Shown here: in pieces, positions 1 through 64,000 of the stretch
Position numbering within the stretch: the first letter of the stretch is position 1
Layout: the number at the start of each line of letters is the position of its first letter
Assembly (NCBI GenBank): GCA_030068145.1
Contig: JAPJBO010000917.1
Location: 1 to 64,000 of the forward strand
Reading direction: 5' to 3'
Source of the DNA: Diplonema papillatum
Taxonomy: Eukaryota > Euglenozoa > Diplonemea > Diplonemida > Diplonemidae
DNA length: 64,000 nt
Position numbers and translations under genes: made by a program
Notes under the pieces: model-generated
The model's input: only the letters and a program-made list of their open reading frames with translations
Databases searched by the model: none
What the model was told of the DNA's origin: nothing

Positions 1-140
1 TCATTTTACTAGTGAAAAAGCATGACTAGTGCACTAGTAAAAATGACTAGTGCACTAGTAAAAACACTAGTAAAAATGACTAGTGCACTAGTAAAAATGA
101 CTAGTGCACTAGTCAAAATGACTAGTGTCCTAGTAGAAAT
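1..140. repeat. ACTAGT-rich array, left arm of an inverted pair
   Basis: The stretch is built from repeated ACTAGT palindromes joined by short A-rich spacers (unit roughly CACTAGTAAAAATGACTAGTG). The same unit appears in reverse complement at about 2310-2450, and the bases just inside both arrays also match in inverted orientation (AAATCCACCT at about 137-146, AGGTGGATTT at 2291-2300). The arrays therefore look like the two subterminal arms of one element whose left end lies outside the window. No transposase was recognised between them. Confidence 0.75.
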
Positions 141-368
141 CCACCTGTTCCGAACCGAAATCTGGGCTATTTTGTAGATTTCAGAGGGTCCCAGGGCACA
201 ACTGTACCCTACCGTTGCGCTTACAACCGTGTTCGGAATAATGTTGGACCGGGAAAAAGTCGAAGTACTTTTCAAAACCCCCAAAAGTCCAAAAAAGTTC
301 CGGTTCAAATATTTTACAGTAGGGTTCACGCCCACAAGGAAGTTTAGAATCCAAGAATACGATAAGAT

Positions 369-665
369 ATGATACATGTGGTGTCTACAGTCAAGGGCGC
401 GCCCAAGTCCGTTAACAGCGCCCTACAACTTGGAGGTCGCTACTTTAGCCAGACGCCCGCGGAAGGACTCGACCTCGGCGAGCTCGCAGTGAAGCGAGCG
501 TCGCTGAGTGAAGGCGACGTCCTGGCCGCCGAGTGGCGGTCACGCGCGTTTTTGACGGTGGATGCCGACGACAGCGGGCTGCTGGCGTTCAAGGAGTTGA
601 TCAAGTATAGCCGGTCCCGGACGTCGTGTTCCGGCACGTGGTCGGCGACGGGGGCAATCTCATGA
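369..665 (+). CDS. Small ORF with one EF-hand-like calcium loop
   Basis: This is a 98-codon ORF starting at an ATG, lying between the two inverted ACTAGT arrays. Its middle contains a canonical EF-hand loop pattern, D-A-D-D-S-G-L-L-A-F-K-E, with acidic or oxygen ligands at loop positions 1, 3, 5 and 12, Gly at 6 and a hydrophobic residue at 8, followed by a short helix-like ELIKY. EF-hands normally occur in pairs and only one is visible, so this may be one exon or a captured gene fragment. The tail after the loop (RSRTSCSGTW) looks non-coding, and an exon boundary may lie there. The loop is seen directly; calcium binding is inferred from the family. Confidence 0.35.
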   Translation: MIHVVSTVKGAPKSVNSALQLGGRYFSQTPAEGLDLGELAVKRASLSEGDVLAAEWRSRAFLTVDADDSGLLAFKELIKYSRSRTSCSGTWSATGAIS

Positions 666-669
666 GTCG

Positions 670-2300
670 CCCCGCCATGCTCACCCGAGCTGCTTGTCTA
701 CGCGACCCAGGCTACGCCCATAGTCATGATCATGCAACCACGAGTTTTAAGGACGAACAGAAACTAAAGGTAACCTGAACCAATTTGGACGCGTTTGCGG
801 CCCGGAATTCGGGAAGCTTTGGAATGTTCGCACAATCTGCCGGTCCCATCATTGGTGTAACGGAAACATGAAACAGTGCAAAAGCTGCTTCGGTCAGACT
901 TCAAAATACCGCCAAAAACTGAAAACCCCAGGGAAAAGTCCAAAACTTTCAGAACCTCCAAAAGCCCAAAACTTTAACTCTAAAAAGTCCAAAAAGATTC
1001 CGGTCCAAAGAAGTTCCGGTCCAATATTTTTCCGAATGCGGTTCCCAACGCGATTCCTTACTGTGCGATAGACGAAAGCTGGGGGTCAGTTGTCTGTCAC
1101 GAGCGTCATTCAACAAAGCCAGTTCTGCAGGAATAAGTTACGATTACTCGTCGGTTTGTGTTTTGCGGCTGAACATGCAGAACTGTGGTCGCTTTTTTGG
1201 TGGGCCACCCCGACTCTTCCCCCACAGGAACCGGGCTGAGTATTGAGTTCTAGAAAGTGCAAGTGCCATGAAGGCAAGCAGCACCACAGCTGAGGACGGG
1301 GAGTTTCTGGGAACTTGTTGCCTACTGGGAGCGTTATACAGCTTGCCTGCCTCATGCTCTTCCGCACTTACTACTAGTAGCTCTCAATGCCCGATAGACA
1401 GTGCGTTGTGAATTCAAGCTAATCCGAGGCGGTGATTTTTATTGTCGTTGTGAACAACCGAAGATGCGAAAGAAGCTGCTTTCACAAATAGTACACCGGC
1501 TACGCGATTCACCTTACTGTGCGGTAGACCCGACGAGTAGAAACCTGGTGTCCCACCCGACGAAAGCTTTGAGCAGTTGATCGGTGGGCTCAATGGTCGT
1601 TAGCACGTCCCGAAACTACAAAGAAACGTGACTTCCAGGCATTCGAAATGCCTGGACAAAGCACCACGACGTGTTGACTGGCACACAACGCGCGCGCCAC
1701 AGGCTACAAGACTGGTTTTCCGCGGCGGCGTGAAAGAGGAAGCACGCAATGGGAGAGTGCCTCCAACACTAGAAAGCGGAGCACATAGCAGTGAGCAACG
1801 ACACTATTTGTGGAATGTGCGCAACACAAAGCCTTGCATGCAAACAGTTCACAGGCGGACAAAGCCAGCACCTGTTGCACATTCATGTTGGGAAGCTCGG
1901 CAAGAATCGTGGGTTTTAGGGAACCCACTACTGTAAATGCACTGTGTCCGGTGCGATGCCAAGGCGATAGGAGCGCTATGAACGACAAACCGAATCTACG
2001 GACCAGAGTTTGAATGTGGTCGGAAGCCCGCATTATTCCAGTGTCTGAAACCTGTCACGACATGTCTCTGACCTCACCGTGCAGGGATAGCACTGTCGTT
2101 TGCACTATGTTTGCTAAGCCATACAAGCTCAGGGACTTTCCCAAGAAACCAACCAAAACCCTCGCAACTCGGCCTGTCTCGCGAAAACTGGGGTTGCCCA
2201 GGTGGTTTGTGGTGTCTGGGCACCGGTGGTCACGGTAGTGCCGTGGAACCCCTCGAAAACTCTCAAAACACCCAGGACTTGGGTCCAGGTTAGGTGGATT
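670..2300. other. Interior of the ACTAGT element, no gene recognised
   Basis: No open frame here has recognisable domains. Two internal direct repeats are visible. The 'AAAAGTCCAAAAA..TTCCGGT' stretch near 285-305 recurs near 985-1025. The 'CGCGATTC..CTTACTGTGCG.TAGAC' stretch near 1049-1073 recurs near 1503-1530. These fit a degenerate non-autonomous transposon interior. Confidence 0.4.
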
Positions 2301-2309
2301 TTGTCTAAA

Positions 2310-2450
2310 TCACTAGTCATTTTTACTAGTGCACTAGTCATTTTTACTAGTGCACTAGTCATTTTTACTAGTGGCACTAGTCATTTTACTAGTCAAAATT
2401 TTGACTAGTAAAACCACTAGTCAAAGTCAAAAAAGTCCTTGACTAGTGCA
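2310..2450. repeat. ACTAGT-rich array, right arm
   Basis: Repeats of CACTAGTCATTTTTACTAGTG run in the opposite orientation to the array at 1-140. Toward the right edge the spacing changes (GGCACTAGTC, CAAAATTTTGACTAGT) and the array ends near GACTAGTGCACC at 2441-2452. This is the probable right end of the ACTAGT element. Confidence 0.75.
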
Positions 2451-2540
2451 CCGTGGGGGGGGTACCCACCCACCCCTCGTTGCCGTCCGGCTGACAACGA
2501 TGCCGAGTTTAGGGGCCTTAGCATCAGCACTGGGGGGGGT

Positions 2541-3974
2541 TAGGGGGGGTCAATCTGTGTCACAAAAGGGGTATTTTCGGATTTGCACAAAGGCAGACGT
2601 AAAAAAAGGACCCGCCCCAGAAAACTGGTAGGAATCGGCGGGAAAATGCATTGCGGGCCGGTACCAAGCGGAATCTGCCCACAGGTGATCGCACAAAGGC
2701 AATGTTGAAAAATCTGTCCCAAAGCGTGCCACCGTGTTGCATGCAATGTCGTCAATAATGTAGTACCTACACACAGCCAGCAGCTGTTGCTGTGAAACCA
2801 CCCAAGCACCCGGATTATGACAAGGTTCACACGCCAGCAGACGGGAAAGCCATGCAAACAGAAGAAACTGCCCATAGAATTTGCTGCTGTCTTGTAAGCC
2901 CTAAAGCCCCTCTGTCCCACTTGGGTGCCATCAGGAAGAGAACGAAGATAGAAGAGCAGCGACCGCAGATTTAGTGCTTGGGGTGCAAGTTGGTACCGGC
3001 AGCGATGCGGGCACTGGTGAAACAGAGACAGACGGTTTCGCGATTGAATACGGTGATTGCGATTAGGAATGCGAGCTCATCATCACCGAGGACCACTACA
3101 GAGAGAGATACCTGGGTGTCGTTTGGCGAAAAAGGTTGCTCCAACTTTCTCGTGGTGAATCTTTGGGGCACTCCACTGTGCGAAGATTCACAGCACGCAC
3201 AAGCTGGATTGGTGACTTTACCGAGGTAGGGGCGGTACAATGGTCTTCGTCCTGAGGCAAAGACCCGAATGGTGTCATGAAGGAGGCACGTGTTTGAGTC
3301 TTTGCTTGTTAACCTCCAAAAGAGAGAAAACAAGACGCGACTTGATAACGAGTGTACGCCTCGCCTCAAGTGTGGCCGAGTGTGGGCTCGAACTCTTGCG
3401 AATGAGAGCGAAAGTGAAGACGAGCGTGAGAATGAGAGTGACGCGTGCGAGCCACCATTCTCGCAATTCCAGCAAAAAGAGGACAAACTCCTGGCACTCA
3501 TACTCGTCGTCGTCGCATCAGAACTGTCTATGGTACGTGAGAAAGTTCGTGTGGATGCACTTCGAGACGCCCTTGTTGGGCTACCTTATAAGAAGGGCCC
3601 CACCCCTCGTCACGAAATACCAGCGTCAAAGAAGCGTCGCACTCGGAACAAGACCCTCTCCGGCGTACAAGAAAGAGCTGGGCTTCCCTTCTCTCGGCAT
3701 TTCGACAGCAGTTTCGACTATTGTAACAGCTCTCAGCGCTTTACGTTGTCACCAACAGGTGCGTTGCAACACGGTGGCAGGTTTTGGGACAGTTTTTGAA
3801 ATCATGGCATTTAGTGTGCTTCTGTGTCTCGTGCTACTCAGATATCCACTCAGTTTCTGTTTTTTTCATGGTTCAGCTTCATTCCTACTGCCATGGTTCC
3901 ATGGGGACTCCCTAATCCCCTAAGAAAAAAAATGACCCTTTGTGACGCTTTTTTGCCTTAGATTGACCCCCCTA
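2541..3974. mobile_element. Inverted-repeat DNA element C (~1.4 kb)
   Basis: The left end reads TAGGGGGGGTCAATCT (2541-2556) and the right end is its reverse complement, AGATTGACCCCCCTA (3960-3974). Inverted similarity continues inward. GTCACAAAA-GGGG-TATTTT near 2558-2577 matches the complement of about 3928-3947. The stretch around 2700-2745 (CCCAAAGCGTGCCACCGTGTTGC) matches the complement of about 3763-3795. The arms are thus about 200 bp, diverged, and flank about 1 kb of unique DNA. TA is present at both ends, fitting a TA target duplication. No intact transposase is present, so it is non-autonomous. Confidence 0.65.
3290..3799 (+). CDS. Unrecognised ORF inside element C
   Basis: This 169-codon ORF lies in the interior of element C. 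Its middle has an acidic Ser/Glu tract (ESESEDERENESD) followed by a plausible mixed helix and strand stretch (EDKLLALILVVVASELSMVREK) and a basic tail. I do not recognise a family. The 3' end reads into the right inverted repeat, so at least that part is unlikely to be selected protein. It may be a captured host exon or chance. Confidence 0.2.
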   Translation: MFESLLVNLQKRENKTRLDNECTPRLKCGRVWARTLANESESEDERENESDACEPPFSQFQQKEDKLLALILVVVASELSMVREKVRVDALRDALVGLPYKKGPTPRHEIPASKKRRTRNKTLSGVQERAGLPFSRHFDSSFDYCNSSQRFTLSPTGALQHGGRFWDSF

Positions 3975-4060
3975 GGGCAGTGAAGCTGGTAAACGTTGAG
4001 TAAACGCGTTTACTCCAAAATGAGTAAACGTAAATGTTTATAAACGGTAAACGTTTACGT

Positions 4061-4366
4061 TTACGCGCGGTAAACGTTTACTCGCCTACAGAGCACGGTT
4101 AGACCATACTTGGCCTCCTGGCGCAACCCACGTTCCATCAGGCTGTCCATCTCTTTTATGGCGGCGTCAAGCATCACCCCACCGAGTTCTTCGGGCGTTG
4201 GGGGGGTGTACTCATCGTGTGCTGATAGCCCGCACAGGACTGAAACCATGGTCAGGAACGAACGACCAGTAGCCTTGTTAAACCCGATGGCTTCTTCATA
4301 GAAGAAGTCCCTGATGGCTTCGTGGGCGTCCACTACAGTGGTCGCTCGAGTGAGGAATGGCACCAT
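4061..4366 (-). pseudogene. hAT transposase fragment (DUF659-like region)
   Basis: This 101-codon ORF begins with ATG. It contains the pattern seen in hAT transposases just upstream of the catalytic RNase H-like core: 'F-F-Y-E-E-A-I-G-F-N' (family pattern F..tGipFn), then 'F-L-T-M-V', then 'Y-T-P-P-T-P-E-E-L' with 'G-G-V-M-L-D', then helices and 'K-Y-G-L-T-V-L' where autonomous elements have yG.Tl..DGWs. The reading then runs into the subterminal GTAAACG array, so the catalytic DDE domain is missing. It cannot encode an active transposase. It sits in element A downstream of the BED-like ORF on the same strand, and the two probably derive from one gene. Confidence 0.6.
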
Positions 4367-4424
4367 ATTCAGCTGCTTCGTCTTGGCTTTCTCGTTTTTC
4401 TTCTGCTGCCTTCAGGGATGTTTG

Positions 4425-4709
4425 CTACCACCGTGGATCTTTTGGGGTGCAGCCGCCAGTGCCGCTGCCTTGGCCGAGCAGGTGCTCAGCAGAGGCGGTG
4501 GAGAAGGCCTTATCGCAGGACTTGCTGGTTACCTTGCGCATCTTCGATCCGGGTACTTCCGTGAATGTCACCCCCTCCCAGGCGTCTCCTTTGCGCTTGT
4601 TCGCCTTTGTGACGAAAGGTCCGTCTGGATATATACTTAGTTGCCCCTCTTCCTTGATAGATTGCGTTTCCAGTGGATGCCGCCCTTGATACAGTAAACG
4701 CTTACACAA
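4425..4709 (-). pseudogene. BED-finger-like N-terminal fragment of hAT transposase
   Basis: This ORF of 94 codons lies just upstream (minus strand) of the DUF659-like fragment in element A. The stretch D-A-W-E-G-V-T-F-T-E, then K-M-R-K-V-T-S-K-S-C-D-K-A-F, then S-T-A-S-A-E-H-L-L resembles a BED zinc finger (W..F, basic, C..C, HL..H), but only one of the expected cysteines is present, so the finger is degenerate or only distantly related. Its order relative to the next fragment is that of a hAT transposase N terminus. The upstream end reads from the terminal array of the element, so the start is uncertain. Confidence 0.4.
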
Positions 4710-4723
4710 CGTTTACTCAACGT

Positions 4724-5194
4724 TTACTCAACGTAATGAGTAAACGTAACGTTTATAAACGGTAAACGTTTACCGTTTACCTGGAACACTGCCCTAGGGC
4801 TGGGCTGGCTGCATACGTGCACACGTATGCGTATGCGTATGCAGATTTGAAAATATGCATACGCATACGGCTGCATACGTATGCATAGGTGGGGCTGTGT
4901 GAGGCCAGCCCGGCCTTCTGGCTGCTGCGTGACGGGCCTATGAGTGAAGACGGTGGAGTCCAGAGCCCCAGAAACTGGAGTTAAAGCTGGAGTTGAAAAA
5001 GCGGGTGTCACACGCTTTTTAGGTGTGACTCGCGCCCTCTTTGACGGCAGTTTCTGAGACTGGACCTCACCGTGTAACAATGCAATGTACTGGTAAGTAG
5101 AAAGCAGGTCGATGAGGATGCGTGCCACGGTCAATGTCTGCCTCGCTTTTTCCCCGACGACGTCGAACGCCAGCTCGAAGCACTGAACGAGCAT
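4724..5194 (-). CDS. Unrecognised ORF inside element B
   Basis: This 156-codon ORF starts at ATG (5194). The first ~70 codons look protein-like: F-E-L-A-F-D-V-V-G-E-K-A-R-Q-T-L, then 'I-L-I-D-L-L-S-T-Y-Q-Y-I-A-L-L-H', then a basic stretch. The remainder simply translates the GTATGC array (the YAYAYF and IRIRIR runs) and the shared end with element A. The credible coding part is therefore about 4975-5194. No family is recognised; it may be a captured exon or a transposase remnant. Confidence 0.25.
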   Translation of the reverse strand: MLVQCFELAFDVVGEKARQTLTVARILIDLLSTYQYIALLHGEVQSQKLPSKRARVTPKKRVTPAFSTPALTPVSGALDSTVFTHRPVTQQPEGRAGLTQPHLCIRMQPYAYAYFQICIRIRIRVHVCSQPSPRAVFQVNGKRLPFINVTFTHYVE

Positions 5195-5557
5195 GCTTCA
5201 TGACGCACGACAGCCTACAACAGGCTGGCGCTTGCTCAGCAGATCCTGAGACAACCAGCTTCGGTTGCCTCATCGGAGCGCGGCTCGTCGGCTTACGGGA
5301 GTGAACACACTGCCCGTGTACCCCGGGTTGCGGCGGCTATATATTCCGTCGACTCTCACGAAACTTTGCTTTTAAGTATCCTTTTCGACTCCCCCTTCGT
5401 CCTGGACGAAGGAGGTGCATTGCCAGAGAAGTCACAGCCACATGCCTAGCCGTATGCATACGTATGCATACGTATGCATAGCCGTATGCAGCGCCGTATG
5501 CGTATGCAGGTTTGGGCGCATACGCGTATGCAGCCGTATGCAGCCACCATAGCCCTA
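4795..5557. mobile_element. Inverted-repeat element B with GTATGCATAC arrays
   Basis: The left end is TAGGGCT-N5-GGCTGCATACG (4795 onward). The right end, ending at 5557, reads TAGGGCT-N5-GGCTGCATACG in reverse complement. Inside each end is an array of GTATGC / GCATAC units (about 4812-4888 and 5450-5545), including GTATGCATAC and GCATACGTATGC palindromes. The element shares its left TA with the right end of element A. No transposase domain is recognisable, so it is non-autonomous. Confidence 0.7.
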
Positions 5558-5880
5558 GGGGGGGTCCCTTGCAAAGTCGTTGGGGGCTCTCAGGGTAGTG
5601 TCAGCACTTGAAGGTGAGCGGTAGAGGGTTCAATCCCGTCCTCGGCAAGTCTTTCCAGCATTTCCCTCGATTCAAATCTGTCTGGGATTCGAGGGCACAA
5701 ATTTGTTTTGAGTGGGGTATAAGGGCATTACACCAAGTACCTATGACTCGAGTTTCTCATCGAGAATTCGATGAGAAACGGTTCGCTCGTTGCTACACAA
5801 ACACTGCAAGTCAACAAACGCTTCACTCACAGAAGTGACCGTGGTGAAACACGGAACACAAGAGGGGTGGTTCTCCATGT
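5558..5880. other. Intergenic stretch with an isolated Pol III B-box-like motif
   Basis: No gene is recognised. GGTTCAATCCC at about 5628-5638 fits the tRNA B-box consensus and is preceded by a D-arm-like stretch (GGCTCTCAGGGTAGTGTCAGC), but the flanks do not pair into an acceptor stem. It may be a degraded tRNA-derived SINE head. Confidence 0.25.
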
Positions 5881-5962
5881 GTCATTTTAAACGGGCTTTC
5901 CAATGCGCGCCCGCAAACCCGCAATGTAAGCGAGAGCCCCAGAAAGGATGCATACCCATCTA

Positions 5963-7023
5963 CTAAGGCAAGCAACGTGATACAAGTCGTCGCATCTCAA
6001 GCGGATCACAGCCTCGCCATTTTCGAATTCTGAGAGGCAAATGCAGCACGATCGCTCATCATCGGTAGCAAAATCCTGCACGGCGGCGTTTGTGGGGAAG
6101 ACAATTGTACGGTCAGGAGTGAAAGAACCCTGAGACTTGATCCAATTAAGAGGGATTCCGGCATCTACCGCTCACAATGCAAACCAACAGAAAGATGAGG
6201 ACGCGCCTTCGCTTGAATTGCAGTGGCCTGGGGGAACGTTCGAGTTTGGGTGGGTATGCTATCAGACGCCGTAGAAGTGCTTCTCAAGGAAAACACACCG
6301 ATGTGTAGGGCTCGCCACAGAACGGTAAGCTCACGGGAGATTGGCTGCGCAACTGCGCGCTCTCTTGTTCGGCGGTACCCTCTGCTGCGGAAACGGTCGA
6401 TGGCAGATCCGCAGCAGTGTCTGGGATTGCTATGTTTTCTTCGAGAGTAACTTCGGACGGCGACTTTTGGTCCCACTCTGTACGGATGACGACACCTTTC
6501 TCCCTTCCTGCTTCTTCTTTATCAAATGAGTTCGTGAACAAACTCGCCAGCGAGGTAAGGCCCGCCAGCGAGGCAAGGCCATCTTTCGGCACCGACTTCT
6601 TCGCTGCAGGAATGTATTCTTCAACGTCGACACCTGCGAGCGAGAAGAAGACGGTGCCATTCGTTTGGAATCGGAACGGGCTCTGTGTGATCAGCGTGTC
6701 TTGGAAGACCCCTGTCATGCGCGAAACGAAGTCGGGCGCTGCGGAGCCGCTATCTAGCTTCGCTACGCAAACACGGGTCGGGTCGACATCAAGCAAGAAT
6801 GCACTGATGACCGCCCGCTGGAAGTCTCCGAACTTCGTCTTTCTTCGCACGAGCAAATCCTTCTCTTCTGACCAAATTTCGGGGGACGACGGTGAGTATC
6901 GCACCAAGCGTAATATGATGTCAGACGGCCCGACATGCTGTAGTGGTTTGTGGGACGAGATACTTTGTGTGGTTCGACGACAATTGTTCTGATCTTTCGT
7001 GGATCTGGTGTTTTCTGTTGGCT
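5963..7023 (-). pseudogene. RING-H2 finger gene, truncated (two exons visible)
   Basis: Two exons on the minus strand can be assembled. Exon 1 is an open frame from about 7023 to a candidate donor GTGAGC near 6334. It has no start ATG, so the gene begins further upstream. Exon 2 runs from about 6131, after a CTCAG acceptor, to 5963, next to donor GTATGC. Exon 2 encodes S-C-C-I-C-L-S-E-F-E-N-G-E, then L-R-C-D-D-L-Y-H-V-A-C-L-S-R-W, the first six zinc ligands of a RING-H2 finger. Such proteins are ubiquitin E3 ligases. The fourth ligand, normally His in CxHxFH, is Asp here. The closing CPxC pair was not found downstream, where element B begins (5557), so the 3' exon is lost, distant or displaced. 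Exon 1 has no recognised domain. Confidence 0.5.
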
Positions 7024-7029
7024 ACCCGT

Positions 7030-7452
7030 TGGTACTCCCAAACTTCTTTGGCGGTTTTCCCCCACACATTGCGCTGTAAACTGTGCCTTCTACGCCTTAA
7101 CGTCGACTCTGGGTAGCTCCGCGGCAGATTTGCAATCTGCATTGACTTGGTGCGACTGGGAATGGTTCACAAGGTGTGTACTCCCGCGCCCCCATGCGCC
7201 ATACTATGGGCTCAAGGGTCAAACAGCCCAAGCATTTCACTAAACCTGAAGCTTCGTAGCGCATTTCAAAGTTCCGTCCTATTTTCTGCTGCCAGTGAAT
7301 GTTCTAGGGTCCAAGACTTCAGGTTTTCGTGGAGTCTGGATCTGTCTATTAGGCGGAGGATCATGAATATTTCAACTTTCTGGTCATCGCAGTCGGTTGA
7401 TCCCCACACAGGCTGCACACACAGGGGCACGCACAACCAAGGACTGTAAAAG
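7030..7452. other. No gene recognised
   Basis: Sequence between the RING gene and the retroelement copy. Short open frames are present on both strands but none has a recognisable motif. Confidence 0.4.
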
Positions 7453-9062
7453 TGTTGCATTAGTGTGTGGGCCTTTGAAGCGTGGATGATGCCTCTCGCG
7501 CTGCTCCCCTTGAGGTTCCTGGCTCATGCCAAAGCGCCGCCGCCCGGGTTAAGGGGTTGCGGCATCAGGCGTGGGCCAGGGCCAGGGAGACTGTTCGGAG
7601 GGGTCACCACCCACCGTTCGCGGGCTTCGTTACTTCACTGCCCCCGGCTCTCCCCGGCTTAGCCAACAGGTTCTGCGCCTGGTCGTAGTATCGCCGGAGT
7701 GTTTCGTTGCACCTCTTCGTGCCTTTATCTGCCCAATGACCAGTTCGCTGTCGGCCTTGACGACGATGGTGCGGGGTGGCGTTCTTCGACGGCGGCAGTC
7801 GGGGGAACGGGACCAACGGCGCGGTCGCCGGAGCCGGGGCGGTCTTCTACGACAAAGGCGTTAAGCAGTGGGAAGTTGAGAAGCCCATCGCCGGGAGAGC
7901 GACGAACAACGTGGCGGAATACGTCAGGTTCGTCAGCGTGTTGGCGAGGTTGATGCGGGACCCCGTGCTGCCGCCGTCTCCTCTCCCGGCAGCGTGTCCG
8001 CCACGGTCCACCGCTCCTTCGGCTGCCGCTGCGCGATGTTCTCTTGCCTCGCTGTGTGCCGGCCGGCGTGAGGGTCAGGCTGCTGTGCAGCTCAAAATCG
8101 ACAGCGAGCTCGAAATACGAGATGGAGGCCTCCTTGCCGGTTTCGGACCACCGCTTCGTCGAGCACCATTCTGCCAGCGCCAGGAGCATCTCGTGGGTGT
8201 CCTTCCATGCGTTGCGGTCCGGCCGCGCACCGTCGACGTTGATGGTCTGGCTGGCCGTCGGCCGTTGCGGCTCCCACCCCCACGGATATGTCGACACCTT
8301 GAGCTCCTTGCGCCGGCAGTCCTGCTCGAGGATGCCGTCGGCCCGCTGCCTCCCGAGCAGGATCTCGACGCACATCAGCTGCATCCCGGCCGCCAGCTCC
8401 CTGCATTCGTCGAAGTTGAGACCCATCGCGTCCTTGGGCATGACGCCGCATAGAGCCATGCACGGCTTCATCTCGGGCCGCCGAGCGAGCACATTCGGAT
8501 ACGCGCCGCGCACGTCGCTCCACTTGACGCAGTCCCACCACATGTGTTGTTCGTCCTCCGGGACACCCGCGTCGCAGAATCTGCAGGTTGCTTGCTCCCA
8601 TCGCTTGCCGGTGTGTACAGCTCTGACCAGGCCCTGCTGCTAGCCGGTGATGGCGCCCTTCTCCAGCAGGTCTCGCGTGGCGCCCCGTCGATGCCGAGGA
8701 GGGATGCCCTCGTCTTGACCACCTCCTTGTAGCGCATCGTCCGCCCGGCCTCCCGCAGCTCTTGCTGGAAGTTGTGCCGAGAGGTCCCCCGCTGCCACTC
8801 CTCTTTCGTCAGTGGCTCTACGTTCTGCACCACCGTCCATTCGCCACCGGCCCGTTCCTTCCTGCAGGGTGTCGAATCTGGGCCACGTCCACCCGATGTG
8901 GCGTAAACGAACGACTTCCCAGCGTTGACGCCCCCATCGGTCGCGTTGGCGAAGTCCGTTGTGACTTCGGCCACGGCCTTGAGGGACTCCGACATCGCAT
9001 GAATGTCGTCCAGGTACGCCATCGCCTGGGCCGGTGTTGTCAGCCCCCACAGCCCGCACCGA
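7453..9062 (-). pseudogene. Scrambled 5'-truncated copy of the RT/RNase H retroelement
   Basis: This is near-identical to parts of the element at 60808-64000 and has the same 3' terminus (complement of TGTTGCATTAGTGTGTGGGCC). It is dead. The 5' end stops just upstream of the YLDD motif of the RT. About 565 bp is missing at the junction near 8911 (equivalent to about 63066-63630). About 777 bp is missing near 7662 (equivalent to about 61013-61790). A ~197-bp block with the start of RNase H (about 7777-7974) is inverted, so F-F-D-G-G-S-R-G-N-G reads on the plus strand. The remaining minus-strand pieces encode the CxxC..H..WWDC knuckle and the DFELHSSL module. The right flank (9063 on) is unrelated DNA. 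Confidence 0.9.
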
Positions 9063-9118
9063 GAATTCGGGTGGGTTGTGCGATGAGGCCAGAAGCTAGC
9101 TGCCAATTCCTACTACTA

Positions 9119-9420
9119 CTACTGGGGCTGCCAACAGGCACCGTATTTCAGCAAGTTTGTACGTACGACAAGTGTGCATACCTCACCAATGTTCCCCTTC
9201 TCGATGATTACCGGCGCCCGATCAACGTCTGCAGTGAAGGCTGTCTCCCAGGTGTCAGCAATGATGACGTGAAGCGGGACAAACCGTTGGGTGCCCGGTT
9301 CTGTACCGGCCCTTCGAAGCCTCATGTTCGCCGATGTGATTTCAAGCTTTTCAGCCTGCAGTATTTTGTCGATTCTTTGCTCCACTTCGCGGTCTACCGA
9401 GTGTTCACACTGGGCACGAG
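9119..9420 (-). CDS. Putative exon of an unrecognised host gene
   Basis: An open frame on the minus strand encodes about 95 residues with protein-like composition: an amphipathic helix (VEQRIDKILQAEKLEI) and a mixed segment (FVPLHVIIADTWETAF). No ATG opens it. A potential splice donor (GGTGAG/GTATGC) follows near 9180. I do not recognise the family. The retroelement copy at 7453-9062 ends about 60 bp downstream on this strand, so the insertion may have interrupted this gene. Confidence 0.3.
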
Positions 9421-10129
9421 GGTTTTGCCGGCTCGCCGGTTAAGTCACTCAAGATAACACTCGTCACTCATATATTTGAGGTTACCCACTAGGGTTTGTG
9501 TTGCAGGTGGCCGAAAGGTGGGTGCCTTGCAAACCCAGACACCCTGCCGGAATTTATGATAGGCAACGAGTCGTCGACTTGGGTGACAACGAACAATTTA
9601 TCTTGCTAAATGCTGGGCTGTTCTCGTTCTTGCTGTTTAGGTCACAAGTTGCAATACGACAGCTGACCTGCAAACCCGTTTTACTTGCCATGCAATTCCG
9701 AGTGGTCAGGGACATTCGGTTAGCTCGTTCGGGTAGCCGTGCACCAACCAACCGCAACCAAACACAATCCCAAACAAGAGACATGAGACTGTACACACCA
9801 AATCGTGCTGTGCTATTTCGTCCTTGAGTGATGCGATACTAGCGGTGCGCTTTTTGATGACCCGGAAAAGATGCGGTGTACTGGCTGCAGGTCGATGCAT
9901 CGGAGGAACGTTCTGTATGGTGTTGGTTGGCTAACATTTGCTTGCGTTTCGGAATCTATGCACCCGGGAGAAGTGGCACCACGTGGGAATGGTGCCAACA
10001 TAGGTTCAGGCAAGGTACGATGTTGTGCATTTGGAGGCCTATTTAAGGCTAAATCCCCCCGACAACAAGGGAGTTGAAGTATGGCTAAAGATAAGGTGGT
10101 GCCACCTGAGGGGGTAATATCAGGGCCGC
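9421..10129. other. No gene recognised
   Basis: Unique sequence between the scrambled retroelement and the retroelement array. It contains the left copy of the 12-bp CCACGTGACAAG at its right edge (10130-10141). Confidence 0.4.
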
Positions 10130-10141
10130 CCACGTGACAAG

Positions 10142-10200
10142 CCGTTAAGCATTGAGTTCTTTTAAGTACATGAACCACATGGATTAGCATGCACTGCCTT
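10142..10200 (-). repeat. Shared 3'-terminal sequence of the retroelement, copy E1
   Basis: A ~55-bp block just downstream of the ORF stop, found at the 3' end of all four copies in the array. In the minus orientation it reads GGCAGTGCATGCTAATCCAT, then GTGGTTCATG, then ACTTAAAAGAACTC and AATGCTTAACGG. It is probably the 3' UTR end recognised by the reverse transcriptase. It also opens a short frame (MLIHVVHVLKRTQCLT) that reads into whatever lies downstream. Confidence 0.9.
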
Positions 10201-10210
10201 GAAAGTCAGG

Positions 10211-13200
10211 TTATCGGATGACGTCGTCACCTGCCATTGCGTCGTCAAGGTCGAGCATTTGTGGAGCTAGCGGGGTTTGGCTTTCTTGCGATTCCAAAGA
10301 CTGAGTCGGCGAGTACGAGGGCGGGCAGGAGTGCCCGTTTTCCACTTTCGAGGGCATTGGTGTGCCCGTGGTCCCCGGTCGTTTCTGAGAGCTGCTTGCC
10401 CTCGGTACCTTCTTCTTCCTTCGATGCACCCCTGAGTCGGGTGTGGTCGCCTTCGTCTTCTTCCGCTTGCGGCCGGCGATCGGGCCTTCCTTCGGGGTGC
10501 CGAGCACCCTCTTCTTCAGCGCTGGTCGTTCGCTGGTTCCTGGCGTTGGTGGCGGCCTCTTGGTCGCCCGTCCGGTCGTCGCCGTCTCCTTTTTCGTTGC
10601 CGCGAGCGGCGCTCGCGCCGCTCGCGCCGCTCGCTTTCCTACTGGCGTTTCCCGCTGTACACCCACCTGGGTGGGTGAGGAGGGCCTCTTCTTCTTGTTG
10701 CGTCCGGGGGTTGACTGGACGTTCGGCTTGTTGGACTGGTGGTGGCCGCGGCTGCAACATGCCGCCGGTCGCCTCTGCGTCAGCGTAGGGAGCCTTTTGC
10801 ACTCTTGGCAGGTCCCTCTGCCATGCGTGCGGCAGGCATGATGCCCGCTGCGGCAACACGCCGCCGCCGTCTTGCACTCGCCGCACTTCGTCGTGCTGTG
10901 CTCTGTGCACACCGCGATCGGCTGCCCATCGTTCGCGTGGTGATGGTGCCGGCAGCACATCTCTACCGTGGGAACGTCCCTTCGGACGAGTGCTCTGCAC
11001 GCCTCACACTTCCCTTTGTGATGGGTCGCGCACGTGACGAGTGCCTTCTCTATACCGACACCCGGCATATGCACGGGGTCTGGGTGCAGTTGTGGTGGGG
11101 CAGGCAGGGCCCACCTCGCCGCTCTCCCGATCGTCCAGTCAGGGTACGTCGGGCACTGCGTCCCTACATCGCTTCCTTTCACTTGTTCCTCAAGTATCGT
11201 CCCCGTGTGTGCCTCGCGAAAGCGTGGCCTGGGCCGTATACCCGATATCCCCGTGATGCCCATGAACGACAGCGACGTCGTCGGGCACACCCTCTCTCCT
11301 CTCATGCAGCTTCCCAGCCCTTGCTGTGCCGCCAGCTTGTCCAACGCGCTCATCATGCAGCGCAGGACGTTTCCCCGTTCTCTCACCCCCTTCGGCGCAT
11401 TCCCGTGCAGCGGCATGCTGAGGCCCGAGAAGAGTTCAAAGTCGATCGCAAGCTCCAGCATTGACGCCTGCCCGTTCTCGGTCCATTGCATGTCCGACAG
11501 CCACGCTACCAACGCATAAAACGTCGGTAGTCCCCAGGTCTTGTTCCGCTCCCACGTCCATGCCGGGGCAATCCGCGCGAAGGGGTGGTCAAATTTCTCG
11601 GCAGGCATCGCATTCGCTCTCGACCAGGGGGTCGTGGGGTTCCTGGCCACCCAGCCACGTGCTTCGAGCCCAGCCCGTTCCGCAAGGATTTCAGCCATCA
11701 TCTCCTGGAGCCGCCTCGAGAATTGGGCATTCTCGGGTACTACCACACCGTGTTCCAGCGTGCATCTGGGCCAGTCGGCCCGGTTGGCTGCCATCAGCTC
11801 GGCATGTGCCTCTCGTCGCCGTATGTGCGAGTACGCTCCGCAGTCCCAGAATACGTGTTTCTCGTCCTCGGTGTCGCCGCTTCCACAGTGCTTGCAGCTG
11901 GGCGCCTGCGGCTCAGCTCCGGCCTGCCTCATCCGCGACGTGTACTCAGCCGTGTTCACCCCCCCCGCCAACGCTACACGTATAAGCCTCGCGGTGTGCG
12001 CGGGACATTCACGCATCCTCCAGAAGGTGTTCGTCCGCTCCAGGTCGGCTCTCTGTATGCCCTCAAATCCCGGCCGCCTCGCCACCAGTCGGGACCACGT
12101 CTTCGCCCTCAAGTCCGCCCTAACTTCATGTCCCCTCTTCGAAGGTGCCGAGGCTAACGGGTCAAATGTTGCACCATTCCTCAGCGTGCGAGACAGGGGC
12201 CCGGGTCCCCATACGTGTCCACACTCCTCCATGCTCCTCATCGCCAGTCCAACTGGCCCCAGGGGTAGGTCCCCCTCGGCGTATCTTCCCCGGATGCTCT
12301 CCATCAGAGGCAGCAGTCGTGGCAACCTCTCGCACGCCGCGTAAAACGCTGTCGTCACCCTATATGCTAGGCATGTACCGGGATCCGTCAGGTGGCCCTT
12401 CTCCTGAAAGTTTAGGACCATCTCCCTCGCGCGCTTCGGGTTGGATCCACCCCAGATCAGTCCCATCACCGACGTCGTCAGCCGTTTCATCGCCACCTTC
12501 GATACCGGCGCGAAAGAGCAGCCTGACAGCGCCGCCGGTAGCACATTCGACTGCACAATCCGGACCCGCTTTTCGTACCGGAACGGCGCATGGCGGAGGC
12601 CTTCCGCCAGGGCAGCCGCCTTCTCCACCCTCTCCGAGTCGGACCTTTCCGTCCTATTCTTCGCCGTCGAGACTAGGACCCCGAGGCACTTGACGGATTT
12701 GCTAAACCGCAGCAGCGCATCCACGCTGCGGAGTCTGAGAGTCGACTGATGCCTACGTCTCGTCGAGAACGCGACCGTCTTCTGGAGGTTTAGCTCCATC
12801 CCGGTGAGTGTGCAGAACTCGTCTACTACGTCCACTCCCTTTTGCAGGGCGGCCTCCGACAGCCTGGACAGCAGTGTGGCGTCGTCCGCGTATGACTTTG
12901 GACTCACACCCTCCGCTTCTTTCTTGACCGCTTTCATCACTACCGACAGCAGGGCATTGATGAGTATGACGGATACAGGGCACCCTTGAAGGATACCGTT
13001 GGTCACACTGAACTCCCTGCCCACCCCTAATGGTAGCTTGAAGCGTCTCGCGAGCAGTCTGTAGATAGCCCTCAGCGGCTTGAGAACCCGATTGTGCAAT
13101 CCTAAGTCCTCGGCTAAGCGCAGTACTATCTCTCGCGGGACCATGTCGAAGCATTTCCGGAAGTCCAGCGCCACACCGTAGAGCGGCTCCCCGTCTAACA

Positions 13201-14083
13201 AGGCGTCCTCCATCTCGAGCCCAATTTCCATCAAGACGTCCTCGATCCGGTGACCCGGTCGAAAGCCTTTCTGTCCTTCTTCGATCCATTCCTCTTGCCA
13301 CAGTACTATGTCCGCCAGCCTGCGGCAGGCCCATAAGCGGTACACGGCGGATGTGACGGTTATCGGTCTTGTGTGCAGCGGGTCTTGACTCTCATCCTTC
13401 GGCACCATCGACACCAGCGCAGTTGTCATGCTTGCCGGCCAGTCTCCAGTTGCTTCGACCAGGTTCATGACGTCTGCAAGTGCATTCAGCAGGGGGAGCG
13501 GCAACTCCCGCAGTTCAGCCATACGCCAGCCATCCACCCCTGACGCGCTTTTCTTCGGCTTCTTCCTCAGCAGAATTCGCAGCTCCTCCCCCGTGATTGT
13601 TCCGGCTTCCATCATATGTGGGCCGATGTGATCCCGGAACCGATCCCGAAACGGCTCGTACTCCGGCTCTGGCCCGTCCTTGTACTTACGCAGGATAGGG
13701 TCCCACGCAGTGTTCAGCACCTCGTCCATCTCGTCAACATTTGCAGTCACTCCCGCCCCCTTTCGCAACACCCCCGACGGCTCAGCGCGTCCGGCGCAGA
13801 TGGTTGTCAGACATCGTCTGCTCGCATCGGCCCTCTCGTTCAGCTTGTCTCGGTATTTCGTAAACCTGGCCGCCGATCCTTCCTTTCCGAGCCTGCTCGT
13901 CTCTTCCCGCAATGCCGTGAGAAGCTGCTTCGCCTCCTCATGATCCGGGAATCCTTCTGTCCCTTGGCCATCTTTCATGCACGCCTGTGCCAGCCGCCTG
14001 CTGTTCTGCCAGCAACGGGATACCTCATGCGGAACTGCCTCCGGCCCGCGCCGTTGCGCAAGGTAGCTGCAGATGCGTTCCAT
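10211..14083 (-). CDS. Non-LTR reverse transcriptase with C-terminal Cys/His array (E1)
   Basis: The frame is 1290 codons long, opening at an ATG that is probably internal because the frame continues upstream to the truncation. Residues ~170-450 form the RT domain: S-G-V-D-G-W, V-A-L-D-F-R-K-C-F-D-M, G-I-L-Q-G-C-P, and the catalytic Y-A-D-D at 398-401. A zinc knuckle C-x2-C..H..C (CKHCGSGDTEDEKHVFWDC) begins at ~730. A module with A-I-D-F-E-L-F-S-G-L follows. Residues ~1018-1116 hold three units of C-x2-H-x4-C-x2-C-xn-C-C-x3-H-H, probably zinc-binding. The last ~170 residues are Lys/Arg/Pro-rich with nuclear-signal-like clusters and an acidic end. No endonuclease is visible; it would lie in the missing 5' part. 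The product would perform target-primed reverse transcription of its own RNA. Confidence 0.9.
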   Translation of the reverse strand: MERICSYLAQRRGPEAVPHEVSRCWQNSRRLAQACMKDGQGTEGFPDHEEAKQLLTALREETSRLGKEGSAARFTKYRDKLNERADASRRCLTTICAGRAEPSGVLRKGAGVTANVDEMDEVLNTAWDPILRKYKDGPEPEYEPFRDRFRDHIGPHMMEAGTITGEELRILLRKKPKKSASGVDGWRMAELRELPLPLLNALADVMNLVEATGDWPASMTTALVSMVPKDESQDPLHTRPITVTSAVYRLWACRRLADIVLWQEEWIEEGQKGFRPGHRIEDVLMEIGLEMEDALLDGEPLYGVALDFRKCFDMVPREIVLRLAEDLGLHNRVLKPLRAIYRLLARRFKLPLGVGREFSVTNGILQGCPVSVILINALLSVVMKAVKKEAEGVSPKSYADDATLLSRLSEAALQKGVDVVDEFCTLTGMELNLQKTVAFSTRRRHQSTLRLRSVDALLRFSKSVKCLGVLVSTAKNRTERSDSERVEKAAALAEGLRHAPFRYEKRVRIVQSNVLPAALSGCSFAPVSKVAMKRLTTSVMGLIWGGSNPKRAREMVLNFQEKGHLTDPGTCLAYRVTTAFYAACERLPRLLPLMESIRGRYAEGDLPLGPVGLAMRSMEECGHVWGPGPLSRTLRNGATFDPLASAPSKRGHEVRADLRAKTWSRLVARRPGFEGIQRADLERTNTFWRMRECPAHTARLIRVALAGGVNTAEYTSRMRQAGAEPQAPSCKHCGSGDTEDEKHVFWDCGAYSHIRRREAHAELMAANRADWPRCTLEHGVVVPENAQFSRRLQEMMAEILAERAGLEARGWVARNPTTPWSRANAMPAEKFDHPFARIAPAWTWERNKTWGLPTFYALVAWLSDMQWTENGQASMLELAIDFELFSGLSMPLHGNAPKGVRERGNVLRCMMSALDKLAAQQGLGSCMRGERVCPTTSLSFMGITGISGIRPRPRFREAHTGTILEEQVKGSDVGTQCPTYPDWTIGRAARWALPAPPQLHPDPVHMPGVGIEKALVTCATHHKGKCEACRALVRRDVPTVEMCCRHHHHANDGQPIAVCTEHSTTKCGECKTAAACCRSGHHACRTHGRGTCQECKRLPTLTQRRPAACCSRGHHQSNKPNVQSTPGRNKKKRPSSPTQVGVQRETPVGKRAARAARAPLAATKKETATTGRATKRPPPTPGTSERPALKKRVLGTPKEGPIAGRKRKKTKATTPDSGVHRRKKKVPRASSSQKRPGTTGTPMPSKVENGHSCPPSYSPTQSLESQESQTPLAPQMLDLDDAMAGDDVIR

Positions 14084-14116
14084 CCTGTGGATGGCCTTCC
14101 GGAGCCACGTGACAAG

Positions 14117-14176
14117 TCGCTAAGCATTGAGTTCTTTTAAGTACATGAACCACATGGATTAGCATGCACTGCCTCG
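14117..14176 (-). repeat. Shared 3'-terminal sequence, copy E2
   Basis: Same block as at 10142-10200, with two changes near the end (AATGCTTAGCGA). It joins CTTGTCACGTGG, the probable target sequence of E1, and then the truncated 5' end of E1. Confidence 0.9.
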
Positions 14177-14198
14177 ATAGTCAGGTTATCGGATGCCG

Positions 14199-16328
14199 CT
14201 AAGCAGTGTGAACTTGAAATGCAGGTACCACAGGGGTAAGCTTGCATTTGTCATAGGCTAGGGTTATTTGAATACGTCGTCCGAGGACGATCTCAAAGCG
14301 GACGAGGACGGTGATAATAGCCTGGTGATAACCAGCACCATTTTTCGTTTGTTGCGCTTTCGCGCCGACTGTCCTGCCGAAGCAGTCGCTCGAGGGGGGC
14401 GATCCTGACATGGATGAGGATGAAGTCGAGGTGGCAGGGCTGGTGATATCCAGCTCTCTCGAAATGTTGCGCTTTCGCGCCGCGTGCTTTTTTCCGGGTT
14501 TTCCCGCCGGGTCATTCGGTGGTGTCGGGAGTCGGGCTCTTTTCTGCCCCTTTCTTGGTGGTGTCGCTCGGGCCGGCTCGGTCGGAGCGTGCTTTTTCGC
14601 CATCTTGGCCGCCTTTGGGGACGCTTGACGCGTCCTCTTCATGCGCGGTGGTGTCGTCGGCTTCTGTCGGCCCTTCTTCCGCGGCGTTGTTGGCTTCGGC
14701 TTAGCGGGGGCTGGCTTCGGGGGCGCTGGCACGTGGTGGCCCTTTTTGCAGCAGGCTGACGGCCGCCGTTCCGCTAGCGTCGGTAAGCCGCGGCAGTCGT
14801 CACACGGACCGCGGGCGTGTTCGCGGCAGTCATGGTGGCCGGCCTTGCAGCACGCTGTTGGCGTGTTGCACTCCACGCATCTCGTCATGCGGTGCCGGTC
14901 GCAGACCGCCGGAGGTAAGCCGTCGTTGTCGGTGTGGTGGTGTCGGCAACATGCCTCCACCGTAGGGCCGTGGTGGTGCCCGAGTGCGCGACAGACTGCG
15001 CACTTCCCTTTGTGATGGGTAGCGCACTTGGGGGCATTCTTCGTCGCCTCCGGCACTGCGTGTGGGAGGTGCAGGGGATCCGGGTTGGCCAGTGGCGCTC
15101 TGGGGATTACCCATCGCCGCGCTCTGTCCGTCCGCTCGGGCGGGTACGCCGGCGCTGTGCCGTAGCCGGTTTTCACCTGCTGCATGATGGTCGGCCCGGT
15201 TTCGGGCATGCGGTGGCGGGGCCGGGGCTGGAAGCCGGGTACGCTGCTCAGGCCTATGAACGACAAGGCTGTCGTTCGCGACTTGAAGTCGCCAGGGAGG
15301 CACTTGCCGAGTTGTTGTTGCACGGCCAGCTTGTTGATTGCGCTCAACATGCAGCGCATCCCGTTGGCCTTCTCCCGATGCGTCTTGGCCGCCTTGCTAG
15401 GTGCCTTGATGTCGAGGCCCGAGAACAGCTCGAAGTCGATAGCTGCCTCTACCGCTGCCATGTCGCCATCCGATGACCATTCGAGGCCCGAGAGCCAGTC
15501 GATCGCTGCCAGGAATGTCCTTTCGTCCCAGTAGCGTAGCCACGCCCAGGCCGGGGCGATGCGCCGGAACGGGAACTCGCGTTTCGCCGTTGGCATCTGC
15601 GCGCAGCGCTCCCAGGGGGTCGCCGCCTTTCGTTCTAGCCATTTAACGTTGACCCGGCGCGCCCGCTCCGCCAGGATCTCTGCCATCAGCGCTTGTACCG
15701 GCCCGGCAAATTCCCGTGTCGCCGGCGTCACGATTCCGTGCTCCCGCAGGCAGCTCGGCCAGAGCCTCCTGTCGGACTGTGCGATCCCCGCGTACTCGGG
15801 CTTCGTGCGTATGTTCTCGAAGGCCGTGCAATCCCAGTAGACGTGGTGCTCGTCTTCCAATGCTCCCGAGTCACACAACGTACAGGCGGGGCTTCCGCCT
15901 TGGCGAAATCTCGACGTGTATTCGGCGGTGTTCACGCCACCTGCGAGGGCAACCCTGATCAGCAGCGCGTTCTAGGGCGGACAGTGGCGCGTTGTCCATA
16001 GAGCGTTGGTGGACTCGAACGCGATGTTGGTGATGCCGGAGAAGCTTGGCCGTCGTGTTTCCAACCGCTTCCACAGTCGGTTCCGCAGGTTGTCGCGGAT
16101 GATGTGATTTCGCTCGGAGGCGGACATTGCCAGGGGTCGGAGTGCAGCTCCGTCCAGGTCGACGGACGACGGCGGGCCGCCGTTCCACGTGTGGCCGCAG
16201 GGTTGCAGGCCGTGCCTTACCGCGGTTCCCACCGGGCCAAGGGCTGCGGTCACTCGTTCGCCGTATAGGCGCCGGACTTCCGTCATCAGCGGCATCAGGT
16301 GCGGCAGTCTCCCACAAGCGCTGTAGAC
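14199..16328 (-). pseudogene. 5'-truncated non-LTR retroelement copy E2 (divergent subfamily)
   Basis: This copy begins at a position equal to about residue 590 of the E1 protein, so it has no RT domain. The reading frame (about 16328 to 14199) is interrupted by a single in-frame TAG at 15973-15975, between T-R-H-C-P-P and N-A-L-L-I-R-V-A-L-A-G-G. Downstream, 578 codons remain open: the knuckle (CTLCDSGALEDEHHVYWDC), the A-I-D-F-E-L-F-S-G-L module, the three-unit Cys/His array and a basic tail. The protein is clearly homologous to E1 but diverged in linkers and tail, while Cys, His and flanking aromatic positions are kept, which suggests past selection on the array. A 5'-truncated copy is expected to be inactive. 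Confidence 0.85.
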
Positions 16329-16385
16329 CGTTAAGCATTGAGTTCTTTTAAGTACATGAACCACCTGGATTAGCATGCACTGCCT
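16329..16385 (-). repeat. Shared 3'-terminal sequence, copy E3
   Basis: Same block (AATGCTTAACGG end), fused directly to the truncated 5' edge of E2 at 16328 without intervening host DNA. Confidence 0.9.
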
Positions 16386-16397
16386 CGCCGCTTAAGG

Positions 16398-19018
16398 TTA
16401 CTTTAAAACGTCGTCACCTGTCATTGCGTCGTCAAGGTCGAGTACTTGTGGCGCCAGGGGCGCTGGGCTTTCTTGCGGTTCCGGGGATTGCGTGGGGGGG
16501 CACAGGTGCGGACAGGCCTGCACGTTTTTCACCCTCGAGGGCACTGGAGTGCTTGGGGACGTCAGACGTTTCTGGTAGCTGCTTGCTTTAAGGGCCTTCC
16601 TCTTTCTTCGTTGCATCCCTGACTCGGGTGTGGTCGCCTTCGCCTTCTTCCGCTTGCGCCGGCGATCGGGCTCTCCCTCTTTTTCGATGCTGGTCGTTCG
16701 CCGGTCCCTGGCGTTGGTGGCGGCCTCTTGGCTGCCCGTCCGGTCGTCGCCGTCTTCTGCTTCGCTACGGCGGGCGGCGCCTGCGCCGCGCGCTTTCCCG
16801 CCGGCGTTTCTCGTTGTACGCCCACCTGGGGTCTCTTCTTCTTTTTGCTGTGTCCGGGGGTTGCCGGGGCGTTCGGTTCGTTGGGTTGGTGGTGGCCGCG
16901 GCGGCAGCACGCTGCCGGTCTCCTCTGCGTCAACGTAGGGAGCCTCCTGCATTCTTGGCAGGTTCCTCTGCCATGCGTGCGGCAGGCATGATGCCCGCTG
17001 CGGCAGCACGCCGCCGCCGTCTTGCACTCGCCGCACTTCGTCGTGCTGTGCTCCACGCACACGGCGATCGGCTGCCCATCGTCAGCGTGGTGATGGTGCC
17101 GACAGCACATCTCTACCGTGGGTACGTCCCTTCGGACGAGTGCTCGGCACGCCTCACACTTCCCCTTGTGGTGGGTCGCGCAGGTGACGAGTGCTTTCTC
17201 TACTCCGACACCCGGCATATGCACGGGGTCGGGGTGCAGCTGTGGTGGGACAGGCAGGGCCCACCTCGCCGCTCTCTCGGCCGTCCAGTCCGGGTACGTC
17301 GGGCACTGCGTCCCTACATCGCTTCCCTTCACCTGCTCTTCGAGGATCGTCCCCGTGTGTGCCTCGCGAAAGCGGGGCCTGGGCCGCACCCCCGATATCC
17401 CCGAGATGCCCATGAACGACAGCGACGTCGTCGGGCATACTCTCTCGCCTCGCTCGCAACTCCCCAGCCCTTGCTGTGTCGCCAGCTTGTCCAACGCGCT
17501 GATCATGCAGCGCAGGACGTTTCCTCGCTCCCTCACCCCCTTCGGTGCATTCTCGTGCAGCGGTATGCTGAGGCCTGAAAAGAGTTCAAAGTCGATGGCA
17601 AGCTCTAGCATTGACGCCTGCCCGTTCTCGGTCCACTCCATGTCTGATAGCCACGCTACCAACGCATAAAACGTCGGTAGTCCCCAGGCCTTGTTCCGCT
17701 CCCACGCCCATGCCGGGGCAATCCGCGCAAAGGGGTGGTCGAGCTTCTCGGCAGGCATCGCATCCGCTCTCGACCAGGGGGTCGTGGGGTTCCTGGCTAC
17801 CCAGCCTCGTGCTTCGAGCCCTGCCCGTTCCGCAAGGATTTCAGCCATCATCTCCTGGAGCCGCCTCGAGAAGTGGGCATTCTCGGGTACTACCACTCCG
17901 TGTTCCAGCGTGCATCTGGGCCAGTCGGCGCGGTTGGCCGCCATCAGCTCGGCATGTGCCTCTCGTCGCCGTATGTGCGAGTACGCTCCGCAGTCCCAGA
18001 ATACGTGTTTCTCGTCCTCGGTGTCGCCGCTTCCACACTGGGCGCCTGCGGCTCAGCTCCGGCCTGCCTCATCCGCGACGTGAACTCAGCCGTGTTCACT
18101 CCTCCCGCCAACGCTATTCGTATAAGCCTCGCGGTGTGCGCGGGACGTTCACGCATCCTCCAGTAGGAGTTCGTCCGCTCCAGATCGGACCCTCAAATCC
18201 CGGCCGCCTCGCTACCAGACGGGACCACGTCTTCGCCCTCAAATCCGCCCTCACTTCATGCCCCCTCTTCGAGGGTGTCGAGGCTATCGGGTCATACATT
18301 GCTCCATTCCTCAGCGTGCGAGTCAGGTCCACACTCCTCCATGCTTCTCTTCGCCAGTCCAACTGGCCCCAGGGGTAGGTCCCCCTCGGCGTACCTTCCC
18401 CGGATGCTCTCCATCAGAGGCAGAAGTCGTGGCAACCTCTCGCACGCCGCGTAGAACGCCGTCGTCACCCTATATGCTAGGCATGTACTGGGGTTCGTCA
18501 GGTGACCCTTCTCCTGAAAATTTAGGACCATCTCCCTCGAGCGCTTTGGGTTGGACCCACCCCAGATCAGTCCCATCACCGACGTCGTCAGCCGTTTCAT
18601 TGCCACCTTCGACACCGGCGCGAAAGAGCAGCCTGACAGCGCCGCCGGTAGCACATTCGACTGTACAATCCGGACCCGCTTCTCGTACCGGAACGGCGCA
18701 TGGCGGAGGCCTTCCGCCAGGGCAGCCGCCTTCTTCACCCTCTTCGAGTCGGACCTTTCTGTCCTATTCTTCACCGTCGAGACTAGGACCCCCAGGCACG
18801 TGACAGATTTGCCAAACCGCAGCAGCGCATCCACGCTGCGGAGTCTGAGCGTCGACTGATGCCTACGTCGTCGAGAAGGCGGCCGTTTTCTGGAGGTTTA
18901 GCTCGATTCCGGTGAGCGTGCAGAACTCGTCTACTACGTCCACCCCCTTTTGCAGGGCGGCCTCCGACAGCCTGGATAGCAGTGTGGCATCGTCCGCGTA
19001 CGACTTTGGGCTCACCCC
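16398..19018 (-). pseudogene. 5'-truncated, frameshifted non-LTR retroelement copy E3
   Basis: This copy is very close to E1 in sequence. It starts within the RT, at the S-P-K-S-Y-A-D-D motif (about residue 393 of E1), so most of the polymerase is missing. Frameshifts break it into pieces. A 10-bp deletion in the knuckle region near 18038 removes CxxC residues, and further small deletions occur near 18190, 18330 and 18875. The longest intact piece (460 codons, 17944-16562) carries the DFELFSGL module, the Cys/His array and part of the basic tail. It is non-functional. Confidence 0.9.
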
Positions 19019-19078
19019 CGTTAAGCATTGAGTTCTTTTAAGTACATGAACCACATGGATTAGCATGCACTGCCTCGA
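19019..19078 (-). repeat. Shared 3'-terminal sequence, copy E4
   Basis: Same block, fused directly to the truncated 5' edge of E3 at 19018 (ACCCCCGTTAAGC on the plus strand). Confidence 0.9.
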
Positions 19079-19086
19079 TAGCCAGG

Positions 19087-19700
19087 TTATCGGATGACGT
19101 CGTCACCTGCCACTGCGAGGTCGAGCATTTGTGGCGCTCGCGGGATTTGGCTTTCTTGCGATTCCATAGACTGAGTCGGCGAGTACGAGGGCGGGCAGGA
19201 GTGCCCGTTTTTCACTTTCGAGGGCATTGGTGTGCCCGTGGTCCCCGGTCGTTTCTGAGAGCTGCTTGCCCTCGGTACCTTCTTCTTCCTCCGATGCACC
19301 CCTGAGTCGGGTGTGGTCGCCTTCGTCTTCTTCCGCTTGCGGCCGGCGATCGGGCCTTCCTTCGGGGTGCCGAGCACCCTCTTCTTTAGCGCTGGTCGTT
19401 CGCTGGTTCCTGGCGCTGGTGGCGGCCTCTTGGTCGCCCGTCCGGTCGTCGCCGTCTCCTTTTTCGTTGCCGTGGGCGGCGCTTGCGCCGCTCGCTTTCC
19501 TACTGGCGTTTCCCGTTGTATGCCCACCTGGGTGGGTGAGGATGGCCTCTTCTTCTTGTTGCGTCCGGGGGTTGACGGGACGTTCGGCTTGTTGGACTGG
19601 TGGTGGCCGCCGGCTGCAACATGCCGCCGGTCAGCGTAGGGAGCCTTTTGCACTCTTGGCAGGTTCCTCTGCCATCGTGCGGCAGGCCCGCCACGGGGCA
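19087..19700 (-). pseudogene. Short 5'-truncated non-LTR retroelement copy E4
   Basis: Only the last part of the protein remains: a damaged piece of the third Cys/His unit (GRGTCQECKRLPTLT is in another frame from the rest) and the basic tail, nearly identical to E1 (K-K-R-V-L-G-T-P-K-E-G-P-I-A-G-R). The left part has lost several short blocks relative to E1. Its 5' edge near 19690-19700 abuts the end of a USP-like fragment. Confidence 0.85.
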
Positions 19701-19733
19701 CTGCTTTCACTTAGTGAAAGTGTTTACACCTTC

Positions 19734-20045
19734 TCAAGGGAGACGATGTAGCCGTTCGAGACGAACTTGCTGGCACATGTCTCCCACGACAGGATTGATA
19801 CTTACTTGCTGGTCGTCATAACACACCCATTCGTCTGCTTCTTTCATGACGGTGTAGTAGTGTCCAGCAAGCAGCTTTCCGGTATGGATTATGAAGCCGG
19901 TCACCATGTACGTGTCTTCGCCAATCTCAACGGTTGATTGGATTGGTGTGCGGGCTTTCACTTTAATTTCCTCGCCTGTCCTCTTTGACCGTTGGGCTCG
20001 TTTGAGTGCCACGTCCATCACATTTGGAAAGGCGTACACGGCGGA
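19734..20045 (-). pseudogene. C-terminal fragment of a USP-family deubiquitinase
   Basis: The minus-strand frame encodes a typical end of a peptidase C19 (USP) catalytic domain: V-Y-A-F-P-N-V-M-D, then Y-M-V-T-G-F-I-I-H-T-G-K, the His box L-L-A-G-H-Y-Y-T-V-M-K with the catalytic histidine, then W-V-C-Y-D-D-Q-Q-V. It ends 30-40 bp from retroelement E4. The open frame continues upstream to 20297 but passes through a GGGAGT hairpin and is probably intronic there. The Cys box is not found in the window, so this is a partial gene or fragment. Its sequence differs from the USP gene at 23632-28146. Confidence 0.6.
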
Positions 20046-20049
20046 CTCC

Positions 20050-21160
20050 CCCACCGGTTGGGGGAGTGAATGCGGGAGTGAAAAAGTGCGGGAGTCCCAC
20101 TCCCGCATTCCTAGGCAATAATACAAAGAAAATGAGGCACTTACACCGTTTTCTGGGAATCTCAGACCAAGATACGGTAAGCCAAACAACAGTGGGCCCA
20201 ATAACTTTTGTTTATCAGCAGATCGCGCATACCCCTGCCCGCCAGAGAACTGAGGTCTGGCACAACCTGCTGTGTCCCACCCAGCAACGCGCAGCAAGAA
20301 AACTGCCGTGGCAGGTGCGAAGAGCAGAAACCTCGGGTCATCAACAAGTACGTCGGTAAGAACATGGGTTTTGAAATTTCGTGATGTGGCTTTTTTTGAA
20401 TCGAATAGACCACGGTGGCAACCTTTCTGACTCTGACAACCTGGTCAGTGTTGCTATCATAGAAGCAGCTGTAAAGTTGGGCCAGCTCGTTGGTGTCTCT
20501 ATTCAAGGCCGTGTATCGGGTTTGTCGATTGGAGTGGCGCTCTTGGAGGATTTGCATGCGCGTGGGTGGTTGCTACAGCATCAACCTCGTCGCTTCGCTG
20601 CGCGAAATAAGTAAAACTCATTTTCGCTTTGCTCATTGCTTCAAGGTCCCATCGACCTCGAAGCAAGAACTTAACTGAATGCGACAATTCGTCTACGGAT
20701 CGATTGCAACACAAACAATGAGACCTTCCTGAAAAGCTTGTGCACCGCACAGTTTGCAGATTCATCCTAGAAGTACTAAGGTTTTGCACCGAGGAAGACC
20801 TCTGTTCCGCGTCCTGTCCCCGTTTGTCGCATCCCGGGGGGCGAAAGCATGACCAGAAAGCTTTAGCGAGAACCAGCGGATCGGGGAGACCCGCTGATTC
20901 GAGACATTTGCTTGTCGTGCCCACTAGAGCACCGCCGAACGGCACCCCTCGCGGCCCCGTACTTCGGATGCAAATATGCATCGCAAATGCTCGCTGTGCT
21001 GGCGCTGAGGTTCCGGTGAGGTTCGTACCTCCAGGTGGTCACCTTCGTCTCGCGCTGGGCTATCAGCCGGGCTAGTGCCCTTGGCACCACTGCTCCGCGT
21101 AGCTTGCTCGAAAACCCCCAGGGACGTAGTCGTAATGCATCTCGCCGTAGTGAGTGAGCA
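20050..21160. other. Possible upstream exons of the USP fragment; nothing firmly assigned
   Basis: A hairpin made from GGGAGTGAATGCGGGAGT and its complement lies at about 20052-20110. Minus-strand frames at 20162-20557 and 20499-20981 have protein-like patches (MSFTYFAQRSDEVDAVATT; QVVRVRKVATVVYS) that could be exons, but I recognise no domain. Confidence 0.3.
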
Positions 21161-22922
21161 TACCGTATGCGGGTTTAATATGAAACGTGTTTAGTACGAA
21201 ACGGTTTTATTACGAAAGGTGTTAATTAAGAAACACCCCTGACCTGAAGCTATGAAACATTAACACGTTTCGCATTAAAAACTGCACTTCCATAGGGGTT
21301 TTTGAGGGTTTTTGTACTTGGAGTAAACTGGGGCACAGTAAAAAAGGGACGCAGGAAAATTGATAGAAAAAATGAACCTCAAAAAAGAAATATGCACCGA
21401 TTTCTTCGCCCGTGTCAGCCCTTCACCCCATGCGCAGCAGATTCGACAGTTCCCCCAAATGCGAGAAAACGTTCGCACATTTTTTTGGATATCCGGGTCT
21501 ATTTTTCGCGGATCTCTTCATCGGAGCTGATCACGAGCAAAGAATCGCCGAAAAAGGTCTGCTGCGTGGACCAGCAAAAAAATGTCACCACTCGGGGGGT
21601 TGATTCCCGTCCTTCTCGATGCACGCCCGGTGGTTTCCGCGCCGGGGCCCTGTCTCTTACAAAGACCCACAAACCACGCACATGTTTTGTAATCCCCGGG
21701 TCTAATTTTCACGGATCTCTTCATCGGAGCTGAATGCGAGCGTAAATTCGTCGAAAACGATCTGCTACGTGGACCAGCGGGAAAATGCCACCGTTCAGGG
21801 GATCGATTCCCGCCCTTTCTCAACACACACCTGGTGGTTTCCACGCCCGGTGCCCAGCATAACATAAAGACCCGCGAACCACGCACGTACTTTCTGAGCC
21901 CAAGGTCTAATTTTCGCGGTTCTCTTCATCGGAGCTGATCGCGAGCAAAAAGTCGTTGAAAAAGGTCTGCTCCGTGGACAGCGAAAAAAATGGCACCACC
22001 CAGGGGATCGATTCCCGTCCTTCCCGTCACAAACCTGGTGGTTTCCATGTCCGGTGCCCTGCATCTTGTAAAGACCCGCGAACCACGCACATACTTCTTG
22101 GTCCCCGGGTCCATCCTTCGCGGTTCTCTTCACGGTTCTCTTCATCGGAGCTTATCGCGAGCTAAAAATCGTCAAAAAAAAGTCTGCTGCACGCACGAGC
22201 AAAATTTTCACCAGAAACCCAGCTCCCGCTGGCTCTTCCCAGCTCCCAATGAGCCATAAGAGCTGGGTGCCACCGCCGACACTGCCTGGGAGCTGTCTTC
22301 AACGAAACCTTGGTCGGCTTCATCTCGACTCCTTCGATCCATCCCTCGTTGGATCGGAAACTTTACCACGAAACTCGCCAGGAATTTTGAGATGGCTTTT
22401 TATTGTGCCCTGCTGGCTCCTGCTGGCTCTTTCCAGCTCCCGAGCTGGCTCCAGCTCCGAGAGCCACCGCCAACACTTCCCCAGGCCACCGGTTGCGGAC
22501 AACTTTCTCGCCGAACTCCTTCGTAACTTCAACGAATGTCTCGTACTGAGTGAATGCGCAGATTGCATCAACGATCTGACTTCGCTGATTTTGACCAAGA
22601 GCTTGAAGAACTGGCAAACGATGAATGCGTTGCTGTGGATCCCAGAGCCCGCCCACGCCTGTCGTCTTCATGCACAAGTGCCAGAACGCTCTTGTCGCTA
22701 ATACTCTGACCGCGATACGTTTTTCCTGCTCAAAGGCTCGATAAAACCGAAGATTTTCGGGAACAAAAATGGGGGATCATCATGGGGTTTCAACAGTTTC
22801 CAAATTTCACTAAGTACGTCAGACCCCATGTTTTTAGTACGAAACGTGTTAATTAAGAAACACTTTGGCCAAAAAAGTAGCTAAGAAACATTTCACGTTT
22901 CGTATTAAACCCGCATACGGTA
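21161..22922. mobile_element. TIR element with TA flanks and internal ~205-bp tandem module
   Basis: The left terminus begins CCGTATGCGGGTTTAATA and the right terminus is its reverse complement, with 1 mismatch over 27 bp. Inverted similarity (the GAAACGTG, TTAATTAAGAAACAC and TTTAGTACGAAACG blocks) continues about 150 bp inward. TA borders both ends (21161-21162 and 22921-22922), fitting a Tc1/mariner-type TA target duplication. The interior holds four copies of a ~205-bp module and no transposase gene, so the element is non-autonomous. Confidence 0.8.
21511..22160. repeat. Four tandem copies of a ~205-bp module
   Basis: The landmark GATCTCTTCATCGGAGCTGA (or a close variant) recurs at about 21511, 21714, 21919 and 22135. 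Each unit also contains GGTCTGCTGCGTGGACCAGC, a GGGGATCGATTCCCG-like palindrome and ACCACGCAC. The last unit carries an extra 11-bp duplication. The same module is repeated at 51748-52560 in a different element. Confidence 0.85.
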
Positions 22923-23631
22923 ATTGCCGATTCGTCTTGTTGATCACTTCCGATCCGCAAGTACGTAGGGCTGCCGGTCCGGCTGAGGATGAAGAGAGCT
23001 ATCGGCCGCTGGTAGACTACATTAGCGACCTGGAGTGATGTGAGGTCACCCCACCCTCCAGAAGTTCCGACCGAACTCGAACACCTCTTCCATTGGGTCC
23101 AGGTGCGGTGGGGGAGGACTTTGTTGGTGAAGAAATCCCGAGGAAATACCGTATAGTGTGATCCATTGTGTATCCTGGAAATACCGTATGGTGTGATTCA
23201 TCGTGTATCCTGTACTTCCCATGAACCACCCCTAGTACTTGCCAAGTACCCTGGGTGCACGCCCGAGATAGGAGGAAGGCTGTTCCTGCGGAGCTGAACG
23301 CGGAGGCATAAATGGTGTTCGGAAAGAAACCTGGCCCCCCCAGATCGGGCAACATTTCCGAACGGCATTATTTGGGGCATTATTCGACATCTGACACTCC
23401 AAGAGTGTTCTGCCAACCGGATTCTTTCATGGCTGGTGGTATACAGGGGGGTTCTCTGCGCGCCGTCACAAATGGTTGTGTGATTTGATCTGTATGCATT
23501 CAAATTAAGCTGCTGCTACCGGTCACCCAAGACTTCAATTCCCGGATCAACAGGTCACGTACGATGTCGCTCGTGAACACAGCAGCTGAAGACTGCGGTC
23601 ATATAATATGCGGTCAAAGACCGCAACCAGC
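22923..23631. other. Intergenic, downstream of the USP gene
   Basis: No gene is recognised. A ~33-bp unit containing CCGTATRGTGTGATYCAT is duplicated at about 23149-23215. A palindromic GCGGTC...GACCGC stretch lies at about 23595-23622, close to the USP stop codon. Confidence 0.4.
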
Positions 23632-26600
23632 TCATGATATATCCACCGTGTATGCATTGCTGCACGCTTCGACTACGAACGTGTCCTGTGTTTTTTGCTG
23701 CTGTGAGCGTACGCATACCAAATGACGATCTAAGATGTGTACGTCTATTGCAATGGAGTCGGCCTCGAGAGGTGCGTCCGCGATGATGGATAGGTGCAGT
23801 GTGTTCTTAACTGCGTGCGCAATGACAGGCTTGTTCGTGGTGCAGTTTAGGATGCGGCGGTCCATTTGAAGAGAAAACGCTCCGGGCGGGAGGTCAAGGT
23901 ACGTAGCGATGCGCTCCTTTAGCGCGCTTAGTTTGGACAACCCGTTGGTTTTGAGTGTGTAGACAAACACTGAGCCTCCGAGTGTGGTAAAGTTGACAGT
24001 GCACAACTTGGCGTTTTGGATTTCGTTGAAGGCGTGGAAAACTGATGGAGATACATCGCCGCAAGAGTCTATGACCTTTGGGTCACTGATGTCTACTGCG
24101 GCTGAAGCCGGTTCGGCGTACAGAACGTCGCATTTAGCGAGCTCAAGATCGTCTCGAGTCCGGGTGAGGCTTTCATCACGGTTCTCCATGTCCGGTGCGA
24201 GGAGCAGCTCAGGCGTGCCTTGTGTCTTGCAAACGAGAACCATGTCCTGCATGTCGATTCCGGAGATACGACCGATTCGGGTGGCTATGGTTCTCACTGA
24301 GCACTCCGAAGGGACAACCACGGTTGTTTCGGTGAACACGGAGCTCGTCGAGGACTGCTCTCGCTTCTGATGTTTTCGCGCACGTGTGCGAGACGGTCGA
24401 GGCTCAGCGGCAGACAACTCAGTCGATTGCCCGTCTGCGTCACCAGTAAGGTCATCTTGGATAGCGTGTCGTTTCTCGCGCAGGATGCCTTTCGGGTCGA
24501 AAATGCGCACACGGAGTTTCACGTCGAACGTGGTGACATCTTCAAATGGTGGATCCAGTTCAGAATCCCTCGTCTCAACGACTAAGACGCTGTATCTCTT
24601 GAGTTCCATCTCGCTCACTAACGCAGACTGCGGTTCCTCTGTGGACGGGCAGCAATCGGAGACCACTTGCGGAGAGAAGACCGGAAAACTCCTCCCTGCG
24701 ACCTTCTCGTCCTCCCTGTACATCCGCAGCCGCATCGTGGCAGGCGCGTACCTGTGGCTCACACCTTTGTTAATCAGACCGATGGCTTCCGCGCACTTCA
24801 GCGTGGCCTGCCAAACGGTACCAGCCGCATCCAGCGTCACCCAGCAGAACTGCTCGCTCCCCGCTTGCTTTACCCGAACCGGCCACACGTTCTTGAGTTC
24901 AGTGTACCTTTGCTTCAGCGAATTTAAAATCCTGCATTCATGCTCCAAAGCTTCTTGAAGGTATGCGGGGAGTACGCTGGCAGTTAAATTGGCGCTGGGC
25001 AGTCCTCTGAGGCGGTAGACGGCCATGTAAGGGTACAGGCGATACGAATCAGGAAGGTCTGGAGTGGGTCGCCGGGCGAAGGGGTAATTAGCAATCCAAT
25101 CAATTTTCTCCTCTTCCGGTGTCTTCTTCCCGTCCCCTTGCGTTTCAGCTATCATCTTGGCAACCCGTTGTTTTATCGCTAGCTTGTCACTATCCTGCAG
25201 CAGGTCGGTAGACACATCGAACAGTTCGGCTACAGTACCGTCAATGCCTATGCTATGTTCACTGGCTGACTCGGGTGATTCGGTGTCTGAAAGGATGATC
25301 ATGTCCATCATGGGTTTTGCAGAACGCTCTAAAATGTTTTCCCATTCGTCCGTTTCCTCCTCGTAAGCGGCACCACGTCCGATCTCGACAATATTAGCAG
25401 GCTCTTCCTGGGTAATTATTCTGTCCGCTTCGGATCCTACCGCAGTCGGGCGCCATACCCAAAGTGTATGCATGTCGCCCGTGCACATCAGGCTTCCAAA
25501 TTCGTCCAGTGTCGCTACAAAAACGCCGTTGACATACTTGACCACGTCGCCGACTTGCAATTGAGAACAGGCAGAAGCGAGGACTTCTAGAGGAGACTGC
25601 GAAGACGGGATGCGAAGCTGCTGCGCCGGTCTCGGGCCGCCCGCAAATATAGCAGGGCATGGCTGCGGGACTGTGATGATAGCCAGCCTCCCATCTGGTT
25701 CACCTGCTGTATGCGGTACGGCCTGTGGCAATTCAGTTAGAACCGGCGTCTTGTCGAACACCCTTTGCCTGATTTGCGAGGCGCGCCATGACAGCAGTGT
25801 GTTAATCCCTGCACCAGGCAAGAGCTGCATGGTGTACCCTACTTCCGTGTTCGAGGACAGTTGCAAAGAGTAGGTATCGCTTTCGGTGGAAAGCCGCCGG
25901 ACACCAATGAATTGATTCGAGCAGAAGCTCGCGTCCGAAGGGGAGATTGTTGATTGAAGGAGGGTTGCCCGTGATGGGCCAGCGAGAGGCAGATTGTTAA
26001 TAGATAGCAGCACAGAGCCCAGAGCCACACTCGGATTTTCTTCGGCCGACTGGTTAGATGACGTTTCGTCGTCGGTTTCTGACTTTCCACCCGAGGTTCG
26101 TACAATGTATCTGCCGTCGATGTAAGCGCACAGGACAGATGGCTCGCTGGGGGATAATTGAATGGTTTTTGGAGTCGCTGTCAACTCGTCTTGCCGTCGC
26201 ATCCAGAGGCGAGGGTGGATGCACTCAAGGAGTGCTAATTCGTCTGTGGGTGCCACGTTCTCGTCATTAAATGTGTACCATTGCCGACAGGGGAGGTCTG
26301 TTGGCGGCTCCTGGTCGGAACCTGGAATAACCCCATCTGCGTAGCCGGTGACCGTCACAACTTTTGAACTGTTTGCGGCCGTCGCGTAAGGCTCCGACAA
26401 CGATCGGATGTAGGCTATGTAGTGCCCAAACGAGGTCGTGCCTCGGTGAGCGAGCACTGAGAACAGCTCGTAAGAGTGATGATACAGGTACCCGTGAAGA
26501 CACTGGAGAAGGTTGTTGTCCAAGGTAAGGTCTAATGACGGTTTTGGTGAGAAGGAGGAACGGGAGGCTGAAAGCCCAGACTTTCGGCGGAGGCACAAAG

Positions 26601-28146
26601 AAAGGAGAGTCAGCTGCCTGAGGTCTGTTTCGCTAGGGATGGGTAATTGATTCGAGAGGTGGATGGTGGGTGGTACTTCTACGTTGTCATAAAGCTTCTC
26701 CCGCCGGAAAGTCGTGAGATCGAAATCGAACCTCTGAAGCTGTACCGTCATAATCGGCGGCAGGGTCGTAAACTTCAGACCTTTTCTTGCCGGCTGCTTA
26801 GAGTTGCAAGGTGCGCACTCGACGGCGTTGCTTTCGTCCAAGTCCTCCTCCTCCGTGAACCGGTCAATGGCTTCCATCAAGCTGGACATACCCTTCACCG
26901 TTAACGATACATCTTGGTATGTGTCTGCGCGGCTTCTGGAGTTTTCGCAGGTGGCGCACGTCACTTGATCAGCAAGCTGTCCCTCAAAAAATCGCTGGAG
27001 AAAATTGCGGTGTGACAAGTGATCAATGTACTTTTGAAGGGCTTCGAACAACACACGATTAAGCTCTTGCACGTCGTGCTGCGCGAAATGCTCGGCGGAG
27101 GTCCATCGAAATGACTTGGTAAGTCGGGATGTGTCTTGCACAGATAGCGGTCCGAACCGCATGCGTGAGAACAGCTTTTGTAGCTGGTGAGGAACGTTGA
27201 GAATGGTGCGCATTGTCGCTGGAAGTTCCCAAGACAACACCTCGTGGCAAAACTCGGGACACATGAAAAGTGTTTGAAGGAGAGAGTTCATATAGCACGT
27301 GGCGCCTTGGTTTACGAGTCCTGTGTGCCTCTGGCTCTGGGGTTCAAAGAGGGTGTCAAGCCGTTCTTCAAGTGTGGAGACGGCCGAGAGAGAGAGTGAA
27401 TTTTGGTGCTTCGCGGGCGCAAGAAAATCGGTGTCTCCGGGAAGAAGCCACAGCAACAGCTCCGCCATCTCGCTCAGTTCTGCCTCGTTCGGAAAGCCCC
27501 AAAACCGCAAGTCACGCAACGGCTTCTTCGCGTGCTTCACCTCGTGTTTCACCTTGAGCTTCACCTCGTGCTTCACCTTGTGCTTCACCTTGTGCTTCAC
27601 CTCGTGCTTCACCTCGTGCTTCACCTCGTGCTTCACCTCGTGCTTCACCTCGTGCTTCACCTCGTGCTTCACCTCGTGCTTCACCTCGTGCTTCACCTCG
27701 TCGTTGGTTCGTGGCGCGTCACCGTTTTCCTCAATTATCATGTTGTATTCAGTGGCCGCCAAGTAGGCCCAATCTACGCCTGGCTTCACAACAGTGTGTT
27801 CGGAACGAAGGGCACCGTTGCCCTCAGCATGTAGTTCGGCTTGTGAGGTTAAGCCGGAGCTCTCGTTCTGTGTGGTGTTTGACCCGTTCGGATTGTGGTG
27901 TTGCACATCGCCAAACTGGCTTGTCCACTTCTCTCGACCTGCCGTGCAAGCTGTCGCGTGCTGTTCTAGTTGCGTCGTCGGGATCATCTGTAGGCACCGA
28001 GCGCAAAACTGCTCACTTGGCTCAGCTATCTCGTGCATTGCCTCGTGTTGTGCAAGGTCCCACATCGGGACCATTTGCTGGCACTGGACGCATTCCACAA
28101 GCTGCATAAAGGACTCGTCTATATCGCCAAGTCCCCTCTTCTCCAT
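23632..28146 (-). CDS. Large USP-family deubiquitinase with KHEV repeat tract
   Basis: Intronless frame of 1504 codons from the ATG at 28146; the frame is open further upstream to 28284 without ATG. N terminus: two C2H2-like CxxC..H..H/C units (VECVQCQQMVPMWDLAQHEAMH; FCARCLQMIP..). Residues ~146-204 are ~14 tandem KHEV/KHKV units. The C19 catalytic domain follows: Cys box G-L-V-N-Q-G-A-T-C-Y-M-N-S with nucleophile C284; the Q-H-D-V-Q-E-L motif; a CxxC...CxxC zinc ribbon; His box S-F-G-H-Y-I-A-Y with H575; and a WYTFND motif. The QHDVQELxRVLF signature resembles the USP40/USP47 branch. Downstream segments look PDZ-like (LQVGDVVKYVNG) and ubiquitin-like. It would remove ubiquitin from substrates; these are unknown. 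The catalytic triad looks intact. Confidence 0.88.
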   Translation of the reverse strand: MEKRGLGDIDESFMQLVECVQCQQMVPMWDLAQHEAMHEIAEPSEQFCARCLQMIPTTQLEQHATACTAGREKWTSQFGDVQHHNPNGSNTTQNESSGLTSQAELHAEGNGALRSEHTVVKPGVDWAYLAATEYNMIIEENGDAPRTNDEVKHEVKHEVKHEVKHEVKHEVKHEVKHEVKHEVKHKVKHKVKHEVKLKVKHEVKHAKKPLRDLRFWGFPNEAELSEMAELLLWLLPGDTDFLAPAKHQNSLSLSAVSTLEERLDTLFEPQSQRHTGLVNQGATCYMNSLLQTLFMCPEFCHEVLSWELPATMRTILNVPHQLQKLFSRMRFGPLSVQDTSRLTKSFRWTSAEHFAQHDVQELNRVLFEALQKYIDHLSHRNFLQRFFEGQLADQVTCATCENSRSRADTYQDVSLTVKGMSSLMEAIDRFTEEEDLDESNAVECAPCNSKQPARKGLKFTTLPPIMTVQLQRFDFDLTTFRREKLYDNVEVPPTIHLSNQLPIPSETDLRQLTLLSLCLRRKSGLSASRSSFSPKPSLDLTLDNNLLQCLHGYLYHHSYELFSVLAHRGTTSFGHYIAYIRSLSEPYATAANSSKVVTVTGYADGVIPGSDQEPPTDLPCRQWYTFNDENVAPTDELALLECIHPRLWMRRQDELTATPKTIQLSPSEPSVLCAYIDGRYIVRTSGGKSETDDETSSNQSAEENPSVALGSVLLSINNLPLAGPSRATLLQSTISPSDASFCSNQFIGVRRLSTESDTYSLQLSSNTEVGYTMQLLPGAGINTLLSWRASQIRQRVFDKTPVLTELPQAVPHTAGEPDGRLAIITVPQPCPAIFAGGPRPAQQLRIPSSQSPLEVLASACSQLQVGDVVKYVNGVFVATLDEFGSLMCTGDMHTLWVWRPTAVGSEADRIITQEEPANIVEIGRGAAYEEETDEWENILERSAKPMMDMIILSDTESPESASEHSIGIDGTVAELFDVSTDLLQDSDKLAIKQRVAKMIAETQGDGKKTPEEEKIDWIANYPFARRPTPDLPDSYRLYPYMAVYRLRGLPSANLTASVLPAYLQEALEHECRILNSLKQRYTELKNVWPVRVKQAGSEQFCWVTLDAAGTVWQATLKCAEAIGLINKGVSHRYAPATMRLRMYREDEKVAGRSFPVFSPQVVSDCCPSTEEPQSALVSEMELKRYSVLVVETRDSELDPPFEDVTTFDVKLRVRIFDPKGILREKRHAIQDDLTGDADGQSTELSAAEPRPSRTRARKHQKREQSSTSSVFTETTVVVPSECSVRTIATRIGRISGIDMQDMVLVCKTQGTPELLLAPDMENRDESLTRTRDDLELAKCDVLYAEPASAAVDISDPKVIDSCGDVSPSVFHAFNEIQNAKLCTVNFTTLGGSVFVYTLKTNGLSKLSALKERIATYLDLPPGAFSLQMDRRILNCTTNKPVIAHAVKNTLHLSIIADAPLEADSIAIDVHILDRHLVCVRSQQQKTQDTFVVEACSNAYTVDIS
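27531..27702. repeat. In-frame 12-bp minisatellite (KHEV repeat)
   Basis: About 14 head-to-tail copies of CACCTCGTGCTT, mostly identical, with a few TTG or GAG variants. Read on the minus strand they encode KHEV units with occasional KHKV and KLKV. The unit length of 12 keeps the USP frame open whatever the copy number. Confidence 0.95.
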
Positions 28147-28284
28147 GTTCCCTTCTACCGCAATCCCCCCTGTGTGCGCCCTGGATGGTTGCTTCCTCAG
28201 GCGACAAAAACAGTATTTGCAGTTGTAGTGTTCACCTGCGAGATGGATTGATGACGAGCCTGTGACCAGAGAGCCGCACGACAA

Positions 28285-28759
28285 TGACCTCCGCGTTGTG
28301 AGTATTTCATCATCAACCCTTGCACGGTTGTCGTTGCTTCAGGTATTGTGCCTGCGGCGGCACAACTCGAAGGGGGCGAAAAGCCCCTATAAGAACAATC
28401 GCCACTACTCGTCAAGGGCTTCTGAGACCAGCCGCCTTATTCGCACTGTGTTGTACCACATGTCGTGCACACACTCACACACACGCACACACACACACAC
28501 TCTATTGACTAAGATGAACACCCTCCCCGGATGGGGGAGTGTTTGTGTGGTCGTTTGTTTTCAGAGTTACCTACCCCCCCCCCTCATCTGTCAATTAACC
28601 GCTGCTTAACAGTGAGAATGCCAATCCCTCTTAAACACGGGGGTGAGGTACCCCTGTGTAAGGCGACTACACTGTAGTCTACAGTGCCCCCGGGTTTAAG
28701 ATGTATACCCCCTTAATTAAGCACGGGGGGAAAATCTTAGTTTCGTGTTCAGCACCACG
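28285..28759. other. Upstream region of the USP gene
   Basis: No gene is recognised. It contains a CACACA-type microsatellite at about 28465-28501, a near-palindrome CACTGTAGTCTACAGTG at about 28668-28684, and two GGGGG/CCCCC-rich blocks. The promoter of the minus-strand USP gene should lie here, but I see no clear core motif. Confidence 0.35.
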
Positions 28760-28946
28760 TACTTGTCATGCGTATGACAAGTACGTTGTATTTGTCATAT
28801 GACAAGTACAATGACAAGTACAATCCATGACAAGTAGGTACTTGTCATATGACATGTACATACTTGTCATATGACAAGTAAGTACTTGTCATATGACAAG
28901 TACATACTTGTCATATGACAAGTACCTACTTGTCATATGACAAGTT
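28760..28946. repeat. Array of the palindrome ACTTGTCATATGACAAGT
   Basis: At least five full copies of the 18-bp perfect palindrome plus several half copies (ATGACAAGTAC), with short spacers. The right edge lies about 50 bp before an RNase H retroelement fragment. It resembles the palindromic arrays at the ends of elements A and B. Confidence 0.9.
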
Positions 28947-28989
28947 TTGTGAAGGAATTACTCTAGTCTCGCATACAATTGGCTGAGAA

Positions 28990-30030
28990 AAGTATGGTAT
29001 GCCTCTGCCGAACGTGCGGACGAATAACGTAGCGGAATATGAAGGACTTCTGGCGAGCCTGGAACTCCTCAACAGGCACGAACCGAACAAGGAGCGCGTT
29101 GCGTAGTCCGAGGCGACTCGGCCCTCGCGGTGGATCAGGTGACAAGGCAGACGGGCTGCTCGGAGCAGCTAAGGCCAATGCTCTCCCGGGCAAAAACCCT
29201 CTTATGTGAGATCCAACGACGGATGCAGGTAGTTGTGGAACATGTTCGACGGGAGCGCAACAGCGATGCTGACGCGTTGAGTAACGCGGCGATGGACGTA
29301 GTGCAGCGGAACCGCCCACCCCGGCGGGAACAGATGCAGCTGCTGCGACAGTTACAGACATCACTTCTGGGAAAGGCGCTGAGCCTCATAGAGCTGGGGA
29401 GCGCCTACACAAAAGTGGCGAAGCAGCCGTGGCACTTTGGGTTCGACGCGCCAACGACGGTGCTAACATCGCTTGGAGGAACGGTTGTGCGGGGAATATC
29501 GTGCAGGGCACAGATCCCGCAAGCTGCCGAGGATGTCATCCTGAGGATCCGTGAGCACGTGCAGAGCCGCCCTCCCTCAACGGAGGAGACGCCGCTTTTC
29601 CCGCAGCACCTAGCATGGGCCGCGACGTACCAACCAGAGGAAGTGTACCCCATGAAATGGTCACGAGCATGGGCCGGCCGGGCGAGACCGCAAAAGCCTG
29701 GGGATCCCCGCGGAGAGCGAACACGAAGGGTGGCACCGCGAAACCCGGTTAGACCGCTAAACGCGGAAGGCCTGCACGAGCGGCCGATAGGGCGAGCAAC
29801 GAGGGAGACGAGCGAGCGACGCAGTGAACGGAGCCCGCTACCAGAAGCCGAACACTGCCGACTCTATGAACAGGAGCAGCGCCGAGAGAGTCAAAACGAA
29901 GGGTCGCGCAGCCTCAGGCGTCACCCGGGCTCGCAGGAGACGCCGGCCCCCACCAGCAGCCGGGGGGGGCATCAGCCGTAACCTAGAAGGGAACCATGCG
30001 TGGACACACTCTCGCTAAGGGGGGCGCCAC
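28990..30030 (+). pseudogene. Retroelement fragment: RNase H domain and C-terminal tail
   Basis: The plus strand encodes a partial RNase H. N-V-R-T-N-N-V-A-E-Y-E-G-L-L carries the catalytic Glu. After a frameshift near 29105 come V-R-G-D-S-A-L-A-V-D (catalytic Asp) and R-R-E-R-N-S-D-A-D-A-L-S-N-A-A-M (last Asp). This matches the order in the element at 60985-64000 (NNVAEYVGF; VKGDSELVI; LNKDADELSNRAM). A downstream segment, V-L-T-S-L-G-G, also matches (HLTSLGG). The first Asp, the RT and the knuckle are missing. From about 29700 the frame (open to 29981) is a low-complexity Arg/Pro/Glu-rich tail. It comes from a third, divergent relative of the two main families. Confidence 0.75.
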
Positions 30031-30138
30031 GTTAAAATGAGTCCGCGACACACACACGGGGAAGAATCCACACTACACACAAAATCACTAACGAAAAGAT
30101 GAGCACGGGCGACCTCCACGCGGTTCCCCTGGAACCCG

Positions 30139-31120
30139 GTGTCAGAGCTTCGGGTGACCAACAGCCCGTGCCAGTGGTACGTGTGGTGCACTTACCTGTC
30201 TTCAGGCAGTTCTCTCTACACTTGGGAGCTCAAAGGCAGAGCAGGGGCGTACGAGGCTGTCATTGAACAGCTTGGACGGGCGCGCATGAGGATGAGGCGC
30301 GGTGTCGCTATCATCGAAGCCGCCACCCCGCCGCCGGTGACGAGGGTGCGGGTGGGAGACGAGGAGGCCGACGTGGTCGACCTGGAAGAGCGGGAAAAAC
30401 AGCGCCAAGAGGAGCTGAGGCGGGAGAAGGTCCAGCGGCTCAAATGCCACATCGAGCGCCGCAGTTGCCTGGGAAGCTTGGGCCCAACAGCAGAAGCAGC
30501 AACGCCAAGCGTGGGAGAAGGAACGGGCCGTGGCGCGAGCGACACGGGAACACTCGTACGAGCAGCGGTTTCTGAAGTGGGCGGAAGCCCAGACCCAGAT
30601 AGCGAAGGAGCGGTACGACGAAACACGTACAAACAGCAGCTGCTCTGGATGGGGGACGTCGAACGCCGCTTACTCGCGTTGGAAGAAGAAACGAACGCGC
30701 GAATCGAATCGATGCGCAGGATTTCGAGTGAAGCGCCTCCAGCACCAGCAACCGGCAATCCCGCGCTCGCACCCGTTTCACCTCCTGACGACGAACCTCC
30801 ACGTCAGCCTCTTTCAAGCCAGACTCGTCGCAGGCGAGCAAGAAGGGGAAGAACAAGCAGCGAAGAAGGAAGCGGAAGAGCAAGAGGCCGAGCTGCTGGC
30901 GATCCACGAGTTGGTAGCGTCGAAGGCGGGCGTGGGGATTTCCCGGGCTCTTGCGGCGAGACACAAGGAGAATGGGGTGTCGGTGGCAGAGGCGCACCGC
31001 CGTTTGCAGCAGGCAGTTGGCCGGGCATGGGCGAGTTCTACGGTGGACGACCGGCGCAATATGTGGCGCCGGTTCCAGGGTTCCCGCCCTCCGTCCCCCG
31101 TGACCTCCTGGGCTAGCCTG
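30139..31120 (+). pseudogene. Coiled-coil protein ORF with alternating frameshifts
   Basis: Protein-like sequence can be followed across the region only by switching frames. It begins in one frame (YEAVIEQLGRARMRMRRG, then EEREKQRQEELRREK). It moves to a second at about 30465 (KQQRQAWEKERAVARATREH; QRFLKWAEAQTQIAKERY), returns to the first at about 30630 (YKQQLLWMGDVERRLLALEE), and enters the second again near 30830 (EEQAAKKEAEEQEAELLAIH, then AASSTVDDRR-like WASSTVDDRRNMWRRF). Most is charged coiled coil. The last segment resembles the N-terminal core-binding region of tyrosine recombinases, but only weakly. It follows an RNase H fragment on the same strand and may belong to the same retroelement. 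Introns instead of frameshifts are an alternative. Confidence 0.4.
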
Positions 31121-31239
31121 TTTCTCTCACCATTCAGCGGCTATCTCGGGGGGTTACCCCATCGTAAGTGCAATTCGTTTAGTTTTCTTCCTTTCGCGTT
31201 CATTTTCATTGAACTGATCATTGTCACCGAGTGAAGCGC

Positions 31240-31420
31240 ACAAAGCATTCCGCATAGTTGTTTGGGATGTTCCGCATCGTTGCGCATAGTTGTTTGGGCT
31301 TTTCCGCATAGTTTCAGGTTGTTCCGCATAGTTGCGCATAGTTGCGCATAGTTGTTTGGGCTGTTCCGCATACTTTCGGGTCATTCCGCATAGTTGCGCA
31401 TAGTGGTTTGGGATGATCTC
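31240..31420. repeat. Tandem repeats of (CCGCATAGTTG)(CGCATAGTTG)TTTGGG
   Basis: Short units containing GCATAGTTG repeat about ten times with TTTGGGCTGTTC-type spacers. Open frames across it translate to NYAQLCATMRN-like repeats and are not credible genes. Confidence 0.85.
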
Positions 31421-32365
31421 AACACGGGTCCAAAAAAAAACCTCAAAAAAAAATTGCTTGCATCTCCCACCGAGTCGCTGCTAGCTCTTCCAGGCATTTG
31501 TCGACGCTTCACGCAGTACCTGCCGCGATATGGCAACAGAATAGTCTTCAAACTCCCTGGACAGGCAGTGCTGAGGTCGGGTGTCAATCACCGAGAACAG
31601 GAGAGCCGTGAGGGTTAAGTAGTGTATAGAAGCCTCCATAGATGCCCCCGGGTGGGTATATTGGGTAGTATACCAGGTACCCATCCCTTAAATCCCTCAT
31701 GGGGGCATTTCTTAGGCCGGCGTGCTATTCTGGAGGTATCTGCAGAACCTCAACTGAAATGTGAACCGCATCCAGCAGCTACAGGCATGACAGAGTTGGC
31801 TTCCGTTCGGACGTCGTGAGCTGTCAGGCTCGGACGACAGTGACCTGGAGAACTTTGATATAGTTGCATGGCATGCTACCTGGTGCGACTTTCAAATGCA
31901 CCCGCCGGTATCCTGGCGGTATATCCGGGCATCTATGTGATCTGAAGGATCACAAAATCTGAAGGAAAGGGAAATCAAGAACGATTTTCGGGTGATTTCA
32001 TGTCGGAGCTTGCAAAAATCTGTAGCATAGCGGTTCTGGCTCACGCACCTGATGCTCCGGGATGCGGGTGCATTTCATTTTTGCGCCTTCGTCGTGTTTG
32101 TGCCCACAGCTTGTGTCGAGTCGTGTCGCATCCCTCATCAGAATTGCCAGAGTCATCACTAATGTCTGCGGCAACGCTGTCGTCAACAACAGTTCAACGC
32201 AAAACCTCGCTTGGAGTGTCCGCTTTCCTGTCGTGGTCTGCCAATTATTCGGGTCTTTGCAGTTAATACACCAATGAAATTTCAATTTCGACTTAATGCA
32301 CTGCCAAATTTTGAATTCGACTTAATACACTTCGAAAAAAAAATTAGACTTAACCCCTTACACGA
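31421..32365. other. No gene recognised
   Basis: Sequence between two repeat arrays. An inverted pair, GATGCCCCCGGG.. and ..TGGGGGCAT, brackets about 31641-31710. Near 32265-32345 the phrase GACTTAATRCACT recurs two or three times. Confidence 0.35.
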
Positions 32366-32540
32366 CGCACTAGTTATGGGGTTTCACTAGTTATTAACTA
32401 GCTCAATGACTAGTGAAATTTATAACTTGCTCGGACATAACTAGCAACTAGCATATAACTAGCTGTGCTAGTTATATAACTAGCTCGTGCTAGTTATATA
32501 ACTAGCTCTGCTAGTTATATAACTAGCTCTCCCAGTAGAA
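32366..32540. repeat. Array of the palindrome CTAGTTATATAACTAG
   Basis: Three perfect copies of the 16-bp palindrome (from about 32468, 32490 and 32511) follow a run of variants (ACTAGTTATTAACTAG, AACTAGCATATAACTAG). Spacers are CTCGTG or CTCTG. It is another example of a dense array built from one short palindrome. Confidence 0.9.
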
Positions 32541-32753
32541 TAACCAGTGAAATACAGTGAAACTGCATTGAGCTCAGTCAAAAAGGACGGTGTCTTCCAA
32601 CTTCAGCGCTCAGACTGGGTATCCTGGCCCACTTTTTCTTGCTATCTACTGCTCGGCTGTCTCGGTTGTCTCTTCGTCAAGCAAGAAGCGTTTTGTGACA
32701 ATCGATCTAAGCAGAAAGGATTTGAAGGACTGTAGAAGGAGACTGTACACAAC

Positions 32754-32925
32754 TTTCCATCAGGTTTCTGCTGTGGGAGAAGTTTCCACCAATCGTATCC
32801 GGAACAAAAAGCTTCCCAACCTTTTTCGCCATAAGAAATTTCCGCCCGACGTTTTTCGCCATAAGCAATTTCCGCCGGTAGTTTCTGCCATGAGAAATTT
32901 CCATCAGGTTTCTGCCACGAGTGAA
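32754..32925. repeat. ~30-bp tandem repeat (TTTCTGCCATRAGAAATTTCC)
   Basis: Five or six degenerate copies of a ~30-bp unit with the core GTTTYTGCCATAAGAAATTTCC. Translations give QFPP/KFPP/RNFH repeats, probably without meaning. Confidence 0.8.
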
Positions 32926-33027
32926 GACTCCACCTTAATACACTCCAGTCCGTAATTAATCAATTTCTAATTCGTGAAGACCGAAAACACATGTTCATGA
33001 TTTACAGGACCCCCCTGAATCCGCTCT

Positions 33028-33252
33028 TTGCGCTGGCAGCTGTCTGGACCAAGAGATCGTCGAAAGTACAGCCCCCGCGAAGAAGTGCTCATCAGCTCTC
33101 TCAGTGGCTGCTATCAAGGTCATCACCGATCGCGCCGAACCGCTGGTGTTGTTCAAGCGGACATCGTGCGTTCATGGAATGCGGAGCACCCCAACAAAAC
33201 TGTGGGTGTTGCTGTGGTGTCCAGGTGCGTGAACTACAAGTGCGAGCGATGA
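33028..33252 (+). CDS. Possible exon with a helix-turn-helix-like segment
   Basis: A 74-codon frame contains K-Y-S-P-R-E-E-V-L-I-S-S-L and D-I-V-R-S-W-N-A-E-H-P-N-K-T-V-G-V-A-V-V-S-R. The second resembles the helix-turn-helix of Tc1/pogo-type transposases or Myb-like proteins (W.. hP.. ..v....vsR). The match is short and no neighbouring exon is evident. Confidence 0.2.
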   Translation: MRWQLSGPRDRRKYSPREEVLISSLSGCYQGHHRSRRTAGVVQADIVRSWNAEHPNKTVGVAVVSRCVNYKCER

Positions 33253-33580
33253 CCCGGCTGTCTCGGGTGGCCGGGAACGGCCAATCTATTCACCGCGCTT
33301 GCGAGGGGAGCAATGAAGGCGCGTGGTGTGGCTGCTGTCCCGTGTGTTCCTGGGCTGCACATGTACTCGCGCAGCTGGGGTATATGCGATTGCTGCGTGG
33401 TTTGTTCTGCCTCCCTCTCACCTGGCTTTTACACCCGCGCAACCGCACTGTGGCCTGCCGGACCGGGGGCCACCGCCAGACTCCAGCAAAAATCACGGTT
33501 GGCATGTAATAATTATTATTAGATTCGATTAGATTTTATTAGATATTATTAGCCTGATTATTACGTATTATTAGTTTAAT

Positions 33581-33927
33581 CTCCTTCGGTGCGGTTGCCT
33601 TCGGAGCCGTAGGCGCCGCTCCGGTGCGAATTAAACTCATATTTAATGCGCTGTTCTACCAAACGGACCTCGGCTACGTTCCGTGGCCGGACCGCTGACG
33701 CTACGGGATCCTCGATTGTGCTCCTTAGCTGGATTGCTAGCTCGATGGGATGAGCTGGCCGGCGTGTGGGCACGGGCGAATGTGGCCGCCATATGGCGGC
33801 TGCGGTTGCGGGCCGGGCCGGGCCGGCGCGACCGCGAGCAGACAGGCTGCGTGCGCGACCACCGTTAGCTGGCTTGCGCTGCCGTGGGCCCGATCGCGCC
33901 ATTCACGCGGTACCATGGGATTGTCCC
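33581..33927. repeat. Direct repeat, left copy (~350 bp)
   Basis: Near-identical to 34731-35091, starting at CTCCTTCGGTGCGGTTGCC and ending at CCATGGGATTGTCCC, both preceded by TTTAAT. The copies differ by a few substitutions, two 2-bp changes and a 14-bp insertion in the right copy. About 800 bp separates them. This may be a terminal-repeat retrotransposon in miniature (TRIM) or a simple segmental duplication. The ends are not TG...CA, and no primer-binding site was recognised. Confidence 0.85.
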
Positions 33928-34730
33928 TTCGCCGGGCAGCCCTAGCAATCCAGGGAACACAGACCTACACCCTCGGCATCTGAACGCGCAGCCATGAGCA
34001 GCTGGGACAGACAGCCGGCACACAGCTAGATCGCCGCGCCCTTCGACGTGTACACGTGTGAACACAGTGCGGGTCGCGTAAAACTTCCTCGTCGTACCTT
34101 CGAACCATTTCTACGTCGCCCATGGTGACGACTTGGTCCGGATCCAATCCTCGCATTGTGGGTGCCGTAGGTGTTGCCGTTTCGCCCGGCCGGGATATGC
34201 TGGTTGAGGTCCCGCAGCACCCCCCGCCTGGCCCCGGTACGCAGAGGACGCCGTAGTACGAAGAGTACATGGGAGAGGGCATAGCAGCTCGGACCCACCC
34301 CTTCGCTAACGTTATATTCTTCAGCAGGGAGAAGACCTCTACCGGACAAGCACAGACCCGGCCTGGGGCGCCATCCGGAGCACTCGGTAGCAAGAGGGGG
34401 ACCAGATCAATTTCGTCGATGCGGTTCTCTTTCCCCTGGGGCGGCCGCCCCGACCTCATGGGCTTACCGGGAGGGCCCCTCTAGACCTGCGGTGATACGC
34501 AGAAACCTGGGGGGAGGGTAGTTGTAGGGAAGGCTCCAGTGAGACCTTCCCATTCTCATCGGTAAACTCATCCCTTCGGGAGGAGAGCTGCCCGGTATCC
34601 CAAGTCACCTTTCTATTTCCTTCCTTTTTCTGGGGGTGGGTGGGTGGGAAAATCGAAGGATAATGTTAGGTAGGTTTCGCTTCTGCCGACGCTTGCACGA
34701 AATTAGCTGACATTAAACCTCCATTTAATT
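33928..34730. other. Interior between the 350-bp direct repeats
   Basis: A minus-strand frame at 33965-34459 (164 codons) has patches such as L-L-K-N-I-T-L-A-K-G-W-V-R and Q-V-V-T-M-G-D-V-E-M-V-R-R but no recognised domain. A pyrimidine-rich tract followed by GGGTGGGTGGGTGGG lies at 34608-34650, shortly before the right repeat. Confidence 0.35.
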
Positions 34731-35091
34731 CTCCTTCGGTGCGGTTGCCTTCGGAGCCGTAGGCGCCGCTCCGGTGTGCGAATTAAACTCATATTTAATG
34801 CGCTGTTCTACCAAACGGACCTCGGCTACGTTCCGTGGCCGGACCGCTGACGCTACGGGATCCTCGGTTGTGCTCCTTAGCTGGATTGCTAGCTCGATGG
34901 GATGAGCTGGCCGGCGTGGGCACGGGCGAATGTGGCCGCCATATGGCGGCTGCGGTTGCGGGCCGGGCCGGGCCGGCGCGACCGCGAGCAGACAGGCTGC
35001 GTGCGCGGGCGTGCGTGCGCGACCACCGTTAGCTGGCTTGCGCTGCCGTGGGCCCGATCGCGCCATTCACGCGGTACCATGGGATTGTCCC
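34731..35091. repeat. Direct repeat, right copy (~360 bp)
   Basis: Second copy of the block at 33581-33927, with a 14-bp insertion of GCGGGCGTGCGTGC type near 35009-35022. After it the sequence diverges (AATGGCTCCTATCCC). Confidence 0.85.
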
Positions 35092-35577
35092 AATGGCTCC
35101 TATCCCAATGGTCCTTTGCCAGCAGAGACGAAGGCTGTGGGAGAAGTACTCCACGACAGAGGGCGATCGCCTTCCAGGACTGTCCATTCCAGGACCGCAC
35201 CCTCTCTGGGCTGAACGACAGCGGCATTTCGTATATTGCACATGCGGATACATACCAGGCCGCGCGCCGGCGCAGGGGGCGTCTACTGCTCTGAGACACC
35301 GGGCTGGCAATCGTCGCATCTCGGAGCTCGTGGCTCATCCGCGCGGGATGGGGGACGCAAAATAAGAAAAAAAAGCAAATAGTACTGCGGTGGACCTCTG
35401 TCGGCGGTTCGCTAGAGTGCCAAGCACGTCTCTAGCAGGGCAGTTAGCACGAAGCTGAGCACACTTACGTTTCTGAGCGAACTCCTCACATCTACTCGCC
35501 AAAAGCGAGGTTGGAGGGGTAAGCAAAATTGACAAATGCAGGCCCCACCGTTTGCCCCCTTTTTGTACTCCCCCTTC

Positions 35578-35580
<3 letters not shown>
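35092..35580. other. No gene recognised
   Basis: Unique sequence to the right of the duplicated block. Frames read mostly as shadows with no motif. Confidence 0.35.

Positions 35581-35622
<42 letters not shown>
35581..35622. repeat. (AC)21 microsatellite
   Basis: Uninterrupted AC dinucleotide run of 21 units. Confidence 0.98.
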
Positions 35623-35625
<3 letters not shown>

Positions 35626-36595
35626 GACGCCTCTCGCACAGGAAGGCACCACATAAAAACGGGTCCACAACACTCACTCATAGACACACTACAAAGGAAA
35701 GGCAAAATTGCGTTCGTCTTCGAGTAAACCGAACGGGGCTAGAACATTCCGAACACGAACGCAACTACCCACAGGTAATCGGAACATGTCCCTAAGAAAA
35801 GCTTGCGCGAGCTCACACTAACCTGCTTTGGTTCGTCTTTCTCGCTAAAACGTACGTTTGCGACGTTGTTGTTGCAAGCATGCCAAACAAGTAGAAAGCA
35901 CGCATCGCGAGTAGGCAAATATGCTACGCAAGCAGGCAGGATATCACTGCCATCAGGAAGTAAGTGTGCCATGTTGGAAGCAGCAAACGAGTGTGGTCAT
36001 TTCGTTTCCCTCTGGTGGGTGCCGGCTGCTCTACTTGCCTTCTTGTGCGGGCCCGGACCCTCGCCTTCGAAAAGCAAAATGAGCAGCGGTACTTCGGAGT
36101 GTAAGCCGAATCAGTGGACGGCTTCTTCAGCAGGTTGGCATATCCGCGTTATCCTGCGTTTGGTTGCGGACTATGGCTTGTAAAGGCTTAATTGAGTGGC
36201 AGTAGTAGTGATGGGGAAGCTGATGAGGTCTCCACGTTACCCGGCAGCCGCAGGTGCAATCTTCGCAATGAAGGCGCGCGCAGCCCTGAGTGTACGTAGC
36301 TGCTGTATGGCTGATCTGCCAGCTTGCTTGGGGGGTGTGGCCGCTCACCTCTCAGTCTCGGAACTGCTGTCCACATCCGGCAGATGTTAAAAGAACAGTT
36401 CTGGAGCTGGGACTTACACGAATGAACGAAGTAACGGACGAACAACTGATCAATGGCGACAAAAAGATGAGGCAGCCAATCCTTTTAAGTAGTAACTACT
36501 GGCAGCTAGCTTCTTTATCACACTCGTCCTTGGCCCGGGTCTTCGACCGTTGCACCTTCTTGGTTTCTCCTAATAGGCCGGCGTTTAAAAATACG
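35623..36595. other. No gene firmly recognised
   Basis: A plus-strand frame at 35803-36183 (126 codons, ATG start) has a hydrophobic stretch (FVSLWWVPAALLAFLCG) that could be a membrane segment, but no family is recognised and composition does not clearly favour coding. Confidence 0.3.
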
Positions 36596-36770
36596 TAGAA
36601 ACATAGTTGGCAAGCAAAGCAAATTTAAGCAAAGTTGGTGACCCCCGGAAAAAGCAAAGTCGATTAGCTTCAGATTTGCTTCAGATTCGCTTTAATTCGC
36701 CTAATTTTGCTTAATTTTGCTTAAATTTGCTCAAGCGAAACTGAAGCAAATTTAAGCAAAGTTCGGCAGG
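36596..36770. repeat. AAGCAAATTTAAGC array, first block
   Basis: Dense copies of AAGCAAATTTAAGC and its complement GCTTAAATTTGCTT, opening with ACATAGTTGGCAAGCAAAG (36603-36621). The same opening phrase and array recur at 38042-38112. Confidence 0.85.
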
Positions 36771-37904
36771 AATGGTGAATCCAGCGTTGCATGCGGGCAC
36801 TGTTCTTCATAGCGAATGGGACATTCTGCAGGGAAGTACCCCTTTCGTCCAATGTTCAGCGTGGCCGAAATAGTGGACCACAATCCCATCCCCTTTGTAC
36901 CTTGAGTCCCTTGAGTAGAGTCATGTTGTCGCGCAAACCACGAACAAACGCCAATGCGGCATCTATGCTGGTTCTTCCCCAGCGTCGTTTTTCGAACCGT
37001 TTGCCTTACCTCCCGGTTCGCCGCAGTCTCTGGTTGTTCGCTCTCCTCTTTCCAACGCTATTCGTGGATTAGATTCGGTATTTTGATTTTCCTCGATCTC
37101 TTTGTGGTCCCATCTCACCTTCAAGACACGGCTGTACGCTATTGTCCGGCATTGTGCATGTGTGTTACAGTCGTTGTAGCAAGGGGTTTCACCCGACACT
37201 CGGATGAGGTTCGTTACTTCACCGCCGTAGGCTGTTCCCTGCCTGAAGGTCTGTTTGGCTGTCGGTGTTGAACTCTTTCTTCAACAGCATTGCCCAGCGT
37301 CTGCGCTCATTCTGCGGTTCTTCTCTCTTGCCTGACCCTTTGCTTCCACCGGGCCTACAGGTAGGATGAAACCTGCCGCTTAGTGTCGCAGCTTTGCGAA
37401 GCCCTGCTGCTGCGGCACGGCTCGCACCTTGTCACCGGCCTTACTTGCCGTCTGCTCTTGGTAGGTGCACATCGACTTCGAACGTCTGCTGGTTCGGTGT
37501 GGCCTCTTGTTGAGACCGGCCATGTTCCCACCTCGTTGACATGCAACTACTGCCCCCTGTTCTTTGAACATGACCACCGGACAGTAGAGGAACGAGTGCC
37601 CTTGTTCATGTCTAACGCCCCCTGCCCGCATAGACGCAAGGTCTGCGAGAGTCAGAACCTTGATCACATCGAGTCGTTCTTCAGCTTTTCTGGTGTCATG
37701 TTGGGGGTTTCGATCGTCCTTCTCCTTCTGTTCCGGGAACACGGTACGAATGGTTGAGCTTTGCGAGACTTTTCTTCAACGGCACCATTCTTGTCGCCCT
37801 GCACGGCTATCGTACAACGCAGTCCCGGCTCCGTTTCCACAGGTTCGCCTTTTCCTGCCTTCGTTGCATACTTCCTCAGTTGTCAAAATCCCTAGTGCAT
37901 GATG
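36771..37904. other. Interior between AAGCAAAT arrays, no gene recognised
   Basis: Roughly 1.1 kb of unique DNA. Frames on both strands lack motifs. Together with its flanking arrays it may be a non-autonomous element. Confidence 0.35.
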
Positions 37905-38112
37905 CCTACTTTGCTTAAATTTGCTTAAATTTGCTTTTATTTGCTTTTATGACTGCAGGCAGACATTTTGAGAAGAACTCAGTTTTGCCAGGATCTTCTC
38001 GGCGATGGCTGCATTGCAGCCCGTACTAAAACGGTTTCCACATAGTTGGCAAGCAAAGACGACTTTGCTTAAATTTGCTTAGGAGATTTGCTTCAGATTA
38101 CGAGCAAAGCAT
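37905..38112. repeat. AAGCAAATTTAAGC array, second block
   Basis: TTTGCTTAAATTTGCTT units at 37910-37950 and again at 38058-38112, the latter preceded by the phrase CACATAGTTGGCAAGCAAAG shared with the first block. Confidence 0.85.
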
Positions 38113-38856
38113 GTAACTAGTGGAAGCTTGAACTTGATGTGCAGCAACCCTAGTAGTTGTTGTCATCTGAACTGCGCAAACAATTCAAGCGCGGCGACAC
38201 CAGACATTGTTTAAGCCTACACAGCATGCAAGCACGGTGTTCCTTTCGCAAGGGTTGCATCCTAGCGGGGTTCTTGGTTGTGCTCATAAGAAAAAAAGGA
38301 ATGTACCTGTCGCTTCTGCTTCCGTCGCTCCTCACGCGCATTGAAAAGCAGCGATTCGCTATCGAAGGCTCCGGGAGATCGCTGTGAGCCGTTTTCCTTT
38401 TTATTCTCCCCTTTCATAAATACTTAATTAGTCGGCCTACTAACATGCTACGACGGCTGGAAAATATTTTGTCGCCGATGTTCGGCTGCGTTCCGCATCT
38501 ATCAAACGGTTGGGTGGGCTAGTGTAGGCATGAAGGCCACGGTTAAATCGTGTTGGAATATCTTCTGGCACCCGCCGGTGTCCGTTTCTCTTTGGCCTGC
38601 TTTCCCATTGGGTCCTGCACCCACTTGCGTCGGTTAATCCTTAAAACAAGCACAATATCACTACTGGCACTGGCACGATCGACCACGATTCCAACCGAGG
38701 CTGGATCGAGGAAAAGCTGATGAAACAGAGAGTACCGGGTACCAGAGATTGTGTCGTGCCTAATAGGATTGATGCAGTCCATTCATACTTAATTTGGGGC
38801 TGGCACTCGCTGGCTGTACTCGATGCAGCATCCTGCTTTCTGGCTTATGACATAAC
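38113..38856. other. No gene recognised
   Basis: Unique sequence downstream (minus strand) of the small coiled-coil gene. It may contain its 3' UTR. Confidence 0.35.
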
Positions 38857-39330
38857 TCACGGAATGGTGCATACCATTGAATCTGACATCACGGGCGCGT
38901 GCTTTTCTTCGGCTTTCTTCTTGCGGAGATCCGAGGTAGCTGACCGTTGCGACATGCTTTCGCTTTCCGCCTTGCGGGTGCTCAAGATTTTAAGGTTTGT
39001 CTCCAGATGCCCAAGTCGGGTCTTGAGCTGGTCGATCAGCTTGTCCTTCTCGTCGGCTGAGCCTTTTATGGTGGGAACGTCTTCTTTCTGCTTGAAGACT
39101 ACTCTAACTTTGCTCTTGTCCGGGTATGCTGTGCTGGCGTCGCAGTCTACCCACTCGTTGAAGTCAGTGTCAAAGATTTCCATGCGCTGCAAGCCACGCA
39201 GCTCGGGCTCATCTTTGAACAGCTCTTCGGTTGCCTTCTGCACTTCCGCGGTGCTTGGCTTCTCGGACGAAAGGACGAGCTTCTTCTTCCGCTCTTGGCC
39301 GCTGATCGTCGTTGTGATCAACAACAGCAT
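38857..39330 (-). CDS. Small protein: ubiquitin-like/PB1-like N terminus plus coiled coil
   Basis: The 157-codon frame starts at ATG (39330). Residues ~1-80 have alternating strands and a helix in a beta-grasp-like order: L-L-L-I-T-T-T-I-S-G, then K-K-K-L-V-L-S, a helix at A-E-V-Q-K-A-T-E-E-L-F, then M-E-I-F-D-T-D-F-N-E-W-V-D-C-D and K-V-R-V-V-F-K-Q. Residues ~95-120 form a coiled coil (D-K-L-I-D-Q-L-K-T-R-L-G-H-L-E-T-N-L), followed by a Lys/Glu tail. I do not recognise the exact family; the fold assignment is inference. Composition and the balanced helix strongly suggest a real gene. Its upstream side faces the TGTGACTAGTTGCC minisatellite and the piggyBac element. Confidence 0.5.
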   Translation of the reverse strand: MLLLITTTISGQERKKKLVLSSEKPSTAEVQKATEELFKDEPELRGLQRMEIFDTDFNEWVDCDASTAYPDKSKVRVVFKQKEDVPTIKGSADEKDKLIDQLKTRLGHLETNLKILSTRKAESESMSQRSATSDLRKKKAEEKHAPVMSDSMVCTIP

Positions 39331-39483
39331 ATTATCGCTGTCGCCCCTTGCGCTTTGTAGTGGTATTTGCTTGTGACTAGTTGCCTGTCCAGTTCTTCTC
39401 CGTTGCAGACCAGCTGTCGGTGTGCTTGTGACCAGTTTGATGTCTATGGCCAGGTACCATAGCTGCCGGTGTTGTGACCAGCT

Positions 39484-39720
39484 AGTTTTGCCTGTGACTA
39501 GTTGCCTGTGACTAGTTGTCTGTGACTAGTTGCCTGTGACGAGTTGTCTGTGACTAGTTGCCTGTGACGAGTTGTCTGTGACTAGTTGCCTGTGACGAGT
39601 TGCCTGTGACTAGTCCTGTGACTAGTTGTCTGTGACTAGTTGCCTGTGACGAGTTGCCTGTGACTAGTTGCCTGTGACTAGTTGCCTGTGATTAGTTGCC
39701 TGTGGCAAGCTATCTGTAAC
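39484..39720. repeat. TGTGACTAGTTGCC minisatellite
   Basis: About sixteen tandem copies of a 14-bp unit alternating between CCTGTGACTAGTTG, TCTGTGACTAGTTG and CCTGTGACGAGTTG. Degenerate copies (CTGTAACCAGTT, GTGACCAGTTGCC) extend to about 39775, just left of the piggyBac element. Confidence 0.95.
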
Positions 39721-39820
39721 CAGTTCTGTCGCAGTAACCAGCTGCCGGTGTGCCTGTGACCAGTTGCCTGAGGCCATTAGTAGTCCGTTACTGCGGCCCT
39801 CTGCTGGTGTTTATGACCAG

Positions 39821-42800
39821 TTAACCCAACTCCGACCAACCGGACATATATGTCCGGTTTAATCTGGATTTTTCTGTAGGGGTGCTCAGGAGGCGCCAAA
39901 AAATTCCCAAAAATATGGAATTCACCCATTTCGAGCAAATCTTTTCATTGCCGCCCTCGAATGTCAAAAATTCGTCAGCAATGACGATTGAAACCAAGTG
40001 GCGAGATTACGGAAACCCCCGGAAAACCGGCTTTTTCAATGCCTTGTCATCAACAGTCGAAACAATCCAGGAACTTGGGCAGTGAAAAGTACAAAATGTC
40101 TGGAAGGAAGCGGGCGGCCACGGATATGGAGAGTGTGCGGTCGACAGAAGAAGAGGACAACGAGGAAGCAGAAGAGGTGGAAGAGGAAGAGGACGAGGAA
40201 GAAGAAGAGGATGAAGAAGAGGAAGAGGATGACGATGACGACAACAACAGGTCGGGAAGGACAGTGCGCGAACAAGTGCATCATCTCGACGCCACCGCGC
40301 TTGGGCGGGTGACAGTGGTCGACTCTTGCGGGAACTGGGACAGGCAACGGTCGCGACGTGAGTTCGGCGGTATCCGGGGTGTGACACTGCAGCTGCGTGA
40401 CGAGCAGAGCGGGGTGGAGTGCGGGTACATCGCACTCATGCGAGCGATGGAGGGAAGTTTTGCGATGCCATCGGCATTGAACATTCTCAGCTTCGCCCGC
40501 GAACATTTCGACGTGCGTTGCAGGAGTGTGGCACGCTTACCGGAGCTGGACACTTATCAGGTATCGAGCTTCTGCCTCCAACACGGTATCGGATTCCAGC
40601 CCAATCCGGAGACAGTGTACACAGCGCTGTACAACTGGGCCGTGCTGAGAGGAACCGGCTCAGTCGAGCGAGGCGAAGACCGACCCCACCCGGCCAACGT
40701 CGTGTTCCTGGCCAACCCGCGGGTTCAGAGCGGTGATCTCGGCCACTTTATGAACATTTTTTTTGGCGAGCCACCAAAAGAACAGGCGCCGAAGTCCTCC
40801 GCAAAGCCTGCACCGAAGCGCCCCGGCCGGCCACCAAAAGAACAGGCGCCGAAGCCCTCCGCAAAGCCTGCACCGAAGCGCCCCGGCCGACCACGAAAAG
40901 GACCGGCACAGAAGCCCCCCGCAAACCCAGCACCGCGAGGCCGCCCACCGAATACTGAGAGCGCTGCGGTCAAGGCAGCAGGTGCAGCGATCAAGTCCTT
41001 GTCGTGGAGCAGCAAAGTCGAGCCCAACCTCGAATTCCCTTTCAACGCCAAGAAGACCGGACCGAATCCGTCCTACGACCTTGATGAGGATTCCTCCCCC
41101 ACTGACATCTTCAGATGCATGTTCACCGACCTGGTGGTCACCCAGATCATTGGGCACATGAGTGTGTATGCTGCAGGGAAAGAGGGTATCTCGTACGAAG
41201 CACCCGATATTGCGGAATTTCTTCGCTGGTGTGCTGTCACATACGCGATGGGGTTGTCCGTGAAACAGGATCTCTACTCGTACTGGTCCGTGGACCCTAT
41301 CGAACAATGCGCGTTTTTTTCTGAAACCATGTCCAGGAAAAGGTGGCACGATATTCACAGGACGCTGCACTTCACAGACCCCCTCAGTGGAAAGAAGGAA
41401 CACCCGGACCGACTCATCAAGATAAGAGATATTTTCCAGCTTGTGTCTCTCCAATGGCGGGATGTCTATGCTCCCGATAAAGAACTTAGCTTTGATGAGT
41501 CGATCATCAAGTACAAAGGTCGTGTCAGCTTCAAGCAATACATGCCCATGAAACGGCATCGATTCGGTTTGAAGTGTTTTGTTCTGGCTGAGTCACAGAC
41601 TGGTTACACATTGGTATCGTCAGTGTATACCGGTAAGATTGACACGGATACTAACCCTGGCCCCGTGAACGTTGGTGAGCGTGAACTTCTTGCAGCTGCG
41701 GCTCTGTATGCATACTCAGGAAGGCACATGTACATGGACAACTACTACACAAGCATTCCCCTCATGCTAAAATTATACACCTTGGGATTCCACGCGGCCG
41801 GAACTGTCCGCAAAAATCGGAACGGGATCCCACTTTTTAGCAAGTCCCAAAAGAAGCGCGGCCGCCCATCCCAAGCGGATAAGGCTGCGGCCCCGAAACG
41901 CGGCCATTGCCAGTATCGCCAAAGTTCGCCGATCACGTTCTTGGAGTGGGTTGACAAGCGTGAAGTCCGCATGTTGTCAACACTCCCCATTGGAACAACA
42001 ATGACCGAGCTTGAGCGTCGCTGCAAGGGGGGAAAGCGGTTGAAGGTCAGTAAGCCAGACATCGTGGTTGCTTACAACAAACACATGGGGGGGGTAGATC
42101 GCTGCGACCAGTACCTTGCCCGGGCGACACGATTCATGCAGGGCAAACGATGGTATATGAAAGTCTTCTTTTATTTGCTCGAAGTGTCTGCGTTGAACAG
42201 TTTTATCTTGTACAAGCGTCTTGGTAAGAATCGCGGGTCCTTACCCTTCAAGGACTTCAGAAAAGAGCTCATCCGCGGGTTACTTGCTGACAACCGCAGT
42301 ACTGAGGACTTCAGCCCCGGAACGCGCACACCTCGGGCTAGCGACCACCCGTCGCGCCTGGATGGCAAGTTCCATGCCATTCTGGAAACAGACACCCGCG
42401 TTGCGTGCAAATGCCATGTTCGTTTGGTCAAGACGAAATATGTCTGCAAAACATGTGGCGTGGCTCTGTGTCCCGCTCCGTGTTTTACCCGGTTTCACAC
42501 CCTCAAGAACCACCATTACTACGAGCCGGAAACTCCTGGGACCCAGCGCTTGAAGAAACGAGGCGGCCGCCCTTGCAAGCAGGGGCGCCCTCCCACACTC
42601 AAAGGAGTGCGTCTGACGTATACCGAGTCTACTGATGAAAGTGACTGCAGTGGCCAGTAGTTGCGTGAACTGCCCACCTGCCCCGTACCTCAATTTCCTG
42701 CGTCTTGCCCGTTATCTCGCCATCACTCCAACCCCCTACCCCCGGAACGCACGCAAAATGACGTCTGCCGCCTTTCTTCTTCTCTTTTGCTCAAGCCCAA

Positions 42801-43081
42801 CGTAGGAAGGAAATCTAAACCACGCGAGAAAACAAAAGATTGTCAAGGTTGCGGTGAAACGTTGTCGACGAATTAGAGACGGTCATAAGCGAGAAGACGA
42901 TGACAGACTAGTGCAACATCATGTCAAAATTTCGCCTTTCAAGGGCGGCAATGGAAAGATATGCTTCGAAATCGCAAAATTCCAGCCCCAGAATGCCCAA
43001 AAGAGCGAAGGCACTCTATAAAAATGAAAAATAGGAAAAAGTGGAAATTAACCTGTAGGTGCTTGGTCGGAGTTGGGTTAA
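39821..43081 (+). mobile_element. Complete piggyBac element with TTAA duplication and TIRs
   Basis: TTAA flanks both ends (39821-39824 and 43078-43081). The left terminus CCCAACTCCGACCAA (39825-39839) is exactly inverted at the right terminus TTGGTCGGAGTTGGG (43063-43077). Further in, a subterminal inverted repeat contains CATTGCCGCCCT (39946-39957, complement at 42942-42953), surrounded by matching GTCAAAAATT, TTTCGA and GGAATT blocks. A 20-bp palindrome, ACCGGACATATATGTCCGGT, follows the left TIR (39839-39858). The element is 3253 bp and carries one transposase gene. Confidence 0.95.
40096..42660 (+). CDS. PiggyBac transposase with AT-hooks and N-terminal Cys/His domain
   Basis: 854 codons from the ATG at 40096 (A at -3); the frame is open slightly upstream. 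Residues ~20-50 are a Glu/Asp tract. Residues ~95-225 form an unusual domain with E-C-G-Y-I-A-L-M (C109) and G-H-F-M-N-I-F (H217), recalling cysteine-protease folds. Three AT-hook-like R-P-G-R-P-P-K motifs follow in a 60-bp DNA repeat. The piggyBac DDE domain then shows D467 (F-D-E-S-I-I-K-Y), D548 (Y-M-D-N-Y-Y-T-S) and D668 (G-G-V-D-R-C-D-Q), with W-Y-M-K-V-F-F-Y downstream. A C-terminal Cys-rich zinc finger (residues ~771-808) is typical of the family. It would excise and insert the element at TTAA. No stop or frameshift interrupts it, so it may be recent or active. Confidence 0.95.
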   Translation: MSGRKRAATDMESVRSTEEEDNEEAEEVEEEEDEEEEEDEEEEEDDDDDNNRSGRTVREQVHHLDATALGRVTVVDSCGNWDRQRSRREFGGIRGVTLQLRDEQSGVECGYIALMRAMEGSFAMPSALNILSFAREHFDVRCRSVARLPELDTYQVSSFCLQHGIGFQPNPETVYTALYNWAVLRGTGSVERGEDRPHPANVVFLANPRVQSGDLGHFMNIFFGEPPKEQAPKSSAKPAPKRPGRPPKEQAPKPSAKPAPKRPGRPRKGPAQKPPANPAPRGRPPNTESAAVKAAGAAIKSLSWSSKVEPNLEFPFNAKKTGPNPSYDLDEDSSPTDIFRCMFTDLVVTQIIGHMSVYAAGKEGISYEAPDIAEFLRWCAVTYAMGLSVKQDLYSYWSVDPIEQCAFFSETMSRKRWHDIHRTLHFTDPLSGKKEHPDRLIKIRDIFQLVSLQWRDVYAPDKELSFDESIIKYKGRVSFKQYMPMKRHRFGLKCFVLAESQTGYTLVSSVYTGKIDTDTNPGPVNVGERELLAAAALYAYSGRHMYMDNYYTSIPLMLKLYTLGFHAAGTVRKNRNGIPLFSKSQKKRGRPSQADKAAAPKRGHCQYRQSSPITFLEWVDKREVRMLSTLPIGTTMTELERRCKGGKRLKVSKPDIVVAYNKHMGGVDRCDQYLARATRFMQGKRWYMKVFFYLLEVSALNSFILYKRLGKNRGSLPFKDFRKELIRGLLADNRSTEDFSPGTRTPRASDHPSRLDGKFHAILETDTRVACKCHVRLVKTKYVCKTCGVALCPAPCFTRFHTLKNHHYYEPETPGTQRLKKRGGRPCKQGRPPTLKGVRLTYTESTDESDCSGQ

Positions 43082-44982
43082 GTCAGCTTCCTACGACTAG
43101 CAGCCTGCAGCCATGATTGAAGCTCTACTGTGTCCTGTTGTCTACGGTTGCGTCTAATTGTCTCTGTGCAATCAGCCGCCTGCAAGTACTGGTATCTCTG
43201 AGTAGTGAAACCTACACTTAGTTCTTATTGACCCCTTCCACACCTGCTCCTTTTCCGACAGGTGGCTTCCAACAACAAAAACTTCAGCAAATAGTGGCTG
43301 TGTAATGCGGGAAAGAAAAGAAGTAGGGCGAAGAGAAACGCAGGTTAAAGAAGAGACGAACCGAAAGAAGAACAGAAAGATCAGAAGAAACGTGGAAGGG
43401 AAGAAGAAACTCGTGGAAGGAGTGGAACGTGGAACTGTTAAGGGGTTTAGACATAAAACACGGCACGGTCTACAAAATCTGCTTTCAAGGTCTCGGCACG
43501 ATCAATAATAATAAGCAAAGAGCACCCTGGCAAATGAGAGTGGAGTGCTTTCGACAACGCAAATTGAAAAAGAGAGACGAGTTCGAGCAGGGACCATCAC
43601 CCCGCGGAAAGCTTCTAGTCTCCTCGCCCGGACTTCACCGCTGGCCGCGTGTCGTTCCGTCGGAGGCGTGTAACGGCGGCACTGAAACAGATCTGCGCCT
43701 GTAACGATCTGCACTAACACAACACTGACAGGACTGATACTAACCTTGCTGCGAACAGGCACGGTGAAGTGCAACGTGGTTCGTTCTGAAGCCACAAAAT
43801 TGTCAGCTGCACTCGCTGTCCTTTTGAAGAAGTAAATCTCAGCTTCAGACACCACTGCGCCACGCTCGCTCTAGACTGGCACTGGTGCGCTTCGGATAAG
43901 CCATGCGCACCGCAGCCGTTGAATAATAAATGCCGAGAGATGGTGCCTGGTAAAACAAGCTGATCATCGGCACGCTGCGACGGGCAGCCAGGTCGACTTG
44001 TCAAGCAAGGTTTGTCTTTTTTGCGAAGAAAAGGGTACTCTTGAACAACGAGAAAACAAATAGTAATAGAGATCTACTATAAAACAAATGAAAGGGTGTA
44101 GAGTCAGGTGGGGCCAGCATGCCTTCTAATGACCCAGGGGGTTGCGCAGTCTCGCCCAGAGATATCAGTAAACGGGGTCGTGTCACTGGTCCGGTTTCTT
44201 AGATCGGGTCAACCTCGTCTTGCCGCCCGCTGACAGTATAACCAGTGAGCCACAGTGGCCTAAGTAGAGAGGCCAGCGATGGCATGGCGTGCCTTGGTGC
44301 GTGAACACGAGCCCGTAGAGACGGGTTGTGGCACTGTGCGGAACTCAACCTCTGCATGCATTACAAAAACCGGCCCATTCTGATACACTGTGATAACCGC
44401 AGTGTTCTGTGAAAGTGTGAGAGTATTCTTCTGCAGGGTATTTCCAGACGTCAGGTGATATAAATTCCCACACACCACTGCACGGTCAGTTCTATCACCA
44501 CCATTTTTGATTGACCTGAGGCCGTGGAGTGTGTCTTTGCCAGCCCCGACGAAACCCGGGACTGAGTTTCGTAGTGCACTGCCGGGTCGGGCTAATCAAA
44601 TTTGGCGACACCCTGTCAATTGCACTTGACTGAGATGTGCAGGAAGCCCTCGTGAAGAAACCACCTTCTACCCTCAGTGACGCCGACTTGTGGTCCATCG
44701 AACCGCAGAAAATATCGAGAACAGGGCAGAACAGGGCTCAGTGGGGTCTGATGGCCCTCGAGGCAGCAAAAACTCTTACGTGTCACATTCAGGCCCGAGA
44801 AGTTCGTCGGACACGCTCTATCGAAACGAGGCCAACCAACGCCGTTTACGACACGTCTTTGACTGCGTTGGGCAGTTGCTTCTGGAAGGTTCTTGACAGG
44901 CTTATCCAGGATGGTGCATTCACAGGAAACTCGTCGTGTGCAAAATGTACAATCCTGCCCTTCTTCTTTGCTCTGCCCCTGG
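43082..44982. other. No gene recognised
   Basis: About 1.9 kb to the right of the piggyBac element. Frames on both strands are short and lack domains. A purine-rich stretch (GAAAGAAGAACAGAAAGA) occupies 43300-43430. Confidence 0.4.
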
Positions 44983-45600
44983 TCACTTGGGGAGCATGCT
45001 GCGGGTCCGATTAGGGATGATGTTCGGGAAGTCAGATGAGGTGTTGAGTCTCGAAATCGGGGGAGGAGACGGGGGGCGCTCAGGGCCATCGATCATGCCG
45101 GCGGGCTCGTGTTGGCGGGGCATCATCATCATGGGACCCGTTGCTGCCATGTGCGGTGGGAGTCGAGATGCGAGTTTTTGCTGGTGCGCGTGGTCTTGCG
45201 GCTGCTGGTGCAGGTGCTGTTGGTAGATGATGTTCTGCAGAGCACCGTACGACGCCAAGTTGGGCTGGCCGGCGGAGGGAGACAGGCCGCTACCGCGCGT
45301 GAAGTTGTGGCTCACACCCGTCGCGTCGAACAGCTCCCGCAGTTTTTCCAGCAGCTCTTGCAGCTCAGGCCCTGGGGCCGGCAGGTTCACCGACTTGTGG
45401 ATCTCGGGGAACAGCAGGAAGCAGCACCCGCCTCCCGTGAACGTCACGCGGCTGAAGTCTGGTCGCAGTTCGTCGTCTTTCGTGTAGCTGCACTTGCCGC
45501 TGCCCCTCACACTGCTCGGCTGTGTGGCGAAGATCCGGATCAGGCCGCCGTGCTGGCCACTGCCCGGTTCGCGGAACGTGACAGTGAAGTCCGCCGCCAT
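44983..45600 (-). CDS. Unrecognised protein with Gln/Pro/Met-rich tail
   Basis: 205 codons from the ATG at 45600 (the frame is open to 45642 without ATG). Residues ~1-60 look beta-rich: F-T-V-T-F-R-E-P-G-S-G, then G-L-I-R-I-F-A-T-Q, then S-R-V-T-F-T-G-G-G-C-C-F-L-L-F. A helix follows (E-L-Q-E-L-L-E-K-L-R-E-L-F). The C-terminal half is low complexity: H-Q-Q-P-Q-D-H-A-H-Q-Q-K, M-M-M-M-P-R-Q, and a Pro/Ser stretch. It has features of a small regulatory or RNA-associated protein, but that is speculation. No family is recognised. GC-rich third positions and length support coding. Confidence 0.5.
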   Translation of the reverse strand: MAADFTVTFREPGSGQHGGLIRIFATQPSSVRGSGKCSYTKDDELRPDFSRVTFTGGGCCFLLFPEIHKSVNLPAPGPELQELLEKLRELFDATGVSHNFTRGSGLSPSAGQPNLASYGALQNIIYQQHLHQQPQDHAHQQKLASRLPPHMAATGPMMMMPRQHEPAGMIDGPERPPSPPPISRLNTSSDFPNIIPNRTRSMLPK

Positions 45601-45642
45601 CCGCTGCGCCCGCCTCTCCCGGGCTTCCCCCTCCTCGCCCAC

Positions 45643-46420
45643 CTCTTCCCTCCTGCGTGGCTTGTTGCTTTATGTTTCTTGAAGTGAGAGTTCGACTTCG
45701 GGGTATCAGGACTCCAGATGACTTCCGGTGAAACGTGCGTTCCGCACGAGCAAATAACACACATCTAGCATGGAGGTACTTGATACGGTTGGCTTCGTAT
45801 TGTGAGAGTATTCGTGGTTAATGTAGGAATGCCGGTGGGAATGTTGCAAGGAAAATTTTCTAAAGGGCAGAATGCAGAGTGGCGAGATTGTCCGTAGACT
45901 TGTTCCACGTGAGCGACCGTTGAGGTCAACAGACTGACCGATGTTACCCGGGGCATCCCAATACGACCCGGCTACGATATCAACTGCGTGCATCCGGGAG
46001 ACTCCGGTACCGTGACTGCTTTTCGAACTGACCATCTTTAACAATCTCCGAGCCGGGTGCCGCAGCATTGACGTTGCCGAGAACCAAGGTCGCAACGGCA
46101 AGGATCGCAACACTCTCAATTCATGGAGCCATCTCAGCCCACCCTTTAAGAACTAGACTGTTGCCTGTTTTGAGAGCCGGTGTTTTAATAACAGGTTGAC
46201 TGCGGTGGGGTCTTTTAAGGCAGATCGGAGTCTGGAACATGAGGGGCGGCGCGGTGCGGGCCGCAGCCCCGTCACCGAGGGTGACGGGGCAAAACGGGGA
46301 AAAAGACAGGCGCTTAATTTAGTTGTGCGTGCCGACCAGCCCACGACGAAGTCTACAGCATCGATTTGTTCGCGATGCACTGCGTGAGGCCGTCCCCCCT
46401 GAAACCTCAACTTTGGTTGT
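45643..46420. other. Intergenic, no gene recognised
   Basis: A strong hairpin is visible at 46265-46287: CCCCGTCAC-CGAGG-GTGACGGGG. Otherwise only shadow frames. Confidence 0.4.
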
Positions 46421-46422
46421 GC

Positions 46423-46526
46423 GTGCCGGTTGATCGTTTTCCGACATGTACTACCCTGTGTCATTTTCAGGTATCGGATCAAACACCAAACACGCTGCCT
46501 ACGTCAATCAAGCCTGCACGACACAA
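46423..46526. repeat. ~105-bp dispersed repeat, copy 1
   Basis: GTGCGTGCCGGTTGATCGTTTTCC, then TACCCTGTGTCATTTTCAGG, then CAAACACGCTGCCTACGT. A matching block lies at 50823-50943 in the same orientation, and a partial match (GTGCGTGCCGGTTGATTG) at about 56694. Confidence 0.8.
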
Positions 46527-48095
46527 TGAAGATTGTTACTAAAACATGTGTTGGTTCGCATTGTCAAGAGACTGAGTGCGAAGACAGCTACTGGGTACTC
46601 TACAGCGTTCTTCGCGTGTCCAGGACAAGCACTCCCGCCGGAGCGCTTTGTGAATTGTGACTGCATGGTCAGAACTTCAGTCAGCAGGGCTTTGCCGGAT
46701 TATCTCTTTTCATGTCATCGCCGTTATCTTCGACAACGCAACCCTTTCCGAGGGAGAGAGGGGGGGGAACGAGTTAGAGTGAAGGAACCAGTTCTTCCGG
46801 GAAGCTTGCGGCGGCATCACTCCTACATAGAGTACTACAGCCTCCGTGAGTCGTTTCGTCGGAGGCATGACCAAGCGGGCCGATGATGGCGCAGCCAGGG
46901 GAGCTGCCCTGGGGCTGGCCACCCAGTTCGTCCGCGGGGAACGCTTTTTCGTTGGATTGAATGAAGAAAGCTTGGTAGGAGTAAGCTTGGTAGTAGTAGT
47001 AGTTTGAACTTGATATGCAGCAACAATCTGTGGCGATAGACTGCACAAGCCGCAACAGACTACCTCTTTGCACGCGTCGCGTCATGCTTCGGTCGCTTCT
47101 TGCCGCGTACTGTTTGTCTCCGGTGCGCGCTTCACGTCAGATGTGCAGTTTGACGACGAGCTCGAGGAAACACCAGATGACTCGGCACACTTCCTTTTCT
47201 TCCTCGAGGGTTGCCCCCCGCGGCCGAGATCTCGACTCCCCTATGTTCCTTACTTTCACCTGCTTGTCTTCGCAGCTCCGCTTCGGCTGAATTCGTGGGC
47301 TGTCCACCTTTGATGTGCGTCCCTCGTTCGCAGGCGGCTGCTGCGCCTCGGCTTCTTGCGGGCGCTTCCACCTGCTTGCTCGCCTTCGCGTCCGCGCTTC
47401 CGCTGGGAGCCGGCGCCGTCCGTCCGTAATACCGTAAGTGTCGTTCTAGTCCGGGAACAAGTCAGGAACGAGAAGGGGCAATCTGCACGAACAAACGAGT
47501 GACGTAAGTAGCTTGCGCGGCGCCAATCCGAGCGCACACCGCAGCAGTGACGCGTCGGTAGTATTTGCACGTCAGGACGGGGCTGCCGTCATGAGCGTCG
47601 ACGGCTAGCGAGTGCGTTGGATTGAATGAAGAAAGCTCAGAACAAAAGGAAAAGGGGAGGAAACAGGGGGCCGCGAGCAGGTGAGCTAGGTTCGGTTGCC
47701 GTCGCTGGAGCAGTGGAAGATTGCATCTCCGACGGTTCGGAGATGGGCTGGGAAGGGCGTGGGTTGACTGATAGGTGCTGAGCATTGCATTCCATCTGCT
47801 CTGTATTGCGGTGTTATGTCCACGGAAGGACCCGGACCAATAGCGCCTGTGGAAAGAGCTACAATAGGAGAGTCGGCTGATTATTCGCACCTAAAATATG
47901 CAGCTTGTCTGTGAACATTGAACACACCCGGCAATGTCAGTTGGCATGCGCCGAGTTGTCGGGAGGCACGAAGATTACTTGTTTTGCCAGGACGTGTAGT
48001 CTCCGGCGGTTACCAGCAGTCAACTTGCTCGCTCGAAACAATACAACAGCAACATCGCCCCGTCTTTGTGGTGGGGTCAGTACAGCAGCTGCCAG
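46527..48095. other. No gene firmly recognised
   Basis: A plus-strand frame near 47080-47313 has a protein-like stretch (RFTSDVQFDDELEETPDD, then AHFLFFLEGCPPRPR) that could be one exon of an unknown gene. No splice partner was identified. Confidence 0.3.
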
Positions 48096-49058
48096 CTATC
48101 GCCCCCGCCCGCCTCGCTTTGCCATCAAATCGTTGTAGGCACGGGTGAAGTCCGGGAAGGCGTACTCTCCCAGGATTTCCTTTGCGTTGGCATGCGCAGC
48201 ATTGTCTGGGTGAAGGGCCAGGGCTACAGTCCGATACCTCCGCTGGATGTCTTCGACTGAGGACGACGCTGGAATTCCCATCACGCGGTAACTGTCAGGC
48301 CCGTCTGCCGGCTTTGCCGCCGGCGACACCACCGACTGCACCGCCGCGAAGAACACGAAGTTGCTCAATGTGCTGGACACGGGAGGCAGCCTCCGCTGCA
48401 ACACACCTTCGGCGACCGTCATTGCCGTAAACGGCAGCAACGCCTGCGTTACCATGAACAACACGCGTCGTGGCGCCTGCTGCAAAGCCGGGCTGTGGCC
48501 AAGGACCCAGGGCGCTCCGTAGGTAACCGAGAGGAGGCTTGCTGTGTTTTTGCTCACGTCGAGGCAAGTCTGCCACGAGGCCCTGCTCAGTTTTTGAGTC
48601 AAGGAGTGGCGCAGACAGTGCCTTGCGTCGAAGAAATAGCTCGACAAACCATCTTGGCCTATTTCTCGCATGACGCTTTGGCAGGTCCACGAGAGGAGGG
48701 GAACGACGAGCTCACGGTTTCCGACAGCTTTCGTCAAAGCTTTGGTGAGGACCACCCAAGAGGCGGTGTCCAAGGCACTGCTTGTCACAGCTGCTGCCAA
48801 GTGCAGGGCGATGGTGCACGCTGCGTTGGTGGTTGAAAGGTCGTCATCTTCATCTTCGTCGCGCGTGACTGCTTCAACGACGCGGTCGGGTACCAGCACG
48901 CCGAGGGTAGAACCTTTCACGACCCCGACGAGCCATTGTGCCGCTTCGTGCTGCCCCCGGGCCAGTCGTTCGTTCACGTTGCGGTGGCGGGATTCCAGCC
49001 GGCGGTGCGCGCGTCGAAACAATCGGTCTACCCCTGCTGTGCTGGGCACGGCCGCCAT
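48096..49058 (-). CDS. J-domain (DnaJ-like) protein
   Basis: 320 codons from the ATG at 49058 (the frame is open two codons further). The last ~65 residues form a J domain: Y-R-V-M-G-I-P-A-S-S-S-V-E-D-I as helix I-II start, R-R-Y-R-T-V-A-L-A-L as helix II, the invariant H-P-D at 283-285, then F-T-R-A-Y-N-D-L-M as helix III. J domains stimulate Hsp70 ATPase. The first ~245 residues are helical with several hydrophobic stretches (A-A-C-T-I-A-L-H-L-A-A-A-V; F-V-F-F-A-A-V-Q-S-V-V) but no clear transmembrane segment or zinc region, so this is a C-terminal-J (type III) co-chaperone of unknown client. The position of J at the C terminus is less common. The frame is intact and intronless. Confidence 0.75.
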   Translation of the reverse strand: MAAVPSTAGVDRLFRRAHRRLESRHRNVNERLARGQHEAAQWLVGVVKGSTLGVLVPDRVVEAVTRDEDEDDDLSTTNAACTIALHLAAAVTSSALDTASWVVLTKALTKAVGNRELVVPLLSWTCQSVMREIGQDGLSSYFFDARHCLRHSLTQKLSRASWQTCLDVSKNTASLLSVTYGAPWVLGHSPALQQAPRRVLFMVTQALLPFTAMTVAEGVLQRRLPPVSSTLSNFVFFAAVQSVVSPAAKPADGPDSYRVMGIPASSSVEDIQRRYRTVALALHPDNAAHANAKEILGEYAFPDFTRAYNDLMAKRGGRGR

Positions 49059-49064
49059 CGGCAC

Positions 49065-50822
49065 CCCTCCCTCACCGCCCCCGGTGCACTGGGCGTCTTT
49101 GTTCTGGTGTTTTTTTTTTTTTGACTGGCGAGTTTAGCTGCTGTTTCGATGATGCTTTGACTAACAAGGTTAGCTACTGTGTTAGTGCGTTGCTCAGGGT
49201 AGTCGAAGGCTGACAATCACACTAATGCAACAAATTTACAACGACTAACAAGGTTAGCTACTGTGTTGACTGACGAGTTTAGCTTCAGTTTCGATGCTTT
49301 GCTATGATATGACTGGCGAGTTGCTCTCCTTTGACAGAGTGGTTTTGGATGATTCTAAACTGGATCCACGGTGGTGACCACGGGGGCCCTCGAGTATGAG
49401 CTGACGACGGTGCAGCGGGCTCGCTGGGAATCTGAGGCGGTGCCGGAGTCAATCGTCTGCAAGAAGCCAGCGGGGCTGTGGCGTACGGCATGCGTAGGAT
49501 GCTGAGCGACTATCCGCTCCCTCCCCCCCCGCGACTCCCAGCCCACGGTATTTCGAGAACGTAATTTTGCTTGTAAACGGATCATATGCATAACGCTCTT
49601 CCTACGAAGGACCCGAGGCCTATATGCATACTTTCTCATCGGGGGGTTTTCTGCTATTTGCAACGCTCGGATGGGAAAGGGAAGAAGACATCTGAATCAA
49701 AAGGCTAGGTCGGACGGGTGCGCACATAGGTAGGTGGGCGAAGCAGTACACGTATTTCCTTCGACGGTCACACGACAAGGCAAAAAGAAAAAAAAAACAA
49801 GGCGAAGCGACGAAGAGACGGCAAAAGAAAGACTGCAGGTTGCCGGGTCTCCGTCGCAATGCAGAGAACGGAAAAGACACAGATGAGGCCGATGCGTCGT
49901 TCTCTGCCGTGCCAAGGCAGAAAAACGCGGCAAAGGCGCCGGCATGACAGTGTTCCAGTAGTTCGTAAGAGTTGTTCAATTATACCGCAGATTACACGCG
50001 GTGGTGTTTGGCAGTGTACTATCGACACGCAAGATACGTCTGACGACGGCAATTGTTGAAGTGACGTATGTAGTAAGAGCTAAGAACTCGCTGCCGTCTA
50101 AGCACTGGTGATATCGGGGTTCTTCTGGACACATCGGACCCTTCCGGTTCCAAAGGAGGCAAGCCACCCAGTCTCGAAAATCAGAAACAGCTGCAGAACT
50201 GGTTCGGATTGTACTGATAGAAAGCCGATTCAGCCGGCAGATGAATTACCAGAAAAAAGGAAAGAAAAAGGCTTCGATGCTTTCGAACCCGCTTGGCGTG
50301 CTTGGTTGTCTACAGCAGGGGTAGAGCTTGGCTTAAACCGGGTCAGCCGGCCCATAAGAAAACCACGAGGAAACATGTCGTGCCTACCTCAGGCGTGGGC
50401 GGGTACCGATCTTACCCCGTTTCCGAATTCGGCTTCAACTGCAAGATCCAAGCTCCAGCCTCATCATAGATTCTACGGGCACACGAATACCCAGGGCATT
50501 ATGCCCAGGGCATTATATTGTGCTCAGGTGCGCAATGGGTGAAAGCCTAAAACAAACTGACGCAACCGCAAACAGACGAGGAGTCGATCCGATAACGAGT
50601 GTGCCACGCCAAATGCACCGGTTGATGCTGGCTGGGCACCATGATAACACACGCGAGATTCTGGAGGGGCAAAAGGCGGTGTCCTTGCAGAAAGCTCGGA
50701 CAAAAATCAAATTGTGAGCAGAAGCTAAGGTCACTCACTTGGTGGGCCTGGGTTCCTGGGGCTGAAACTTGGAGCTCGACAGGTAATATAGCCAACCCAC
50801 GAAAAAAGGCACGGGCGTTTCG
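49065..50822. other. No gene recognised
   Basis: The proximal part is the J-domain gene's upstream side. GACTAACAAGGTTAGCTACTGTGTT and GACTGRCGAGTTTAGCT phrases repeat at 49120-49320. No domain-bearing frame is present. Confidence 0.4.
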
Positions 50823-50943
50823 TTTTGTTTGTGCATGACGGTTGATCGTTTTCCCACTTGTTGTTACCCTGTTTCATTTCAGGTTCAGGGAATCCTGATC
50901 ACCAAACCACGCTGCCTACGTTTTTAAGCTTTCACAACACATT
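50823..50943. repeat. ~105-bp dispersed repeat, copy 2
   Basis: Matches 46423-46526 (GGTTGATCGTTTTCC, TACCCTGTTTCATTT, CACGCTGCCTACGT) with several substitutions and small indels. Confidence 0.8.
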
Positions 50944-51024
50944 CTAGGGCAACCCGCAAGTGGTTACTGGTAGTACGAAAAATGGTTTTCGGAAAAGTGA
51001 CTTGTACCGCTTGACCGGCTAACT

Positions 51025-52855
51025 GCACACACGGTTGCACACAGTGTGGCAGGCAGCCACTGGTGGCTGGTGGCTGCCACCAGCCACCAGTGGCTGAGCC
51101 ACCAGTGGCTCCCAGTGGCTGGAAAAAAAAATTCAGATTTCACCACTCAAAAACCTCAAAAAAACAAAAAAAAAGTGTTGAAACCGTATTTTGGGCACCG
51201 ATCTCGGTTTTTTGAGCAGAAATTTTTTGAGTTGGACCCCCCCCCCAGGCCGGGCCCAGCTCCACCACGGAGTCTGGTTACGCCTGTGGGCCTGATTCTG
51301 GCTCCTGGAAGCCGGTCCACAGTTCCAGACCTCTTTTGACGAGTTTTTGCTCGAGAGCAGCTCCGATGAAAAGATCTGCGAAAATGGACTCAAGGACGAA
51401 ATGATTTGAACGTGGCAGTGTTCGGGATGTGGACACACGTGGAAATGGAAATCGTGGAAACGGAAATAAATAAAAAATTCAAAAATTTCACCAGAGTCAA
51501 TTCCCGCAGGTGGGGGGTTTCTCCGGTTTTTCTCCAGAGTCAATGCCCGCAGGTCCGGTTTTTCACCTTTTACATCCGACGAGGGAACATAATTGCGCCG
51601 GTAGTTTCGACCTTTTTGGCTTGGGTCTATGGTGCAGAGTTTTGGTTCGCTTTTCCTTGGGTTTGTGATCACGGATGGACTACAGATAGCCTGGTGCTCT
51701 GCATCTTGTTCGGCCCATACTATTGGTCCCCGGGCCTATCTTTCACGGATCTCTTCATCGGAGCTTAAAGAGAGCGAAATTTTGTCGAAGAAGTGCTGTG
51801 TCGTGTACCAGCGAAGAAATTTCACTAACCAGGGAATGTTCCCAATGAAAACCTACTACCAGGTTTTCCGCGCCCGGTGCTCTGCATCTCGCAAGGTACC
51901 ACGAACCACGCGCTTACTCTCAGGCCCCCGAGCCTATTTTTCACGGGTCTCTTCATCGGAGCTGAAAGCGAGCAAAAAATCGTCGAAAAAGGTCTGCTGC
52001 GTGAAAATGTTACCAACCAGGGGATCGATTCCCGTTCTTCCCAACGGTAACCTGGTGGTTTCCACGCCCGGTGCTCTGCACCTTGTAAGGACCCACGAAC
52101 CACGCGAATGCCTCTTGGTCTTCGGGTCCATTCTTCACGGATCTCTTCATCGGAGCTGAAATTGAGCAAAAACTCGTCGAAAAAGGTCTGCTACGTGGAC
52201 CAGCGGGAAAATGTTACCAGCCAGGGGATCGATTCCCGTTCTTCCCAACGGTAACCTGGTGGCTTCCACGCCCGGTGCACTGCGCCTTGTAAGGACCCAC
52301 GAACCACGCACATACTTTTTGGTCTTCGGGTCCATTTTTCACGGATCTCTTCATCGGAGCTGAAAGGGAGCAAAAAATTCGTCGAAAATGGTCTGCTTCG
52401 TGGACCAGCGGGAAAATGTTACCAACCAGGGGATCGATTCCTGTAGTAGGCAGTTTCCTGGTGGCTTCCCCGCCCGGTGTCCTGCAGTATGCAAATACCC
52501 ACGAACCAAGCCCGTAATTGTTGGTCCCCCGGTCTATTTTGCGCTGTTCTCTTCATCGGAGCTGATCTCGAGCAAAAATTCGTCGAAAAAGGTCTGGTAC
52601 TGTGGACCGGCTTCCAGGAGCCAGGATCAGGCCCACAGGCGTACTTCAGGAGCAACCAGACAGTGGGGGAGCTGGGGGGGGGGGGGTTCAACTCAAAAAA
52701 GATTTGCTCGAAAAATCGAGATCGGAGCCCAAAATATGGTTTCAACACTTTTTTTGAGGTTTTTTGAGGTTTTTGAGTGGTGAAATCTGATTTTTTTTTT
52801 CCAGCCACTGGGAGCCACTGGTGGCTGGTGGCTTCCTCCCACACTGTTGCACACA
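51025..52855. mobile_element. Foldback element with ~320-bp inverted repeats and tandem interior
   Basis: The left arm (about 51025-51375) and right arm (about 52560-52855) are inverted copies. Near the tips are GCCACTGGTGGCTGGTGGC blocks, then GGAAAAAAA..CAGATTTCACCACTC, then GTTGAAACCRTATTTTGGGC, a G/C run, and TGTGGACCGGCTTCCAGGAG. Between the arms lie five copies of a ~200-bp module. No transposase is present. Target-site duplication is not obvious, because the outermost bases (TTGCACACAGTGTGG / CCACACTGTTGCACAC) are imperfect. Confidence 0.8.
51748..52560. repeat. Five tandem copies of the ~200-bp module
   Basis: GATCTCTTCATCGGAGCTGA or a close variant occurs at about 51748, 51946, 52140, 52344 and 52546. 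An inverted partial copy lies in the left arm near 51361. Unit order is the same as at 21511-22160: GGTCTGCT..GTGGACCAGCGGG, then GGGGATCGATTCC, CCTGGTGG, and ACCACGCAC. Confidence 0.85.
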
Positions 52856-53424
52856 ACAGTAGAAAAGGTATCAAGATGAAGGTCACACGCCACAATACTC
52901 TTTTGCGCTGCGCAAGTCACCAAGGCGGCCAGACGTGCCTCCGCTGCATGGGCATCGGCGGCCAGAGAGGAAGATGAGAGAAGGAAAATCACATCGGAAA
53001 TGCACACGAAACGCGTTCGCTGAATCGCAACGTCGACCAGCTGGAACCAGACCCTGAGCCGGTTTGTCAGGAGGTGCGGGAGAACGAACGAATTGTCAGT
53101 TTTCCGAGCATCGGAAATGGATAAAAAACTGCCCCAATGGCCGCGAAGCTTGGTAAGTCAGAGAAACCCCTTTTGTGTATCCTCCGGAGCTGCTGCCACA
53201 TTTAGGACATAAACGGGGTCCTGGTGTGCCAGAATGACGTCAACAGAGTCTTCAAATTGTCTCCCCGTGTGTCATAGCTCCAACTACCGTGATTTCTTTA
53301 TTCGGGTGTCGTGGTAGTAACCACCAGAGTACCGTCCTAGGTGGTTGTTGACGCTGCCCTCCCCTCCGGCACCTGTCACTCAGTACTCACGGCTCTGGCT
53401 GAGCCTTTGGCTACGGAAGGTGTT
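52856..53424. other. No gene recognised
   Basis: Unique sequence between the foldback element and the 3' end of the lipase gene. Confidence 0.4.
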
Positions 53425-55764
53425 TCAACGCTTCTGGCAAAGGAACATGGAGCCTGCCTTCGGAGCCGCCGACTCGTTCTTGACGGCCGAATCGCCGCCA
53501 GCCCCTTCAAAAAACGACGCGACGCGGCGGAAGTCGGCCGGGGAAAGGCGGCACTCGCGGTTCATGACGGACCGGGCGAGGGCGAGCATGTTCGCGTAGA
53601 GCCGTGCGGACCTCGATTTGACGATGACTTCGTCTTCGACGCGCGCGATTGCAGCGACGCACTTTTGGCAGATCGGCGCGTTGACGTTGTTGTGCTGCTG
53701 CAGGTACCACGTGTGGTGGGCCAGGCACGGGGGGCAGAAGCACATCCCGCACCTGTGGCACCACCCTCGCTTCTTTCCTTTGCCCGGGATGCCGGAGAAC
53801 GTGCTGGCTTGGCACCCCCGGCACGAAGACGCGGTGTCCGACTTCTCCCAGCGGTCCTCCGGCGTGCCGCACGTGCCGAAGATGTCGTATATCTCCCACG
53901 ACGAGTCGGCGTAACCCGACGTGAAAAAGCACAGCTTGTGGAGCAGAAGTGCGTACGCGTCGGACAGAGGGGACGCCGGGTACAGCGCCCGCAGGTCCTT
54001 TTCCAAATAGCACTGCGGGGCGCTGAACTTGTTCGCGAAGGCTGAGAGCAGCTTGTTCGAGCTCCCGTTCTGGGCGAAGACCTGCTCGGTGGTGCACTCC
54101 CAGAGGAGGTATCCGAGCACGCCGCTGCGCTCGAGCGCCAGGTGCGGGTTGCCGTGCGGGTTTCGGCCTTGCACCGTCGTCTCGGCTATCCGGTTGCCCA
54201 TCGCGTCGACGACCCGAAGCATGTCGCCCTGCTGTTTCAAGCCTTGCAGCATGACAGAGCCGAGGGGAGACAGCGCCGCTTTCCAGTGAGCAATAGCGGA
54301 GCCCTTCGGCATGACTTCGATCGTCAGGTCCGACGACGCGCCGCTGGACCCGATGCTTTCGGCTCGGTTCGCGAAGCAGCTGCCCGGGACGCGGGACACG
54401 AGGCACCAAGGCGTCGACGGAAACTTCGGCGGCACCGCGCTCGGCGGGATCGACGGCGTCATCGAAAACCCGGAAAGCGGCTCGTTTAGCACCCGGGTCG
54501 GGTCGCCGTGCGAACGGGGAGCGTGCATCATCGCCTTCGCGAACTGGATCGGCCGCGAGCAGAGGGAACGCAGAGCCGCCGCGTACTTGAAGACGCCGTG
54601 GTCGTCCAGCGACTTCAACGCGAACACCGCGCGGGCCTCCTCCCTGACCAGCTTCGCCGTCGGCGAAAACGGGTCGATGCTCGGGAAATACTGCAGGAGG
54701 CTGCGGGCTGTCGAGTTGTCGATTTTTCCCGGGACGGGCGGGTGGACGACGCTGCAGTGCGCCTGCAGAAGGTTCGACAGCGTCGGCACCTTCGACTTGA
54801 CCTCGAAGGGGCTGGTCGTGCTGCTTTCGTAGGCGACCGGCAGGCTTTGGAGGAACACGAACGTTCCGAGGGCCTCGTACCCCTTGCGCAGCTTGTCGAA
54901 GGTCGACGAGATTTTGAGCGAGTTCATGCCGGTGGCCTTCATCGCCATCGACGCCAGTTGCTGGACGATGACCCCGCCCATCATCTTCGGCGCCTCCTCG
55001 ATGAGCGCTTGCAGGGCGGAGGGCGGAAGGATGAAGAACCGGGGCACCAGGTCGAAGTTGTGGACGAAGTGCGTCATCCGGACACGGTCCACGCCCTTCG
55101 GATGTACGAAGCCCTCCCGCTTCGTTGCAGCGCGGAACACCAGCGGCGACCCGAAGGTGACGACCTCGATCCCGACCCCTTCGGGCCAAGGCTCGAGAGG
55201 GTCCGCGCTGTCCCTCTCGGCGGAGAACTCGAAGGCGGCGACAGCCGCGTATCCGCCGCCCAGCGAGTGCCCGCAGAACACGATGCGCTTCACGTGCAGC
55301 CACTGCGTCGCGGTGTTGATCACGTTCAGCAACTCCGGCAGCTCGTCTTGAACTCCGCAGAAGAGGCCGGAGTGGACTCTGTTCCCGCGTCTCGACACGA
55401 CGTCGAGAAACGACGCGTCCATCAGCACGTCGACTGCGTTGGTGGTGCCTTTAAAAGCGATGTAGAGCGTGTCCTTCGCATTCAGAGCGCTCGTTTGCTT
55501 CGGGAAGGCGGCGACCCACTGGCATTTGTGCAGGGGCTCGTCGTCGTCGTCCGCGTCGCCTGCCTCGGCCGCGTTGAGCGTCGGCGACAGGCGGCTGCTC
55601 CGCCGCGTGGAGCCGGCGAAGTGCGACATGCGGTAGTTGCCGCCCTGCTGGAACGCGAACACTTCGAAGTCATCGAACTCCTCCCCTTCGTCCGGGTTGT
55701 AGTACACCGACACGCTCAGCTGGCACGCCGTGTTGCACGCGCTGACCTCAACACTGGAAGACAT
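53425..55764 (-). CDS. Class 3 lipase with C-terminal FYVE-type zinc finger
   Basis: 779 codons from the ATG at 55764. Residues ~85-260 form an alpha/beta-hydrolase of the fungal lipase (class 3) type: T-L-Y-I-A-F-K-G-T-T for the oxyanion region, the nucleophile elbow C-G-H-S-L-G-G with S167, and V-V-T-F-G-S-P followed by N-F-D-L-V-P-R, which supplies the probable catalytic Asp. A linker with H-A-P-R-S-H and similar motifs precedes residues 648-702, a FYVE-like finger: C-R-G-C, then R-G-W-C-H-R-C-G-M-C-F-C-P-P-C, then C-Q-K-C. FYVE fingers bind phosphatidylinositol 3-phosphate on endosomes, suggesting a membrane-targeted acylglycerol or phospholipid hydrolase. The full RRHHCR basic motif is reduced, so lipid specificity is uncertain. 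Intact and intronless. Confidence 0.88.
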   Translation of the reverse strand: MSSSVEVSACNTACQLSVSVYYNPDEGEEFDDFEVFAFQQGGNYRMSHFAGSTRRSSRLSPTLNAAEAGDADDDDEPLHKCQWVAAFPKQTSALNAKDTLYIAFKGTTNAVDVLMDASFLDVVSRRGNRVHSGLFCGVQDELPELLNVINTATQWLHVKRIVFCGHSLGGGYAAVAAFEFSAERDSADPLEPWPEGVGIEVVTFGSPLVFRAATKREGFVHPKGVDRVRMTHFVHNFDLVPRFFILPPSALQALIEEAPKMMGGVIVQQLASMAMKATGMNSLKISSTFDKLRKGYEALGTFVFLQSLPVAYESSTTSPFEVKSKVPTLSNLLQAHCSVVHPPVPGKIDNSTARSLLQYFPSIDPFSPTAKLVREEARAVFALKSLDDHGVFKYAAALRSLCSRPIQFAKAMMHAPRSHGDPTRVLNEPLSGFSMTPSIPPSAVPPKFPSTPWCLVSRVPGSCFANRAESIGSSGASSDLTIEVMPKGSAIAHWKAALSPLGSVMLQGLKQQGDMLRVVDAMGNRIAETTVQGRNPHGNPHLALERSGVLGYLLWECTTEQVFAQNGSSNKLLSAFANKFSAPQCYLEKDLRALYPASPLSDAYALLLHKLCFFTSGYADSSWEIYDIFGTCGTPEDRWEKSDTASSCRGCQASTFSGIPGKGKKRGWCHRCGMCFCPPCLAHHTWYLQQHNNVNAPICQKCVAAIARVEDEVIVKSRSARLYANMLALARSVMNRECRLSPADFRRVASFFEGAGGDSAVKNESAAPKAGSMFLCQKR

Positions 55765-55767
55765 CAC

Positions 55768-58073
55768 CCCTAGGCACTCCTAGCAGAGCTTCGGACCCCC
55801 TTCTCTATCTACCGGGACCGTGATTCGCACGCTCCCCCGCCCCCCTCCTCCCGGGGCAAGAAAGACGCGCAAGGCGAGGGTTGACTGGGGGGGGGGGGGG
55901 GGGGGGGGGGCTCTTTTTCTTTTGTGCGGTCGACGATTTACGGCGTTCTGATGTCTGGCGACCTTGTTTTCTTTTCTGGTGGGTCGAAAAAGCGAAGGAG
56001 GGGCGAGCGGGAAAGGGAGTTTTGCTTGTGCGCAGCGGGCTGCCGAATAGGATTTTTGTGCTATTGTTTTCGTCGCTTCTGTTTGCTTTTTTTTTCCTAT
56101 GTTTCCAGAGGGAAAGCTTTCTTCGAGGCTGCTTTTTCTTTTGTGTCTTGTCGACGAGTCAACTGGAGCTGACGTTCGTGCAAACCGTTGGTCGATCGAC
56201 CTTCTTGTTTACGTAAAAAGAGAGGATGAAAGGAAATGCGAGCGGAAGCGAGGGGAACGCCGGCTCAGGCACTTGAAGGCGCGATGCACGCTTTCGCAGA
56301 CGCTGGGGAGGGGTGGGCGGATTGTTCTCGATCGGATCTTTCTTCTGCTCTTCCAAGGCTGCTGTGCTTACTTAAACGACAGTCGTGGTCTGCTTCAACA
56401 GACGCCGCACATGAGATGCAGCTTCGTTCTTCCTTTTATTCGTGTTGCCGACAATCAACCGAGGTTGATGTACAGTCTGGTGTATTTCGACGTTTCTTGC
56501 TGCTATTTTCTTTTTTGTGCCGACGAATCCCGAAAGGCGTCGGTTTGGTGTCTCCTTTTTTTTACACCTGTGTTCGTTAGTGTCATTGTCTCCAACACAA
56601 TGGTAAGGGTGTGCTAGCGAATGACGTTGGTGCGGTCAGTACTGCAATGCGAATCCGACAGTACTCAATCAAAAGCACAATCCTGCCGCTGTGTGCGTGC
56701 CGGTTGATTGATTTCCCTCTTGGTGGGAGTGCCGACCAATCACGAGGCAGCATACGTCTTTCAGCAGGGTCCGAGCTTCACCCAGTGAGGTTCTGGCCGG
56801 GTCAGTCAAACTGAGTTTGGCACACGTGGGGCTTGGCTCCTGTTGCGTAGGACACCCGCGTGATTACGCAAATACCGTTCTTCAGCCACTTGTCTCAAAT
56901 TTCTCAATCCGGAACAAAAAAGCATTGGCGGATAACTAGTCGCCGAATGGAAACGTAGCATTGAGGGAGAATGCAGAGAAAGGGGGAAAGAGCTGGTTAG
57001 CACGACCTCCGACGCCAGCCTGTTGGGGTTCACGGCTTCCGGCGCGGAATGCTGTACACGGTGTGTTCCAGCATTGGGTGGGGAGTTAAACCATGCGGTC
57101 CATTTTGCGGGTGACCCACAAGTCCATTGTAAATCCAGTGGGATCACCTGTTTTTGTGGGTGTCCACTCGACTATGGAATCTGCGGGTGGCAGACTGGGT
57201 TTGCGGGTGTCACACGGGATTCACACTGGATTTGCGGGTGTACCCACACCCGACACTCTGACCGAACAATTAACCCCCCCCCCCCCCCCCCCCCCCACCC
57301 GATGCTGGAGCCACGGTGCAATAGCACGATTTAGAGCCCTTTGCAAAGTACGGGTCCAAGGATGCAGAACAAGGACCAGAAACAGCATTGCACTCTCCGC
57401 CGGAGGTGACACGTGAGTTGCGATACCTACAGTATGCGAAGTCAAATGGCCGCGAACATGCGAGCTCAAAAAGAAGAAACCCCCTCTCCCTGAAAAGGCG
57501 GCCTACTTTCCCAAACGACTTCTCGGAAGAGAAGTCAAAGGAAAGAGGTACACGTGTTGTTATTGCAGATGTAGCGATTGTGACATCAGTGTTTTCAATT
57601 TGTGACTAATGAGCGCTTGTCGGACTCTGGTGACGGCGGTGGACCGGCACACGGTGCGGAAGACTGCTTTTTTTCAAAATCCGTGTGTTAGAGCTAATGA
57701 GCACTTGTCGGACTTTTGACCACACGTCACCAGACGCAGACGTTAAGGAACGCTACTTTAGTCTGGTTCTGACTGATTGAGCACCTGTCAGACTCTCGAT
57801 TCAAGTCTTGCGTGCTGCGGTTGTCAGACAGCACATGTCTTCTCTTCTTGAACAAGCAATAGCTTGAAGAAGTGAGAGAGAGACATGCTAAAATGTAGGG
57901 CCACCTCTCCGGAGAGTTTCTCGGTCTATCTGCAGTCCCTTTGCGGTGAGCGTCACTCAGGTAGCTTCGGCCGTGTATGTGTAGGTTAAGAAATCTAAAG
58001 CGAGTTCCACGTCCGTCGTATGAAGGGTCCGTCCTAACCAAGTTCAGATGAATCGGTCAGAAGAGCAGCGATG
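55768..58073. other. Long intergenic region with homopolymer runs
   Basis: No gene is recognised. It contains a run of 24 G (55887-55910) just upstream of the lipase gene, a run of 23 C (57274-57296), TGCGGGTG repeats near 57180-57240, and three copies of GAGCRCTTGTCGGACT at about 57610, 57698 and 57779. A partial copy of the 105-bp repeat lies near 56694. Confidence 0.5.
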
Positions 58074-58161
58074 CTAAGGAGCGGGTTCCTGCTTACTTCG
58101 TGAGGAGCTGGCGGCTCTCTGTCCGTTGCAAGGATGGTGCTCTGTCTGAACCCTTAGAGTG

Positions 58162-58773
58162 TCAAACGTCATCGAGCAATAGGGCCACGACCGGTTCACT
58201 GCCCACAGGCTGCGTGTTGTACTTCGACTTTGCCGGGAGGAGGAACGCCACGAAGGAGGTTGTAACCCACAGGCCGCCGCAGAGATACACGGAGAAGAAA
58301 GCAATGCCGAATCCCCGCAAGAGCCTGTTCAACTCCTCGTCGTCTGCTCCGCTTGCGTCTGCGCTGCTGGCCCCGCCGACTGAGTCGGCCATGCCTTGGA
58401 TCATCATGTACGCTCCGAATACAGTGAGGAGGGTCACGGCCAAGCTCACAAAGAGACAAACCTTTTTGTCCCGCAGTCTTCTGTAGGAGCAGGTGAAACA
58501 CATTGCGATGGAACTGATCACGCCAAAAACGAGAGTCAGGAGCCAGGCGACCCCGAATCCGCTCATATTTTTGATGACAATTGCCCACGAGCACACGAGG
58601 AACCCGACCGACGAGACTGCCATCAGGAGAAGGCTCGGCAAGAAAAGCGCCCCCCGCAACCTATGCGGCTCCTGCACCGGCACTAGTGGGATGCCAATCA
58701 CGAAGTCGGACTTATCGCTGGCATCATCGCCGCAGCTAGGAGGTGTCTCCACCGCTGCTTCCGGTTCAACCAT
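58162..58773 (-). CDS. Four-transmembrane membrane protein, unknown family
   Basis: 203 codons from ATG (58773). A hydrophilic N terminus of ~40 residues precedes four hydrophobic segments at about 41-67 (L-F-L-P-S-L-L-L-M-A-V), 70-95 (V-A-W-L-L-T-L-V-F-G-V), 103-129 (C-L-F-V-S-L-A-V-T-L-L) and 153-180 (F-F-S-V-Y-L-C-G-G-L-W). A short acidic loop (S-S-A-D-A-S-G-A-D-D-E-E) sits between the third and fourth. The C-terminal tail is short. The topology resembles small tetraspan proteins (MARVEL or tetraspanin size), but the CCG motif is absent. No function can be assigned. The intact frame and clear membrane pattern argue for a real gene. Confidence 0.65.
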   Translation of the reverse strand: MVEPEAAVETPPSCGDDASDKSDFVIGIPLVPVQEPHRLRGALFLPSLLLMAVSSVGFLVCSWAIVIKNMSGFGVAWLLTLVFGVISSIAMCFTCSYRRLRDKKVCLFVSLAVTLLTVFGAYMMIQGMADSVGGASSADASGADDEELNRLLRGFGIAFFSVYLCGGLWVTTSFVAFLLPAKSKYNTQPVGSEPVVALLLDDV

Positions 58774-59024
58774 CGTGTTTCCTTTGAAGAAATGTGAAAA
58801 CGGGTTTTTGCCTAGAGGTGTTTCGTGTTATTCTGCAGATGCTATCTGTGTGTCTATGCTTTCAGTCGTCTTCCAACCATGGTTAAGTGCGCAAAAATGG
58901 TGTCAGCCGAAGCTGGTGAAGCTTCGGCGCCGCCCTCGCTATGTTTGTTGAAAAGAGAAGGGGGGAAAAGGAAGAGGTTCGTGCCCTCGTAGCTCGCCGG
59001 GCCAGCGCTCCAGATAGGACTGGG

Positions 59025-60609
59025 CTAGGTTTTTTGGTGACATGCGGGGTTCTTTGCACAGGTGCGCTCGTGGATTTCGACACCCCGTGCGTTGGCAAGG
59101 ATCCACCGCTCAGTTTTTTCGGTTGCCCCACGATGGGAACAGTCCAGTGGCTGAGCGTTGCCTTGAGATGTCTTATCCTGGTCGGACCATGTCTTCTTCG
59201 TGTCCGGTTTCCCGCTTGGTGGCTGACTGGCTGTTGGACTGGCTGTTGGACTGGCTGTCGGCATGCGGGGACGTTTTCTGCGCGGTGGCGACTCGGGTTG
59301 CGACTGCGATACGCCTTCGAGTACTTCGTTGAAGAAGTTTGACCCGTCTTCAGTAAGATTAGGAGCGGGACCCATGTTCGACGATCGGGCGATAAACCGA
59401 GTCTTTGTGTCGTCGTTCATGTTGCCCTGGACTGGCATGAAGTGCCATTGGGCAATGTGGCCAAGCAGTTGGCAGTGCGAACCGTGTCCCACTTCGCTGC
59501 AATTGTAATCACCCGCGTCTGTGATTTGGAAGATACAGAGTTGGGTGTCTCGCAGGCGCGAGAAACTTTCAAGGGCAAAGTGGTCTCCCCAAGCACTGTT
59601 TCGGAAACCTTCGATGTAGCTTGCTGTAGACCAGCCTTCGCAGAACGGTCGAAGGTAGGTTTGGTTGCTTTCCCAGTAACCCGCTATCTCCTGGCGGAGA
59701 TGTTGCGCTTCTTCTTGTTTGCCATAAGCGAGACTGTGGAAGAGGCAGTTGCCGTCGCCGGGTACTGACCGTGGCTGAAGGTCGATGCTGCAAAGACGTG
59801 TGTACAGTCTCGCTTCGCGTGCAATCATGCCGTTACTGGCCAGCGGACGTACCCATTGAGGGGTTCGTACCTCCTCGTTTTCTGCGAGTGGGAAGAACGT
59901 CGACTTCGAGGTGTGCGTTAGTTCGTCAACAACCGTATCGAGCTTTAGCCTTCTTTTCCGCCCCACGATGGGTTCCTCTCCTGTGAGGGGAAGACCTGCT
60001 TCGTACGCTGCCACGCACGAGTGAAACCACTTTATTAGGTGACGTTGGGAAGGTTCGAGGTTAGGGAGACGCTCCTGTACCCATTGGACGGAGACCTTGA
60101 GAAGTTTGTGCTTCAAGTGGCCTCTCTTGAGGAGAAGAAATGCGTAGTTTTGTTGAAAACTTGACAGTTGGATCTCTCGTAGAGTAGAGTCTGGCCAATT
60201 GTTTGTTAGGGTGAGGCAACGGACTAAGAGGTTCTTGAGGATTGGTGGAGGTACATCGAAGGTTAGGAAGTCATCGATGTAACTCTTCGTGTCGGCGTAC
60301 TGGCGTGCCTTTGCGGGGTCCTCTTTCATCAGCTCATCGACGTACCCGGCTTCAACACTGTAGCAAAATAGGTTGGTCAGGCAGGGGGAGGCGTTAGCCC
60401 CCAAGGGTAGTCCGCAAACCTGCTGGAGGAGCAAAACACTTTGTTCGATGAAGTAGTTGTCCACACACAGGTCTATGAGGGACGCGATTTCGTCGAGTGA
60501 GAAACTCTTCTTTTTGTTCCCTGGTGGATTGAGAGTGATTCCAGAGCAGTTACCAAAAGGGAAGGGAAAGTATGCAAAGAATACTGCAGGGAATATAACT
60601 GACGTTGCT
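59025..60609 (-). CDS. RT-like domain fused to OTU cysteine protease (5' end missing)
   Basis: The frame is open from a stop near 60609 to 59025 with no early ATG, so the 5' part is missing. The first third is reverse-transcriptase-like: S-F-S-L-D-E-I-A-S-L-I, then C-G-L-P-L-G-A-N-A-S-P-C-L-T-N-L-F, and the polymerase motif Y-I-D-D-F at 60281-60270. This is of the type 'GIPMGTN.AP..A.LFLY...YIDDLL' seen in some unclassified eukaryotic elements. The centre is an OTU domain: G-D-G-N-C-L-F-H-S-L (catalytic Cys codon 59745-59747) and W-H-F-M-P-V (His codon 59442-59444). OTU enzymes cleave ubiquitin chains. The tail is Pro/Ser/Thr-rich with T-A-S-P repeats. It probably belongs to a 5'-truncated retroelement and could still be translated. 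Confidence 0.7.
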
Positions 60610-60639
60610 CACAACTGTGGGGAGGAGCGGGGCAATGAA

Positions 60640-60807
60640 TAGAGCCTAGCTTCTCAGTAAGAACCCCAAACAACCCATGGACAGGGTTGCCTACTGGATA
60701 GAACCCCAGCTTCTCAGCAAGAACCCCAAAGATTAGTATGGCGCTTTTTTTGTTTGCGCGTAAGCGGTCCTCACCTGCGGCTCCACCGACTCCTATTGTT
60801 GTAAATT
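60640..60807. repeat. Short repeats between two retroelements
   Basis: AGCTTCTCAGTAAGAACCCCAAA (about 60651-60673) recurs as AGCTTCTCAGCAAGAACCCCAAA (about 60709-60731), a ~58-bp tandem duplication including TAGAACCC/TAGAGCC flanks. Confidence 0.6.
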
Positions 60808-63800
60808 TGTTGCATTAGTGTGTGGGCCTTTGAAGCGTGGATGATGCCTTTCGCGCTGCTCCCCTTGAGGTTCCTGGCTCATGCCAAAGCGCCGCCGCCC
60901 GGGTTAAGGGGTTGCGGCATCAGGCGTGGGCCAGGGCCAGGGAGACTGTTCGGAGGGGTCACCACCCACCGTTCGCGGGCTTCGTTACTTCACTGCCCCC
61001 GGCTCTCCCCGGCCTTCGTCATCCCGGGGGAGGGTTCCACGGCCATCTCCCCCCGCGTGGGGAATGGACTGGTGCTGTGCCGCGGGTCCTTCCGTGCGTC
61101 CTCGCGACGTCGCCGCTGTCGATGTCACTGCCGCTGTTGCTGCCGCTGCAGCCGCTGTCGGGCGGTTGGTTGACGATCCCGGTCTGCACCCCGCCCGTTG
61201 CGCGTCGGCTTTCTTCTTCTCGGCGTTCGCTAGGACGTCCCAAAGGTGGCGGCTGCCGCCGCCGCGTGCGCGACGGTGCGTCGCCCGGTCGTGTCTTGCC
61301 CGTGCCTTCCACTTCTCGCCGCTGTGTTGCCACCCCCGTGGGTAATGGGCCTGGGGTCGGAAGCTGCCGGTCAGGACACCCGCCTTCTCCCAGTGGCCGC
61401 CCTGGTCGCCCCGTCCTTTGTTCGCCATCTTTTTGGGCACGTGCCGTACGGCGGCGACTTCGAACGCCCGCATCACCGCTTCGAAGGCCTCCCGGTTGTT
61501 GATCTGCGGCCGTTTGTTGAGGCCATGGAGGATGGGTCCCCCGAGGCTGGTGAGGTGGTTGACGCGCATCTCGAGGGCCGGGTGGACGGCTTTCACGCGC
61601 GCAATCTTGCCCAACCTGCTCAGCGCGGTCCTCATCGCCCACCCTTTCGCGGTCGCCGAGTCGCTGTAGGCCTGTGCCGCCTGTCGCTGTGCGGTGTCCA
61701 TGGCGCGGTTCGACAGTTCGTCCGCATCCTTGTTGAGCTCGCGAGGAATGTGCACCGGCTCGATCGTCGTCCGTCGGTCGTGCAGCTTCGCCAACAGGTT
61801 CTGCGCCTGGTCGTAGTATCGCCGGAGTGTTTCGTTGCACCTCTTCGTGCCCTTTATCTGACCAATGACCAGTTCGCTGTCGCCCTTGACGACGATGGTG
61901 CGGGGTGTCGGCGGCACGGGGTCCCGCAGCAACCTCGCCAACACGCTGACGAACCCGACGTATTCCGCCACGTTGTTCGTCGCTCTCCCGGCAATGGGCT
62001 TCTCAACTTCCCACTGCTTGACGCCTTTGTCGTAGAAGACCGCCCCGGCTCCCGCGACCGCGCCGTTGGTCCCGTTCCCCCGACTGCCGCCGTCGAAGAA
62101 CGCCGCCGTCTCCTCTCCCGGCAGCGTGTCCGCCACGGTCCAGCGCTCCTTCGGCTGCCGCTGCGCGATGTTCTCCTGCCTCCGCTGTGTGCCGGCCGGC
62201 GTGAGGGTCAGGCCGCTGTGCAGCTCAAAATCGACAGCGAGCTCGAAATACGAGATGGAGGCCTCCTTGCCGGTTTCGGACCACCGCTTCGTCGAGCACC
62301 ATTCTGCCAGCGCCAGGAGCATCTCGTGGGTGTCCTTCCATGCGTTGCGGTCCGGCCGCGCACCGTCGACGTTGATGGTCTGGCTGGCCGTCGGCCGTTG
62401 CGGCTCCCACCCCCACGGATATGTCGACACCTTGAGCTCCTTGCGCCGGCAGTCCTGCTCGAGGATGCCGTCGGCCCGCTGCCTCCCGAGCAGGATCTCG
62501 ACGCACATCAGCTGCATCCCGGCCGCCAGCTCCCTGCATTCGTCGAAGTCGAGTCCCATCGCGTCCTTGGGCATGACGCCGCATAGAGCCATGCACGGCT
62601 TCATCTCGGGCCGCCGAGCGAGCACATTCGGATACGCGCCGCGCACGTCGCTCCACTTGACGCAGTCCCACCACATGTGTTGTTCGTCCTCCGGGACACC
62701 CGCGTCGCAGAATCTGCAGGTTGCTTGCTCCCATCGCTTGCCGGTGTGTACCGCGTTGGCAATGACAGCTCTGACCAGGCCCTGCTGGTAGCCGGTGATG
62801 GCGCCCTTCTCCAGCAGGTCTCGCGTGGCACCCCCGTCGATGCCGTCCTCGATGCCGAGGAGGGATGCCCTCGTCTTGACCACGTCCTTGTAGCGCATCG
62901 TCCGCCCGGCCTCCCGCAGCTCGTGCTGGAAGTTGTGCCGAGCGGTCTGCGCCCGCTGCCTCTCCTCTTTCGTCAGCGGCTCGACGTTCTGCACCACCGT
63001 CCATTCGCGCCGCCGGCCCGTTCCTTCCTGCAGGGTGTCGAACCTGGGCCACGTCCATCCGATGTCTGCGATCGCTCGCTCGAGCAGGAACACTGGCCCC
63101 TCCTTGCTTCGCCCCGGTGCCTCTGGAGCGCCGGGGGGGCGGTCCCGCCTTGCTTGTCGAGCTGCTCGGATGGCAACAACCAGCGGCGCCAAGTGCGACT
63201 GCTTCACCATCTGCTGCGAAAACGTGTTTACCCGCCGATGAATCGCGGCGACACGCGGGTCCAATCTGTGCCCCCGACACAGCGTGTTCAGCACGACGGC
63301 ATCGCACCTCCTGTTGCCGCCGGTCCACAGCCCCGCCAGGGTAGCAACTCGCAGGCCTTCCATGTACGTCCCCGCCGGTTGCCACACCGAGACGCCGTAC
63401 AACGCCTTCGCTGTGGCCGACGCAGCCACGTAACCTTCCTTCTGGTCCATCGGGATCGGCAGGCTTCTCGCCCTTCTCGCGATGTTCTTCGCGGCCTCGA
63501 ACCGGGTTTGAATCCGCCTGCTGGGGGGCGGCGCACCCTTCCCGACCGTAAACATCGCCCCCAGAACGTCGAAGCTTGTCTTCCGCAGTACCTTGTTGCC
63601 CTGCACTGTGAGCGTTCCCGGAGCGTCCGCGTTCGTGGCGTAAAAGAACGACTTCCCAGCGTTGACGCCCCCATCGGTCGCGTTGGCGAAGTCCGTCGTG
63701 ACTTCAGCCACGGCCTTGAGCCCCCTGAGGGACTCCGACATCGCATGAATGTCGTCCAGGTACGCCATCGCCTGGGCCGGTGTTGTCAACGCCCCCACGG

Positions 63801-64000
63801 CCCGCACCCAGACCGCGATGAGCGCGTTTAGGAACAGCACGCTGAGGGGGCACCCTTGTAAGATGCCATTCGTCGCAACGAAAGGCTCCCCGACTGCCCG
63901 CGCCGTCTTGAAGTGGCGCTGCATGCTTCCGTACACCGCCTTCATCGCCCTCAGTACCCCCGGGTCCAGCCCCATCACCTCCATCAAACGGAACATGATC
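60808..64000 (-). mobile_element. RNase H-bearing non-LTR retroelement, 5' end beyond window
   Basis: The 3' terminus (complement of TGTTGCATTAGTGTGTGGGCC, from 60808) is shared with the scrambled copy at 7453. No poly(A) tail or target duplication can be judged, since the 5' end is outside. The single long frame is intact through the window edge. Confidence 0.85.
60985..64000 (-). CDS. Reverse transcriptase/RNase H polyprotein (partial)
   Basis: At least 1003 codons, still open at the window edge. Numbering is from the Met at 63996, which is internal to the RT. Residues ~1-110 contain G-I-L-Q-G-C-P-L-S and the catalytic Y-L-D-D at 79-82. A knuckle C-R-F-C-D-A-G-V-P-E-D-E-Q-H-M-W-W-D-C follows in the middle, then a module with E-L-A-V-D-F-E-L-H-S-G-L. 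RNase H spans about 633-790: F-F-D-G-G-S-R-G-N-G (D635), N-N-V-A-E-Y, K-G-D-S-E-L-V-I and N-K-D-A-D-E-L-S, giving the D-E-D-D set. The tail has a LTSLGG motif and basic Arg/Lys-rich sequence. It would copy element RNA and degrade the RNA strand of the hybrid. No stop or frameshift is seen. Confidence 0.9.
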   Translation of the reverse strand, partial: IMFRLMEVMGLDPGVLRAMKAVYGSMQRHFKTARAVGEPFVATNGILQGCPLSVLFLNALIAVWVRAVGALTTPAQAMAYLDDIHAMSESLRGLKAVAEVTTDFANATDGGVNAGKSFFYATNADAPGTLTVQGNKVLRKTSFDVLGAMFTVGKGAPPPSRRIQTRFEAAKNIARRARSLPIPMDQKEGYVAASATAKALYGVSVWQPAGTYMEGLRVATLAGLWTGGNRRCDAVVLNTLCRGHRLDPRVAAIHRRVNTFSQQMVKQSHLAPLVVAIRAARQARRDRPPGAPEAPGRSKEGPVFLLERAIADIGWTWPRFDTLQEGTGRRREWTVVQNVEPLTKEERQRAQTARHNFQHELREAGRTMRYKDVVKTRASLLGIEDGIDGGATRDLLEKGAITGYQQGLVRAVIANAVHTGKRWEQATCRFCDAGVPEDEQHMWWDCVKWSDVRGAYPNVLARRPEMKPCMALCGVMPKDAMGLDFDECRELAAGMQLMCVEILLGRQRADGILEQDCRRKELKVSTYPWGWEPQRPTASQTINVDGARPDRNAWKDTHEMLLALAEWCSTKRWSETGKEASISYFELAVDFELHSGLTLTPAGTQRRQENIAQRQPKERWTVADTLPGEETAAFFDGGSRGNGTNGAVAGAGAVFYDKGVKQWEVEKPIAGRATNNVAEYVGFVSVLARLLRDPVPPTPRTIVVKGDSELVIGQIKGTKRCNETLRRYYDQAQNLLAKLHDRRTTIEPVHIPRELNKDADELSNRAMDTAQRQAAQAYSDSATAKGWAMRTALSRLGKIARVKAVHPALEMRVNHLTSLGGPILHGLNKRPQINNREAFEAVMRAFEVAAVRHVPKKMANKGRGDQGGHWEKAGVLTGSFRPQAHYPRGWQHSGEKWKARARHDRATHRRARGGGSRHLWDVLANAEKKKADAQRAGCRPGSSTNRPTAAAAAATAAVTSTAATSRGRTEGPAAQHQSIPHAGGDGRGTLPRDDEGRGEPGAVK

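Follow-up and report, generated by a model that had tools for sequence, protein, structure and literature searches.

Two related groups of non-LTR retrotransposons in Diplonema papillatum share one core and carry different modules at both ends

In a 64,000-nucleotide stretch of the Diplonema papillatum genome (contig JAPJBO010000917.1, positions 1 to 64,000, hereafter the window), we found copies of two retroelement groups, A and B, that are quite likely sister groups of APE-type non-LTR elements built on one core with different modules at both ends, family A moving by a route that would involve a trans-spliced mRNA, readthrough, a 2A motif, and nicking by the APE. The architecture, the sister relationship, the conservation of a Cys/His array, the insertion sites, and the spliced leader with which some A copies begin are read from the sequence, and we interpret the whole as an APE-type lineage whose terminal modules can be exchanged. 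It is about an even call whether they also make up an undescribed diplonemid clade of site-specific non-LTR elements, characterized by trans-spliced mRNA, UGA-CUA readthrough with 2A release, and modules exchanged at both ends (AlkB plus a new three-unit zinc array versus OTU plus an archaeal-type RNase H). Every ORF of both families in the window lies on the minus strand, and the coordinates given for the A and B proteins in a preliminary description of this DNA were correct. The features are as follows.

7453-9100 (upper bound approximate), minus: second family B1 copy, decayed
10098-10151, minus: target half 3' of the E1 insertion, TGCTTAAC (10144-10151) plus CGTGGGCGG hairpin repeat
10130-10151, minus: target duplication behind E1 (TGCTTAACGGCTTGTCACGTGG); second copy at 14105-14126, 20 of 22 bases alike
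10152-19710, minus: tandem copies of family A
10152-14104, minus: E1, family A1 copy, 5'-truncated; open frame 10214-14119, ATG at 14083
10152-10210, minus: E1 3' UTR and 3' terminus
10214-10738, minus: E1 basic C-terminal tail, poorly conserved (A1-A2 identity 25%, dN 0.96)
10739-11032, minus: E1 Cys/His array, three units
11420-11839, minus: E1 module ending ELAIDFELFSGL (DFELFSGL), common to family B
11840-11896, minus: E1 CCHC knuckle CKHCGSGDTEDEKHVFWDC
12761-13600, minus: E1 RT core (Pfam RVT_1, E 9.8e-21; YADD at 12881-12892)
14127-14194, minus: short A1 3'-end remnant between E2 and E1
14206-16329, minus: E2, family A2 copy, 5'-truncated and frameshifted; knuckle 15828-15884, module 15414-15827, array 14733-15026
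16338-19019 (upper bound approximate), minus: E3, family A1 copy, broken and 5'-truncated; module 17570-17989, array 16889-17182
19028-19710 (upper bound approximate), minus: E4, family A1 remnant (tail and 3' end)
49182-49240, plus: family B target repeat, unoccupied (...GACAATCACACTAATGCAACAAATTTACA)
60808-63999, minus: B1 copy, continuing to contig position 66885
60808-60984, minus: B1 3' UTR and 3' junction word CACTAATGCAACA (60808-60820)
60985-63999, minus: in-window part of B1 ORF2, which extends to contig position 66885; ORF1 at 66886-68733
61696-62112, minus: B1 archaeal-type RNase H (RVT_3), catalytic D-E-D-D residues present
62209-62661, minus: B1 module ending ELAVDFELHSGL
62662-62718, minus: B1 CCHC knuckle CRFCDAG...HMWWDC
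63634-63999, minus: part of the B1 RT within the window

E1, E2, and E3 are all 5'-truncated, and E2 and E3 are also broken; the E2 frame (14199-15971) departs from the usual A2 tail frame close to its end, which does not pass through an A1-type 3' end. The ORF2 of long A1 copies has 2007 aa, that of B1 (L039) is an open frame of 1966 aa reaching past the window, and the genome contains at least three families in each of the two groups.

The ORF2 proteins of families A and B were collinear, with APE, RT, a CCHC knuckle, and a module ending in ELA(I/V)DFELxSGL. Full-length A1 (L048) and B1 (L039) aligned by BLASTP at 2e-130, with 406 of 1342 residues identical (30%), an alignment that, together with the mapped order, bears out the succession of RT, knuckle, and DFELxSGL module first pointed out in the preliminary description. 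It ended immediately after the module's SGL, with no similarity beyond; past this boundary, A continues into three C-x2-H-x4-C-x2-C..CC..HH units and a basic tail and B into an archaeal-type RNase H (Pfam RVT_3, 1.8e-10). The two domains had been placed at the same position, which holds insofar as the families diverge after one common boundary, but the spacing is unequal, with ca. 32 aa before the RNase H in B1 and a 129-aa linker before the array in E1. No RNase H was found between the RT and the knuckle in A or B. The knuckle probably corresponds to the known zf-RVT motif, the match of the A2 knuckle (E 0.0011) being below the Pfam cut-off. As to the module, Pfam, a PDB sequence search, and AlphaFold (mean pLDDT 39) gave nothing usable that would identify it with a known endonuclease fold; Pfam found no PD-(D/E)xK restriction-like endonuclease in A1, A2, or B1, and a PD pair appeared in the module of B1 only among four aligned rows, the module model being poor.

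In a tree of 17 RT sequences, A plus B formed a group with support of 100/100, and A and B were each recovered at 99.9/100. The reference set was small (I-like, R2, and L1 only, with one L1 and two R2), and within it A and B did not fall in distant clades, so that their proposed sister status was sustained at the level of the RT. L1 joined the I-like sequences (80.5/76) and not A plus B, and the RTs of A and B were 22 to 24% identical to those of L1 and R2. The I-like RTs of the D. papillatum genome have the order RT-RNase H-CCHC and lie far from A plus B in the tree; domain order and tree together ruled out membership of the I/Ingi clade. Membership of CRE/SLACS, whose elements have a restriction-like endonuclease and insert in spliced leader RNA genes, was likewise ruled out, given the presence of an APE and the use of another target repeat.

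Among known systems, Tx1 elements have two ORFs and a CCHC motif after the RT, and we know of none with a Cys/His array, AlkB, OTU, or RNase H. Dualen/RandI elements carry a cysteine protease, and Ingi/L1Tc elements a 2A motif before the APE. Families A and B resemble the Tx1/L1 group in the CCHC knuckle after the RT, while B1 unites a cysteine protease (OTU), an APE, and an RNase H within one element; unlike Dualen/RandI, B1 has no recognized restriction-like endonuclease, and A1 lacks both OTU and RNase H. The APE N-terminal of the RT and the insertion at specific sites are further points in common with Tx1, described as APE-type and target specific, and B1 combines APE and RNase H as Dualen does, which also carries an RLE (PMC4640811). 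Family B is similar to the oomycete and plant L1 elements of the Ta11 type in having RT, CCHC, and a C-terminal archaeal-like RNase H (PMC5348765); however, the main text of that paper does not contain the word OTU, the domain found in B1, and family A has the array in the place of the RNase H. The trypanosomatid Ingi/L1Tc elements also have euglenozoan hosts, APE, and RT, but Ingi includes an RNase H (PMC12278014). Capture of an AlkB-type 2-oxoglutarate-dependent domain by a retrotransposon, as in A1, has been described in orchid Ty3/Gypsy elements, which are LTR elements with the AlkB in an additional ORF (PMC9289625), whereas A1 is non-LTR and has a single frame in which the AlkB precedes 2A and APE.

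These resemblances bear on the most serious alternative, namely that Repbase already lists A and B under a different name, as a lineage of the Tx1/L1 group or one akin to Dualen, with only the tail unusual. The APE, the RT-CCHC order, and site-specific insertion into repeats as in Tx1, and in B the APE, cysteine protease, and RNase H as in Dualen (PMC4640811 for APE, target specificity, and RNase H), all speak for it, and we would put it only a little short of an even chance. It is at odds with the RT identity of just 22 to 24% to L1 and R2, and the 2023 genome paper, as far as the consulted portion of its text goes, gives annotation labels only and defers rigorous identification of transposable elements.

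The sister relationship leaves the origin of the C-terminal difference to be considered. A true replacement, in which a common ancestor had an RNase H after the module and A lost it on gaining the array, is possible but somewhat doubtful. Unlike modules follow a single boundary, as a replacement would produce, and the RNase H of B retains the catalytic residues and belongs to the archaeal-like type, acquired independently by L1 elements of plants and oomycetes (PMC5348765). Against this, comparing the A tail with RNase H by hhalign gave no sign of a remnant (probability 0.4%, with two sequences a side), a result on which we also rejected the idea of the array as a worn RNase H, and we found no outgroup with the module, so that a gain of RNase H in B after the split fits the data equally and independent gains are therefore as likely. 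Of the swap originally proposed, the difference in C-terminal modules after one boundary stands but its direction does not, and the word is too narrow because the N-terminal modules differ as well, A1 having AlkB and a 2A motif and B1 an OTU.

Both families are site-specific, each inserting in its own short repeat. Among 47 A1 3' ends from 30 loci, 20 adjoined the hairpin repeat and 24 another A copy, and the 3 classed as other were by eye variants of these same junctions. The A target pattern had 2225 matches (0 for the reversed control), and A1 and A2, although their 3' termini differ, share one target. The target repeats showed no tRNA and, within the window, no known RNA at gathering scores; loose thresholds gave only sub-cut-off matches (e.g., Arthropod_7SK, E 0.011, 17.3 bits versus 44) or none at all. 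An RNA structure common to the target units is no more than suggested by eye, the fold z-scores being -2.1 for the class-2 unit and -0.4 for the class-5 unit. That the array reads the target, sending family A to the TGCTWAAC hairpin repeat, would agree with the sharing of one target by A1 and A2, whose arrays are 63% identical, and with the use of another target by the array-less B. However, the APE (58%) and RT core (69%) are likewise conserved between A1 and A2, with the tail at 25%, and B is site-specific without an array, so that specificity can lie in the APE or elsewhere. Site specificity as such therefore does not require the array, and we rejected that role for it; the target-reading proposal we consider rather unlikely.

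The array had been thought to be under selection on account of its conserved Cys and His positions, and this was confirmed. Between A1 (L048, identical to E1 in the array) and A2 (L074, one residue off E2), 15 of 15 Cys, 11 of 12 His, and 36 of 71 other residues were kept. The dN of the array, 0.30, compares with 0.28 in the RT core and 0.96 in the tail (dS between families being near or beyond saturation), and by this measure the constraint on the array is nearly as strong as that on the RT core. The three units are equally real, since not one of 200,000 shuffles, run for each of two arrays, contained even two units, and all 150 array matches scored, out of 3142 candidates, were 100% identical and stop-free. 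The array had no significant match in Pfam or PDB: with the arrays alone and E up to 10, Pfam gave nothing for A1 and only DUF2293 (0.12, below its cut-off) for A2, and the array profile had a single chance match in PDB (4.1). Nor did NCBIfam or curated zinc-finger profiles, including B-box, match it, and the AlphaFold model (mean pLDDT 45) was of too low quality to reveal either a fold or zinc sites. Searches of viral contigs with the E1 ORF2 protein, the knuckle-module alignment, and the array alignment gave no relatives, and literature searches turned up, among the matches listed, no named non-LTR clade with such an array. These blanks and the poor model are what a decaying or low-complexity tail with Cys/His spaced by chance would give, but the near-RT constraint, the shuffles, and the 150 open copies make this scarcely credible. 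The array probably binds nucleic acid.

At the N terminus, Pfam identified AlkB (1.9e-11; PF13532, 45 bits versus a cut-off of 31.2) and APE (Exo_endo_phos, 2.1e-8) in A1, OTU (1.4e-9) and APE (Exo_endo_phos, 7.9e-11) in B1, and Exo_endo_phos (2.4e-10) in A2. The A1 AlkB has the motif HxD...H...RxxxxxR (HRD at 200, LWTHGI at 249, RVSLTYR at 263); the Pfam scan of A2 gave no AlkB, and the domain is therefore not general to the A families. A 2A motif, D(V/I)ExNPGP, stands in frame before the next domain (DVEQNPGP in A1, DIEENPGP in A2). ORF2, whose first Met in A1 is codon 221, is preceded by UGA-CUA in A1 copies and A2, the exceptions being UGA-CUG in one A1 copy (L052) and UGA-AGG in B1. Among the matches listed, about the first 100 of 602 spliced leader places, the leader lay upstream of long copies in at least 7 of 15 A1, 1 of 1 A2, and 1 of 2 A3 (0 in the other-strand control), and in the one junction read it stood directly at the target half.

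For family A, we infer a polycistronic, trans-spliced transcript from which ORF1 would be translated, with occasional readthrough at UGA-CUA into ORF2, after which the 2A motif would free the APE-RT-array protein. The APE would nick one strand at TGCTWAAC within the dispersed hairpin repeat, and the mRNA, including its spliced leader, would be copied into the target from a presumed priming event there. The array, probably zinc-stabilized, would most likely hold the element RNA or the target DNA on the RT protein.

With the same core followed by an RNase H or by an array, A and B are a clean pair for studying the contribution of a C-terminal module to an RT protein, and the presence of the leader at the start of some full-length A copies bears on the RNA intermediate of retrotransposition in trans-splicing organisms. 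The 2023 genome paper interpreted a dozen AlkB homologs as indicating regulation by methylation; at least one abundant retrotransposon family has an AlkB domain, and this could affect AlkB homolog counts. As sister families, A and B show how such elements exchange parts.

The eukaryotic assembly searched comprises 271.4 Mb in 2910 contigs, the window being positions 1-64000 of its contig C917. Every protein of the preliminary description lies on the minus strand, and the coordinates bear out the order reported there, in which a reverse transcriptase (RT) is followed by a knuckle, a module and then either a Cys/His array or RNase H. These non-LTR elements are referred to as family A (array and basic tail) and family B (RNase H) and are exemplified in the window by two frames:

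10152-14104 (frame 10214-14119), minus strand, E1, a copy of family A1, with RT, knuckle, module, linker, array and basic tail in this order
60985-63999 and beyond, minus strand, family B ORF, with RT, knuckle, module, RNase H and tail in this order

Four A copies and one short A1 remnant stand in tandem ahead of a single target repeat at 10098-10151. E1, E2 (family A2) and E3 (A1) are 5'-truncated; in long A1 copies elsewhere in the assembly ORF2 has 2007 aa. The window B copy extends to an ORF2 of 1966 aa, preceded by an ORF1 of 615 aa.

A1 and B1 align in one block from the apurinic endonuclease (APE) to the module end (30% over 1342 aa, E 2e-130), with identities of 35% in the APE, 43% in the RT core, 55% in the knuckle (22 aligned columns) and 29% in the module. 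Beyond the module end nothing aligned except for one match (20 bits, E 3.2) judged to be noise, and a profile comparison of the segments behind the module, with two A and two B sequences, found no likeness (probability 0.4%). An RT tree of 17 sequences was built from two A, two B, ten I-like elements of this genome (from loci L054-L066, leaving out L054, L058 and L065, likewise L001-L008) and, as PDB matches, two R2 and one L1. It joined A and B with 100/100 support (99.9/100 for each family), so that, within this small reference set, the sister relationship proposed in the preliminary description holds and the RTs do not fall in distant clades. RT identity was 39-42% between A and B and 18-25% from either to all others. 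The tree cannot give a clade name, as it lacks Tx1, Dualen and the majority of the Repbase clades.

The C-terminal difference between the families stands, but it is not confined to that end, as the N-termini differ too. In a long A1 copy, Pfam identified an AlkB-type domain (2OG-FeII_Oxy_2, E 1.9e-11, residues 178-269) with its motif residues kept, Exo_endo_phos (2.1e-8) and RVT_1 (1.8e-20), and a 2A motif (DVEQNPGP) is found at 338, immediately ahead of the APE. B1 has OTU (1.4e-9), Exo_endo_phos (7.9e-11), RVT_1 (1e-13) and RVT_3 (1.8e-10). With AlkB and 2A in A1 versus OTU in B1, and array versus RNase H, the families therefore differ at both ends. A2 (L074, 1750 aa) gave Exo_endo_phos (2.4e-10), RVT_1 (8.8e-25) and, at the knuckle, zf-RVT below threshold (0.0011); Pfam showed no AlkB in it, and DIEENPGP stands at the position equivalent to the 2A motif of A1. 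At least three B families were found: B1, B2 (L067, a partial ORF2 with RVT_1 and RVT_3) and a third, 82% identical to B2. All D-E-D-D residues of RNase H are present in B1; in NCBIfam it comes closest to archaeal-type and actinobacterial-type RNases HI, and its PDB matches include ST0753 and Rv2228c. This placement fits plant and oomycete L1 elements, which, according to PMC5348765, repeatedly captured an archaeal-like RNase H, there too behind a CCHC motif.

The three array units fit C-x2-H-x4-C-x2-C-x(3-15)-CC-x(1-3)-HH. Among 200,000 shufflings per array, one unit appeared in 41 (A1) or 62 (A2) and two units in none. The A1 and A2 arrays are 63% identical, keeping 15/15 Cys and 11/12 His as against 36/71 other residues. 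Between A1 and A2, dN was 0.30 in the array, 0.28 in the RT core, 0.37 in the APE and 0.96 in the tail; weight is put on dN and not on ratios because dS could not be defined in 2 of 11 regions and ranged from 1.4 to 5.1 in the others. The earlier view that the array is selected, drawn from the Cys and His positions shared by E1 and E2, is thus supported. In the genome, all 150 scored matches to the E1 array (among 3142 first-look candidates) were 100% identical and stop-free, while the 150 scored for E2 (among 2893) included some at 71-72%, taken as a third family, A3. With E up to 10, Pfam gave no match for the A1 array and only a sub-threshold DUF2293 (0.12) for A2; no PDB sequence match was better than 4.1. 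As an AlphaFold model from four rows reached a mean pLDDT of only 45, the putative zinc sites are derived from motif and conservation.

In the A1 copies L049, L050, L051 and L052, ORF1 and ORF2 lie in the same frame and only one UGA separates them, and in A2 (L074) the frame ahead of the UGA is open across the 95 codons read; L048 (A1) is truncated inside ORF1 and L053 is rearranged upstream. The stop context is UGA-CUA, a leaky one, in L048-L051 and A2, UGA-CUG in L052 and UGA-AGG in B1. Examples are:

L049 1330-1332, UGA-CUA directly ahead of ORF2, in frame with ORF1
L051 6622-6624, the same
L074 5412-5414, the same in A2, in frame over the codons read

The first Met of the A1 ORF2 is at codon 221 (207 in L052), downstream of the AlkB HRD motif; A2 has a Met at 36 and B1 one at 59. 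Because the A1 ORFs are in frame, with one UGA and no early Met in ORF2, UGA readthrough would account for A1 most simply. The ORF1 protein of A1, compared over 459 aa, showed no similarity to that of B1. L053 also holds an HDV-like ribozyme candidate (384-457, plus strand, opposite to the A copy; 29.4 bits versus an Rfam cut-off of 44, E 0.15).

Among 47 A1 3' ends in 30 array loci (not independent within a locus), classified by script with one mismatch allowed in the repeat, 20 adjoin the CGTGGGCGG repeat, 24 another A copy and 3 something else; by reading, the latter are an A2-type 3' end followed by the repeat (L027) and the repeat with substitutions (L029) or a deletion (L034). For A2, in seven loci, five ends are at the repeat (variant in L071 and L073), one at an A copy and one elsewhere. 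A 3' ends adjoin TGCT(A/T/C)AAC, with a few variants, and the same words precede inserted truncated copies, which therefore indicates a duplication of at least about 8 bases; that of E1 has 22 bases, 20/22 identical (10130-10151 and 14105-14126). The pattern TGCTWAACN{7,8}ACGTGGGCGG had 2225 genome matches (reversed control, 0), and among those listed its strand tends to stay constant along long contig stretches. About five sequence classes of the repeat can be told apart downstream of the site, the compared ones ending about 80 to 180 bases on. This short, dispersed repeat differs in stem among classes (L037 570-690, L054 300-372), and on visual inspection its ends might base-pair, the changes between classes compensating one another (GGUGUU/GACACC, GGUGCU/AGCACC); neither Rfam, at its cut-off, nor a tRNA search identified it.

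Family B inserts site-specifically, like A. Ten of 12 distinct B 3' ends finish in CA(C/G)TAATGCAACA (exceptions, L041 and L043), and this word, in another upstream context (GTCGAAGGCCTGACAATCA), lies ahead of the 5' end in three copies (L039, L044, L046). The CACTAATGCAACAAATTTACA word had 517 genome matches, a count that mixes B 3' ends and targets (reversed control, 0). The window holds one empty site:

49182-49240, unoccupied B target site

In its surroundings (49159-49267), this site forms an insert of ~59 bases with a copy of a 25-base direct repeat (GACTAACAAGGTTAGCTACTGTGTT) on either side, so the target might be a tiny retroposon in its own right or else belong to a locally repetitive stretch.

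A 24-base word of the diplonemid spliced leader (SL) occurs at 602 genome places (reversed control, 0). Counts used 99 listed places, on contigs up to C236, and long A1 copies with an ORF2 of at least 1980 aa. Among these places, the word is found 6.4-7.7 kb upstream, in the same orientation, in at least 7/15 A1, 1/1 A2 and at least 1/2 A3 long copies; it is so placed in at least 3/15 I-like and 0/5 B1 long copies, and on the other strand in none of any group. Twelve of the 99 are upstream of the long A or I-like copies examined. The only A 5' junction read (L075) passes from the target half GGCAGCCGCTGCTTAAC to leader to element with no gap, as expected from copying of a trans-spliced mRNA; the B1 junction in L039, the sole one with a full ORF1, has no leader. 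Together with the genome size and the strand-polarised layout, the leader word points to Diplonema papillatum, which, at about 280 Mb, has polycistronic clusters and SL on essentially all mRNAs, according to PMC10161547, where 110 SL RNA gene copies are reported, fewer than the SL words.

Other features of the window are:

39988-42660, plus strand, piggyBac-type transposase ORF (DDE_Tnp_1_7, 3.8e-66), opposite to the listed UCH, lipase and retroelement ORFs (minus strand)
59025-60464, minus strand, ORF in which an OTU domain (3.7e-5) follows a weak RT-like stretch (0.26); it may represent a further kind of OTU-bearing retroelement
21422-22173 and 51720-52596, two tandem arrays, each with a unit of about 204 bases and with sequence in common

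An AlkB-bearing LTR element has been described (PMC9289625). The literature searched, with most subscription journals and Repbase outside its scope, showed neither AlkB nor an array of this kind in any non-LTR element, and it is relative to this literature that the A elements are undescribed. Target-primed reverse transcription is established for APE-type elements as a class, and by analogy the common A/B core would act in this way. Since B is site-specific without an array, site specificity cannot be put down simply to the array; that the array reads the target DNA we regard as rather unlikely. Judging from its conservation, nearly that of the RT core, and its location on the RT protein, the array most likely binds nucleic acid, and its partner may be the element RNA, the target DNA or a host factor.
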